NCBI GenBank assembly: GCA_949358305.1
Contig: OX442321.1
Coordinates: forward strand, 5,355,605-5,419,604
DNA from: Strigamia acuminata
Taxonomy: Eukaryota; Arthropoda; Chilopoda; Geophilomorpha; Linotaeniidae
Length of the DNA stretch: 64,000 bases
Direction of reading: 5' to 3'
Position 1 is the stretch's first letter; every line of letters begins with the position of its first letter. Positions 1 through 64,000 of this stretch are shown here, in pieces. The translations under genes and the position numbers were made by a program. Below the pieces are notes generated by a model, which made no database searches, was not told the origin of the DNA, and saw only the letters and a program-made list of their open reading frames with translations.

Positions 1-1107
1 ATTTTTCATCGTTTTCGGTGCAGGGGGAGTTTTGGTTGTTCAGGAATGAGTACTGAGGTAAATAAAATTTTTTAAAAAATATTAAAAATTAATTATTTTT
101 TTATACTTTGATGACGTTGCTGGTGAGTTTTAAGCGGGAAAATCCCAAGCAACGGTGACCAAAGACCCCCACGTCGTATAAAGTGAGGGGTTTGTCGTGG
201 AGAATTACCTGAAATGATTTTTAAACGATTTTTTAAACGGATTTTTTTATTTTCAAATTTGGCGCACTTTGTAGGCGGTTACTACAGGTGGCGCCATCTT
301 TGTTCCGTTTTGGATTTCAACATTGTTCGGGAGATTCCAACCGGTATTTGTAAGCTCGAATAAAATTTCTGGCAACAGAAATGTCGGAAAATGTTCTAAA
401 AAAATATAATTATTTATAAAAAACAATATTTAATTTAATTTTTTTTAAAAATATTTTTTTACCCTTTTTACGTAACGTTACACAAGACCCATATATAGAA
501 GGCCAGTACTCAAAAGTGAAGTTATTTGTAATGGTTTCATTCTAAAATAATTTTTTTTTAAATTAAAAAATTTTAATTCTAAACATTAAATAAAAAATTT
601 ACCAAACTTTTGATTAGAAATCCATTTCGAGTGAGTTTAGTCAAATTCCACAGTCGGGCAAGACTTACACGCGGTAAACGTAACAAATCAAAAATACTCG
701 TCGTGTTTACGTTGAATTTGCTCTCGAAAATTCCCATTAACTTCGAGATTTCAACACTGCGATTGAAGTCCATCGGAGGGCACAGAGTGATGTCGGGCAA
801 GTTCAATTTCTGAAACGTACCAAGTGGAAAATAACTTCGATTTCATCAAAATTCACTGTCAAACCTCATTTTGATCAACCGATACTCGAACCGCAACCGA
901 ATCGTCAATGAAGAATTCAATCCTGTTTGTAATTTGAAATAAGGCGATAAAAAGGCAAAAACTCAGCGCTGAAAGCCACATCAGTTTCCGCTTTTTGCCG
1001 ACAGGTTGGTAGAGGTTTTGGACCCCTGGTATTGATATTTCGGGCAAATCGACGAGTTTTGATGATTTTTGCTGCAAAATTTGTGTTTTTCTAGTGGATT
1101 TTAACAT
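1..1107 (-). CDS. DEG/ENaC-family cation channel, N-terminal part (runs off left edge)
   Basis: Six exons read on the minus strand: 1107-865, 809-603, 541-472, 395-286, 208-107 and 52 to the left edge, all with GT-AG borders and compatible phases, giving about 261 residues. A basic cytoplasmic N-terminus (KKRK at 38-41) leads into a hydrophobic segment at about 43-63, the first membrane helix. The post-TM1 signature LPDITLC (residues 85-91) follows at the expected distance, as in ASIC, ENaC and degenerin subunits. Further extracellular features are a YGSCVTL stretch in exon 3 and a later NSPCTEN stretch; extracellular cysteines are typical of the family. TM2 and the pore lie outside the window. 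Family members form trimeric, usually amiloride-sensitive Na+ channels in the plasma membrane; the gating stimulus cannot be read here. Family assignment is firm. Exons 3 and 4 are short and their borders less certain. It is divergently transcribed from the hnRNP gene. Confidence 0.82.
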
Positions 1108-1628
1108 TTTGCTGGGAGGTTGTCACTGTACTGAACCTTTTGCGTGTTTTGACGCGTTTTTATAGAAAAACACATCGTTTGTGCGAAGTAAAATAAATAA
1201 ACAGTGCAAACAAGCAAAAACATTCGATGTGTATAAATCGATTTATAAAATTCAAAAGAAAAGTTTGTTTTTGTAGTTGTGTAAATTCGAAAGCGAGAAA
1301 ATAAGTTGAAAAATAAACACAACCAAGTAAATTTTATATTTATTTATGCTTTCTATTTATAAAATAATAAAAAAAAAATCGAAACCGAAGACACGCACTT
1401 GAAATGTAAACAAAAGCAAAACCTACCGAAGCGTCGTTAAATAAATATTTCACAAATCCACCACTACTCGAGAGCTCGAAGAACAAAGAAAACTAGCCAA
1501 CAACCAATGAAAAGCCCGTATTCCAACCACGTGGTACGATCCAACCAATGACGAGCCGCATCCTCGTTCACCTCATATCGACCGCGGCAAGCAGGCACAT
1601 TCCGCGTTGAAGTTTAGCCGGTAAAGCA
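1108..1628. promoter_or_regulatory. Divergent promoter region between channel and hnRNP genes
   Basis: About 520 bp separate the two start codons. The hnRNP-proximal part holds two CCAAT boxes in the same context (1504-1508 and 1545-1549), each reading ACCAATGA. A perfect palindromic E-box CCACGTGG (1527-1534) lies between them. This is a typical NF-Y plus bHLH-zip (USF/Myc-type) arrangement for a ubiquitously expressed gene. There is no clear TATA box at a useful distance. The channel-proximal part (1108-1440) is AT-rich and featureless. Factor assignment is inferred from the motifs only. Confidence 0.5.
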
Positions 1629-4600
1629 ATGGCGGACGAAGATTATCAGAACGGAGAATTTACGCAGGAAGGTTTAGATGATCAGAATTATGAAAGTTTT
1701 GAAGGGGATAATGCAGATTATAATAACATGGGGGATGAAGATCCCTCAGTGGGAGAGGGTGGTGACGGGGACCTTCTTCAAGGTGGGGATTCAGCACTTT
1801 CGTTGAAGGATTCGACGGACGAAGAACGGTAAGCTTGCAAGTTGTTGTTTACATTTTCGTCTTTATTTTTATCAAAAAATCACGTTTCGGCCTTTCCGAT
1901 TTTGGCGAGAAATCGCGGAAATAGCGATTGCTGGATTCGACATTAAATTCTTTCGGTTTCTGTCAAAAAAGATGAGGAAAAATCGATTTTTCTATACATA
2001 GGTATGCCGATAAAGAAAGCACAAAAATGGCGTCCTTAAATGCTTAGCGAGATCCGATTTAATCTCAGCATCCGAGCTGGGTGTGGCTTGGTCTAGAGAT
2101 ATATTGAATTTTTGTGCCCATTTTCTTTATTGCAGTTGGTTTTTTGTTCTTTTTCCTTGTTTATTTTTTAGTTTTTCACGAGTTTTTACCCCTTGCAGTG
2201 ACTTTAATTGTGATTTTTTAGTACGGCCAAATGTTAGGTCTTTGTGCTCTTGTGCCGACGCCATTTTGTAGCTGGTCTTTTCGGTCGCTGCATGCGTGGC
2301 AGCAGCGCGTGAATGTGCATGGCAGACACGAAATTGGGGTTGGGAATCGATAAATTTGCACTTTGTGTGCGTTTTGAGATCGAAATTGATTTCTAATTAA
2401 CGGGAATTTATAGAAAATGATAAATATTGGTTTGTGAAATCGCCACTAGGTTGTGCGTGGCGCCGATCTGCCATGCATTTGTAAGAAATAAGTATTTCCT
2501 ACACTTATTTATATACATGAAAGAATTTCAGCATTGCTGTGTTGCAGTAAACAGGTAAAAAATAAATTTAAAAAACAGAAAAGCAAAGAAAAAGATCGTA
2601 AAGGTTAAAAATTTTATTTTTAAAATGAAGAATTTATTTTTATTAATTTTTTGGTTTTGATTTTTTTAAAAAGAAAGTTTTAAAAATTATTTTTTCAGCT
2701 TTGCCATTAAAAATTTAGAAGAAAATAAATTAATGCCGATATTTTCTCTATATTTTAATTCTTAGATATGTATTTTAAGAATTACATAACTCTCTTTTGA
2801 AAACATAATTTTGTTTGCATGGTTTTATCTTATTTTATAAGCATAAACAAAAGAAAATTGTGTTTGTCTAATATTGACTTTATTTTCAACAGGTGTTGCT
2901 AAATCCTGCAAATAGGAGGCGACCATGCAGCTGACAATCCCATGGTATTTATTTGGGATCCTCTTCTTGTTGGTGAACTGTAGTTTAAAATAAACTGCAG
3001 CAAAAATGAGAAAAAAGTTTATTTTTTTTTAATTTTAATAATTTTAATTTTTTAATTTTATTATTTTAAAAAAATAATAATAATGGCGAGATATATTATA
3101 TATATACATAAATTAAAGCACTGCAATTTTATTTTCTTCTTTCCCCCAATTTTCGTGTATATTATAAAGAAAATTAATGATAATGATTTTTTCCTATAAA
3201 GAGTGAGTTTGATTTTCCAGTTTACTGTAATTTTTCCTTTTAAGGTGTGCTCTAGTGGATCTACTTGCAAGTTAATTAATTGAATAATAATAATAATTTT
3301 AATTGGTATCTTTGAAATGTAGATATTGTTTATTGTAAAGGGTATTGCAGTAAAAAAAAATACTTTTTTTTATATTTATTTATAGAAAAAAATTGCTTTT
3401 TTTGGATTTTTTTTCGGATATTTTTTTTCCTTCTTTTTTTTGGATATTTTTTTTTATAGACAATAATTAAAATTTAATTTTAATTTTTTTTATTTTTAAA
3501 ATTCAGCTTTTGAGTCACAGTTTTAATATAAGTAGTGCTTTTATACTTTGCAGAAAACTTTTCGTGGGAGGACTGAGTTGGGAAACAACACAAAGTGAGT
3601 TGGAATTTTTTTGTTTTTAAATTTAAGAGTTTTTAGTAAAATTTTAGATTTTTAGTAAAAAAAAGTTTCGATTTTTAGTAACATTTTACGATTTTTTATT
3701 ACAATTTGATGGTTTTTATTGTAAAATTTTACGATTTTTAGTATAATTTTACGATTTTTAGTAACATTTTACGATTTGTTATTACAATTTAATGGTTTTT
3801 ATTGTAAAATTTTACGATTTTTAGTATAATTTTACGATTTTTAGTAACATTTTACGATTTGTTATTACAATTTAATGGTTTTTATTGTAAAATTTTACGA
3901 TTTTTAGTAACATTTTACGATTTGTTTTACAATTTAATGGTTTTTATTGATATTTTTCATGATTGCATATTTTTCAGAGGATTTAAAAGAATATTTTACA
4001 AAGTATGGCGACATTACTGAAGTTAACATCAAAACGGATCCAAATACAGGCAGATCCAGGGGATTCGCCTTTATTCAGTTTGCAGTTAAAGAATCTGTTG
4101 ATCAGGTGCGATTTAATTTTATTTTTCCTACAAAAATTTGAACTTAAAAATAATTGTATTTATTTGTTTAGGTGCTAACTTCAGGCCCACACACAGTTAG
4201 TGGCAAACAGGTTGATCCAAAACGGGCAAAAGCACGTCCGGGAATCAAGAAAATCTTCGTTGGGGGTCTCGATCCGGATCTTCCTGAAGGAGAAATTCAC
4301 TCGCACTTCGAAAAATTTGGCAAAGTAATATAATAGTTTTTATAAAAATTAAAATGTTCGAATTTTTTTTAATTTTTTTTTACTTAGATTGAAGAAATCG
4401 AGCTTCCATTCGACAAACAAAAGAACCAAAGAAGGCAGTTCTGCTTCATCACATTCGAGTCCGAAGACGTTGTCGACGAGATCTGCAAACAACCGAAACA
4501 GAAGATCGGCAACAAGGACTGCGACGTGAAGAAAGCAACACCCAAACAAGACCCACGGGCCATGCGAGGCGGCTGGGGCAGTTGGGGCGGCGGATACGGC

Positions 4601-5219
4601 GGTGGCGGCGGCCGAGGAGGCGGAGGCGGTGGTGGCGGCGGCGGACGTGGACGAGGTGAACACGCTATGTTTTAATTTAATTTAATTAGAAAAGGAAATA
4701 TAGATTTGTGCAATGAATTACTTCGATAGTGACTGATTGCACAAAGCGGGGGGGTGTCGGGTGAGGGTGGGGTTGCGGTTGGGTAAAATTAGCTGCTTTG
4801 AGGCACATACTTTGTATTATTATAGGTGTTAGCCAAAATCAAGGCTGGGCGGGTAATCAGAATTACAACTGCAATTATAATCAAGGTTACGGAAGCTACG
4901 GGAACCAGGGATACGGAGGATACAGCGGCTACAGCGGCTACGACAATTACTACGGCTACGGCTCGGGCTACGACTACAGCGGATGGGGCGGCTACGGCCA
5001 AGGAGGATATAGCGGCGGCTATGGTGAGTTGTAGTCGGTTTACTTGTTAGACAAGTAGACTTTCGTTTATTTGCACCAGCTCAAATAACGTTTTCAGTCT
5101 AGCAACGAAACGGTCTCAATTTCCCAGGTCAACAACAAAGTAGTTACGGCAAGACACGGCGAGGCGGCGGCGGCGGAGGAGGGAGCGGAGGCCACGGTTA
5201 TCATCCATACACCCGCTAA
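1629..5219 (+). CDS. HNRNPD/HNRNPAB-like: hnRNP A/B-D type RNA-binding protein, two RRMs plus Gly/Tyr-rich tail
   Basis: Seven exons: 1629-1828, 3554-3594, 3978-4105, 4172-4324, 4388-4655, 4826-5023, 5128-5219; 359 residues. Residues 1-66 are acidic and Asn/Gln-containing. RRM1 starts with RNP2 KLFVGGLSW (68-76) and has RNP1 RGFAFIQF (108-115). RRM2 has RNP2 KIFVGGL (150-156) and RNP1 RQFCFITF (190-197). The tail is Gly-rich with RGG-like elements, then GYG/GYS repeats (prion-like), and ends in GHGYHPYTR, close to the end of vertebrate hnRNP D/AB. The family (hnRNP D/AUF1, AB, DL, insect Squid) binds AU-rich and UG-rich RNA and acts in splicing, mRNA stability and transport. The length fits (about 300-420 in relatives). 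Exon 6 encodes just the Tyr-rich repeat and is symmetric (198 nt), so it could be skipped in frame, as the Tyr-rich exon is in vertebrate HNRNPD isoforms. The start is the first in-frame ATG after the promoter motifs. Confidence 0.95.
1829..3553 (+). other. Large first intron of the hnRNP gene
   Basis: 1.7 kb, AT-rich, donor GTAAGC and acceptor TTTGCAG. No conserved coding exon was found. An acceptor-like CAACAG at about 2889-2894 could mark a cassette or alternative leader, but no convincing donor or ORF goes with it. Confidence 0.6.
3640..3955. repeat. AT-rich minisatellite in hnRNP intron 2
   Basis: The motif ACATTTTACG recurs at 3681, 3764, 3847 and 3910, giving spacings of 83, 83 and 63 bp. 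The larger unit is built from subunits of about 20 bp beginning TTACGATTTTTAGTA. Copies are nearly identical, so the expansion is recent. Confidence 0.85.
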
Positions 5220-6245
5220 CAAGTTTCTCTAAGCAAGAATACGATGCAAGATTAGGAAAAGGAAAAGAAAAAAGAAAGAAATGGATGTTGGATGATGGAT
5301 GGGAGAAATCGATTGCCTTCCTCGTGTTTTTTTTTTCCTACTCTTGGACGAGCCATTTTTCTTTTTAAACAAAAATATAAATAAACAACTGTGGTAAGTC
5401 GCTTCGAGTGTACAAGATAATTAATTGATTGATTGATATAATAACTAAATAATAATTGAATATTAAATAACGAAAATCATCCATTTATAAAGAAAAAGAT
5501 TAAACAAATAAATAACGAGAATATTTATGTATCATATTTTGTAGTTCATTTTTTCGACTTAATGATGTAGATCTAATGTTTTTTTTTATATTATTATTAT
5601 TTTTTATTTTTTTTTTTTAAAGTTAATTTACCAGAAATGAGTTATTTTGTTTGGTTTTTTTTTCGTTTTGTTGTTTGTTGTGGAGAGAGAGAAAGGAAAG
5701 GAAATATTGGCTAGTGTTTTCTTTTTGTTCCGTTGTTTGTTTTATGGAATTTAAATTTTTGCACACATAGACGCACTCGCTTAAGGTTTTGTCTCGTATC
5801 TCTTTATTTTTCTCATTGCTCATTAAATGTAATATTAATAAATGAATTTAATTTAACTTTGAAGTTGTATCGTTTAGTAATTTTTGTTGACTAGTAAAAT
5901 GGTTAAAATAAAAGTACAACACAATTTTGGCTTAATATCTCAGATCTGGTTAGTATTTCTTTCTTGTTTCTAGTGAGATTTGTTTTGGTTTGTGAGTGGG
6001 CGGTGCGGTTTTTGATTGTGGTTTTCTTTTTATTTGCAGGGGCCGGTTCGGAGCGCCGAGTTTGTTGCTGAAGACTTTGTTGTTGAATCGTGTAATTTTT
6101 GATTTTATATTATTATTCTGTATGATAATGTATTAAAGGACGTTGATATTGTCAATTTATTGAAATGTTCTGTTAGGGTTAAGGTAGGTTTGCGAATGAA
6201 GAATTTGGCTGAAGGAAATTAGTGGAATAAATCTGAGAAATATTT
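5220..6245 (+). other. Spliced 3' UTR of the hnRNP gene with alternative polyA choice
   Basis: After the stop codon the UTR has AATAAA at 5380-5385 and then a strong donor G|GTAAGT at 5394. A T-rich tract ending in TTTGCAG precedes 6041, a good acceptor. The inferred intron is 5394-6040. The terminal exon would run from 6041 to a second AATAAA at 6226-6231. Vertebrate HNRNPD and HNRNPDL also carry introns in their 3' UTRs that create NMD-sensitive isoforms for autoregulation. The gene model is inferred from signals; there is no transcript evidence here. Positions 6246-6648 hold nothing else I can identify. Confidence 0.5.
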
Positions 6246-6648
6246 GCAGGAATAATTTCTATCAAATTTTGTTAGAAAATGAATTAATGGCGTCGGTTTT
6301 TTGGTGCTTTCGTGTTGAGTGCGTCGTTATGATCGATTTTTAGTGCTGCTTTGCAGATACGATGTTTTATTCTTGGATTAAACGATTTCTACGTTCGTTG
6401 AACTGCTTGGTTTATCGATTTTTATGGGTTTTTATTGTGTTTTGAGAAGAATTTTAATATTTAAAGAGTCCTTTTGTTGTTTACAAAATGGCGAATGGAG
6501 TCCGAAATTGCCATTAGATGTCTCCAAACTGCATTTATTCATTCGGTAGATGCCGCTGGTGCGGTCGGCTTAATTTTTGGCAGATATTGAATGTTGGATG
6601 TTTTATTCAGTAAGATAAGAGTAATTTTACTGGTAGATTCGTTGTAAA

Positions 6649-8144
6649 ATGGCTTCTTCGGATCAACGTGAACAGCCGAATGCGTCCGATTGTCAACCGG
6701 GTAATTCACTTGAAAATATTTTGTAAATGTTATCCCAATTCAATGTATTTTTCGCAGAAGCCGAGGAAGCCGAAGCCGTCGTTAACATCAATGATTTGTC
6801 GACTAAAATGTTCGAAAAAGTAGCGGATTATATGGAGGGGGAATTAGCGAGTGATGATAAACCAGAAGCGATTGATCCGTAGCGCAAAATTAACGTTTAT
6901 TTGTCTGATTTTTCTAGCTACGTTAGAGGATTACAGACTGTTGGAAGAAATGAACAGAATCACGATAACGAAGTACTCGGACATGAAACAGATCGCTGCA
7001 AACGTCAGCAAAAGCTTGAAAGATTTACAGGATAAATGTAGAGTTTTAAAATGTGCATTTTTATACGTTTAGATTTTAAATTTGATTTTCGTGAATCTGT
7101 TTCGCAGATAAAGATTTGCACGTTTATTTAGAACAAATCGATCATATTGAAGAAAGTGTGACTAAATTAGAACAAGCGGCGTACAAACTGGATGCTTATT
7201 CTAAAAGATTAGGTAATTCTGGTGTACAAGGCTGTATTAAGGCTTCGGGGGCACGGAGCACTTAGAGGGGGTCCATGAGTATTCAGAGATGGCATGTTCA
7301 TATATTCACAGGGATAAAGCTGCATTTTCATCCAAAACAATGCATTTTCAGGTGAAACAATGCATTTGCAGGTGAAATAATGCATTTTCAGGTGAAATAA
7401 TGCATTTTCAGGTGAAATAATGTATTTTCAGGTGAAATAATGCATTTAATGCAAAATAATGCTGAAATAATGCATTTTCTAGTGAAATATTACTGAAATA
7501 ATGCATTTTCTAGCGAAATATTACTGAAATAATGCATTTTCAAGCGAAATATTACTGAAATAATGCTGAAATAATGCATTTTCAAGCGAAATATTACTGA
7601 AATAATGCAATCTCAAGCGAAATATTACTGAAATAATGCGTATTCAAGCGAAATATTACTGAAATAATGCGTATTCAAGCGAAATATTACTGAAATAATG
7701 CGTATTCAAGCGAAATATTACTGAAGTAATGCGTATTCAAGCGAAATATTACTGAAATAATGCATTTTCAAGCGAAATATTACTGAAATAATGCATTTTC
7801 AAGCGAAATATTACTGAAATAGTGCATTCTCAAGCGAAATATTACTGAAATAATGCGTATTCAAGCGAAATATTACTGAAATAATGCATTTTCAAGCGAA
7901 ATATTACTGAAATAATGCGTATTCAAGCGAAATATTACTGAAATAATGCGTATTCAAGCGAAATAGTGCATTTACAGATGATAATAATGCATATTTATCT
8001 GAAGAAATGCGTTTGCCCCCTTGACCCCCACTTAATCCTGTGCGTACTCTAAAATGTTGAGTAATATTAGAAATATTTATTTATTTATTCATTTCTTCAT
8101 TTATTTATTTAGAATCCAAGTTCAAGCACTTAGAGAAGAGATAA
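6649..8144 (+). CDS. BLOC1S2: BLOC-1 complex subunit 2
   Basis: Five exons: 6649-6700, 6758-6850, 6918-7037, 7108-7212, 8113-8144; 133 residues against 142 in human. Phases match at each join. An acidic low-complexity N-terminus is followed by the conserved helical core: [12 protein letters not shown], the KYSDMKQIA segment, [12 protein letters not shown] and [19 protein letters not shown], ending in LEKR as in vertebrates. The last exon encodes only ten residues and is separated by a 0.9 kb intron holding a transposon, so it is easily missed in annotation. The protein is a coiled-coil subunit of BLOC-1, which sorts cargo to lysosome-related organelles, and of BORC, which positions lysosomes. 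PolyA signal AATAAA is at 8247-8252. The intron-borne element does not touch either splice site. Confidence 0.95.
7227..8042. mobile_element. hAT-like MITE expanded by a TGCATTTTC minisatellite, in BLOC1S2 intron 4
   Basis: Ends are imperfect inverted repeats: GGCTGTATTAAGG near 7230 and CTTAATCCTG at 8031-8040, followed inward by G-rich and C-rich stretches. The interior (about 7322-7990) is a minisatellite. It starts with 20-bp units (TGCATTTTCAGGTGAAATAA) and changes to 31-bp units that combine ATTACTGAAATAATGC with TTTTCAAGCGAAAT; about 16 copies differ mainly in GCATTTTC versus GCGTATTC. No coding capacity. No target duplication could be identified with certainty. The hAT assignment rests on resemblance of the ends to the elements near 39.2, 48.4 and 63.4 kb. 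Confidence 0.6.
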
Positions 8145-8531
8145 ATGTTTTTTTGTTTTGTTTTTTTTTAAAAATAATTAACATTGTTCATTTTCATACT
8201 GGTGTCATTTGTTTACATCGATGTAATTTTCTCGTTACGAAATTTAAATAAAATCGTATAATTGTGTTTTACACGTTTCCACACAAAATATAATTCCACA
8301 TTAACCGCGACATCTATCGAGCGCACTTCCAAACCACCAGTGGCATACGTGACAACGTGATCGCTGGCTATGGCGAGGTCACAAGGACTTATCCGATTAC
8401 CGTGTCGAAACGTGATAACCAAGTGATCAGATACAATATAAACGGATTGTGGAGGACACCTCTTACTATTGCTATCGTGCAACGGAGTCCACGTCGAACC
8501 CTTAAGCCAACAAGAAAGGAATCGCATCGAA
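8145..8531 (+). promoter_or_regulatory. Intergenic region and probable NCOA4 promoter/5' UTR
   Basis: From the BLOC1S2 polyA signal (8247-8252) to the NCOA4 ATG is only about 280 bp. The segment from 8300 is less AT-rich than its surroundings. The frame upstream of 8532 is open without an ATG, so the chosen start is the first usable one. No TATA box is evident. Confidence 0.4.
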
Positions 8532-10538
8532 ATGAATCCCAAAGGTCATCAGCTGATGACTTCGGTTCGCCGCGAAATGGCAGCCGTGCAAGATGCTGCC
8601 GACCACATATCATATCTTCGTACCAGCCTGGACGAAAAATCGCAAAAAGTAACAAAAAAAAATATTCCAAAACGTAAAGAAAAATGCGAAAATTAATTAT
8701 CTTTGTTTGGTCGAATTTTCGCAGCTGAAATTGGAGATTCGGTCGAGTTTTGCGTCGGTTTTGGACCAACTTCGCGCGCGAGAAGAACAGCTATTGCGAC
8801 AAGTCGATGTTTTGACGAATAATCAAAGGACATCTTTATGCACACAAGTTGCTAAAATGTATTACACAATGGGCCGACTCAAATCGACTTTGGATTCGTT
8901 GCAAAACGATGAAATCGATTTGGCGAAGATGAATTTCCCGTCGAACGACATGGACAGGTATTTGAAATTATTAAATTTAAATGAGAATTATTTAAAATTA
9001 TTAATTTTTTTGGGATTAATTGTAGCGTGAAAAGAATTCAACAACAAAGTCTTCCTGCGAATTCGTTGCACCTGGACACGAACAAACTAGAAACGTCGAT
9101 ACAGGACTTCGGTCGTTTGGACGTGCTTTGCACTCTGCTGAGTTTCCCACCTCCGGAAGGTTCGAGGTCGTTGCCCTCGACCGTCGAGGACTATCAAGTG
9201 GAAAACGAGGATCATCATGTCATGCACAAAGCTTTGTGTCAAAATTCAGTCAAGGTCGCTAAATTCACGCATTAAATATGAATATTTATCATAAAAGCTT
9301 CCGAATAAACATCTGGGCATTTATTCGTTTTGAGACCAGATCCCCAGTCACTTATTTGGACCCAGGCGGTTATTTGAGTGACAAAATTACTGGTTTTACC
9401 ACAAAATCGCTGATTTTTACTACAAAATCGCTGATTTTTACTACAAAATCGCTGATTTTTACTACAAAATCGCTGATTTTTACCCCAAAATCGCTGATTT
9501 TTACCACAAAATATGGTTTTTAGCACAAAATCGCTGATTTTTACCACAAAATCGCTGATTTTTACCACAAAATCGCTGATTTTTACCACAAAATCGCCGA
9601 TTTTTACCACAAAATCGCTGATTTTTACCACAAAATCGCTGATTTTTACCACAAAATCGCTGATTTTTACCACAAAATTCGGAGCTTTACAGTATTTAAT
9701 TTTATTTTTTAAATTTAATTGATGATTCTTTTATGCAGATTCGACCGCCATTTAAATATGCACCGGATATTAAGAGAGGTTTAGAAGAGTTGGGCTTTGA
9801 TTTTGTGCGATCAATTCACGATTTCGAACCTGAGAATGCACCTCCATCGGATAACGGCTCAATCTCAATTATTTCCCGATCACGCTCCGCTTCGCCGTAC
9901 GAAATCGTGTCTGATTCGTCTTCCCCCGCCGAATGGCTCAGCGAAACCTTTTGCAAGGTAAAACTCATCAAATTTCGAAATTTTTCGAGAAAAAAAAATT
10001 TAAAAAAATAAAAATGTATTTAAATTTGTATTTTTAGGGTGAGAAAAACAGTTGCAACCAGGAAATTGAAGATTCCGTGAAGGTATGTTGCTACGGTTCG
10101 AAAGGATCGGTTGAAAACGACAAATGGCTGTCTAAGAAATGCAAAAACAAATCCGCCGACATCGTTCCGAAAGTGGACGCAATTTGCTTGGCTAACGAGA
10201 AATGCGATTCTTTTCGCGACTGTTTATGCGATCCGAATTGTGCCGTGCAATGGCTGCGCTCCAGTGCCGGCAATTCGGTCGAAACGAAGAGAACCGCGTC
10301 GTCTTTAATGGAACCGATGATGAAAATTTTGTTCGGCAAAAACGAGGATTATTTGAGTTGTAGTAACAAGATGGAGAAAAATGAATTTCCACAGATGCAC
10401 ACGGGCGGCGATGTTAAGAATTGGCTTTGCGAAGTAAAAAACGAGGGAAACGAGCCGGTTAATGAGGTTAATAAGCGAGTAAATAAAATGTTTTCGCCAT
10501 TTTTTGAAAAAGATTCGAAACAATGGTTGTATCATTAA
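8532..10538 (+). CDS. NCOA4: Nuclear receptor coactivator 4 (ferritinophagy receptor), compact form
   Basis: Five exons: 8532-8648, 8725-8957, 9026-9254, 9739-9957, 10038-10538; 432 residues against 614 in human, all phases consistent. The N-terminal 130 or so residues form the ARA70 coiled coil (heptad-rich, with LRAREEQLLRQVDVL and KMYYTMGRLKSTLDSL). A disordered Ser-rich linker follows, then scattered WL motifs (EWLS, KWLS, QWLR, NWLC). A cysteine cluster at C316, C322, C328, C330 and C334 (ANEKCDSFRDCLCDPNC) matches the human segment around C404-C422, reported to carry an iron-sulfur cluster. The protein ends in KQWLYH, matching KWLY near the human C-terminus. In vertebrates NCOA4 delivers ferritin to autophagosomes and is degraded via HERC2 when iron is high. 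The segment around human I489/W497 that binds ferritin heavy chain is not obvious here. PolyA signal 10643-10648. Confidence 0.92.
9397..9677. repeat. 21-bp minisatellite in NCOA4 intron 3
   Basis: About 13 near-perfect copies of CAAAATCGCTGATTTTTACC plus one base. The period is a multiple of three without stops, so it makes long spurious ORFs on both strands (TTKSLIF heptads on plus). One unit near 9510 is disrupted. It lies wholly inside the intron 9255-9738. Confidence 0.95.
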
Positions 10539-10923
10539 TGGCGGTCGATTTTAAATTAATTTGAATTGTATTTTGATATTATGCAATAGATTTGTTTTTA
10601 ATATTTCATTTCAGCTGCTATGTGATGTATTCTTTCACCGGTAATAAAATTAAAATTGAATATACAGTGAAGCTAATTCGTATATTTATTCAGATTGAAA
10701 TCGTCCGCTAAGAGCGGCCATTAGGGCTTTTGTGATTGGTTGAAATTTATATGACGTTAAATTCATTCTTTTCCTAGTGCCATGGCGCCCATTTCAAAAT
10801 TCCACACCCGTTTTGATCAATCGTTTATGAGCAGTAAACGCCTTCAAAAACTCGTAAATAATCTGGATTAGAAAAAATAGTAAATAAGCTGATTCGAAAA
10901 TAAGTGGTTTAAATCAATATAAA
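10539..10923 (+). promoter_or_regulatory. NCOA4 3' end and EF-hand gene promoter
   Basis: Contains the NCOA4 polyA signal (AATAAA 10643-10648) and, 276 bp later, the ATG of the next gene. An inverted CCAAT box (ATTGG, 10735-10739) is about 190 bp before that ATG. An acceptor-like TTTCAG occurs at about 10615, possibly an alternative NCOA4 terminal exon. Confidence 0.4.
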
Positions 10924-13900
10924 ATGAAGAATATAGACTCAAAGAGCGATTTGGTAAACGGAAATATTCACGTAATCGAAAACCAAATTCAAAGAGAAAT
11001 TGTATCGCGCCGAGTTAAACTACACGAATATTTTAAAGACAAAGATCCTTCCACCAGTGGCTACGTATCATGTATGTGAAAATTTAAAAACTAGTTTAAT
11101 TTGTTTAAAAACAATTGTACTATAAGAATTTTTCTTTTAAATTTTTCTAGGGGATCATTTCGAAGACTGCCTCGGCCAAAATCTAGGAATTAAATTAAAT
11201 CCCGTGGAATTAGCCGCTTTTAAAGACAAATACGACACTCGTAGAAATGAGACATTCAATTACAGACTATTCTGTAAATACTTGGAAGGTAATTTTAAAA
11301 TAAAATGGTCAAAAAATGATTTTTAAATCGATTAAAAAGCATTAAAATGATTAAAAACGATTAAAAACCTTTAAGAATCACTAAAAAATGATTTAAAAAT
11401 TATTAAAAACATTAAAATTTATGAAATTTGATTAAAAATCATGAAATTTGATTAAAATTCATGCAATTTGATTTAAAAAATCATTAAAAAAGATTAAAAT
11501 ACGACTGTTTATTTAGGAATTGACACTTGGTACGACCACAAGGGTCCACCGATGAAATATGAGTAAATTACATTTAATAAAAAAAAAAAAATGAATAATT
11601 AATAATTTTTATTCAATTTAGACTCAGCATTCCGCACCCATTGCACACGCACACACCGCTGTTGGAAGACCCGATCAAAGGGATTCTAGAACGTCTATAC
11701 CAACATTACTCATCGCATCTTATCGATGTCTACGACGATTTTACCAGCGTGGACAAAACCAAAGAGGGTTTAATACCTTTTGGTCAAGTAATAACGACTT
11801 ACATATATTTTTTTCACACCAAACCTTCTAATTTTTAAAATTATTTTCAGTTGCTGAGGATTTTACGCGTGCCGAACGATTTCACAGAAGCGAACGTCAA
11901 GTTGCTCATGCAGAAGTTTCAAGCGCCCGAGAAACCCGGTTACTTCGATTACGTCACTTTCAACAACGAACTCGAGTTTATTGGTCGTCCGGAAGTCGTT
12001 CGTTTTCGCGACACCCACAGGTTTCGTTCCCGGACTGGAATTCTAGACCTACCACCCCCAGTTAGTTCGTAAATTAGTTAAAAAACAATAATAATAATTG
12101 GATTTTTGCAGTCAATCGTGACCATCAGCGTGAAAAACATCATCGATCGCATCATGCGCATCGTTTACAAACACAACATCCACTTGTACGATTATTTGAA
12201 CATCTACGACACTTCGCGCTCGGGAATAATCCTCGAGAAACAGTTCGCGAAGGGCGTGTGGCTGGCGGTGGGAACCGAGGCCGGGTTAACTCAGGACGAG
12301 ATCAACGCCGTGGCGCAGTTTTTCCGCAACAAGGACGGCCACGTTCCGTACCGCGAGTTCTGCAACGTCGTCGACAGTGCGTTTGTTCCGCCGTATCTGG
12401 AGACGAACGACGTCGGCAAAATATGCCGGATGGAGTACGGGCATCGCAAAGACGACGTAATTCGTGATTTTCACGTTTAGACGAATTTATTTTGAGTTTA
12501 TTTGATTTTTCAGTTGAGAAATCGATTGACGGAAGACGAAGAACGAAATTTTCAATCGATCGTCAAAGTGATCGCGCGGGAGGTCGATACGCGCCATTTG
12601 CAAATGGCGCCGTTTTTTGACGATTATGAAAATGTTTGAATTTAAAAATTTTAAAAATTTTAAAGAATTTTGACATTATTTCAATGTTTTAAACAAAAAA
12701 TTAATTTTTACAGAAGGCGCAGTATCCGGGATTGGTGTCGGCGACGGATTTCAATCGCGTGCTTCAAAAATTCGACATAGATCTTTCGCCGGCTGAATCG
12801 CAGTTGCTTTTGCGCAAATACGAAGTGCCTTCGTCGGGTGGAATTCGCTACAAATCGTTTTTACACGACGTGGATGCGGGTATGTGAAATAATGGCGTTT
12901 CGGTGAATAAATAATGATCGGATTGCGGGATTTTCTTGCAGGGTATCAACGGTATCGCGTCTATTTCGATAAAGACGTGCGATTACGCGATCGTCGAACT
13001 TTGCCGGGCGAACCGCAGTACAAATGCGGTGTTGGGCAGTTGGAGGATGTGTTTACGACGCTGAAGAAAATTCGGCATCACGTGCTGGAGAAAAGATTGA
13101 GAGTAAGAATTTTGTTTTTTAATTTTTGGCTTAAAATAATTTTGAGAAATAATATTTTATTTTTTTTTTATTTTTTTAGGTTTCGGAATTTTTCCGGGAT
13201 TACGATTTTACACGAACCGGTTCAATACCCGAAGCGCAGTTTGTTCGTGGTTTGGATCTGATGCTCGTTGGAGCTTTCAGCCAAGATTGCCGAATTAATC
13301 CGGACGAGCTCGGCGCTTTGTTAACTCATTATCGGGACCCGACTAAGCAAGAAAACATTCTCTGGCGTCGATTTGAGATCGATGTTGATGCGGGTTTGTG
13401 ATAAAAACTCGATTTAATGCGATTTGAATGAATGGATTAATTTTTTTTTTAGTATTTGTGACGAGAAATTTGGAAAAAAGTCCCACAATTCGACCGGAAC
13501 CGGCGGAATACGTGAATCCGAAAGTCGTGCATGATCCGTTGCCTTTATGGGCGACGGTTAATCATGCGAGTATCGCGCTGGAGAAGTTAAGAACTAAAGT
13601 TCGGCAGCAGAACATCGATATGAGAAGCTATTTCTTGGATTTCGACCGGTATTTTGGTTAAATTCTAAGATAAAATGTAAGAAATGACTGCAAAATGTCA
13701 GAAATAACTGCAAAATGTCAGAAATAACTGCAAAATGTCAGAAATAACTGCAAAATGTCAGAAATAACTGCAAAATGTCAGAAATAACTGCAAAATGTCA
13801 GAAATAACTGCAAAATGTCAGAAATAACTGATATAATATAAGAAATAACTGAAATAATATAAGAAATAACTGCAAAATGTAAGAAATAACTGAAAAAATT

Positions 13901-15049
13901 TAAAAATTAACTGAAAAAATATAAGAAATAGCTGAAAAATAAATTTTTTCTTTTTCTTTAGGTGTCGGGTTAGTCGAGTTTCGCCTTCGATTTTCGATCG
14001 AGCGATGTCCCACTTCCAGTTCCAGCTACCAGAAGCAGATCTCGACGCTTTGCGAGTGGTTTATAGTGACAATCGAGGCTTTAATTACGCCAGGTAAATA
14101 AAAAAAAAAAAAATTAATTTTCTAAATTCGTGAAAATTTCATTTTCCAAGGTTCGCTGACGATCTGCAACCGGAGCAGAAAGAATACGACCGTCACGGCG
14201 CACTCTTAGCCATGCTCAAAGCCCGCTTAGCCGCGCAGCAGACACGATATCCCGGCGCCTACATCGACCTTTTAGACCTAATTTTCCGTCTGAGAGGAAA
14301 AATGAGGAAATCGCGACTCATTCTGTTCGAATATCTCAAACAGCACGACAAACACAACCGAAACATTCTCGACAAATCCAACTTCCATCGTGCGTTGAGT
14401 CTTGCCGGCTTCGAACTCACCGACAGAGAATACGAACTTCTTGAAAACTGGTGAATTAATCAAATTTCCCAACGATTTTATTTAAAAAAAAAATCCAATT
14501 TCTCCTTTTTTAGCTTCGAACGGGCGGACGCACCGGATCATATCGACTTGGTACTGTTTTACGACACCATAAACTCAGCCGTGGCCGTAAACGAATTGGA
14601 GAAAAGTCCTCTGTCGACGCCGTTTCTCTTCCAAAACGAACCCCAAATCGCCACCAACAGCGTGGGACCGGAAGACGACAAGTTATTGTGGTCGGCGATG
14701 CATCGCATGGCTCGACAGGTTTAATAAAAAATCCAAAAAATTAAAAATTAATTATATCAAATTGTTAATTTTGTTTTATTTGTAGTTGCGTCAACGTCCC
14801 GTGTTCATGGAACCGTTTTTTGAAGATCTGGACCAACGGCACACGGGGTTGTTGTCTAGGACGCAATTTCGGCGAGGACTTTCGGCGCTTCATGGTTACG
14901 AACAAATTATAAGCAACGAAGAATTTGATGCTGTGACTCGTCGGTTCCGAACGGTGTCGGGCGGTCGCAAAGATGTTAATTATCGAGCTTTTCTTAGCGT
15001 GCTCGAGCACATATCGCGGAGTGATTTGACCGACGAATATTGGCGATGA
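10924..15049 (+). CDS. Large protein with repeated degenerate EF-hands, function unknown
   Basis: Fifteen exons: 10924-11071, 11151-11288, 11517-11562, 11622-11787, 11851-12060, 12112-12456, 12514-12633, 12714-12879, 12942-13102, 13180-13393, 13453-13648, 13962-14093, 14151-14450, 14514-14718, 14786-15049. All phases agree; 936 residues. At least seven segments repeat the pattern aromatic-x-D-x-D-x-x-x-x-G-x-(I/L/V)-x-x-x-x-F: FKDKDPSTSGYV, YDDFTSVDKTKEGLI, YLNIYDTSRSGII, FRDYDFTRTGSI, LKQHDKHNRNIL and FEDLDQRHTGLL. Many loops lack a proper acidic residue at position 12, so calcium binding is uncertain for most. No signal peptide or membrane helix. The layout recalls EFCAB6-like and protist flagellar EF-hand proteins, which would suggest an axonemal or scaffold role, but I cannot name an ortholog. 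PolyA signal 15067-15072. Confidence 0.85.
11289..11516. repeat. Degenerate ATTAAAA-rich intronic repeat
   Basis: Intron 2 of the EF-hand gene is made of drifting copies of GATTAAAAA and GAAATTTGATTAAAA. It is low-complexity with no coding content. Confidence 0.7.
13670..13935. repeat. 20-bp minisatellite in EF-hand gene intron 11
   Basis: Seven to eight exact copies of CAAAATGTCAGAAATAACTG at about 13690-13830, followed by degenerate copies (ATATAAGAAATAACTGAAAT). It fills most of the 313-bp intron between 13648 and 13962. Confidence 0.95.
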
Positions 15050-15189
15050 TAATGTAAAAATTGTTGAATAAAATAAAAAAAATTGTTAATATACGAAGTT
15101 GAAAATAATTTTTTCTCGAGCGTTAATAATAAAAAAGCTTTTTATTTTTTTATTTTTAATATTTTCGTCGTGGACTCGTCGTAATTACG

Positions 15190-15413
15190 AAATTAAATGA
15201 ATAATAACGAGATGGCGGATGACTCAGGCGAAAAGAATGATGGCGGAGGGCGCGGCGCCATCTGGCGGCTGATTTTCGGCCTACGTTTACAACTCGGCTT
15301 CAGATGGCGCCATTGTTCGATATGTTTAATCGCGGAAAAGTACGGACTCGTCTGTTTGGCTGTTTTCTGCGCCCGCTCGTCGCCGTTTTAGCATTCTTTT
15401 ATCATCGCCTGTG
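15190..15413 (+). other. Candidate non-coding first exon and promoter of NDST
   Basis: A local GC-rich island with repeated ATGGCG/GGCGCCAT words ends in a strong donor GTG|GTAAGTG at 15414. The next good acceptor on this strand with an in-gene ATG is the NDST leader exon at 34323. A 64-codon ORF starts at 15197 but looks like nothing known and is probably not translated. The link to NDST is inferred only; it could instead be a separate transcript. Confidence 0.3.
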
Positions 15414-17171
15414 GTAAGTGCAATGTTATTTTATTAATTCGTACCATCCGCGAGCATAATCGCAACACTTAACACGTGTTCTGACACGACGCTCGTTCTT
15501 TTCGCCTTCCATTGAACCGATCTAACATTCTTAAGCCTAAACAACTGACTCGTCTTTGCTCCTCGCCAACGTTTTCTCAAGATTTCGACCAACTTATTTA
15601 TCAACACCACTTTTGCGATGGAATTTTTCTTTTAAAAAAAAAATAATACAAAATCGCCACGACATTGTCTGTTGTTTTCTTTCTTAATATTTACTCGACG
15701 CGATGTAAACAAACGGATTTTTGAAATTTTTGTTGGAAAATTTTTCGTTTTTGTTTTTGTTTTGTTTTATCGCGACGTTGGAACGAGTTTTCGTTTAACG
15801 ATTGTAATTTTTCCGGGTTTAATTCTCGGCCGATTACTCGAGCGAGGGGAAATTAGCAAAGAAGCAAAGCAAAAGTGAAATTAGGTAATTCTACGGATGT
15901 TTATAGTGGAAGTAAAATTTTTATTTCTTAATTTGTTTAATTGAAATTCCTACGGCGCTTTTTTTTTCTCGTTTCGTCTTAATTTTTGCACCTTTTTCGC
16001 GGCCGTTTGTGTCGGAAAACGTGTTGGGACTTAAATAGTTGATGAGGAATTGCGGTAATGAGTAATTAAAAGGTGAAAAACAGGAAAGGTTGCGCCGAAA
16101 AGGAGAAATTTCGTAATGGCGTCAAACGAGGTGAAATTTTTATAGAAATTTTTATAAATTTTAGCGTTGAAAAATTTAAAAAAAAAAATATTACACAATT
16201 AAAAAGGGAATTAGGAAGTTTGTTTTGAGGAAAGAAAATGAAAATTAAGAGAAAGGTGTGTTTATTTTCGGGTGAAAAACGTGAGGCGAGCACAAATTAC
16301 TCATTAAAAAAGCCATTGCACATTTCCCTCTATTTTTTCTAAATTGGGAACTGAATTGGGAATGGGAGGAAAAAATTGTGTGCAAAAAAAAAGTCCTTTT
16401 TGCCTAATACACTAAGAGTAAATTGAAAAAAAATGGAAAAAAATGGTGGTTGTGGAGGAGGAGTGTTTTCCCCCCTCCCACTAATGTTCATGAGATTACT
16501 GTTATTATTTGGGTGACAAATGCTTGGAATAAAAATCCACAGGTGCATAAAAACAATCCAAATGTGCGAGAAATCAATAGAAAAGAAATATCACTTTTTT
16601 TTGTTTAAACAACAAACTGAATTATCACTTTTTTACGATTTTTTTTTTTCAAAAAAAAAATTAAATTGGTAAAAAAAATAATCAAAAAATCCATCAAAAA
16701 ATCACAAAAACATGAAATAGCAAAAAAATAATCAAAAACACGAAAGAAATTATAAAAAGTAAAAAAAAAACGTGAAAAGTTTCATCAAAATTCCCAAAAA
16801 AAAAAAACATTTTTATCTGTATTTGATTACTTCTTTTTCCCAACTTCCTAATCCTTTCGTCCAAATTGATATTTGATTGTCTGTGTACTTCCTATAGAAG
16901 GGAAACAAACGTATTTCCTATTTTGACAAGATGTCAGATATTTCGGTTTTGAGTTTGAGTGTGTCAACATAATGAATGCGATGGTCGGAATTTAGTGATT
17001 CGATTGCATCTGATTTGGTGCAATCAGGACGAAAGCGGAAGTGGGAAACATTACTAATACATCCTGAACGACATTGAATGTGGGAAATATGAGCTTATCA
17101 TTTATTAGAAAGCTTTTGACTCTTTGCATGAATCGTCGAGCAGAAATGGCATAGGTAGTTGATTTTTTTTG
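15414..17171. other. Non-coding, presumed NDST intron 1 (proximal part)
   Basis: No gene found. It includes A/T-rich low-complexity DNA at about 16615-16830 and otherwise unique-looking sequence. It contains no recognisable transposon end. Confidence 0.5.
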
Positions 17172-17757
17172 TTTCTCAATCGATGGGTTTTGGCATCTTA
17201 AAAGGTCTAAACACCATAGAAAGGAGGTTGGTGGGTGGTGGTTTGGTGAGGATTACGTATTATTAGGACTAATCCGTTTGTATTCAAATAAACTCCGTAC
17301 AATTTTGTAAAATACGGCAAAAAGTGAGGCCAAGAATGTCCCTTTGGGCCAGAAACGCAAGCGGGGAAGACCGTCGAAAGCAAAAAAGGCTTTCATTGCA
17401 GATTAATGTAAAAAGTGGACGTAATTATATTTTTAGGGGTAAATTTAGTATGTTTAAAATAAATTTTTTTTAGTGGGAAAAGTAATTAAAATGGGATGAG
17501 TAAAATTCGTGGGACAAAAGGAATTATTTAGTGAGAAACATAGTATGTGGGGAACTTAATATTTATTTAGTGGGAAATTAAGGGAAAGTAGGGATTTTTT
17601 AATTTGATCCCGTAGCAAATGGCCTTGCGGATAAGGCCATAATAATGTTTTCTGTTTCTGAATAAATGGGTTTTGGCGTCTTAAAAGGTCTAAAGACCAT
17701 AGAAGGGAGGTTGGTGGGTGGTGGTCTGGTGAGGATTATATATTATTAGAGATGGAG
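17172..17757. repeat. Direct duplication about 480 bp apart
   Basis: Segments 17182-17270 and 17665-17755 are about 90% identical. Both contain ATGGGTTTTGGC, CTTAAAAGGTCTAAA, ACCATAGAA and GGAGGTTGGTGGGTGGTGGT, followed by GGTGAGGATTA and TATTATTAG. They are either copies of a dispersed repeat or a local duplication with 390 bp between. Confidence 0.75.
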
Positions 17758-18289
17758 TTAATTAATTGTAATTTTGTTTCACAAACTTATTGTTTGTGGG
17801 TCAATGGACTTTTAGAGTTGAAGTGTCATTCACTGTTGGCAGGGTTGGTGTTTTAGAATGAATTTTTGATTTCATTCATCTGTTGCTGCAACTGTTTGTG
17901 TTCAGTTTTCATGTGTTGTGATTTAAAAATTAAAAAAAAAGATGGTAGCAAATTGTGCCACCATGGGGCAGGTTGGAGATAATTGAATCATCAGTATGGT
18001 ATTCACAATTAGAGTGGTTTTTGTTGTTTATGTAAGAGCATCCACCAACAAAAAATGTGAGTAAAAGCAGAATTGTGTTGAAAGATGCTGAACATAATTT
18101 GTTGCATACGGGTATTTTTTTCCGAGATTTTTTTCCCTCGCTTTTTTGAATAGTTTCCAGTCCTAATAATTATTGAAGTAATGATTAATAATGTTGTTCC
18201 CTTCAAAAAACTTAAGAACTGCTGAAAAATTGTACTCAGATCTCCGATCGTCGCAATCGATCTAACGGAAATCCAAGATGGCGGCCATT

Positions 18290-18385
18290 TTAATTTTAAT
18301 ATTGGCGCAGGTATCGGTATCGGCCGATATTCGGTTGCCGATTATCGGTATCGGTGATACTGCAAAATATCGATATCGGTTATAG
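18290..18385. repeat. TATCGG-rich imperfect hexamer repeat
   Basis: Drifting copies of TATCGG and its inversion CCGATA (for example GGTATCGGTATCGGCCGATA at 18310-18329), flanked by GATCT-rich sequence. The origin is probably a transposon end; this is not established. Confidence 0.5.
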
Positions 18386-19640
18386 TCTACTAAAAAGGAC
18401 CGAGATCTCCGAGACCGAGATGACGAGACGAGCGAGATCTGGAAGTACAGAACGCACGTTTAAACGACCGTTTATGAGTTATTGAATGCGCCTATACTGT
18501 AATGTGTACGCATGTCGTTGGTTTTTGCCGTTTACAGAAACACCAAAAACCATACGAAACAGAAACTTTGAGAGATATCAAATTGAAAAATCCATAAGGG
18601 TCATTATCGTGACTGGAAGACAAACATCTGCTGGTTGACGGTTTGGTGCATTCCCAATTATGCTCTCGAAGATTTTGCAGACCTTCCCCCCATCCACCCA
18701 TATTTCACATGTGTTTTTTTTCTCCTATTTAATTCTGGAAATCACGTTCCCAACGACTACTGCACTCAATCAATCATTTCCCTCTGAACGGCCACTTTTT
18801 TCATTTTGTGCAGGTGTAGCACCCAGCACTGGATTTTTCAATATGATTGACCTTGGTTATGATTTGTTCTTGATCTCCTGTCGCTCATCTTCCAATCTGC
18901 ATCAAAGGATCGGGTTGCGAGCAAATTATAATCCCCCCTATTCATCTTGCATTGCTATGAAAGACATGTGAGGAGAATAAGTGACTTTTGACTTTAGGTT
19001 TGAAAGTCCCCTTTTGCATTTCCTTTTCCCTTTTCTATGGCATTGTCATGTGGAATTGTTAGTGTGGGTTTGGCTTGAACTTCATTTGTGATTGTGTACT
19101 GTCAGCTAACATGGGGCTGAATGCTTTGTTTCTGTTGTTTCTGGATTGCATAGTGTCTTTATTTGCAAATATTCAGTATTGATCAACTTGGAGATGCTGG
19201 AAGCTTTTGTCTTGGAATCTCTCATATAAAAATGTTTATCCACTAAGCCGGTTGGTATTTTACTCCAGCTGGGAGAGTGTAAGGCCTTTTACCTGGCTAG
19301 CTGCATTCGAAAAGTCATTTAGACTGAACAGCATTTATTTAACTTGACATGAATGTTTGTTTGTTTGTGTGTTTGTTTCAACTTCCGGCGTTGGTAGTGC
19401 CACCTGTACGCGACTAAAACTATAATGGATGCCAAATTGTCGGTACCGACTCTTAAACTGCTTTTTTCGATAAGAAAAAGGTTTCGGTAAATTACGAAAC
19501 TAGTTTGAGTTTGTAGGGGATTTAATGCTCTACAAACCTGTACATCTTGTTTTATAATGTTGAAAGAAAAATTTTTTTAAACGTTTATTTTTGGCACTGG
19601 CACGGCAATCACGAAAAAATCTGTGGTAGTAGCGCACACT

Positions 19641-20075
19641 GGCGACTATTTGAAGCACCAATATAAAAGCTTTTTCCAAAAACACATTTAAACTGTTCGA
19701 CTGAGGCTTGTCTCTATTTAACTTGAAAAAGTGGCGGCTGATTTACTCTGCTTTCAATCGCAGCGGAAGAGTGTGCAACATTTAAACAACAAAACACGTT
19801 TAACCGCAATTTTTAACAACAATGCATGTTTAACTGCAATTTTAAACAACAATGCATGTTTAATTGCAATTTTAAACAACAATGCATGTTTAACTGCAAT
19901 TTTAAACAACAATGCATGTTTAACTGCAATTTTAAACAATAGGACATGTTTAACTGCAATTTTAAACAATAGGACATGTTTAACTGCAATTTTAAACAAT
20001 AGAACATGTATAACTGCAATTTTTAAACAACAAAACACGTTTAACTGCAATTTTAAGCTGACTTTTTGATTATGG
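19641..20075. repeat. 30-bp minisatellite with unique flank
   Basis: About eight copies of a 30-bp unit (AACAACAATGCATGTTTAAC then TGCAATTTTA) at 19785-20055. The period is a multiple of three, so decapeptide-repeat ORFs appear on both strands. A single related unit with similar flanking sequence (GTGCAACATTTAAACAACAA) occurs at 30050-30090, so the array grew inside a dispersed repeat. Confidence 0.9.
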
Positions 20076-21373
20076 CTGTAGAAAAACAAGATGGTATAGG
20101 ATATTGTAAGAAAACAAGGCCAAAAAGTCGAGAAACCTTAAAGCGCAAAACATAGCAACCGGTATAATAGTCCGAAGTGAAATGTGGTTTGTTAGCTTTA
20201 TTTTGAGTGAATTGAAATGTTGTTGTTTGTGTTTAAGGTGTTGCCACTGTTGTTGCTGACAATTTCTTGATTTGATTGGTGACCATGGAGAGGCGAACGA
20301 CGGTTTGAGCTTTGCAGGGGGCCACCCCTTTGCTGGTAAGTGCTTGCCTTATGGTGTTGCTGAGATGTCGATAGAGACTGTAACTCCAACTTGGAGTGGT
20401 GTTTGGAAATTTTTAGTAAGAATAAAGTAATCTCCAGAGGCTCGGGATTAAGTTGGGAAAGTGTACCTTTATACAGAGGGAGGCAACAAAGTGAACATTG
20501 ATGGAAGAGTTTTAAGCATAATGCTATGGTGTTTTTTTTTGTAAAAATGTATAATTATTAAAGATAAAGTTTTGCATTAAAGTTGAAGTGGGAACGGATA
20601 GAAATGGGAAATTTTGTAATTTAAAGAGAAATTGAAGCTGCAGTTTTGTGTTATACGACGAGTTAATTGGATGACGAGGCTTTTGACTACCTTAAGAGAG
20701 TCGTAGTTATGATGGGAAGGAAGACGAGAGAGAGTGCAATTAATGATTTCTTTTTTTAGATTTGAAAATTAATCTCAGTTTTCGAGTTTAAATTAAAAAA
20801 AGGGAAGAGATTATTGGTTTGTTTCTGTCACCCTTTGAGCGTGTATTTAAAGACGATAAGGTTTGCAGATCGGATTATTTTGCTCGATTATTACAGACTG
20901 TTTGCAAAAACTTGCGACAAACTCCCATTGGTTATTGATCTGTGAGCTGCTTAGTCTTATTGAGAAATAGTCCAAAAAATGCTCCCAACCACTACAATAG
21001 AACATTGTTTGACTTTTTTCTTTTGTTGGGATTGTATTCTTTAGCTTGTGATGTATCCAACCTGTGGGAAATTTTTTATGTTGAATGTAAAGTCCCTATT
21101 TAACTGTCCTAGGTGTAATAAATTTTATATACGGTAAGTTCCTTATCTACGAACGAGTACAATGTGGAAATAATGTTAATCCTAATTTAAAGAAAACATT
21201 TTTAGTCTTATTTTTTAATTTTTTTTTTATTAGAAATTAGTAACAAAATTTAACAAAATTTCTAATCCAACTTTGAAAAGTACAACAGCTGGCATATTGT
21301 GCTAAACAAGCGAACTAACTTATGCGATCTCTGAAAATTCGTACCTCGAATGTTCTTATGCAGGGAAGCAGTC
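20076..21373. other. Non-coding, no identifiable element
   Basis: No ORF, RNA or repeat structure that I can support; short A- and T-runs only. Confidence 0.5.
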
Positions 21374-21607
21374 TATACTCTGGCCATGTGTAAGTTTGGC
21401 CTAAATCCGAGCCTCATAACTCACTCTGTGCTGCCACCAGGAAAAATAGTTCAGAGTTTATTGCTTGCTTCTTTCAGAAATCTTAGAACGTTCGCTTACT
21501 ATTTCAGTAGATCGGTTGCAATCCTGGTGTTTGGATCTATTTTCTTGTATCGCTACACCAGAGAAAAGGCTCGGATTTAGGCCAAACTTACACATGGCCA
21601 GAGTATA
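21374..21607. mobile_element. TACTC MITE, copy A (234 bp, perfect 40-bp arms)
   Basis: The arms 21374-21413 and 21568-21607 are perfect inverted complements (40/40), beginning TATACTCTGGCCATGTGTAA. The family's internal conserved pieces are present: the GCCACCAGGAAAA motif near the left arm, and CTGGTGT...ACACCAG closing a short loop next to the right arm. The ends suggest a TA target (TA|TACTC...GAGTA|TA). No coding capacity. Confidence 0.9.
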
Positions 21608-21638
21608 AAACCCTTACTTTCACATCATGGGTTTAGAT

Positions 21639-21939
21639 CAGCGGTCGGCAATGGGCGGACCGTGGAAGGTCGAAACATGGGCTGCGGTGGCGTTTTCCCT
21701 CGGTTTCTTTGGTTTTTTGGTGTTTTTTTCTTGTTTTTCCTATTTTTTCATGTTTTTTAGGTTGTATTGGTATTTTTTGGGTTGTGTGTGTTTATTAGGG
21801 GCGGGGGGTTATTTGGTTTTTAAGTTTTTTTTCCGTTTTCTTAGGTTTTAGTAAGGTTTTTAAGCGTTTTTTTTTCTGGACCTCGATAAAAATTTTCAAT
21901 AGTATCCGGACCCCACTTAAAATTATTTGCCGACCCCTG
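21639..21939. mobile_element. hAT MITE with 8-bp target duplication (301 bp)
   Basis: The element starts CAGCGGTCGGCAA and ends TTGCCGACCCCTG, classic hAT termini. It is flanked by an exact 8-bp duplication GTTTAGAT (21631-21638 and 21940-21947). The interior is T-rich and non-coding. It lies 31 bp beyond the TACTC MITE copy A. Confidence 0.93.
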
Positions 21940-21947
21940 GTTTAGAT

Positions 21948-23049
21948 GATTGTGTGACATCATTTAAATGTCAATTTGTCACAACATATCAGTGAGTTTC
22001 TGCACTGCCTGGTGGATACAGCCGGAAACGCTCATCTTGCAGGCAAGCTTCAAGCTGGACTGGGATGATTTTTACGACCACGACTGTACATTGAAGTCCG
22101 TGGTCCAAATTTTGGCTGCACAATGTCCGTCTGTTTTATTTAAGAGTTTTAAACAAGCAGTGCGTGTGTCGAAGAAACATTACTTGGAAACCGAGGGACT
22201 AAAAGAAAGAATGGGGTTTCGGGAAGTGGCGAATGTGGGATATGTTGGTTGAACGTGACTATAGTTTTACTGGTCATTCCCATATTGGAAAAAACTCAAC
22301 AGCGGCAACTCTAAAGCACGCTTTCCTACCGCCGGCACGGCCTGTCTTTAAAAAGTATTTCTCTTTAATTTCACACATTTAATTGGTTAATGATGCACAT
22401 TTAGCCACCTGTTAATTGTGATTGGAATTGGTTCCGTTTGGTTAATTACAGCCTCCATTAACCAATGGGCTGTTATCAAAAATTTCACGAAGCATTAGCA
22501 GATGTCATGGCACATTATGCTCAGTTCCTTATATACTAAGTGCTTTTTACGATACACAATTGCAATAAATTGATAGTGGTGTATAAATAAATGCAGAAAA
22601 TGTTATTGATTTTTCTTTTACACACTCGCTTTACCAGAAGTCACACCAACCGAAGAGAAGCAAAAGCACGAGGAGCAATTTTCAGTACTAGGCACTATAG
22701 CGGTGGTCAGTTAGTGCTGATTTGGGCTTGGTAGCGAGGCTTCATATTTGACCGAGGGGATGATGGGAATTGAGACGAATTAAAGATGCAGTGTGGGTCT
22801 TGGGCAGTGACGGTGTTAGCATTCATGAAGCCGCTAAAACGTCATTACTGATTTTCGTTGAAAAAAAGATTCAGAGAGACAGAGTAGTAGAACTATGTGA
22901 GGTGGAGATTGTTTGTTGTGTTTTTAGTGCCATTTCTTGATGGGAATTGCTTTCTATTGTGGCACTGGGTTTCTGGAATGGTTTTCCATCGTGGTATTGT
23001 TTATTCTGGTTATTACTTCCGTCACTTGGATGGTGGTGGATTGACCTTT
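21948..23049. other. Non-coding intronic DNA
   Basis: No gene or clear element identified. A short open frame at 21968-22252 has no recognised homology and no splice context. Confidence 0.45.
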
Positions 23050-23177
23050 TATACTCCAAACCGGTACAACGTTGCCCTAACTCCTATTGGTTGAGTCGTC
23101 TCACTGGTGTAGTGGCACATAAAAGTAGCCCATGACACCAGAATTGTAATCTAACTAGGCAAAACAACCAATAAAAT
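23050..23177. mobile_element. TACTC MITE, copy B (one half, inverted orientation)
   Basis: Begins TATACTCCAAACCGGTACAA and reads inward through the conserved hairpin (CTGGTGTAGTG...GACACCAG). It stops where an unrelated dispersed repeat begins (AACAAGTAAACATCTG, 23178). The interior matches copy E at 35.6 kb read in reverse. The second arm is missing. Confidence 0.8.
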
Positions 23178-23345
23178 AACAAGTAAACATCTGTAATGCA
23201 TGGACGCATTACATATTAGACTTCTAAACTCCTTCTACACGAGATTTAACTCGTTGCAAATGCACGATGTAGATGCCGAACTCGCAAAAGCGCGATGTAG
23301 ACGTCGACGTCTCAAATGCGCTATGTAGACCCCTGAAAATACGAG
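23178..23345. repeat. Dispersed repeat shared with 35283-35455
   Basis: Both places contain CAAGTAAACATCTGTAATGC followed by GACGCATTACATATTAGACT and TCTAAAC, then CGATGTAGATGCCGAA blocks with CG-rich words. About 85% identical over the shared parts; the 35-kb copy has an extra 40 bp. No end structure resolved. Confidence 0.7.
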
Positions 23346-26300
23346 GGTCTAGACAAAAACCTAGCTCGACTACCCCTAAAAGCCTACTGGTGCTGGGAAA
23401 TGTGCCATTTGTTGGGGGTTAGCAGAAGAGGAAAAAGAGGTAAAGCAGTTCTGGGCTATGATTAGACTGAGATGCAGTTTCTGAACTCGGCTTTCGTGCC
23501 AGACATGCGGTCATTCGCTCCATGGAAAGGAGCCAAGAAAAGGATCTCTGAAGCAGTTGGTAAATGGGAAATTATGTTTTATCCATACCGAACTAATACG
23601 GTGATGCAGGGCTGGAAATTCTCTCACAATTTGGAATTTACACAGGACTTGGCTGCACACAATATTTTACACGTTTTAAAAGGAAATTAGCAATTTTAAG
23701 TCTTAAGAATATGTTGAGATTTGGTTGAAAACCCTTAGAGGATAATATTGATGCAAGTGCAGATAGCACCTGTCTAGTCACATGGTTTTGTGTTTCAGGG
23801 TTTGGATTTCTGCTAAGTCTTATGTCCAAATTACTAAAAACATTAAAGTTTAAAATTGTTTATTGGACACACATGAATATTGCCATTACCTGTTATTATT
23901 TTTAAAGGGATTTTTTTAGTTTGATTTTGGCATCAAGATGCTGATGGAGGCAATGTTAGTCCTAGCAAGGCCGGGAAAAGTCTTCGTATGTTTGAAGAGT
24001 GTATTTTCCAATATATTGGTTTTCGTGTAATGCATTCCAAAAGATATAGCATTTTGTGGAATTAAGTATATTATCTATACATTAAATAATAATGCAATTC
24101 GTAATATATTTTACAAAATATACTGTATTGACCTGTTTTAAGGGCATGCCACTAAACAGCGAGTTTGACCAGACTTATTGCCACAAGTCGGTATAGTGCG
24201 AGTATTACCGGCATGCCGGTGTAAGTGAATACAATTTTTTTTTAAATTTTGAGCCCAAAACATGCTTAAAACGCATAATTACTTGTAGATGTCCAAGGTG
24301 TAGGAAATTGGCCAAAATTTCTATAAATTTTTCCAAAAATTTAGTAGTAATCTTCAGAATATCAAGAAAACTTAAATTTTAGGCCCAAATTTTAACATAA
24401 TTATTCATCTGGGCAATTTTAAACAAACAAACAAAAAAAAAGTTTTTTTTACTTATACCGGCATGTTTTGCCCTATACCAGCATGCCGGTAGAGACTTTT
24501 TGAGCGAGATTTGAAAAAAAGGATAAACCCATGTCCAACGGCATGCGGTAATAAGCAGGGTAATATGGTATGGGAATAATCGGCATCAAAATAGTAAATT
24601 TGGCTAAGATATGACGCAAAATATTAATTGTATGAATAGAGAGTTTTCTCTGATGGTTAAGTTTCGACGAGCTTTGCCTGGCAGAATCTTGAAAATCCTG
24701 GTTGTTTTGGCCGATTGTGTACGCAGCATTGGGAATGGATGAGATGGTTGATTGCTATGTGGTCACCTCCCGTATACATGGGTTGAGGCCATCATGCGGC
24801 ATGCTTTGTGTTTGTTCCATGCTTGCGTGAACATGGGCTGATCACAGGATAGAACTGAACTGCAGATGAGTACAGCATATCACCGAGATGTCTTCGACAC
24901 TCGTTTCACCGGAGTTTGAATGATTCTAGTGCAGCATAAGAAGCCGTAGAACCTTTCTTGGAATTAAAACCGTTGGGATTGCACATATTTCGTGGCATGT
25001 GAAGCGAATTGTGACACTAAATACTTGGTTATGGCCAATTTAAATGCTAGTTTGCGTATAGAATCCCCCATAGGCTTTGAATTCTGATGTTCTGTTTTGC
25101 TATGTGCCATCAGGATTTTGTTTTCATTAGTTTGACGGATTCTGTTTTTTTTTTTTCTTTTTTTTTTCGTTTTATTACTACCAATAAATAATTTTGTAAA
25201 TGGATTTTTTTTTTTAGTCTTTGAACTCAATTCTATTCTTGACAGCGGAGAAAAAAAAATATTATTAATTTATTTATTTATTCGTTTTTGGAAAAAAATT
25301 ATTATTCACAGCAACATTTATGATGTTGCATTATCAACTTTTTAATCAGTTGTAACATGTTGCAAATGAAATCCTCCACATGTGGGACGCCTTTGATGAA
25401 TAGCAAAATGTGTGGGAGGAATAAAATTAAAATATCAAAGAGTTTAACTGTCCTTGACAAACACATTTTTAAAAAAAATAAAATAAAAATGTAAAAAGAA
25501 TTTGACAACTGCAGCTGATACATTTTTTAAAAATTTTTCCTTAGAATGTTCATTCAGTAATAGCAATATATTATTACATTACATTATATTTACTGAACAA
25601 TTTTTCTGTTTTTGGGTCAATTTGAAAATACTTCCAATCTAATTCAAAACATTGACAATAACGACGACTAAAAGCCGGATATTTATACAAATTCGTTTTA
25701 TGCGCACACAATATGCACCAAAAATTCCATTTTATGCAGTAAATATGTGCAAAAAAATCATCGAGGAAATCAGATGTCAGCTTCTATCTAAACAGCACGT
25801 AACGATTAGCAATCTACGACAAACTACGCATGAAGCCGACAAAGTATGAAAAAAAGCCGATAAACTACGAAGAAAGCCGGAAAACTCATAGAGAATTTCA
25901 TAAAATATCATACCAGGTAATAACTACACACATTGTTGCATTATTACAACAGTCTTTCACGAACTATAACAATTTATCTGGTGCAAAAAAAAATCTAACT
26001 CGGGAATGTACCAATCCTTTCCTTTCCCAAATTTACCCATGGACGTCCCATTTATGTCAGAACACAAAAGTAAGGGAAGAACCAGGTTAGGGGTGGGGAG
26101 AAATAAAGAAAAAAGAACAGCAAGAGCTTATTATCCCTTGTCAATTTGAGGGCAAGGGACAAGTTGGAATTGGGAATTATGGAATGGAGGGAGGGAATGG
26201 CTGCCTTCGTCTTTAAAAGTCCTAACTTGTTGTCCTTGGATCAAAGGAATTAATTTAATTTGAAGAAACAAAAAAAAAATTGAAAAAAAAACGAGGTGAG

Positions 26301-27164
26301 TGATTTTATTTTGTTGCTTTTTTGTGAATTTCGAGGAGGAAATTGGTAGAAAATAATGTAGACGGTTTAGATTCGGCCATTTTGAATGCAAATAAAGGCA
26401 ATGGGTGAGTTGTAGTTTACTCAAGCTCGAGAGCAATTTGCTCGCATTTATTAGCCCTGCAACTATTCCATTGAAAAGCTTTTGTCTGCCCATTATCCAG
26501 GCTGAGGGCAACAAATTTGGGAATCCATGTGCAGGCAAATTTGGACCTTTAAAGTTCACTTCTTTTGGGAGAGAAAAGGTGAAGTGGAATTTTATTAGGC
26601 CATTGTTTTTTTTTTTTTTAAAGAGGTTTTATATCTGGGTTTTGGGAGTTGTTTATGTTTGAAGTGTTTTTTTTTTTTAAGTTTATTTTTCTGTTTTAAT
26701 TTGTCAATTTACATTAATTAAGTGGAAGGGAGAGGCAGGGGTGTGGGAGATGGGGTTATTATTTTTTTTTTTTTTTGGTTGAGGTCAAATGAGGTTGAAA
26801 GGGTACATTTTTAGATGGGGGTTTGAAATATTTGGAGTAAATATTTAGTGCAATTGGTGTAGTTCTTGAAAGGCATTGCAGTAACTCTTGGGGGGATTTG
26901 ATGTGCTAATTTGGTCCAATTCAAGGAGAACATCTAGTGGGTAAGTTATTGGGGTTTGTTTCCAGGGAAATAAATAATTGTTATGCTCCATGGGTTGTTA
27001 ATTTGTTTTGGGATTTGAAAGGTAAAATTTATTTTTTAGTTTTATTTATTTTCTTTATAGGAAATGAAGTTTGGTGACAATTAAGTAAAAAAAAAAATTA
27101 TTTGGCATTTTTAATTGATTTTTGATTTTGTTTAATTGCCCATGTGGTTCAAAAATATATTTTT
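23346..27164. other. Non-coding intronic DNA with scattered repeat fragments
   Basis: No gene found. Noted pieces: 24000-24125, a fragment (ACATTAAATAAT, TTTTACAAAATAT) shared with 27595-27700 and 42780-42920; 24205-24500, CCGGCATGCCGGT and TATACCGGCATG words in inverted orientation, probably a MITE; a T-run near 25145; and a 26.1-26.6 kb stretch with A/T runs. Confidence 0.45.
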
Positions 27165-27590
27165 TACTCGAGTTGCACTCAAAAAGGCACCTCACAATGT
27201 GTACTCCCATTGGTCGAGCCAGTTTACTGGTGTAGTGATCCGGAAAAGTAGACCCAAACACCAGAATTGCATTACAATGTACAGACATTGCAATCGATTG
27301 CCTAGGCAATGGCCTAAAATTCAAACTTCCAGACGATGTAAGCAATAAACACAACAAACATGAGTTTGACATTTTTTAATGTGTAAAACTTCATTTTAAT
27401 GATGGAAATAACATTTTTTATTAAATAAAATCAAAATAACATAAACTAAATTAGTCATAATAATCACAACAATAAATAAAAAACAAAACTACTTCTCCTA
27501 GTAGTAGTATACAGTCTGGAGTTAGTAGTAAACTGGCTCGACCAATGGGAGTACACATTGTGAAGTGCCTTTTTGAGTGCAACTCGAGTA
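27165..27590. mobile_element. TACTC MITE, copy C (426 bp, 62-bp arms with one mismatch)
   Basis: Left arm 27165-27226 and right arm 27529-27590 are inverted complements with one mismatch, beginning TACTCGAGTTGCACTCAAAA. Relative to copies D and F the interior is reversed: the CTGGTGTAGTG...CAAACACCAG hairpin is next to the left arm and ACTACTTCTCCTAGTAGTAG next to the right arm. Confidence 0.92.
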
Positions 27591-29232
27591 TACAATATTT
27601 TGCTTTTTCACTTAATACGTTCCAAAATGTATAGTATTTTGCGGAATTATTTGTACATTAAATAATGCATTTCATAATAAAATTGCAAGAAAGGCGTACA
27701 AATGTTGGGATTGCATTTCTTAATTATCATTCGCAAACCAATAGCATGCAAAAATATATTACAAATGCATTTCAAACTACATTACAATATAATTTCAACG
27801 TATTTTTGAACCGTATGTGGGTAGGTTTGACTTTTTTCTGCTGGTTATAAATTTTCCATGAAATTTTAGAGGTCAAACAGTTAATGATAGTGGGAAATTG
27901 ATTTGTGTTGTTTTTTTTCTTTTAAGGTTATTTGTTTTCCTGTTAGATTGAATGATAAATTAGGTGATGTATTGGATGAGGTTTGTGTTTGACATTTAGT
28001 TTCCTTGAGATATTGTAGGTCTTGTTTTGATTTATTTGAAATGAATTCTAATTTAGAAGAGTCTGGATCGAGTGATATTTTTCTTGGGGAGGAGTTTGGG
28101 GGTTATTTATTGCATGTTGTGAGCAGGAAAAATGCAAGGCATGGAATGTTTTAATTTGGATTGAAACTACCACAAATTGCAATTTTATTGTGAACTGGAA
28201 TTTCTACCAAGTTTGTTACACAATTGTCTGCAGGTGTACAATTATATCCACCTGACTGTAGAATAGATCTTTGGAAAAATAAGGTCACGTGATCTTAATC
28301 CTCTCTATGAGTAAAACCAATGCAAAATAACATTATAACATTGTTAATTTGAAGTTTTATTTTTGTGGGCAGAGCCAAACTGCATTAAGTCATAATTTTC
28401 CAATGGTCTATTGGGTTGAAGTTTTTTTTTGTCTTACTGACTGACATGCATCAATCATTGAGACCGCCGAAAAAGCCGAAAGCGGGTTTTCGCTGCGGAG
28501 TTATGCTCTTAACGGCAAGATGTAAAGCGAAGTCTTCTATAAGCTGATTCCAGGCTTAGATTTCCGTCTGGCTCTTGAAATTTATCTTATCCTGTCCTTG
28601 GGAATCATCTGACTCCAAAGAGCCAAGGGGAAAGGTTTAAGTTTCCTTCCAGGTCCTGGAAAATCTTCTGATGAAATTTGTCACAATAAAACATGTGAAG
28701 GAATAGGGAGGTTTGCAGCTTTAATGCCTATTGCCTTTATTTTGATTCTCAGCAGAAACAACAATAAACTCATTATTAAAAGTAATTTACAGCGTAGTAC
28801 CAAAATATTTTTATTTATTTACCTTATTTTTAGTACTATTAGGCCTAATACTGCTAAATAACAACTGGAATTAGTAAATCGTCTGCGCAGAATGGGATGC
28901 GCAGTACGAATTTAGTATCAAAATACCGGTTGGCCACTGAAATTCTGGGGAAGAAAACATCTGCCATAGTGCAGCATGTGTAAAGGGATTGGGAATTTGT
29001 TCAATTCGAATGCGGATGGCTTTAAGGGTGCACTCTGATTCCTAGCTGAGGATTTGCAGCAAAGGATATTAAGTTTTTAACTCAAAGTTCACTGCAGTAA
29101 AGAAAGAAAGAGCTTCTGTCGGTTGGATTGTTTGCTGTACTCTTCGGGTACATTGCAGTTCGCCGCCCTGTACCTTGATGCTAAATTCAAGCTGCCAGTT
29201 GCCGCTTTGGCAGTAATAGGCATGATGCTGCT
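27591..29232. other. Non-coding intronic DNA
   Basis: No gene. 28830-28950 matches a dispersed repeat also present at 56365-56450 (TAATACTGCTRAATAACAAC, GGAATTAG, AATGGGATG.GCAGTACGAA). Confidence 0.45.
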
Positions 29233-29463
29233 GATATAGTTTATGCACATATAAATGTAAAACTCATGTTTGTTCTGTTTATTGGTGGCTTTGTCTGGAA
29301 AGCAAACAATTTTGAAATTTTGGCTGTTACTTAGGCAATCGATTACAATGTCTGTACATTGTAATGCATTTCTGGTGTTTGGGTCTATATTTTTGAATCA
29401 CTACACCAGTGACACGGCTCGCCAATGGGAGAAGGCCACCCTTTTGAGTCGAACAAGAGTATA
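29233..29463. mobile_element. TACTC MITE, copy D (left arm lost)
   Basis: The interior is nearly identical to copy F (AATCGATTACAATGTCTGTA, CTGGTGTTTGGGTCTATATT) and ends in an arm GAACAAGAGTATA. The distal arm matches F over TTTTGAGTCGAACAAGAGTA, but the inner arm differs (GGCCACCC in D, GGTGTCTC in F). Confidence 0.85.
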
Positions 29464-32400
29464 TATGTTGTTTGTTGTGTTTTCATTGTTGTTTCGGTTT
29501 TGACTGGACGGCGGACCGGTCAGGGGACTACTACTTTTTGTTTGCCAGTTGGTTCATGCCTGGCATAAAGAGGGATAGGTTGTTGTATGATGTGTTGTTG
29601 TTTTGTAAGGGCTCATCAAGATGTCATGACTGTCGCATTATAAATTTCTATCGAGTGATGCCGCTGGTTTCCACTTCCGTTGCAACGATTGTAGTCTGAA
29701 ACGTGTGACATGTGACATCATGAATAGTGAATTATGAATTATGAATTAAGAGTAGTTGTGATGTCACATGTCACATGTCCTTGTGTGCTTAGAATCAATT
29801 CTATTATGGATATTTAGTAGTTCATTTTTGAAAAATTTAATGCGCCGGTAGATGAAGTGGGGCGCGGAAGATCGGCTTGCTTAAAAATGGGTCGCGATGC
29901 TAAAAAGTTTGGGAACTCCTGGTTTAGACGATAACAATACTTTATTTTAAATTTTTTTTAAATAATTGTGGATTACACACTCCTGCTGTCTCCTTGTAAG
30001 TCAGAATGGTGGCTGGTTAAGTTTGCTTTTCGTCACAGTGGGCATGCGTGCAACATTTAAACAACAAAAGATGTTTAACTGCAATTTTAAACACACGTTT
30101 CGAATGCAGCTGCAGTAACAAATTTAATTCACGACAATGATACCGTGTTAAATGCTTGCGCAGATTGAGATGCGCAGTTTGAATTTGGCATTGAGACAGC
30201 AGGTGCAGCAAACAAAGTGTATTTTAAATCCACAAAACTAGAAGTGAGTTTATTAAAATGAACTTCTTTGCAATTTAAAGTCACTTATCACGGCTGCACA
30301 TGTGCAGTAGTTGCACCAGTCTGTTTGTGTTCAACTGTTCAATTTATGATAACACTCCTTTTGTTCTAATTTCTCTGTTTGCTTAAGCCCAAGGCTTGCT
30401 TTTGCTCTTGCTCTTGCTAGTTACTAACCTTTGTTTTTAGTTTGCATTTGCTTCAAAGACTTGATTTCAAGCTGAACTGTTGGAGTGACTGAGTCGTCAC
30501 AGTGTGCAGCTATTGTATACAGTAAGTATACAAACATCAGAGTTTGATGACTAATGAATCATCTATGATCCTATGATCCAACATTTGTTCAAGGGGGTTC
30601 AAGGGCTGTTCAGTGGAGAAGTCAACATTCCCAATTTGAACCTAACTATTGATTATGATAATTTAAAACTATCTTGAATGAAAATCCGACCAATGAGGAG
30701 AGCTGTTTCTAAAAATCAATTGTTGAGTCTGCCAGTCAAGACATAACTGTTTATAAACAGAATCTCCGATTGCCCCAAGATAGCCGAAGTCTTCGATTTA
30801 ACCGTGCTTGATTCCGACATTGCAATATGGTAACGACTATAGGGCCGGGGATCTAGGGGGGAGGGCCATAAGGGCCATGGTCCCCCCTCCCTAAATTTTT
30901 TCTAGATCCACCCTTGTGGGTACAGTCATGGACGAAAAAAACTGTTCTTCGGTTTAGCTGTTTTAAGTTTATCTATCATTATTTGCCCGGTCTATCTTTT
31001 AATGCTGTTGTTAGGGCAAGACGAGAGAGCGGGTCAAGATTGATGTCATTGAATCTCAATAGATTTTTGTGCCGCCTGGTAGATAAACTTAAAACGGCTA
31101 AACTGAAGGGAAGTTTTAGACGCGGCCTGGGTTTATGTATGAATACTGAAAAAGAGACGCCGAAGGTACAAACCTGATAAAATCTTATGGAATTTCACCA
31201 AAATGTGACGAAATCCATAAAATTAAATCAAGTTTGATTTTAAAAAAGCCTGAAAACTCTACTACTATGCTACTGATGAAACATTTTTATATTTTCCACT
31301 TACCATAATAGTCGTGTGCCCTACAACAACACTCACGCCTACTGACGCCCAACTTTTTACATATTTGAGGTCACAGCAAAGTGGTTTTCTCTTGACTGAA
31401 GCATTAAACTCGAGTATACATATTTAATATGCCCTTGTAATTACGTTTGCTGTCAGTCATTTCCTGTCATTTCCATGTTATTTGATATCTCTCCTCTGTG
31501 TTAATGACATTTTAACCATTTTTGCTGGGGCGAGATGGATGGCGGATGGTTGGGCAATGCAGGAGATTAAAAAGGAGTGTGTCTGTGTGTGTCTGTGTGT
31601 GAAAATTTGGCAGTTTCTTCGTTTTTTCTTTCCCCTCCTTCGCTCGAGATGCATCTGTTTTTGGCAACAGTCCAGGGTGATACCATAAGTATCACCATGG
31701 AAACAGCAAGTCGACACTAAGTGTAATTTTTAAGGGATGGCGTTAATTAAGCCGGAAAGACACCGCGGTGTGTGGGAAAATATGGGAAAATTGTGTTTTA
31801 TTTTGCAGTCGCAAATTGGGGAATTGTTTTGCGTTGTCTGTTGTGGTGGGTTGGAATTCGTGATTCATTGATTCATTGATTTTGGCCGCAGTTGTTGACG
31901 GTGGAATTTAGTTTGTGCCGAGTGTTGCAGGAAAGGTTTTCAACTTTTGAACTTGTATTGTAATTAAATAAGCATTGACTATGTGACTAATTAGTTTGAT
32001 GCTTGCAGTTTGGGTTAAAGGGTCTCGATTCTATTGATTTTGGTGCGATTTTTCTTTTAGAACTTCAAAGTGCCAACTCGGGTTTTAATTTTGCGCCATC
32101 ACGTGTGGCCGGAGAGATTTTATGGGCGCGAAATCTGGACATTTTTGATGGGAACTGCAAAATTTCGAAAAGTCATTTAATCTTCAATGTAATCTGGATA
32201 TACTCAGAGGTATTTAGGAGCCCTCTGGTATCAAAACGAAAGAATGTTGTATAGAATGGTCATTAGGCTGTGTGTTGAGTGTTTATTTTACCTTTTATTT
32301 ATTGTAAATATTGTCACTTTTTCTATTATTAAATTAATGTTAGTGTTATTTAAAGAAACTCTTATAATTTGAGTTGAGTGAAGAGTTTCCCGTGATACAC

Positions 32401-32928
32401 TCGCATTGCTCGGTCGGGGTGTACATCACAGAATGTTGGTAAAAACAAAGTTGAAGACAAAATGACAAGACATGACAAGCAACATAAAATTGACTCCCGG
32501 ATAAAGTCCACAGAGCTGACAGTCACGAGCCAATCGCAAACAAGCCGGAGAAATGCACAAGCGGTGGCGGCTTTAACATATGTGAGGCCCTAGGCAAGCG
32601 AGGTCCTTTTGATAAGACACGAGCAAACAAAATGGCCTAGGCCACTATGGTTCGCAAACTTTTTTGGCTTCAGAGCTCTTTGTATACATAAAAATGTTTG
32701 CTGAGCCCCAGGGACCCTGTGACTGTATGTGTGTCTATCGATGTTGGTTACATTACGATATTACATATGTAATTGCCGTTAGAACGTCGATTATCGGAAG
32801 TGAAAACACACAAGCGGCTGTAACATCAAAACACATTATTGCATTACTCTGAAATTTACTGGAGATATTCACGATAATGATGTGTGTACGAGGGGGTTAC
32901 GATAAATAATCGGAATTCTCTTCTGGTG
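29464..32928. other. Non-coding intronic DNA with several transposon remnants
   Basis: 29701-29779: a palindrome with arms of about 20 bp (GTGACATGTGACATCA and its complement). About 29840-29923: a right hAT end (GGGTCGCGATGC then TTTGGGAACTCCTG). 30843-30916: a short element with GGGGATCTAGGGGGG and CTAGATCCACCCTTG ends. 30943-31107: an inverted repeat of about 28 bp (GGTTTAGCTGTTTTAAGTTT). 32643-32680: a hAT-like start (GGTTCGCAAACTTTTTTGGC). No gene. Confidence 0.5.
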
Positions 32929-33566
32929 GGCAGAAAATCGCCAAACCGCTTTGCAACGGAAGGAAAAATTAGTCAAACGCAACGCAGAGTCTGTTCACAC
33001 TGTAGGGCATGTGTGAACAGAGCTGAAACAATTGATGTTGCGTCTGGTCAATCAGATGGTTTCAATGAAACCTGGAATTGGATCTAGTTCTAGAACCAGT
33101 TCCAGAATTCGCAAATGGCGGCTTGTTTGCATGTGGCAAAGTCTCGCCAACCAGACGTGAATCGACGAGAGTTGGAGTCGATCGTGTCTGGTTGGCCGCA
33201 AGACCTTTCCTTGCGTTGCGTCGCTTACTTCAACTTGGAGTTGAAGCAGGAATTGGCGTCAACATCAAGAATTTTCGGACCCAAACAGCTTGCGTTGCGT
33301 CAGTTTTCTTGCATTGCGTCTAGTGTGAACCTAGCTTAAAAGATAAAGATGCTGCAGCGTAGATCCATGAAAACTCTAAAGCTTGCGCTTGCTATGTATA
33401 CTCTGTCTGACCTTAAGAATAGAGAAAACTCCAGCCTTATTACTCCTTACTGTGGAGTGTGTGGCGTCAACGTCAAGAATTTTTGGACGCAAACAGCTTG
33501 CGCTGCGTCAGTTTTCTTTCATTGCGTCTAGTGTGAACACAAGTGTGAACCTAGCTGTATGCTGCA
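32929..33566. mobile_element. Harbinger-like MITE with GTTCACACTAG ends (truncated left, duplicated right)
   Basis: The interior matches 46530-46880 at about 93% (GAAACAATTGATRTTGCGTC, GGAGTCGATCGTG, CTTACTTCAACTTGGAGTTG). The right end (GCGTCTAGTGTGAACCTAGC, to about 33336) is intact. A second partial copy of the right end follows at 33460-33560. The left terminal inverted repeat is missing or diverged. Confidence 0.8.
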
Positions 33567-34322
33567 AAAATGGCTCAACTGCACGATTCAAGCAATGCGC
33601 AATCCCTTCGTTGTTTAATTGCCTGTTTTCGTTAACATTTTACCCAAATCGGGCAAATTCAACAAAAGAACCGGAATAAGCCTAAGCGTTAAGAAAAATC
33701 TGCCGTTAGACGACAAAAAGAAAGGTATTCGCCTAAAACTTAAAGAAATGGCATAAACTTTGTGTAAAGAATAACAATTTGTGGAATATTCCACAGGGAA
33801 CTGCTAGTGCATTCATAAAACCCATTCTTTCGTGGGAGGTTTTAGTACTACCGGACATTAAAATTGTCTCCGAGGTTTGCTTCTACTTATAGAGCAGAAA
33901 GTGCTGTAGTGAAGGATGTAAATTTATTTATTGGAGCGTAGTAATTACACTGTTTACATGCAGCAAGTTTTGAATGACTTGCTGCAAAAATAAGTTGTCA
34001 TGATTTGCTCGTTATTTGTTGATGTCGGTTGGTATTAATAAAGCGAAGTGCATTGCACATAATCGATTTACTTAAGCGGTATAAATGACAGGATAAAGCT
34101 TAAATTAAAATGCAGAATACGAAATCGATTCTCTCTTTCGCCTGATTGAGTTAACCACAAATCACAAACTGCAGCGCTCCGACTCGCGGCCGTAAAACTT
34201 GCTTAATGTTTATGCTAGCAGAACAAATGGAAGAAATTTTTATGTATTGATTTTTTTTTCTTCTCTCGTTTCTTTCTTGTTTTTTAATGTCTAATTTTTG
34301 TTTTTATTTATTTTTTCAACAG
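33567..34322. other. Distal part of NDST intron 1
   Basis: No element recognised. It ends with a long polypyrimidine tract (34247-34320) and the acceptor CAACAG. Confidence 0.5.
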
Positions 34323-37300
34323 GTGACTTTCACGTCTTGAAATTAAAACGGCCGTTTGACTTCCGGTGAAAAATAGGAGAGAAAATTGCGGTGGAAATGT
34401 TGACTTGTGTTTGAAGATTGATTATCAGTGTTCCAAAGTGGTGCGTGTGACAAAAACTAAAAATGGCGGAAATGTATGGCGACCATATTGGATGCGGCTG
34501 AAGCGCCTTAGTGCTTTTTAATAAGGAAGAATTTTTTTTAATTTTTTTTTTTTTTTTTTTTTTTACAAATTTTTTTTAAAATTTTTTTAAAAGTTTTTAT
34601 TTAAAAAAAAAAAAATAAGTTGAGAAAAGAAAATTTTTTACGAAATACGAAAAAAAAAAAGAAGAGTTGAAGGCATCGACCAAATAATCCGGAATGATAG
34701 TGGGCTACGTCGGAGGAAAAATCAAGCGACTGATGAAACGATTTTCTCTCATTACCCACTTCACGATTAGAAAATACTTATTGGTGGCAATCGTCATCAG
34801 CGTGGTTTCTCTATTCACACTGGGCTACTGGGCGTCCAATTACAACCACAGGTAAGGAAAGCCGAACTCGGGCCAGTCAACAAGTCGATACCGATTTGCT
34901 GTTGTCATAGCGACACTGCTTCCGTCCATGCGGAAGCAAATTGATGGGAATAATCATGCGCGACGACGTGCGATTGATCCTAATGTATGCAAATGTTCGC
35001 AGCACTTGTCTTTATTTACATATTTCTTTTTTTTGAAGGATTCTAATTTATATTTTTTGCCTTGTGGCGATTGCGCGTGTTCTCAATGGGGAGATAAGAC
35101 TTTTGCGAGATTTATGGAAACATTTTTACGAAAAATTTTTAGATTGACCGCAGAGAAATAAATTATTCGAGTGATAGAATTTTTTTTTAAAAAAAAAAGA
35201 CCTTAGGAGCATTCAAACTTCAAAAGACGAAATTGTCTTCTTTTTAAATCACTTAAAGAAGCGAATTCACAATTGAACGTACTAAACAAGTAAACATCTG
35301 TAATGCATTGACGCATTACATATTAGACTTCTAAACCCCTTCTAGAATTGTAGCAAAGATAAACACATTCGGGATCGAACTGAATGTTGAATTTAGCTCG
35401 ACGCAAATGCGCGATGTAGATGCCGAAGTCGCAAAAACGCGATATAGATGTCACGCACGCTACTTCCGGAAATGACGAATATTACGTCAAAGTGAAATGA
35501 AGCCGGAAGTGCGCGGACAGACGGACATGACCGTTTTATTAGACTTTCTAAGCATCAGGTTTAGTAGTCTAAAATTGGGCTGAGCTAAAACGATGGCTGC
35601 CTACAACATGTGGTATACTCTGTCCTGATACAATGTTGTCCTATTTCCTAATTGGTTGAGCCGGATTACGCCTAACTGTGGACTGTGCTCTACTAAGTAG
35701 AAAAGCAGTTCTGTTTATTTTCAATGAGTTTTAGTGTAAAAAGTGATAAGAAGGAGGGATTTTATTTTATTTTCTAAAATAAGCTTTTTTTCTTTTTAAT
35801 CAATCAAACAATGTTAGCATAGGTTGTTGGTTTCTTTTGGCAGTGAACAAAGGTTTATTTATTTATTGGTTGTTTTGCCTAGTTAGATTACAATTCTGGT
35901 GTTATGGGCTACTTTTTTGTGCCACTACACCCGTGATACGGCTTGAATTAGGACAACGTTGTATCGGGAGAGAGTATAGCAATAGCATTAGCAGGTGCAG
36001 GTGTTATCTTTTGTAATATCCCAAGAAAAGTTATCCGGATAATTTTTTTGTTGAGGTAGCTGATTGGCTGTTTCCGGTCTTAAACAAGGCTTCAATTGGT
36101 CTTGAGCTGGCGAGGAATATTGTCATCTAAAAGCCTGAATGGCTGAGATCATGAACCAAGGATAACATGGACACGTATCCACACGTTCAGTGCGTTTTGC
36201 CACTGATGGCACCACATAGCCGCAACTGTATTCTGGGATGACAACAGGTAACAAAACGACACAATGAATCAATAGGAAATAACACGCGGATACGTGTTCA
36301 TGTTATCCTTGGTTCTTGGTTAGATTGCAGATTTTTTAAAGTTTTTTTGCCGTCTTCTGCTGAAATATTAATTATTTCCTTAACATGGAATTTATTGTTT
36401 GGGTGGTTCTGGCAGAGGATGGAAACCACTACAACAACAACAAGAAAAAATATAGGAATTCAGGCGTGCCAAAGAGCCATTTGGCACTTGCAAGTAGCCG
36501 CTGTTAGCAGGACGACATTATTGTACATTCTTCAGATGCCAATGTGGTTGAACTCACAACAGTAACATGTGTAATTCCATTAAAGTTTCAAGTTTGGCGA
36601 AAAGCCGAAAAGTTGTTCTAATGTGGCACTCATACAGCAAAATCCAAATTAGCATCTCTTCTCCTTCCTTCATCTATCATAATAGTTAGTTAGCGCCACA
36701 ACTACAGTTAGTGACCGGTATCTTGATGCTAATTTCAAACTTCCGAACTTTGCATCACATTCTGCACATGCGTTTAACATGGTACCATGTTGTAAATTAC
36801 TTTTGTTAATGAGTTTTTTTGTTTATTTACTTTATTTTAGCATTATTAGGCTCAATATTAGGCTTAATACAGTTAACCTTCGGAGGCATAAGGGTAAAAT
36901 GTACACGTTTTGGTATAAGGCATTATGCGTTTAGGGACAATTTTTAGGTCAATTGGTTAAAGTGCTATTTTCTTTATTTTTAGTTTGCAGCTAATTGTAT
37001 AGAGGGTGCAATACGTAAACAATAAAAATAAATAAGTTTGAACCATCTGGTGGTGGTTTTAAACACTACTGGTAAAAGCCAAAAGCTGTTGTTCGAAATG
37101 CTCTTTACTAACGCAGCAAAGCCAGCTTTAAAGTTACGCTGGAACTTTAAGACACAAAAAACTTCAAATCAGAATAATTAATTAAATAAATAACCAATAT
37201 CTATAAATTTCACCTGAGTTATAGTCTGTCATCATATAAGCATAGTTACAAATTTTCAGCAAGAAACAATGAACAGGGATAAAAATTTCCTATTCAAGAA

Positions 37301-40300
37301 AGTGCTTGTCCCTAAACGCGTATTGACTTATATCTTCGAGAGGTAAATAATGACAAGATGCGTAGTATGAATTTGGCATCAAGATACTGGGTGCAAACTG
37401 TAGGTCTGTGCGATTTATTTTCAATGTAAATATGAATGTGATATGCCAATGCCCGACGTATTCACACGATTGCAATATACCATATTTCAAATGCAATATA
37501 TCGCAGTATTTGAAAAATATGGCAAAAAATTGTAAATCCTAGATTGCAATACTGTGATATATTATTTGTAGCTTGTTTTGTAGACAGAATGGGTTGTGTG
37601 TAGATATATAGCTGTATTATTGTTACATCCAGTTGGTTGCTGCAAAAATTCCCCATTAAAGTGAATACAGTTTGTTTTGGTAAGCAGCGGAATTTAAAGG
37701 TCGTAGGAAGAGAAATAAAAAATTTCTCTAATCTCTAACCTGGAAAAAGGTTAGGTAACATTTTTAACTGTTAAACTTATTATTTTAATTATTTTAAAGC
37801 ATTGTTAAACTTCTAACCGAGCAGTAATTGTTTTGCCATGACGATTTTCAAAAGTTTATAAATACTGTCACTAGATGACGGTATTTTTACGCCATCGATG
37901 ACAAACGAGCAGGTGAATTCAAGCACAAATATGCGATTTTAGCATGGTTTTATGCGTTATGCTGGGCGCACACATACCGCGATTTTGCGTCGCGTTGCCA
38001 TTGCGCATGCGCAGGTGACGTCATTTCCTTCGCGCCGGTTCGAAATCTACTTTTGGAAATCGTACTTGTCCCAAGTACTATTTCGCCCGCGATTCATGTC
38101 GCAGCCAATCCGTGAGCTGTTTGAAATGACGTCATTTCATCAACATTTTCGGTTGCTGTGTGAATGCTGTGGAATGACGTCATAAGATTGAATTCGCAGA
38201 GCTGAAATAGCTACATGTGTGTAGCATTGCGCGCGACTTACAGCGCGATTTCGCTTGCGAAATCGCGACGCGACGCGAAATCGCGGTATGTGTGCGCCCA
38301 GCATTAGTGACGAAGGAGATGTTGACATTGCACGTATGAACTGCACGTATGACATGAAATCCCAGAATGCATTGCACAAAATGGTTCTTTTTTTCAAATG
38401 GTAAAAACACTATTTGATCATGTAAAACCACTAATACTAGATTATTGCTTAAGTTTTGCAGAAAAAAATACTCTATAACCTTTTTTAAGGTAATTTCAAA
38501 CAGATTAGAGAAATTTTTCATTTCTTTTCCTATGACTTTTAATGCGCATATACATCATGCCCAGAACCACTTCAACAGTTTACGATATTCGATTGCGATA
38601 TGCAAATGCGACATTGTAATTTTAATATTGCAAAGCGATATATTGCAATATCGCACAGGCCCTAGCCACAACTAATTTGGTTTTGCGTCATTACCATTCT
38701 GTGCACAGAGTGCAGCCTACTTTTACAAGGAAGTGGATTTACATTTACATGAGACGAGACGTAAGGCTATAAATTGCGATGGTTTGTGCATCGCATTTTA
38801 AAGAAGTTTTTGAGAGGAACAAATGAAGAAGGTCTTGCAGAGTTTGCATTTAGGGATATGTACTTTAATTAAGTCGTCTGCTATTGGCTCAATGTCGAGT
38901 ACAAGGGTTGCGCACTTGAGTTTGATAAACAAGTTGTCATCACCTTAAAGTTGCAATTGCGAAACAAGTGTCGCGTATGAAAGCAATGAAAGCAATTTAG
39001 TCGGGGACATGCGGACATTTTTATCCCTTTGCAAAATGGATCGTGGGGTTAGGCTTAAATGAATACGGCAAATGAAAACAAGGAAATTTAAAATTATTAA
39101 TAAAGTCGGAAATTATTTTGAAATAAATTCGCCAAAACGGCGCAAGGAACAGAAATTTGCACAAAATTTTAATACAAAGGAAATTTTTTTTTCTTTTCAA
39201 GTACGGCCGGATTAATGTTTCGCGGGGCCCATGAATCAGGAGTGGATTTATGTGTTTTCGCAGTTCTCTAAGGAGAAGGGCCCCTAGGGGCTGTGGGGCC
39301 CATAATTTCAAAAGAAAAATTTTTGGTTCAAAATTTTTTTTTTAAAAGATTATTTTTTGGATATTTTTTTTTTTTAATTAGGGCCTCAAAAAATGGCTGC
39401 GTGAAGTGCCCCCCCACGACTAGAAATGCGTTTCTGCCGTGAATGTTAGGAAATGATATCTTTACATTTTCATGCAAAAAGAATGAATTTGCAGGTGGAA
39501 AAATGCATTTGCAGGCGGAAAAATGCATTTTTATGGGAAGTAAATTTATTTTTAGCTAAAAAATTGTCTTTTTATGCAAACAATGCATTTTCATGCAAAA
39601 GAATGCATTTTCACGCAACAGGTAACACAAATCATTTTCCGACAAAATAATAAATTTTCTTGTGGAAAAGATGCATTTTCATGTGAAAAAATGCATTTTC
39701 ATGCAAAAAAAAAATGCATTTTTATGTGCCAAAATGCATTTTCAGTATATTTTCACGTGCCAAAATGCATTTTTAGTGCATTTTCATGTGCCAAAATGCG
39801 TTTTCAGTGCATTTCCATGTGCCAAAATGCATTTTCAGTGCATTTTCATGTGCCAAAATGCATTTTTAGTGCATTTCCACGTGCCAAAATGCATTTTCAG
39901 TGCTTTCCATGTGCCAAAATGCATTTTCAGTGCATTTTCATGTGCCAAAATGCATTTTCAGTGCATTTCCACGTGCCAAAATGCATTTTCAGTGCATTTC
40001 CACGAGCCAAAATGCATTTTCACACACAGAATTGCATTTCTAGAGAAACGCATGCGGTTTTATCTGAAAAAGAAAATCCGTTTTCTACATGCACAATGAG
40101 GCTCTTTAAAATCGGGGGCCCGTGGCATTTGCCCCTTGCCTCTCCAATTTAGCCCTGACCTGAGGGGCAATGAAGCCATTTGTTTTAAATGCGCCCTTGA
40201 TGAAACGCGCACTTCCTTGATACAGAGCGGTCGTTTTTAATGCGCCACTACTACTGGACTGTGGCCGCAGTGGGCTGCAGCAACCCTTAAAGAAATTCCA

Positions 40301-40568
40301 GCCTTTATTTCTATCTATATTCAACAACAGGCTGTTGAAAAACGATTTTGATGCCAATATGGAATCAGAAACTTGCACCAACGACAGCTGGCCCCATCTC
40401 TTTTATTACAAGATTTACGATTGTGTCAAGTACTCGCATGTTGTGATATGTGCACATTGACTTTAATTATTGAGCATAATGTAGTGGTGGCGCGAGCGAA
40501 TATCTAAATTGAGACGCGGTGGATAACAACATAGACCTCGGCCTCGCTATCGATTGATTCGTAGAAAT

Positions 40569-40601
<33 letters not shown>

Positions 40602-43600
40602 GAAAAATATTTTTTTTTTTGGATAAAACTTATTTGAAAAGAAGTTTTATCAGTAATTGTGTGAGAGAGAAAAAAAAAGTTGGTGTCAATTTTTTTTTTT
40701 TCTTTCATTTTTCATGAAAGCGCATATAGTGAACGCTCATGTTTGGAAACACTTATAGAGTGGCGCCGTCAGATGTAACTCAATTTACTCGGCGTCTTGA
40801 ATACATTAGAGACAACGACAGGAAATTTTTTAACTCATAATTTCTGTTTTGGCTTGTTAAAAGGGAAAGGGGGAAAGTTTTTGTTTTTGTTTTCCCTTTG
40901 TGTTTTCTGTGCAGCGGGAGAGCCGATCTTTATGTAAATCTGTGATGTGAATGAAAACAAGCAAAAGAGAATGAAAATGCAAGTTAGGAAAGTAATGAAA
41001 TGTTATTTTTTTTGTTTTTTGTTTTTTGTTTTTTAGTTTCGTCAGCTCGAGGCCGGAATCGACTTTCAAATGTCACTTCAGCCAAGATACAACTTCGTAC
41101 GGGTCCAGGAGGACCAATGTCCACGCGTCCAGAGAAAGTCTTCGAATCGATTCCAAGGTTCTGGTCTTTGTCGAAACACAGTATTCGAAACTCGGGAGAG
41201 AAATATGCGAGCTTTTGGAAGCAAATCGAATGAAGTATTATTATTATTATCATTATTATTATTATTATTATTATTATTACCGTAAATGCTTTAATAGAAT
41301 GCGGAATGCCCATTCAATGCAGTATTTTTTACAACGCTGGTCTAAATTGACAAAACGACTGAATTCAATATCTAAATTGACAAAACGACTGAATTCAATA
41401 TCTAAATTGAACAAAACGACTAAAATAAATGTCTAAATTGAACAAAACGACTAAAATAAATGTCTAAATTGAACAAAACGACTAAATCAACTGTCTAAAT
41501 TGAACAAAACGACTAAATTAAATGTCTAAATTGAACAAAACGACTAAAATAAATGTCTAAATTGAACTAAACGACTAAAATAAATGTCTAAATTGAACAA
41601 AACGACTAAAATAAATGTCTAAATTGAACAAAACGACTAAATCAACTGTCTAAATTGAACAAAACGACTAAATTAAATGTCTAAATTGAACAAAACGACT
41701 AAAATAAATGTCTAAATTGAACAAAACGACTAAAATAAATGTCTAAATTGAACAAAACGACTAAAATAAATGTCTAAATTGAACAAACCGACTAAAATTA
41801 TGGTAAAAATCTAGGTTTTCTCAGTATAACACCTCCATTCTATTAGAGCATTTACGGTATTACTTCTAACAATGCGGATTGTGCACTAAGGGATGGAAGA
41901 ATGCAGTGGTGAAAGCGCCATACTGCAAAATCTGCAATGCGCGGTGCCCATGGCCACGAAGGACCCTTGAGCGCCCAAAGCCAATTGGAGATTTGGAGGA
42001 ACCGTGTCCTGATTTTTAATACAAATGGGCCCTTCTAGTCTTTCACTATAGTCTGCAAAATTCCAGTCTATGCACGCATAAACACATCACATAGATGATT
42101 TTTAGAAATAACTAGTCGTGACTTGCGCACCACACGCTGTGTAATTAAAATGAATAAGTAGTAATAATAAAATCCAATAGAATTCAACAAAATTTAGCTT
42201 TTATGTTTGAATTTGACATTATGATACTGGACGCAGATTGTAGGCTTGTGTGCTTATTTTTCTATTCGTATGTGAATAATGAATGCTCGTATGGTTAAAA
42301 AATACATTGACATTATATTGCAATGTATTGGGTTTTACGAGAATGCATTTTGTAATACATTTTTCATGCTGTTGGTTTGCTTGCAAATGATATTACACAC
42401 AGAAAGGATGTTTATGCAAAAAAAAATCGGTTTATGCAGTAAAATATATAGAAATATGCAAAAAAAATCGTTTTATGCAGTAAAATATATAGAAATATGC
42501 AAAAAAAATTGTTTTATGCAGTAAAATATGCAAAAAGAATCGTTTTATGCAGTAAAGTACATAAAAATATGCAAAAAAAAAATTTACTCCAGTGAAATCA
42601 AGTATTAGGGAGTTATAAACAATGTGTGCATGGTGCATATCGTAATATAAATGTATAAATCGTGTTTTCTGACAAACATGGCGATTTATGCATTTACTTT
42701 ACGATTTTTTTTGCATTTACGGCAGTTTTGACCGCTCTATGCACTAAAATATTTTTCTATGCATTTATGCATTTATCCTTTCTCCAACGTTAATACATTT
42801 TACAAAATATATTACGAAATGCGTTCCCAATATATTTGTCAAATATGAATGCATTTTCAAAATGCATTTTTTCAATTGTATTATGAAACGCATTATTTAG
42901 TGTACAAATAATATACTTAATTAAGTGAAAAGCAATATATTTCCAATGTATTTCCAATGTATTTCCAATATATTTCCAATATATTTCCAATATATTTCCA
43001 ATGTATTTCCAATATATTTCCAATATATTTCCAATATATTTCCAATATATTTCCAATATATTTCCAATATATTTCCAATATATTTCCAATATATTTCCAA
43101 TATATTTCCAATGTATTTCCAATGTATTTCCAATATATTTCCAATATATTTCCAATATATTTCCAATGTATTTCCAATATATTTCCAATATATTTCCAAT
43201 ATATTTCCAATATATTTCCAATATATTTCCAATATATTTCCAATATATTTCCAATATATTTCCAATATATTTCCAATATATTTCCAATATATTTCCAATA
43301 TATTTCCAATATATTTCCAATGTATTTCCAATGTATTTCCAATATATTTCCAATGTATTTCCAATATATTTCCAATATATCGCAACGCAGAAATGCAAGC
43401 CATCTCTCGTTAAAACGCAAGTTGCGGCCAACTGCTTTGTCTGCAATGCAGTTGGCGAGTGTTAGTGGATTTGGTTGATTTTCTCAATTGATTAAGGAAA
43501 TAGTTAATTGGTGCGTTGAAATGAGATTAACCGGCGATTTATTCGTGCAAGGCTTTCTTTTTGATAGGCCCATAAACAAATCGTGGCAGGAACTAAGAGG

Positions 43601-46600
43601 AAAAATCAATGAGCATAGTTGAGTGCGCTTGCAAATTGCACACTTTGATAGAGAAGAGAATTGCGAGTGGATTCTTTTCATTAGGTCAAATCGATGAGCA
43701 CAGTTTAGATGTGTGAGAAGAGGGCAAATGAAATTAGTGGTGCTCAATCCGAATTGTTGGACGCCCCATTGATACGAATTAAAAATGACTGTTGCATTCA
43801 TTTAATCTCTTCTTCTATTTTAAGGTACAAAGTGGAGATTCCAGGCAAGTCGCTTCCAATTTTGACCAACTTGGATAAAGGCAAATACTCGGTGGTTGTG
43901 TTTGAAAATTTGGACAAATACATCAACATGGACAAGTGGAATAGGGAACTGCTTGACAAATATTGTCGCGAATATAAAGTGGGAATCATCGGATTTATTC
44001 CGTCCAAAGAGGAGAGTCTGGTAGGAGCGCAAGTGAAAGGTGAGAAAATGTTCGATGGCGTGCCATCCACTTATTCTTTTCAAGTTGAAAAATCAAGTTT
44101 GACACCAGAAGGATGTTTCAACGTGTATTAAAAATAATTGATAGAATCAGTATCACAATTGGTTTAAATGATTTGATCAAATTCAAACTGTGCATCGCAT
44201 TCTGAGCATGCATTTAACCACAGACCTAAATACACTGGACTGCGAACTGAGGGATTGTGGGTAAGAAGCGGATGCTTCTGGTTAGTGGTAAAACTAAATT
44301 TTTTTTCACTTCCTGTCAATGTTATGGCTGCCTGAAATCAGCATACAAACAAAATTTTCGAACGATGGTTAGCAAATACTGCGTGGTTTTGAATTGTGAG
44401 GTATATTTATTTAAATATACCGTAACTAAGGAAAAAAATGCAAAAACCGAGAAATAACGATTAAATGAGGGGAAAACGAGAGAAATAACGATTAAATGAG
44501 AGAAAAACGAAAAATAGGATTGAAATTGGTAGAGCAAGATGCGAAACAGGAAGTTGGAGAGCATTCATGACGTCACTTCATCCCAACAATGCTTCCTCCT
44601 CCTGTCACAAGCTGGGTGCCATTTGCAGTGCGCAGTCCAGTAGTATTTAGGTCTGTGATTTAACGGTGTAAATTGTAGGACCCCATTTGCGATCGCCAAA
44701 TTTGCGAGCGCTAAAATTGGTTCTAAATTTGCGACGTTCTAAATTTGCGATGAATTAAAAATAAAATAACCCTAGCTGCAACAATTCCGCAGCGTATCCG
44801 CAAGTGTGAACCAAGCTTAATGGTAAATCCGCCTTTGGGATAAGGCTACGGAGTCCTGACCTCACGTGCTGGAAAATTATGTTTGCAGTGTCCAAAAATG
44901 TTCTTTGAATTGTTCATTTAGTCACAAAATGCGCTTTTTACACGCAAAAACGTACGTTTTCTTTATATGACATTTGGCATAGAAATACGTCGAGTCAATT
45001 TGATTTGTAATGTTGGCTTTACACGGAAATGACGCCATTTTTCAACGACGCTGCAGTGTCCCTATTGGCCGTTTATCACACAAATTGTCCTTCCTTTCTG
45101 GCAAGAAAACTGTCAAGTATATGAAACCCGGCTTTAGTGGATCGCAGCGAAGCTTTATCGATGAAAAATCGAGATTTTATGATTTTTTTTTTTTAAAAAC
45201 AAAAATTCAAAAATATAACTGAAATTGATGTCCACGCACGGGGGCAGGGCCCTCGAACAGCCATAATTTAACAAGAAAAAAAAGAAAAAAAGTAATAAAA
45301 TCTAAGTAAATATAAAGCCGGCGTGGTTGCAGAGGTGGTTAAGCACGGGGGTTGGCAGTTATTTTGGTCAGAGGACCACTTGAAGAGACTGAGAGCAATC
45401 ATGACCGGGCAGTCTACGTAATAATCGAAGTTTAGAGGTCGTAAATGTCGGGGGAGGGGAACTGCGACGAGTCTTTGTTTGTGTAATCCCAACGTGGCTT
45501 GATTGATGGCGGCGTAGGAAACAATTAGGCAATTATGCTTAATGCTTCTCCTTTAACGACCGTTGGAGAGAGAGGGGAAAGTCTTGCGCGGCGTTTTGGC
45601 ATTCAAGACTCGCAGTTTTCACCATTTTTTAATATTCCCTGGTGATAAAAAGAGGTATTTTGTGTGCAATTGATCACATTTTGTCCATCGCTGGAAGAAA
45701 ACTGCAAGAAAATGGGTTGGAATTGGTTTTACCAGAGGAAAAATTGGAAAATTGAAACGCCTCGTTGTGTCGCGGGTTTGTCTGTGGGGGGATTAGTTTG
45801 CACTTTGCATTGCATGTTTTGAGGATTCTTTGACGTTGGATTGATTCTTTGAGTAAATAACTGAGATTTTTCTCATTTTCCGCTCGCTGGAATCACTGTT
45901 TAAGCTCAAGATTTCAACTGGCGCATCTAGAGGGCGCGAGGAGGAGAAAACACGATTTTGAAAAAAAGAAATTTGTTTGGAATTTAATCAGGGGTGCGTA
46001 GAAACCGCGCGGCACGGTCTAGGGGGTAGCGGTGGGTAATTTGGGCCAGAAATTTAAGTTTTTTAGATGTTCTGAAGGTTATTATTACAATTTGGGTACT
46101 TGATTAGGGACAATTTTCAGGTCAGTTAGTTAAAGCGCCGTTTAAGTTTTTTTTAGTTTGCTACTAATTTTATAGAGGGCTAGTTGTGAACAGTAATAAT
46201 AAAAAAAATTTTATCAACTAGTGGTGGGTTTAAACACTACTGGTATAAGCGAAAAGCTGTTAACTAAAGCGCTCTTTATTAAGGCGGCGAAGCCAGCTTA
46301 ATAATTTTGCTGGAGTTTTAAGGGGCAGAAAATTTCCATTTAGTATAATTAATTAAATGTTTGTCAAATGACTTCAAATTTCTTCTGAGATAAAGTTCAG
46401 TATACGGTAATATAAACAGAATCAGAAATTTTGAGAAAAAGACACTGCATAGAAAAAAAAAATTCAAGAAAGGGGTTGTCCCTAAATGCTAGGTTCACAC
46501 TAGGGGCGACTCAACGCAACGCAAGGAAAAATTAGTCAAATGCAACGCAGAGTGTGGTCACACTGTAGGGCACGTCTGAACAGATCTGAAACAATTGATA

Positions 46601-49600
46601 TTGCGTCTGGACAATCAGATGGTCTCAATGAAACCTGGAATTGGATCTAGTTCTAGAACTAGCTCCAGAATCCGAAAATGGCGGCCTATTTGCATGTGGC
46701 AAAGTCTTTCCAACCAGACGTGAATCGACGAGAGTTGGAGTCGATCGTGATTGGTTGGCCGCAAGACCTTTCCTTGCGTTGCGTCACTTACTTCAACTTG
46801 GAGTTGAAGCAGGAATTGGCGTCAACGTCAAGAATTTTTGGACGCAAACAGCTTGCGTTGCGTCATTTTTCTTGCGTTGCGTCTAGTGTGAACACAAGTG
46901 TTAACCTACCTTTATGCCTCCGAGGGTTAAGCCAATTTCCTACACTTTGGACATCTAAAAATGGTTTTAAGCTCGTTTTGGGTGTGGTCTAGTCAAAGCA
47001 ATACCGCTAAAACGGGGTGATACGGTAAGAAAGGTCTATACCCTTGTTCGACTCAAAAAGGACACCCTCTCCCATTGGCCGAGCCGCATTAATCCTGACT
47101 CCAGTCTGTATTACTACGACTAGGAGAAGTAGTTTTTATTTTTATTTTGTTTTGTGATTGCTATGACCATTTTTATAAAGAAATGTTAATTCCTTTTATA
47201 AAATAAAGTTCTATGCAGATATAAATGCAAAACTCATGTTTGTTCTGTTTATCGGTTATTTTGTCTGGAAAGCACAGAATTTTGAAATTTTGGCCGTTAC
47301 CTAGGCAATCGATTACAATGTCTGTACATTGTAATGCATTTCTGGTGTTTGGGTCTATATTTTTGGATCACTACACCAGTGGATTGGCTCGGCCAATGGG
47401 AGAAGGTGTCTCTTTTGAGTCGAACAAGAGTACAGAGACATCTCTGAATTTAACGAGAACGGGTTAAATTTGCATGGGAAGCGTGAACTGTCGAGTTACT
47501 ATTGGAGGTTTACAAAAGTTCAATTGTTTCTTGTGCCACTTTAATCAAGCGATGAGTTAAAGTTTGATTGTGCGATTTGTTATTTTGTTTCCTCTTCCTG
47601 CTGGATGCTTTCACTAAACTTATTTATGACGCCGGTCGATCGAGCGTGACGGAAAGCGAGATAACTGCAACCGCTGCACGTTTGATTGTATCTTCTCAAC
47701 GGGATCCAACGCGTGTAAATTGTTTACACATTTTTCTATCGGTTGATCACAGTTACCAACTACCCTTGTTTTTTCATATATAATTCAGTCGCGACAAAAA
47801 TTTCATTCACTTCGAATGCACCAACACGTGTGCATCATAACTAAATAACTGCATTAATAACTGTATTGGAAGCCATTTTGGAGACTAGCCTAGATTAAGT
47901 TGGCGCGATATTGCCGACAATATTGGTATAATGTTTATATGTGGTGCCACCAGGACGACGCTAATTTTGTTTCGTCAACTCCCAGTGTCATATTGCTGTG
48001 TCTCCTCCGTGCGTAACCTTTTACTCTTAGTCTGAATAACGAAACCCATGTGTAGAAAGAAGTGCTGCGTGTTGCTGGCTAATTATTTTTCTCAAGATTA
48101 TTAAGAGACAAATGGGTGGATATACGTTATGTTGTTTACTGAAAACTTTAAATGTTTGAGGGAAACTATTTGTTTGGTTTTTCGCGCATTTGCACGCGGA
48201 ATTTGGGTATTGTGCAAGTGCCGAAGTTGGTTGGAATGATGGAGGATAGTTTTGTTGAGTATAATGATGTATCGGGAAGATCAGACGCGGTTTTTTTTCA
48301 CATGCGCGCAGGGAAATTGACCATAATGCAAATACTAAAGTTGCTGAGCTCGAAGAGAGGATCATTTTGGTGTTTAACGTGAGGTATATCCACTTAGAGT
48401 TGAACTGTTTCCGCTCACAGGGCTGGATTAAGAGTTGAAGGGTCCAGAGCACTTATACTAGAAGGGGTAAAAAGGGGGATATGAGGATTCAGAAGTACCA
48501 TCTTCACATTTTCAAGCAAAAAAATGCATTTTTACGAGAAATGAATTAATTTGGAGCTGAAGAAATTGCATTTTTACACGATAAAGGCATTTACTAGCAA
48601 AATAATACATTTTCAGGTAAAATAATGCATTTTTAGGCAAATTAATGCATTTCCAAGCAAAATAATGCATTTTTAGGCAAAATAATGATGAATTTTCAAG
48701 CAAAATATGCATTTCCAAGCAAAGTATTTGCATTTCCAAGCAAAATATGCATTTCCAAGCAAAATATGCATTTCCAAGCAAAATAATGCATTTATATATG
48801 AAAAAAAATGTATTTTTGAATAAAAACATGCATTTTCATGCAAAATAATGCATTTATATATGAAAAAAATGTATTTTTGAATATAAATATGCATTTCCAA
48901 GCAAAATAATGCATTTATATATGAAAAAAAATGTATTTTTGAATATAAATATGCATTTCCAAGCAAAATAATGCATTTATATATGAAAAAAAATGTATTT
49001 ATATATGAAAAAAAATGTATTTTTGAATAAAAACATGCATTTTCAATTTTTCATGCAAAATAATGTATTTTTATCTGAAAAAAATGCATTTTATGCGGCG
49101 GACCCGGGGTAATTGATACGTGAATCCTAATATTTAATTTGTTGGAACATCTTGGAAAAGTTATAAAATAGTTTTTACGTCTCGAAACGCGAAATTTCTT
49201 TCCCAGTTGTAAGCATCACTGAAAAACACTTAAAGTGATGTTGTTACATTTGATCCCAGCACTTCCTGTTTTGAGCGAAATGAAAAGCTTCTTCAGCTGA
49301 GCCCAAGTTTAATGCATCGCCTAGGAAACCGGTGTTTGCTCTATTCTTGTTAATTCATCTTAATTCGCCAGGTTGGATTGAAATTTGTCTTCATTAAATT
49401 TGGCGATTTAATTAATTTGTCAAGTGAGCTTCTTAATTTACATTTGCAGATGACGAGCAGAAGCTGCGCAGAGGCTGAGCAGCTTGAAAAGTGTGCGAGT
49501 CATCCAATTTGGAGTCGAGACGAAACGAGTTAATTTTTCTCGTCAAATCCCGACTACTCGCGATATTAATGAGCAGCGTTTTTGTGACACCCGAAAAATA

Positions 49601-52600
49601 ACGCGCATTTTGTGCTTTGCTTTCTCCTCCACAGGGTTCCCTTTATTCATTCACACGAATTTGAGCTTGAAGGATTGTCGACTAAATCCACTTTCGCCCA
49701 TTCTGCGCTTGACACGCGCCGGAGAAATCGCCACGGGACAGCTTCCAGCCGGCGATTGGACCGTGTTCCACTCGCAACACGAAACGTACTCGCCCCTCGC
49801 AACAGCCAGCGCCCTCACCGGCAGCGAATCGCTCGAAGATTCCTCCAAAATCCCGCCACAACTCACAACAGTCATCGAGGTAATTTTTAAAACGTGCACT
49901 TGCTATCGATTTGCACCTGCAGCTCTCGTGTTTATTTTGTTTTATCTCTCTCGCAAATGTAGGATCGCGGAATGTTGGATGGAATTCACCGCGTTATCTT
50001 CGGCAATGGCTTTAAATTCTGGCTCCATCGACTGCTCTTTCTCGACGCGTTGTCGTATTTGTCCAACGGCAAATTGAGCATCTCCCTGCACAGATACATT
50101 CTTATCGACATCGACGATATTTTTGTTGGCGAACGAGGAACACGTATGAAAGAGGATGATGTGACAGTACGTGCAATTTGTTGCCTCAGATTTTTTTTAA
50201 AGGGGGGGATTTGACTCGGGGTTTTAACGTGCGATTTTGCAGCGTTAATCATTGCGAATGTGATTTAAATGAAGGGATTACAGCAGAGTTCGAACTGCTA
50301 GCGAGCGGCTTGACGTTCGCTCTTATTGTGTTTGGATTTTCAGATTGTCGGATTTGCAGATTTGGAATGAGATTTGCATCAAAATTTGGGTGATTTGCTA
50401 AATTTGATGCTGATTTCATAAATTTGAGGCTGATTTCGTAAATTTGATGCTGATTTCATAAATTTGATGCTGATTTAACAAATTTGATGCTGATTTAACA
50501 AATTTGCTGCAGATTTAACAAATTTGCTGCAGATTTAACAAATTTGCTGCAGATTTAACAAATTTGCTGCAGATTTAACAAATTTCCTTGTTGTAAAATT
50601 TACTGGAAATACACAGGATTTTAGTTTTGTAAGATTGAATTTATTACTAAAAATCACCTTTTCAAATCCTGTACAACCAAAATCCAGAAGTTTAGATAAA
50701 CCTAGGACGATTTACCACAGGACTTCACATCCGCCATTTTTTTTAAATCTAAGTTGTTCGTAGAAATGCGAAGAAAGAGCCATCTGTCCTTACATTGTTA
50801 AAATCTTTTGCGGGCAAATGGCGGACAATTAACATTTGATTTAAAAATAATATCTAAAAATGTAATAAATAATTTTCAGACCTTATTTTTAACTAAAAAA
50901 TAAAATATAAATGTCTTCTAAAAATGAAAATGCGGAATGTCATGTCAGTTGTCCGCCATGCAGTTTCGGTCGGATGGCTGCACTTTTTCCTTATCACACA
51001 CTATTTCAGCCAACTACTGACAGTTAGTAATTTTGGGCCTAAAAATTCAATTTGGGGGCGTAAATGTGCAAATTTCTGCATAAAATTCCATTATTATGCC
51101 TATAAAGTATGGCTTTGGGCCTAAAATTCAATTTTGGGCCTCACTTATTATTCAATCTACGTACCTTTGACTGTTGTGTTTGATCGGGGCAACAAAATAA
51201 TCGCCATTTGCAATGGGCAGAGCTAACAATTTAGTGTTCTCAATTCTGATTGGCTGCGCTATATTTTAATTTAGTGTTGAAAACGATACACTAAAGATTT
51301 TTCCCTTACGATATGGCACTAAAATAGTGTAACGTGGCACAAAATAAGGGAAAAATGCATCCCGCAAACTCTCTATTGTTATTTGTTATTTGCAAATCAC
51401 AAAGAGTTTATGAGGATTTGCTTTACTGTCGATGCGCTCGGTGGACACAAATGAAAACATCCATTTATCGCAGCGTATTGCAAGCGACAATTTTTACGAC
51501 CGCAATTGTACATAGTGTACATGTCGAACCGAATCGCATATTGGAAACACGCTTGTGGTTCTGTTGGATTCCCAGCTAACTCAATTGGCAGCGGCGAGCG
51601 GGTGATCTGGGTTCAACTCCCGTCGCACGATTCCTTTGGGGTCCGGGCCGATTAAATTTTTTTCAATTACGCTCGACCGCCTTTTTAATTACACAGTTTG
51701 CCCGTATCTTATTTTTAGTCGTTCCGCAAGCAAAGGGGTAAGGTGACAGCAATTGGCGAGGACCTCGGAGTCCGTAGAGGTCTGTCGGCGGTGAATGCGG
51801 TTGCCATATGATGGAATCACTTTACAATTGGGATTTGGCGGCAGCAATAGGCAGGCTGGATTTTTGATCTGCAAGATGAGGCTTAAGGTGATAGCTCGAT
51901 GAGTTTGTGGCTCCCTTTAAAGATTCGAGGCCATTTTTTTTTTCTTTTCTTATTTTCTTGCAAAATTGATGCATTGAAAATGTGAAATTGCGGCTTTAAA
52001 TATGCAGTTTTTGAGGCATTGGTAATTTGTGGGAGATGAGTTTGTTTTTTTATTCATATAAATGGATTTTTTTGGAAGATAAGAGAAAATGCAGATAGAA
52101 ATAATCATCCATCATGGGACGAGAAGACGTTTTGGATGGGAAAGGAATTTGATTCCACTCTGTGATCATTGTTTTTACGGAGTTTAGTATTTGTGTCTTT
52201 TCAACTCTCTTTTTTCTGATTTATTATTTATATTTTCGTCTTTTGTTGTTAAAGGTTGTAGGAAGAGAAATGAAAAATTTCTATAATTTCTTTAAAATAA
52301 CCTTAAAAAAAGTTTTGTGACATTTTTTTCTGCAAAACTTAGGCAATAATTAATGGTTTTACATGATAAAATAGTGTTTTTACTATTGGAAAAAGGGAAC
52401 CATTTTGTGCAATGCATTCTGGGATTTCATGTGTAGCTAAAAACATACATGGTATCGCAGTGTAGTTAAAACATGCAAATCAACATCACATGAAAACTTG
52501 CTGAAATTGCGAATCGGCACTTGAATTTACGTGCTTGTTTGTTGTTGGTGTCGTATAAATAACGCCATCTAATGACAATATTTATAAACGTTTGAAAATC

Positions 52601-55600
52601 TTAATGGCGGAAGAATTACTGCCTCGGTTCGAAGCTTAACAGTACTTTTAAACAATATCCCGTAAGTTGAACAGTTAAAAATGTTACATAACCTTTTTAG
52701 AGTTATTTTAAAGCGATCAGAGAAATTTTTCATTTCTCTTTCTATGACTTTTAACGTGGGCTTATTAGTTGTACTTAATTATTTTTAATTATTTTTACGA
52801 AAAGCAAGGAATTAAAAAAGTGGGGGAAATGAATTATTTGCTGCATTAAGTTATTTTAGTGCATTTTATGTTTTAACATGCGTTTAAACAGGAAATGATG
52901 TCACTTTTGTTTTAAAATTGAAGTAAAACACACAATATTTTAGTTTTTGAATGCAGCTAGTGTTGCTATTTGCAGTCACGTGACGAGTTGAGAAGTCAAT
53001 TGGCAATGACTGTGATTGAATGGGCTGGAAGAGAAAATATGAGGACTACTAATATAGCGAATGGACCATTCTGGTTTCCATGACAACTATCAGCAGCAGA
53101 CCAGCAGTTGGTAGATGCCGGCAACGCGATGGATGGCCGTTGAATTTTTTTTTTCTTTCCCACCCAACACTTTTCTTGTTTTTGCATCAGTGGATGGTGA
53201 CTGAAAAGGGGAACACAATTGCTTGATATTTTTCAAGAAATCGCCTCTTAAAAGTATTTATTTCTCGCTAATTGACAAAATTGTAATGCGTTTATGTTGG
53301 CCGCTTGTTGTTCGAGGCAATTTGGAGAGCAATAACTGCATATCCATTAAAGCACATTAGTGATTAAAACTATAAAGCAGTATTAGTCTTGACTGTGTAG
53401 GCTTATGTTTGGTTTAATTGTAATAACTCGAGATATTACCGGTAATTGCGAAGTGCACATGCGGGAAGCTAAAAGGTGGACTCCAGATATTCTTAACAAA
53501 TTGTATTGAAAAAGGCAAAACCTTGTTAATGCAGATTGCCAAAATTGTGGGAATAGTTAAACCACAGACCTAAATACACTAGATTGCGAACTGAGGGATT
53601 GTGGGTTAGAAGCGTATGCTTATAGTTAGCGGCAACACTATATTCTTTTCCACTTCCTGTCAATGTTACGGCTGCGTGAAATCAGTATTCAAACAAAATT
53701 TCCAAACGATGGTTGGATTGTAAGACATTACAATTTATACTCTAACTCACTACAAGGTTGGCCTTTCTTCCATTGGCCGAGTCTCATTACTTTTAACTAC
53801 AGACTGTGTACTACCACCAGGAAAAGTAGTTTTGTTTTTTTTCATTTTTGTGATTATTATAATGATTAAAATGAGATAATTTTAATTGTATTTTATAATA
53901 AAATGTTTTTCTATTTATAAAATACAGTTTTATGCTGTTTTTATTTCAGCAAACATTCTTGTTTAGTTTATTGGTTGCTTTGTCAAGAAAGCAAACAATT
54001 TCAAAACAAAAAGTACTCGATTACAATGTCTGTACATCGATTGCAATTCGGGTGTTTTGGTCTATTTTTTGTGTGTCACTACACAAGTGAAACGGCTCGG
54101 CCAATAGGAGAAAGGCCAACCTTGGAGTGAGTTAGAGGATAGATGTATTTATTTAAATATAACTAAGAAAAAAATGCAAAACTGAAGAAGAAAAAATGAG
54201 AAAATGAGGGGAAAATGAGAGAAAATGAAAAATAGGATTGAAATTGACGAAGTAAGACATAAAACAGGAAGTTGGAGAGCATTCATGACGTCACTTCATA
54301 CCAACAATGCCGCCTCCTCTCACAAGCTGGGCGCCATTTGCGGTGCGCAGTCCAGTAGTATTTAGGTCTGTGGTTAAATAGAGATAATTATGACACATAG
54401 CTAAAACAAATGAAGGTGCTTCTAATGCATTATAGTTGTTGGGAGCCACTTATTGAATCGACAACACTTGGAATTGAGTTATCAGATTACACGAAGTGAC
54501 AAGATCGGCCATTTAGCATGATTTTTTATTGTATTGAAGAACAATACCGAACGCTAAGTTCAACTGAGATAAAATACAGCAAAACTCTTTACAGCGAAAA
54601 AAAAATTCCGCATAGACGGATTTTTGGTCTGTGGGGCTTTTCTCGCAGCTTATTTTAATGGTCCGACTTGTTTGTGCCGAATAGACGTTTTGGAATTTGG
54701 GGGCTTCCTGCCCCCACATGGGCCCTTCTCTGCGAGAATTTCTAAATCCGCCACTGATGGGCCCGATCGTTAGGGATTTTGGAACTGTTGAGAAAAGCAG
54801 GTTTGAAGTGAGTTCGTTATAACGAGGTTGGACTCTAATTCACTTGTCTTGTTTCGATTACGTGCAGGCTATTGTTAGTAGTATTTGATGATGCAGGACA
54901 CTTCTTTGATTCGCTCTTATCAAAGGATCCAATTGGTCCATCATAATAGTCTCGCACACAATACTTTGGAGCACTTGCAGAATTGCGTGCTCTGCAGTCT
55001 GCATTAAACTGTACTTGTGCAAAACTGCTGTCTTTGACTTGCACTGCAAAACAAAACCGAATTCCATTGCCAATTTGTCATCTTTTGTCTTTGGTTTGTC
55101 TTTTGGATCTTATGGATCACATTGCCGAAGAGCTTTTGGTAATTCGTTGTAACGAGGTTAAGAAATTGTAATTAGCATTTAATATAGCTTGAATGGCGCT
55201 TATAATATTAAAAATTACTGCGTTTTGAAGCGATAAATTTGATATATTTGTAACATTTTGAAGAAGAAAATGTGTTTAAATTTTCAAAATGCGCCGAAAA
55301 TCAATAAACTGCTCCACCCCTATGAAAATTTAAATTTTTTTGTGGAGTTTTTTTCTGGGAAAAGAAAGAAGAAAGAAAAAATAAAACAAGACGAGACTTT
55401 TATAAAACTTTAGCGAAATTTAATTACCAGCAGAAGTTTCTGTGAAGAAAGTTTTTAGTGTTTTTATAAACGGTAAAATATAATGCTATGTTTACACTTA
55501 AACCACTTTTCTAGAACTTATCATTTTTTACAAGTCTAAGTTCTACAAATCTGAAATCAATTGTTCACACGTAAGGATAGTTTTGTACAAGTGTCAGATT

Positions 55601-57322
55601 GTTAGGGGTTTGCATTGTTGCTCGTAGCTAATTATCTGTTAAAGATAGAAACTTCTACTTTTTTTTTAAAAGAAAGAGGGATGCCAATTTAGTAAACCGA
55701 CGTATTTTTTTAAATTTTTTTCTACATTAAAAGTTGACAATTTTGGGGTCAAAACGAAACTGTGCAATCTATTTCCACTCTATCGAAACGAACAAAATAC
55801 ATTTCCGTTCGTATTTCACGAACCATCAGGGCTAGAAATACGTTCTTTTTTTTAAAAGAAAGGTCGTTTTATTCTCCATCTTTTGATGCATTATATTAAT
55901 TTTTTGATGCATTTGAAAGTGCTTTATTTTAATGCCGAAAGTTGCCTTAAAAGTTTAATTGGCATCCATTTTATTTTTTGGATTTGCCTAGGATCAGTCA
56001 CATGACGCAATGGGGGCGTGTTTTGCAGTTGTGACGTCAAGTTTAAGAAAACTTTTCTACAACTTGAGTTGTAGTAAAGTCTGCCATCTTGTTTTGAATA
56101 CTAGAAAACCTTTGGTAGTGTTGACCACAGGTTTTGTACAAAAGTGGCTGGTTTTGTACAAAAGTGGTTTAAGTGTGAACATAGCATAAGACAAAAACAT
56201 ACCTGTGTGGGTACGATAATTCGTTATATCGCGATTCGTTATAAAGAGTTTCGACTGTACAAGTTTTCGCTTGGTATCTTGATGCTAAATTCGTACTGTG
56301 TTCAAAAGGGCGGCATATGCCTTGCTCGCCTCAGGTGGAAATATGTGTTGCACCGGCCCTGGACCTAATGTTAGGCTTAATACTGCTGAATAACAACTGG
56401 AATTAGAAAATCGTCTGCTCAGAATGGGATGTGCAGTACGAATTTATCATCAAGAACTGTAGTCATTGAGAACAAGATGCTCTTCGACCAAAACTGACTA
56501 ATGCTTTGACTTGATCTACTGCTGGTTCTTGGATTTTTTTCTCATTTTTCAAATTTATTATTTGTATTTTTACGTTGGAAATAAATAATTGGCGTTTATT
56601 GCACCTCGTGCGAGATGTGATTTTTGTGTCGGGCCACTAACAACTTTAAACGCGCACTCATTTTTATTTACGACTTTTAAAAAATCCACCTGTGTGAACT
56701 GTGTGGAAAGGGAAAAGCAGTCACACAACGTAATAAACCGAAGAGGAAAAGATAAATAAAAAAAAATACAGACCAACTGTTTCCCATGAGGAAAAGGATT
56801 TTTATCCATAAAAACCATTAGAGAAAGTGAAAGGATGAGAAGGGGAAAAAATGTGGAAATGAGAAAGGAAAGGGAGAATAGAAAGGGAGAGAAAAAAAAA
56901 GTGGGAAAGAGAAAGAAGTGATTTCTTCCTTTTGGAAATGAGTCATGTTTGACTTAATGTCGATTTATCTTGCAAATGCTTCCAGTTGGGCCATTACAAA
57001 GGTTTTGATGATTTGAGAGTCCCCTTTATTTATTAAGCTGCTTACACCGTAGCGAATGAAACCAAAATGATGATAAATCACAGATTTAACCTGCATAATC
57101 ACTTGTTGTCACAATCAAATGAAGCGCGTGAATTCTAAATTAACAGCTCAATTTCAAAATGCAGTCATCCTTATAGATTTCTTTTTCTTTTGCAGGCACT
57201 TTTGGATGCTCAGAAACAGTTGGGCCAGTTGATTTCGGGTTTTCGATTCAATTTGGGATTCTCCGGAAAGTTTTATCATTCAGGTTACTCGGATGAGGAT
57301 CATGGAGATGACCTCCTTCTTG
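34323..57322 (+). CDS. NDST: Heparan sulfate N-deacetylase/N-sulfotransferase, first half (continues past window)
   Basis: Leader exon 34323-34851 (coding from ATG 34694), then 41037-41234, 43825-44039, 49635-49879, 49963-50166 and 57196-57322; phases agree, 382 residues so far of about 880 expected. A short basic cytoplasmic tail and a membrane anchor at about 28-46 make it a type II Golgi protein. Conserved NDST blocks in order: [10 protein letters not shown] (91-100), [10 protein letters not shown] (157-166), KVGIIGF, the [14 protein letters not shown] and GDWTVF stretches, [11 protein letters not shown] (318-328) and [13 protein letters not shown]...DDLLL. The enzyme removes acetyl from GlcNAc and N-sulfates it, the first modification of heparan sulfate. 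Only the N-terminal and start of the deacetylase region are here; the PAPS-binding sulfotransferase domain must lie downstream. No further exon found between 57323 and 64000. Introns are 6.2, 2.6, 5.6, 0.08 and 7.0 kb, full of MITEs. Confidence 0.95.
34463..34501 (+). promoter_or_regulatory. Upstream ORF in NDST leader
   Basis: ATG in a strong context (AAAATGG) opens a 12-codon frame ending TGA at 34499-34501, about 190 nt before the NDST start. A second ATG lies inside it. The intervening leader contains long T and A runs (34517-34610) that could pair. Such an arrangement normally lowers main-ORF translation. Confidence 0.5.
34852..35613. other. NDST intron, proximal part
   Basis: Unique sequence to about 35280, then the dispersed repeat shared with 23178-23345 (35283-35455), followed by CG-containing sequence. 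No coding exon. Confidence 0.5.
35614..35978. mobile_element. TACTC MITE, copy E (365 bp)
   Basis: Arms begin TATACTCTGTCCTGATACAA (left) and, complemented, TATACTCTCTCCCGATACAA (right). They match at about 29 of 34 positions, then diverge. The interior has ACTGTGCTCTACTAAGTAGA and the hairpin CTGGTGT...ACACCCG. Confidence 0.88.
36153..36322. mobile_element. Short MITE with AACCAAGGATAACATG ends
   Basis: Inverted arms AACCAAGGATAACATGGACA (from 36154) and its complement ending near 36320, about 29 bp including ACACGTATCC, around 110 bp of unique DNA. Likely a small DNA transposon; superfamily unknown. Confidence 0.75.
36717..37390. mobile_element. Element with CCGGTATCTTGATGC ends, interrupted by a second element
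   Basis: Left end CCGGTATCTTGATGCTAATT and right end GAATTTGGCATCAAGATACT are inverted. Fragments of the same family (TTGATGCTAAATTC, GATGCGCAGTTTGAATTTGG) occur near 29170, 30165, 44180 and 56280. A different element (36927-37320, ends GCGTTTAGGGACAA) sits inside it. Confidence 0.7.
36927..37320. mobile_element. AGGGACAA MITE, nested copy
   Basis: Perfect terminal inverted repeat GCGTTTAGGGACAA / TTGTCCCTAAACGC. The interior (GTTTTAAACACTACTGGTA, AAAAGCTGTT) matches a second copy at 46104-46486. Confidence 0.82.
37693..38543. mobile_element. Middle element of the nest (AGGAAGAGAAAT ends)
   Basis: Ends TTTAAAGGTCGTAGGAAGAG and CTTTTCCTATGACTTTTAA are inverted. A second copy in opposite orientation is at 52249-52755. 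Shared interior words include GAAATCCCAGAATGCATTGC and GATGACGGTATTTTTACGCC. Confidence 0.85.
37960..38303. mobile_element. PIF/Harbinger-type MITE with TTA duplication (344 bp)
   Basis: Terminal repeats start TGCTGGGCGCACACATACCG and are nearly perfect for about 38 bp. A 3-bp TTA duplication (37957-37959, 38304-38306) is the PIF/Harbinger hallmark. The absence of this block from the related copy at 52249-52755 confirms insertion. Confidence 0.92.
39195..40160. mobile_element. hAT-like element with 31-bp minisatellite core
   Basis: Starts GGCCGGATTAATG with GGGGCCC nearby and ends GGGCCCGTGGC...CCAATTTAGCCCTGA, an imperfect inverted pair. The core (39570-40030) is a 31-bp minisatellite, GTGCCAAAATGCATTTTCAG plus TGCATTTCCAC, about ten copies. 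ORFs through it are artefacts. Confidence 0.65.
40571..40620. repeat. Poly-T tract
   Basis: About 35 T followed by GGAAAAA and more T; possibly a retroposed polyA tail on the minus strand, but no body is recognised beside it. Confidence 0.6.
41235..41278. repeat. (ATT)n microsatellite abutting an NDST splice donor
   Basis: The exon ends ATGAA at 41234 and the donor GTATTA is itself the first part of an ATT array of about 14 units with one CAT interruption. Confidence 0.95.
41279..41858. mobile_element. MITE with ACCGTAAATGC ends and 31-bp minisatellite
   Basis: Inverted ends ACCGTAAATGCTTTAATAGA / TCTATTAGAGCATTTACGGT (22 of 23 match). The core 41340-41800 is about 15 copies of a 31-bp unit (TGTCTAAATTGAACAAAACG then ACTAAAATAAA). 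It is inserted in the ATT microsatellite, 45 bp from the NDST donor. No ORF of note. Confidence 0.85.
42415..42580. repeat. 41-bp minisatellite
   Basis: ATGCAG recurs at 42434, 42475, 42516 and 42547 (spacings 41, 41, 31). Unit core ATGCAAAAAAAATCGTTTT. Confidence 0.85.
42935..43380. repeat. 11-bp satellite ATATTTCCAAT, about 40 copies
   Basis: Near-perfect 11-mers in which one position is A or G. Because 11 is not a multiple of three and no frame meets a stop, all six frames stay open, giving several false ORFs of 150-220 codons. The flanks (42780-42920) belong to a dispersed family also seen at 24.0 and 27.6 kb. Confidence 0.97.
44219..44657. mobile_element. MITE with CACAGACCTAAATAC ends (439 bp)
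   Basis: Ends CACAGACCTAAATACACTGG and, complemented, CACAGACCTAAATACTACTG. It is flanked by ATTTAAC on both sides. It is inserted in a copy of the TTGATGC repeat family (compare 36740-36790 for the unbroken sequence). Confidence 0.88.
44658..46103. other. NDST intron, no resolved element
   Basis: No exon. 44690-44760 has repeated AAATTTGCGA words. 45315-45350 resembles the 5' part of a class II tRNA, without a B box. Confidence 0.45.
46104..46486. mobile_element. AGGGACAA MITE, second copy
   Basis: Ends TTAGGGACAA / TTGTCCCTAAA. The interior is homologous to 36927-37320 (GGTTTAAACACTACTGGTAT, AAAAGCTGTT). Confidence 0.82.
46487..46912. mobile_element. Harbinger-like MITE with TGCTAGGTTCACACTAG end
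   Basis: Left end TGCTAGGTTCACACTAGG with AACGCAACGCAAGG; right end CTTGCGTTGCGTCTAGTGTG. Homologous to 32929-33336. It directly abuts the AGGGACAA element on its left. Confidence 0.82.
47037..47432. mobile_element. TACTC MITE, copy F (396 bp)
   Basis: Arms begin TATACCCTTGTTCGACTCAA (left) and, complemented, TACTCTTGTTCGACTCAAAA (right), about 90% paired over 45 bp. The interior is nearly identical to copy D. Confidence 0.9.
47433..48420. other. NDST intron, no resolved element
   Basis: Nothing coding or repetitive that I can support. Confidence 0.45.
48421..49110. mobile_element. hAT-like element with TGCATTTCC minisatellite
   Basis: Starts CAGGGCTGGATTAAGAG and probably ends near GCGGACCCGGGGT. 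The core is 19-21-bp units (ATGCATTTCCAAGCAAAAT) and a 62-bp higher unit (TTATATATGAAAAAAAATGT plus TTTTGAATA). Same style as 7227-8042 and 39195-40160. Confidence 0.65.
50393..50585. repeat. 20-bp minisatellite in NDST intron
   Basis: About ten copies of GATTTAACAAATTTGCTGCA and the variant GATTTCATAAATTTGATGCT, 225 bp after an NDST donor. Confidence 0.95.
50586..52248. other. NDST intron, includes a tRNA-like remnant
   Basis: No exon. 51577-51632 has an A-box-like CTAACTCAATTGGCAG and a B-box-like GGGTTCAACTCCC at normal spacing. The flanks do not form an acceptor stem, so this is a tRNA-derived SINE head or tRNA pseudogene. Confidence 0.4.
52249..52755. mobile_element. AGGAAGAGAAAT-end element, second copy
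   Basis: Ends GTTAAAGGTTGTAGGAAGAG and CTTTCTATGACTTTTAAC. It matches 37693-38543 in opposite orientation but lacks the nested Harbinger MITE. Confidence 0.85.
52756..53562. other. NDST intron, no resolved element
   Basis: No exon or repeat identified. Confidence 0.45.
53563..54372. mobile_element. CACAGACC MITE, second copy, interrupted by a TACTC MITE
   Basis: Same ends and interior as 44219-44657, split by copy G (53736-54141). After removing G the length is about 404 bp. Confidence 0.9.
53736..54141. mobile_element. TACTC MITE, copy G (406 bp), nested
   Basis: Arms begin TATACTCTAACTCACTACAA (left) and, complemented, TATCCTCTAACTCACTCCAA (right), about 40 of 44 paired. It has the ACTGTGTACTACCACCAGGA motif and the GGGTGT...ACACAAG hairpin. 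The uninterrupted sequence is available at 44.39 kb. Confidence 0.92.
54575..54838. mobile_element. pogo/Tigger-like MITE remnant
   Basis: Left TACAGCAAAACTCTTTACAG and right TTCGTTATAACGAGGTTGGA are imperfect inverted ends of the CAGTCAAACCTCGTTATAACGAA type. Confidence 0.55.
55484..56186. mobile_element. PIF/Harbinger-type MITE with TAA duplication (703 bp)
   Basis: Ends TGCTATGTTTACACTTAAAC and, complemented, TGCTATGTTCACACTTAAAC. 3-bp duplication TAA at 55481-55483 and 56187-56189. Confidence 0.92.
56187..57195. other. NDST intron, distal part before exon 57196
   Basis: 56214-56258 is a pogo-like end (ATTCGTTATA...GTTTCGACTGTA). 56365-56450 is the dispersed repeat also at 28.85 kb. A purine-rich run lies at 56820-56930. 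No exon. Confidence 0.5.
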
Positions 57323-57653
57323 GTAAGTCAAGCGCTTTTATTAAGGGTTTTTGCCAGTGGTTGACTGGGTCTGAAAATATTGGTTGTCAGAAGACAAAAG
57401 AGGCCCATCGACAACACTAATATTGGAACTTCTATTATACTTTTAATATGTATGCCGTTTCTGTGGCACGAACATCTGCCACCTGCCTCTAACTGGGTTT
57501 TCTGTGCTTTTCCCAGTTCCCGGTGCAAATGCAAGGTTGGGTCCTTAAGAAAGTCGTCCCACAGAAAGTCGTCCCCCAGACAGGCGTCCTGTTTATGGGG
57601 CTATGCGCATGCTAAGTGTCACAAATACAAATACAAATATTGGGGACGTCATC

Positions 57654-57877
57654 TATACTCAAAACCACCACAACGTTGATCTATTTCAGCCTGTTTACGC
57701 CTAACTGTGTACTGTGTTCTACTACGTGGAAAAGTAGTTCTATTCCTTTGACAATGAAACAACTGTTGTTAATCAATCACAATGTCTGGAGTTCGAGGAC
57801 AATTCTGGTGTTATGAGCTACTTTTTTGTGTCCCTACACCAGTGAAATAGATCAACGTTGTGGTGGTTTTGAATATA
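57654..57877. mobile_element. TACTC MITE, copy H (224 bp)
   Basis: Arms TATACTCAAAACCACCACAA and, complemented, TATATTCAAAACCACCACAA, 33-34 bp with one mismatch. It has the ACTGTGTTCTACTACGTGGA motif and the CTGGTGT...ACACCAG hairpin. Smallest full copy. Confidence 0.92.
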
Positions 57878-59564
57878 GCTCGATACTATCTACCGCGACA
57901 TGAATATACCGCGACCTTGGAAACTGCGACTACGTGTATTTTGGGTTTTTCTTTTTCTAATTCCTAAGAAGGGCTAACAAGGGGAAGTGGCCCCCCCTTG
58001 ACCCCCGCGAACCTCGCGTTACTGTTTTTTTATGCAAAACCATTTTTTTGGGACGGCTTGTTGCGGTACACTGTTGTCGAGCTAGATGTGCGCCCCCAAA
58101 TATTGTTTAAAGGAGCCCGCCTCATCAAAGGTGCCATTGGGCAAGCTAACGTCCTGGCCAGTCCGCCATGGATTTTTGGTGACTTAAAATGAACTCTGCT
58201 CATTTTGTTGACTTTGTCTTGACCTGACTGAGGTTTTATTCTTCTATTTTCCCTAACAGGGGGAGGGGGCTAAGGCCCCCTTAATCCTACCAAACCTGGC
58301 CTTAAGTGTGTGCAGTTTTCCTGACCCCAGAGACCCCAAAACGCAGCATCAACTAAAGATTAATTGATGATTTGTTCGAACACCAGTTAAAATTGGTTTC
58401 GTTATAGCGAGGTTTTTCTGGTTTCTATGGCATTAATGGTGCAAAATATCTAAGAAACCACCAAACAAGTTGTTATCCCTAGAGGCCTTTCGATCCTTTG
58501 ATCATCTTCAGTGGAAATGGTTGTCTAGACCACATTGGGACCCTTTAGATCCAAAGTTACCTTGTTCACTTGCACTCAGGTCTATCTTGTTTCCTGCTGA
58601 TGGGAAAGCTGAATTATATTTGAAAATGGGATTAGATCATATCTCTGAAATGTGCTTTAAGATACATAAATTTTTAATATAGAATCTATGGCAATGTCAT
58701 TTAGCAGATCAATTTCCTGCGGGTATTATGGCGAAATTTGCATAAATAGTATATCCTCATAAAGCATGGCTTTGATTTATAAATTTACCACAAAATCTTG
58801 TGGGAATCGTCTGCATAATTCAGTCCAATTTCCACATTAAATAAAGAATTAGCACTATCTATTAACAGAAGTTGACCTTCTTGGATGTAACTCGCGTTAA
58901 ATCTCTTAAAACGGTCGTGTTACGCTTTATTGAATGTGTCTACTATAATTTTACCTTGGCAACTTCTGCTGACAGGAGGAAATTACATAGCATTCTCACC
59001 TAGCCTAACTGTCCTAACCCTCCTTAATCTAACCTAAATGGGGCAATATATCTTTTAAGTCGAAGAAAATGTGAACCGGTATCATTTTTGAACCAAAGCA
59101 TTGCCCTCTGTCAATACTCATTTTGAAGCGAAATGTTTTTCTTCTGTCAATAGTGCTGGACTTTGATACAAATTGATTAAAATGCCTGTTGTTCAACAAT
59201 TTCTATTTCTAACTTCTCATTTCATAAAATTTGACATGACATAATTACGGATTTGCAACGGTCTTCGTCCCAATGAATGCTTTCAGTCCTAATCAATAAA
59301 CATTCATGGATTAATGGGTCCAGTATTTCCCTCATATACAGCTCAACAACAGATTGTAACTTTGAACCAAAGTTCGTTAAGCCATATTCAACGTCTTTTC
59401 ATGTGTTTCTTTGTTGTGGGGGTGATCCGGCTTTGCGGAACAAACCTACGGTTCGAAAGCTTTTTTCGTCGTTGTGGTAAAACAAACTGCGGAGGAAGTG
59501 ACATCGCAAACCCAAAACACAAACACTTAAAACATGTATGGGAAGCAAAATACGGTTCGTTATA
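57878..59564. other. NDST intron, distal; no exon found
   Basis: A pogo-like end occurs near 58390 (TTCGTTATAGCGAGGTT). C-rich runs at 57985-58010 and 58260-58280 resemble hAT element ends. No conserved NDST coding block. Confidence 0.45.
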
Positions 59565-59712
59565 CAGTCAAGCCTCGTTATAACGAATCGCAAGTGAAAT
59601 GGTTCGGCCAATGGGAGCCAAGCTTCCAGGGATCCTCTTGAGTGTGGAAAGAGTATAGTTGAAATCAGAAATTTGATATAACATGGAATTTGTTATAACG
59701 AGGTTTGACCTG
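59565..59712. mobile_element. Short pogo-like element enclosing half a TACTC MITE (copy I)
   Basis: Ends CAGTCAAGCCTCGTTATAAC (TA before it) and TTATAACGAGGTTTGACCTG. Inside, 59588-59657 is a TACTC right arm (GGTTCGGCCAATGGGAG ... GAAAGAGTATA). Confidence 0.65.
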
Positions 59713-60499
59713 TTCCGTATTTCTTAGATTCTAAGATGCCATCGATATGTTCATATGGGGAAGAAATGCGTCTTAGAATCGAAGAAGTACGGTATACTCT
59801 TAAAATAACTCCACGGAAAATGCTGAATACCAGTTGAATGCTTTCCTTTGATATCTCCTTGAATTTGCAAGTAAAATCAAGTCCAGATGCACCGCAAGTA
59901 GAGAAGGTCAAGACTCCCTCACCTTTGTGGAAAACTTTAGTGCATACAAACACGGGATCGATGTTTGCTCCAAAGAAGGGCTTTGGATTCGTCAAATGGC
60001 AGTGTTTGAAGCCATGACCCAGAGAGAGGAACAACTTAGCCGGTGACTGGTGAAATTCACACAGATTGCTTCGTTCTTTAAAAAAATCTATTTCTTGACA
60101 ATTTTGACCATTCTGGGTTGGCTGTCAGCAGCAATGGAGGTCACAGGTCAGTTCGAGACGGTCAATATAATTTTTTTCTTTGATGGACATTGGGGTAATT
60201 GGAAAAAAGGCTTTTATTTTGTCAATCATGCATGCTTCCAGTTGAGTTGTCACGGGCAGGCAGCTAGTAAATCTTAGGGTGTGTATCCGGTCGTTCGGGT
60301 CTGGTTTCTCCGGTTGCCATAGCGATGCACCCGTTTGGTTTCTTATCGCTGGATGTGCGTGACTTGGGATTCTGTTCGGATTTTCTTCGACTTTCGATCA
60401 ACGTTTCACTCGTGTGATAATATGAGCTCTTTGGCAAACACAGCCCTGGCCACGATTGGTGCTCTCCACAACAAGGAATTGAACATTTTTTTATTGTTA

Positions 60500-61449
60500 C
60501 AGTTCAACCTCTTTATAGCGAACTCGCTTAGGGCGACAACCTGCATCTAATAACGAGTTTCAAAATTCCCTACAGCTGATCCCACATGCTAAAGTAGTCG
60601 CTTCTGGCGAAAACCTCGATATAGCGAACTTGCAGAAAGGTGCTCTGAAAAAGTTTTCTGTAATTTTTTTTTCAAAAAACAATGAAAAGGCGTTAGAAAC
60701 TGCAATTTTGGATCCTAAATTCGCAAAACTTTCTAAGCTGGGAAGCTGGAAAATTCCTTTTCCGGGTTCTATCTTCCAGTCGGCGCCTGCACGATTTATT
60801 TCTTTCGTAATTTTATCTGTTATTGTGTCGGAGTAAATTTGATGAGCAGTTTTCTACGAAACAGAAGGTGCTCTTTCTTTTTTCAATTGAGAATTTTGCT
60901 CTATCAGTCTTAGTTTAAAAGTTAGAAATGGAATGACCTTGAAGAAAACGTCAGAGGTCAAATTTTTTCACATTTTTGAAATGCCCTCACTTAGTTTACT
61001 AGTACTACATTCGTTTCATTCATCTCACTCAAATGGTTTTTTCGTTATTTGACTGGCTTTGTTCATTTGGGACACCCTGTATACAATAATCTAATATATA
61101 TATATACACACACACATCGGTTTATTGTTTTGAATAAAAATCACACGTGTATATTGTTCTCAATCGAATATTTCCTTCCTTTGAGTTATTCTTTTCTTGC
61201 TGTTTCTTCAGTACACTTCTTTTTTCCACAATTATGCACCCCGAAAAATAATCCTGGCTACACCACTGGTTCTTCATGCTAAATCGGTCGCTTACAGCAA
61301 AACCCTCGTTATAGCGAAGTATTATAAAACTACAACGGACTGCTTCCTAATAGTCCCACATGCTAAACTGGTTGCTTATAACGAAATCCTTGATGTGACA
61401 AACTTTTATTTAACGATTTTTAGTGATTCGCTATAACGGGGTTGTACCG
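60500..61449. mobile_element. pogo/Tigger-like MITE with internal repeats (950 bp)
   Basis: Ends CAGTTCAACCTCTTTATAGC and GCTATAACGGGGTTGTACCG, flanked by TA on both sides. The unit CATGCTAAA..GTCGCTT..GCAAAACCCTCG recurs near 60590, 61276 and 61350, so subterminal sequence has been duplicated. No transposase frame. Confidence 0.75.
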
Positions 61450-62382
61450 TATTTTTATTCCGAAGAAATTAATTTCTTTTAAATCGTTTGGGGACAAAAC
61501 AAATGGATCTAACGCCAAATGAGTGTGTGCAACAAACCAAGAATAAAAAAAAAAACATGTTTGTCTTTGTTCCCAAACACTTTCATTTTTATATCAGACT
61601 GTTAATTTCTATGGATTCTGTGATTAAGGAACTTGGTAATTGCAAAGCCTAATCTTACTTCCTGTAATTTTTTTCCCATTCATATTTTTTGTTTATTTCT
61701 GTATACTAAAAGCTTTTTCGTCTGTAGTTTCCGTTATTGGATTTTTTTGGGGGAGTCGGTGCATGTTAAACCGAGAGAATTCGATTTAGGACAATTTTAA
61801 AAATCGAAACCTAAGCTAAAAAAAACTGCGCAATGATATTATTCATCACCTTTTTCCACCACAGCTGTGAGTTTGCTTTGCACCTAATGAAATTGCACAA
61901 ATGTTGCATTCAAATAAAATCATTCTGTGTGCGAATTGTTTGTTTAAGTTTGACTTACACAGAAGCAGTAAACGAGCATAAACACAATTATATTTTTCGC
62001 CATAAATTAGTTGCACACTATTTATTCTTTATTTATCACTAAAAGTGATTTTATTCCACACTACTCAAGTTTTATTTATTTATTCTGGTGCATTTTCTAT
62101 GTCATAATTTGCATGGTTTGAATGCACTTTTTTTGGTTGTGTTTAAAATTAGCAAAACAAACACGGGTGCGATGTTTTTCTATGTTTTGTGACTACGAAT
62201 GACAACATAATTATCTAGATAACATGAGCCATGTGTTTACATGTCGCAAAACAATTAGCGTGGAACTCAATCTTTATAATGCAAAACTTGATCTGGATTA
62301 TCAATTAGGGACTGGCTTACTTAAATGCTGCATAATTCCTCGGATTAGGCGTAACAATTTGGAATAATATTTACATATCGTT
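61450..62382. other. Non-coding, no resolved element
   Basis: Nothing supportable beyond A/T runs. Confidence 0.45.
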
Positions 62383-62521
62383 GGGCAACCTCGTTATAAC
62401 TAATTGCTTTTTAAAAAATTATTTTTTTTTAAAAAAAACGTTATAACGAGGTTTTTTGCTATACGCGGCTATTTTATCGCGTTTTTTATTTTGACCGAGT
62501 TCGGTGTAACGAGGTTGACTT
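62383..62521. mobile_element. Short pogo-like element
   Basis: Left GGGCAACCTCGTTATAACTA and right GGTGTAACGAGGTTGACTTT are inverted, with a third copy of the motif in the middle (AACGTTATAACGAGGTTTTT). Confidence 0.6.
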
Positions 62522-63395
62522 TTAGAAACCGGAAATGACAGTTTTTTGTTTAAGTTATGACGGAAATGAAGTCACATCCGGTTTTGTTATGCATTGCCAT
62601 GTTTGTGTTAGTGGTTTTGGAATTTTAATGGCATTTAAAGGTCTCGGATGTTCTCGAATTTCATTTTTATTTCATTTACAAAAGAAAAATCTTTGCAAAA
62701 AAAACCTCGAGTTCAACTACACGAACCCCCATGCAAATGTCGTTAATAAATGCACAATTTTTCAATTTAAACGAAATTCCAATTTTCATTACGCACAATT
62801 TCTTTAATTAAGAAAAGAATAATCATCAGGATTAAATTCCATTTTTTTAATTTAAAAAATTTTCTAAAAAAAAAAATTCTAAATAAATAAAAACTGAGAC
62901 ATCCAGTCTGAAATTAATTATGCAAGATCTATCTGCACGATTGAACAATAAAATTTATTTTTTCCTTTTTTCTCTAATTTCAAATTACGAACTTAAGTGT
63001 GGGTTTGTGAAAGCGATTCCGATTCATCCGAGTGCAAAAATTGGAATTTATCCTAATTAAATAAACATTATTTGTGATTCCCGAGACAAGATTGAAAGTC
63101 GGTTACCATGGCAACATCAATCCAACTAGAAGTCGAGATGGCAGCTGAGTACAAGTGGTTTGAGTAGCCGATCCACTGTCTCCTCCTTTCGAGTTTCCTC
63201 ACTACATTTCATCCTGTTGACGTTTAAATCAATAATTCTTTCCTCCGGTCAACCAAATCCCTCACTTAATTAAACTTCGCATTTTCTCCACCAAAACTAA
63301 CGTTTCTCATTTAATTCTCATAATTTCTTCTTGAATGCAAACAGAAATATCAGCACAAGGTGCAGAAAGATTACTCGCTAAATACGCCACCAATC
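62522..63395. other. Non-coding, no exon found
   Basis: A/T-rich with one CCATGGCAACATC segment near 63106. No NDST block. Confidence 0.45.
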
Positions 63396-64000
63396 AGGGG
63401 CGGATCTACATCAGGGCTCCCAAATTCTAGGGGGGCCCCAAGACACAACGCAATGTACTAGTATGTTATGGTTTAAGAAGCAATATAACGTGTAAAGGCT
63501 CGTTTACGTTGTTGTGAAATTGCGTTCTCGACTTTTTCGCTTCGCTTGGAAAGTTTGCACGCTTTGGCCAATGACAGACGAGATAGCGTATGTCGTCACC
63601 AACTTCACAATTGATTCAAAATGGCAGCACCACGTTGGACAAGTGAGACGGAATTCTCTCTCGTTATCTCGCACAATCTCGTCTGAAACGAGACTTCACT
63701 TCATCATTTCTCGTTGCTTCATTGAGAACATGAGAAGCAAATTTTTTCGTGTGAATTTTTGGCCGCGACCATTTCACGTGCTAAATTTTGCAACAATGTA
63801 AACGAGCCTTAAGTGTAAAAATAACGTCGGTTTTTTTGTGTCATTTGACATACTTTGGCGTCTCCTTGACATTTTTTACGTCATTGAGCATCTTTGATGT
63901 CATTTGGTGGTTTCTGGAACGGAAACTGCTGTATTTACGTCATTGTATCTATTTAACTATATATATATTGATAGAGGGGCCCCAAAAAAACCTCAAGCCC
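63396..64000. mobile_element. hAT-like element (CAGGGGCGGATCTA end), runs to or past right edge
   Basis: Starts CAGGGGCGGATCTACATCAG followed by TCTAGGGGGGCCCC. The last bases of the window (GAGGGGCCCCAAAAAAACCT) look like the approach to the other end. It is interrupted by the Harbinger MITE 63496-63809. Confidence 0.6.
63496..63809. mobile_element. PIF/Harbinger-type MITE with TAA duplication (314 bp)
   Basis: Ends AGGCTCGTTTACGTTGTTG and CAACAATGTAAACGAGCCT. Duplication TAA at 63493-63495 and 63810-63812. Inserted in the hAT-like element. Confidence 0.92.

Follow-up and report, generated by a model that had tools for sequence, protein, structure and literature searches.

Copies in the window and element architecture

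The window, that is, the whole stretch of 64,000 nt that was analysed, holds eight copies of a MITE family, listed here in window coordinates with the variable stretch of one arm.

21374–21607, forward strand: copy A, complete, outer TA duplications included; short interior; 40-nt arms including the outer TA (arm length taken from subfamily member L066)
23050–23151, reverse strand: copy B, only the right module and right arm; E-type arm
27163–27592, reverse strand: copy C, complete; both arms 10 nt longer than the G arms (arm length taken from subfamily member L033)
29363–29463, forward strand: copy D, right module and right arm; F-type arm
35614–35978, forward strand: copy E, asymmetric, with a left arm of 50 nt that includes ATTGGTTGAG and a right arm of 40 nt without ATTGGTTGAG
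47037–47434, forward strand: copy F, complete
53736–54141, forward strand: copy G, complete; included in the G-like set compared position by position
53744–53761, forward strand: variable stretch of the copy G left arm (arm positions 9–26), mirrored in the right arm
57654–57877, forward strand: copy H, complete; short interior

The initial annotation had described A, C, E, F, G and H as two-armed, and inverted arms were found in all six. It had listed B, D and I as one-armed; the right halves of B (~23.1 kb) and D (~29.4 kb) were located, and copy I was not located by the module search (E < 0.01).

Complete window copies measure ~220–430 bp. The element consists of an outer TA, a TACTC end, an arm, a left module, a middle, a right module, the mirrored arm and a second TA, with arms of 40–58 nt in the types measured exactly. 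No open frame of at least 150 aa overlaps the window copies. Searching the genome (237.5 Mb, 157 contigs) gave 998–1891 first-look candidates per DNA query, and 226 for the query with the interior of A; the best 40 were scored for each. Being short, non-coding and abundant, with terminal inverted repeats at both ends, the elements have the defining features of MITEs. Extrapolating roughly from the eight elements in the window and 12 more in ~270 kb of sequence flanking the loci, the family may number in the order of 10^4 copies.

We derived profiles of the two interior modules from the six two-armed window copies and ran them against the window and 90 fetched loci. They recovered 107 paired elements, of which 89 lie at main hit positions, a count that leaves aside eight left and ten right modules that were unpaired. 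The right interior module (CTGGTGTTTGGGTCTA...TCACTACACCAG-like; for example at window positions 54039–54092 and 47333–47383) is a small inverted repeat itself, and is recognisable in every type aligned.

Target-site duplication and candidate transposases

Outer TA dinucleotides were present at both ends in 18 of 21 readable A copies and in 19 of 22 readable C copies (30 copies fetched of each). In L041, a C copy lies inside the left module of a relative; by eye, TA stands on both sides of the insertion, and the uninterrupted sequence has a single TA at this target. The family thus makes the 2-bp TA target duplication of Tc1/mariner elements, which suggests a Tc1/mariner-type transposase. The base preceding the outer TA was C at 59 of 103 readable ends.

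A partner transposase was sought by the DDE_3 family. Genome-wide, 150 matches were scored out of 1027 first-look candidates, 136 of them above the Pfam cut-off, and many lie in Tc1/mariner-type open frames of 333–352 aa. No DDE_3 gene was linked to TACTC arms; the one end region read, beside a single DDE_3 gene at L091, had no TACTC arm. The 40 longest of 98 open frames in the fetched loci, inspected by eye, included no evident partner transposase. Weak DDE_3 matches, perhaps integrase-like domains of retroelements, also fell within long open frames (mostly 1138–1900 aa).

Arms match within copies and align to one frame

The high match between the two arms of a copy, as claimed in the initial annotation, was confirmed in every two-armed window copy: 88% over 56 nt in A, 95% over 75 nt in C, 86% over 37 nt in E, 90% over 51 nt in F, 83% over 60 nt in G and 97% over 36 nt in H, these lengths taking in some flank. 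Direct alignment of the arms gave 41/41 in A and 71/75 in C.

Arm alignments and the comparison of middles used 45 elements, with only six of the other A and C loci kept, L001, L031 and L061 left out as duplicates of window copies, and six elements with short arm matches skipped. The arms share a common frame, with TATACTC at the end, AA at positions 19–20 in nearly all aligned arms and ATTGG-CGAGCC in most subfamilies. Since the arms fit this one frame they are not unrelated captures, and the suggestion that arms were captured and inverted de novo is ruled out. The earlier statement that arms of different copies are unlike except for TACTC and an inner block holds in so far as the differences are concentrated in short blocks; it misses the common frame.

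When each left arm was compared with all right arms, the element's own right arm was the best or tied-best partner in 34 of the 43 elements scored out of 45. In seven of the nine misses the better partner belonged to the same arm type; the other two elements have truncated or misaligned arms. The arms covary, being matched inside a copy and different among copies.

Variable blocks in G-like arms

We compared arms position by position in 25 G-like copies, chosen by similarity to copy G with the arms included, so that arm diversity is, if anything, understated. At positions 9–13, 15–18 and 21–24, agreement was 0.80–1.00 within a copy compared to 0.33–0.66 between copies. Position 26 was intermediate (0.92 within, 0.78 between), and at positions 14, 19, 20, 25 and 27–46 copies resembled each other about as much as the two arms of one copy did. 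Mean mismatch in alignment columns 8–27 was 0.072 within and 0.36 between copies, compared to 0.105 and 0.12 in columns 28–46; the interior modules differed between copies by 0.136 and 0.124. By arm segment, the within-copy mismatch was 0.164 (positions 3–8), 0.070 (9–26) and 0.080 (27–41).

Over positions 9–26, the mismatch of 0.070 with a copy's own arm rose to 0.373 when right arms were dealt at random; the lowest value in 2000 shuffles, which ignore subfamily kinship, was 0.291. Own-arm mismatch lies far under the shuffles, and the within-copy pairing is therefore not due to chance. The mean pairwise difference was 0.387 in the blocks compared to 0.154 in the interiors, decay not yet subtracted, which indicates that the blocks diverged several times more than the interior among source lineages. 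Arm distance correlated with interior distance among the G-like copies (Spearman 0.41), indicating that the arms follow lineages. Like block states recur by eye on separate branches of an interior tree shown without support values, and the 25 copies carry 22 distinct left-arm strings over positions 9–26, private mutations included.

At position 44, towards the inner end of the arm, six G-like left arms carry a C that is absent from their right arms. This is a one-sided change at the level of the source, and copying between arms, if it occurs, need not span the whole arm.

Fixed-arm subfamilies and one-sided decay

The initial annotation had raised the possibility that arms are rewritten copy by copy, and had named subfamilies with fixed arms as the finding that would speak for ordinary subfamily structure. 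At the tips of the family such subfamilies are largely what we observed: the C, A, H and L026 types are each a subfamily of multiple copies in which the arms are largely fixed, which contradicts rewriting in each copy. C copies were 97–100% identical to the query (best 40 of hundreds to thousands of first-look candidates), and A copies 97–100% over the interior query (best 40 of 226); the 30 A copies fetched carry one arm type, save a few truncated arms. H copies were 86–100% identical over the whole length among the best 40 scored, and rows with H-type arms 89–100%. Among the best 40 scored of the L026 type, 18 were 97–100% identical to the query and the rest 78–95%. Thirteen L026-type copies resembled the query at only 78–79% overall, and their arms matched at 87–94% in the 12 that have arm rows, indicating that arm switching is episodic and not uniformly fast.

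Standing copies lose pairing, contrary to the earlier reading that pairing is kept where ordinary decay would erode it, and mostly by differences on one side. In 30 C copies compared with the subfamily arm we counted 18 left and 22 right differences, 38 of them one-sided, with one site changed on both arms, and no shared change was present on both arms. In 30 A copies there were 28 left and 33 right differences, giving 31 one-sided and 15 two-sided sites. The two-sided sites in A represent just three changes: TG to GA (six copies, 12 sites), A to C (two) and C to T (one). TG to GA is on both arms in all six carriers, and two other A copies have just its G to A half, on the left only; in two copies C to T is confined to the right arm. 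The prevalence of one-sided differences in A and C indicates that there is no detectable arm-to-arm correction in standing copies; erasure of arm differences in individual copies, one mark of inverted-repeat homogenisation, did not appear. What survives of the original observation is a lock-step change of arms that lies deeper, along source lineages, and is concentrated at short blocks.

Paired length changes and inner flanks

Arm length, taken from TATACTC to the end of the tail, was determined exactly for ten chosen copies. The two arms were equal in G (48/48 nt), C (58/58) and A (40/40). Arms of 41/41 nt in L063_1798 compare with 49/49 in its relative L048_769, arms of 40/40 in L028_2520 with 49/49 in L005_186, and L026_2972 measures 52/52 up to GGCC, nine more than G up to that point. 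In all, five types carry the same 8–10 bp length change on both arms. One-sided states were also found: the arms of copy E measure 50/40, the tail being absent on the right side only; the tail is likewise missing on the right only in L007_2838; and in L054_2964 the right arm is short and no left arm is preserved.

Automatic measurement, from which 23 of 104 rows were dropped and some arms were misplaced (L068, L083, window_57694, L062_1101), was used for the clear classes only: 46/48 in 23 A copies, 67/66 in 27 C copies, and 57/56 in ten copies, nine of them G-like. Many relatives were found for the L028_2520 and E types. Net length was unchanged in ten of the 22 L028_2520 relatives that span both arms, and most relatives of E differed in length, both comparisons concerning length only.

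The C subfamily has the inner flank AGTTTACT on both sides, with an exact match in 24 of 30 copies, and AGTTTACT resembles the right-side flanks of relatives. This right-type flank on the left of C, like the paired length changes, is hard to obtain by separate mutation, which argues for arm copying in source elements. Changes of blocks that are common to both arms in descendant lineages, as expected of homogenisation, were present. The identical paired length changes are best explained by the earlier proposal of copying between the two arms of an element; it does not extend to standing copies. The paired events are few, namely the five length types and the three substitution events in A.

Interpretation and alternative explanations

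The explanation that we lean towards, with slightly more confidence than doubt, is a MITE family with recognition blocks in its arms, in which arms are copied at the level of the source and matched pairs are amplified. A TA-duplicating Tc1/mariner-like transposase would move the non-autonomous family, with a transposase-recognition sequence held in both arms. The variable stretches (~9–18 and 21–24, with AA at 19–20 between them) may be the specificity-determining contacts; we read the blocks as DNA contacts because they occupy short fixed positions around the near-invariant AA. In a source element, a new arm sequence would appear first on one side, and would then be copied onto the opposite arm by template switching or by hairpin or gap repair between the inverted arms. 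The matched pair would be amplified, we propose, because both ends need binding by the same transposase, and after insertion each arm would decay independently. Copying is apparently occasional and takes place in ancestral source elements, and apparently only matched pairs amplify. We infer the contact role of the blocks, and the mechanism and timing of the copying, from these sequence patterns.

A bolder and rather doubtful extension is that the arm blocks form a fast-switching lock-and-key code, in which transposase lineages diversify in DNA-binding specificity (as a way to evade titration by MITEs, for instance), and MITE source lineages re-key by a mutation in one arm followed by copying.

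The strongest alternative dispenses with copying: subfamily structure and selection only, with separate mutations in each arm and a transposase that favours matched ends. The largely fixed arms inside subfamilies, the one-sided differences in standing copies, the resemblance of the variable positions to protein contacts and the persistence of one-sided source-level changes at position 44 all agree with this account. Equal length changes of 8–10 bp with identical sequence in both arms are, however, hard to reach by separate mutations, as is the presence, on the left of C, of an inner flank of right-side type, and we consider selection by itself unlikely.

Internal deletion of an autonomous element is the standard origin of a MITE, and the genome has many different DDE_3 genes. 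Each subfamily might then have arisen separately, by internal deletion from its own autonomous element, its arms and subterminal modules inherited and unchanged within the MITE. The non-coding middles argue against such independent origins for the main types. Among the G, F, C, L026, L024, L021 and L048 types, every pair of middles (outside the modules) outscored all 60 shuffles (G–C, for instance, reached 105 compared to a shuffle maximum of 65, and G–L024 264 compared to 63). These types therefore descend from one non-coding ancestor, and the changes in their arms came later, which makes separate derivation decidedly improbable. Several pairs with E, L070, L063 or L005 middles were not above shuffles, these middles matching only some others; the comparison covered middles longer than those of A, H and L028 (46–56 bp).

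Ongoing gene conversion or palindrome correction within standing copies would draw on a process, template switching, that is known to homogenise inverted-repeat arms (PMC8604942). The ratio of 38 one-sided differences to one two-sided in the 30 C copies, and the 31 one-sided differences in the 30 A copies, where the 15 two-sided sites come down to three changes, argue against continuing conversion of this kind, and we give it very little credence. Selection for a folded stem, whether of RNA or of DNA, was also raised initially and is scarcely credible. The two arms could pair into a long stem, and covariation is seen at their variable positions, but short blocks hold most of the variation and the stem is otherwise largely constant, pairing is not maintained in standing copies, and no Rfam family reached the gathering score in the window.

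Relation to known systems

Like other Tc1/mariner-type (Stowaway-like) MITEs, the family is short and non-coding, duplicates TA, has inverted ends, reaches high copy number and falls into subfamilies. Stowaway ends are a constant CTCCCTCC-like sequence. The ends here do not fit that terminal consensus, having TACTC followed by variable bases, and the inner arm blocks vary among subfamilies yet match within copies. Foldback arms are marked by internal repeats, none of which was seen in the arms here on inspection short of a systematic search. Inverted ends are shared with foldback and long-TIR elements such as Tm1 (PMC3169594) and Tetris (PMC4079207); the arms here differ in measuring 40–58 nt in the measured types.

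In yeast protein-coding genes, one inverted-repeat arm can template the other by template switching, erasing the differences between them (PMC8604942). Arm-templated homogenisation of inverted repeats would be common to both cases. Here it would have taken place in the source lineages of a transposon, over interiors of mostly 150–300 bp, and would be coupled to amplification; standing copies are not detectably corrected. The Xenopus T2-MITE likewise comprises many subfamilies of one family, some of them long-lived and recently active, and is associated with Kolobok transposases; it differs in its TTAA target, and paired arm change is not described in the accessible part of that report (PMC6004289). 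A search of the open literature by title and the beginning of the abstract, mostly outside subscription journals, returned no description of paired change in MITE arms.

Because a transposase has to recognise both ends of a cut-and-paste element, a new recognition sequence must be acquired twice, and how this doubled change is achieved is rarely visible. Having many lineages, the one-sided state and paired length changes in a single genome would allow a direct test of arm-to-arm copying and of the joint evolution of transposase specificity and transposon ends. If the lock-and-key reading were true, one non-coding element would repeatedly re-key itself to new transposases.

Other features of the window and fetched loci

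Three other inverted-repeat pairs lie in the window, at 37959–38304 (53 nt, 91%), 36150–36318 (38 nt, 87%) and 52248–52755 (62 nt, 84%), and may be members of other MITE families. A short-repeat array at 42790–43478, open in several frames, is likely a satellite. The region 39500–40150 contains AAAATGCATTTT-type repeats that make up many small inverted pairs, and an open frame of 192 aa. Flanks of the fetched loci encode matches to ASC channel, UDPGT, ELO, HMG-box and galactosyltransferase families, from which the genome is probably that of an animal. In two pairs of loci, L085/L086 and L020/L022, the same or nearly the same flank stands beside the MITE arm, and these elements were probably duplicated along with their surroundings and not by transposition.
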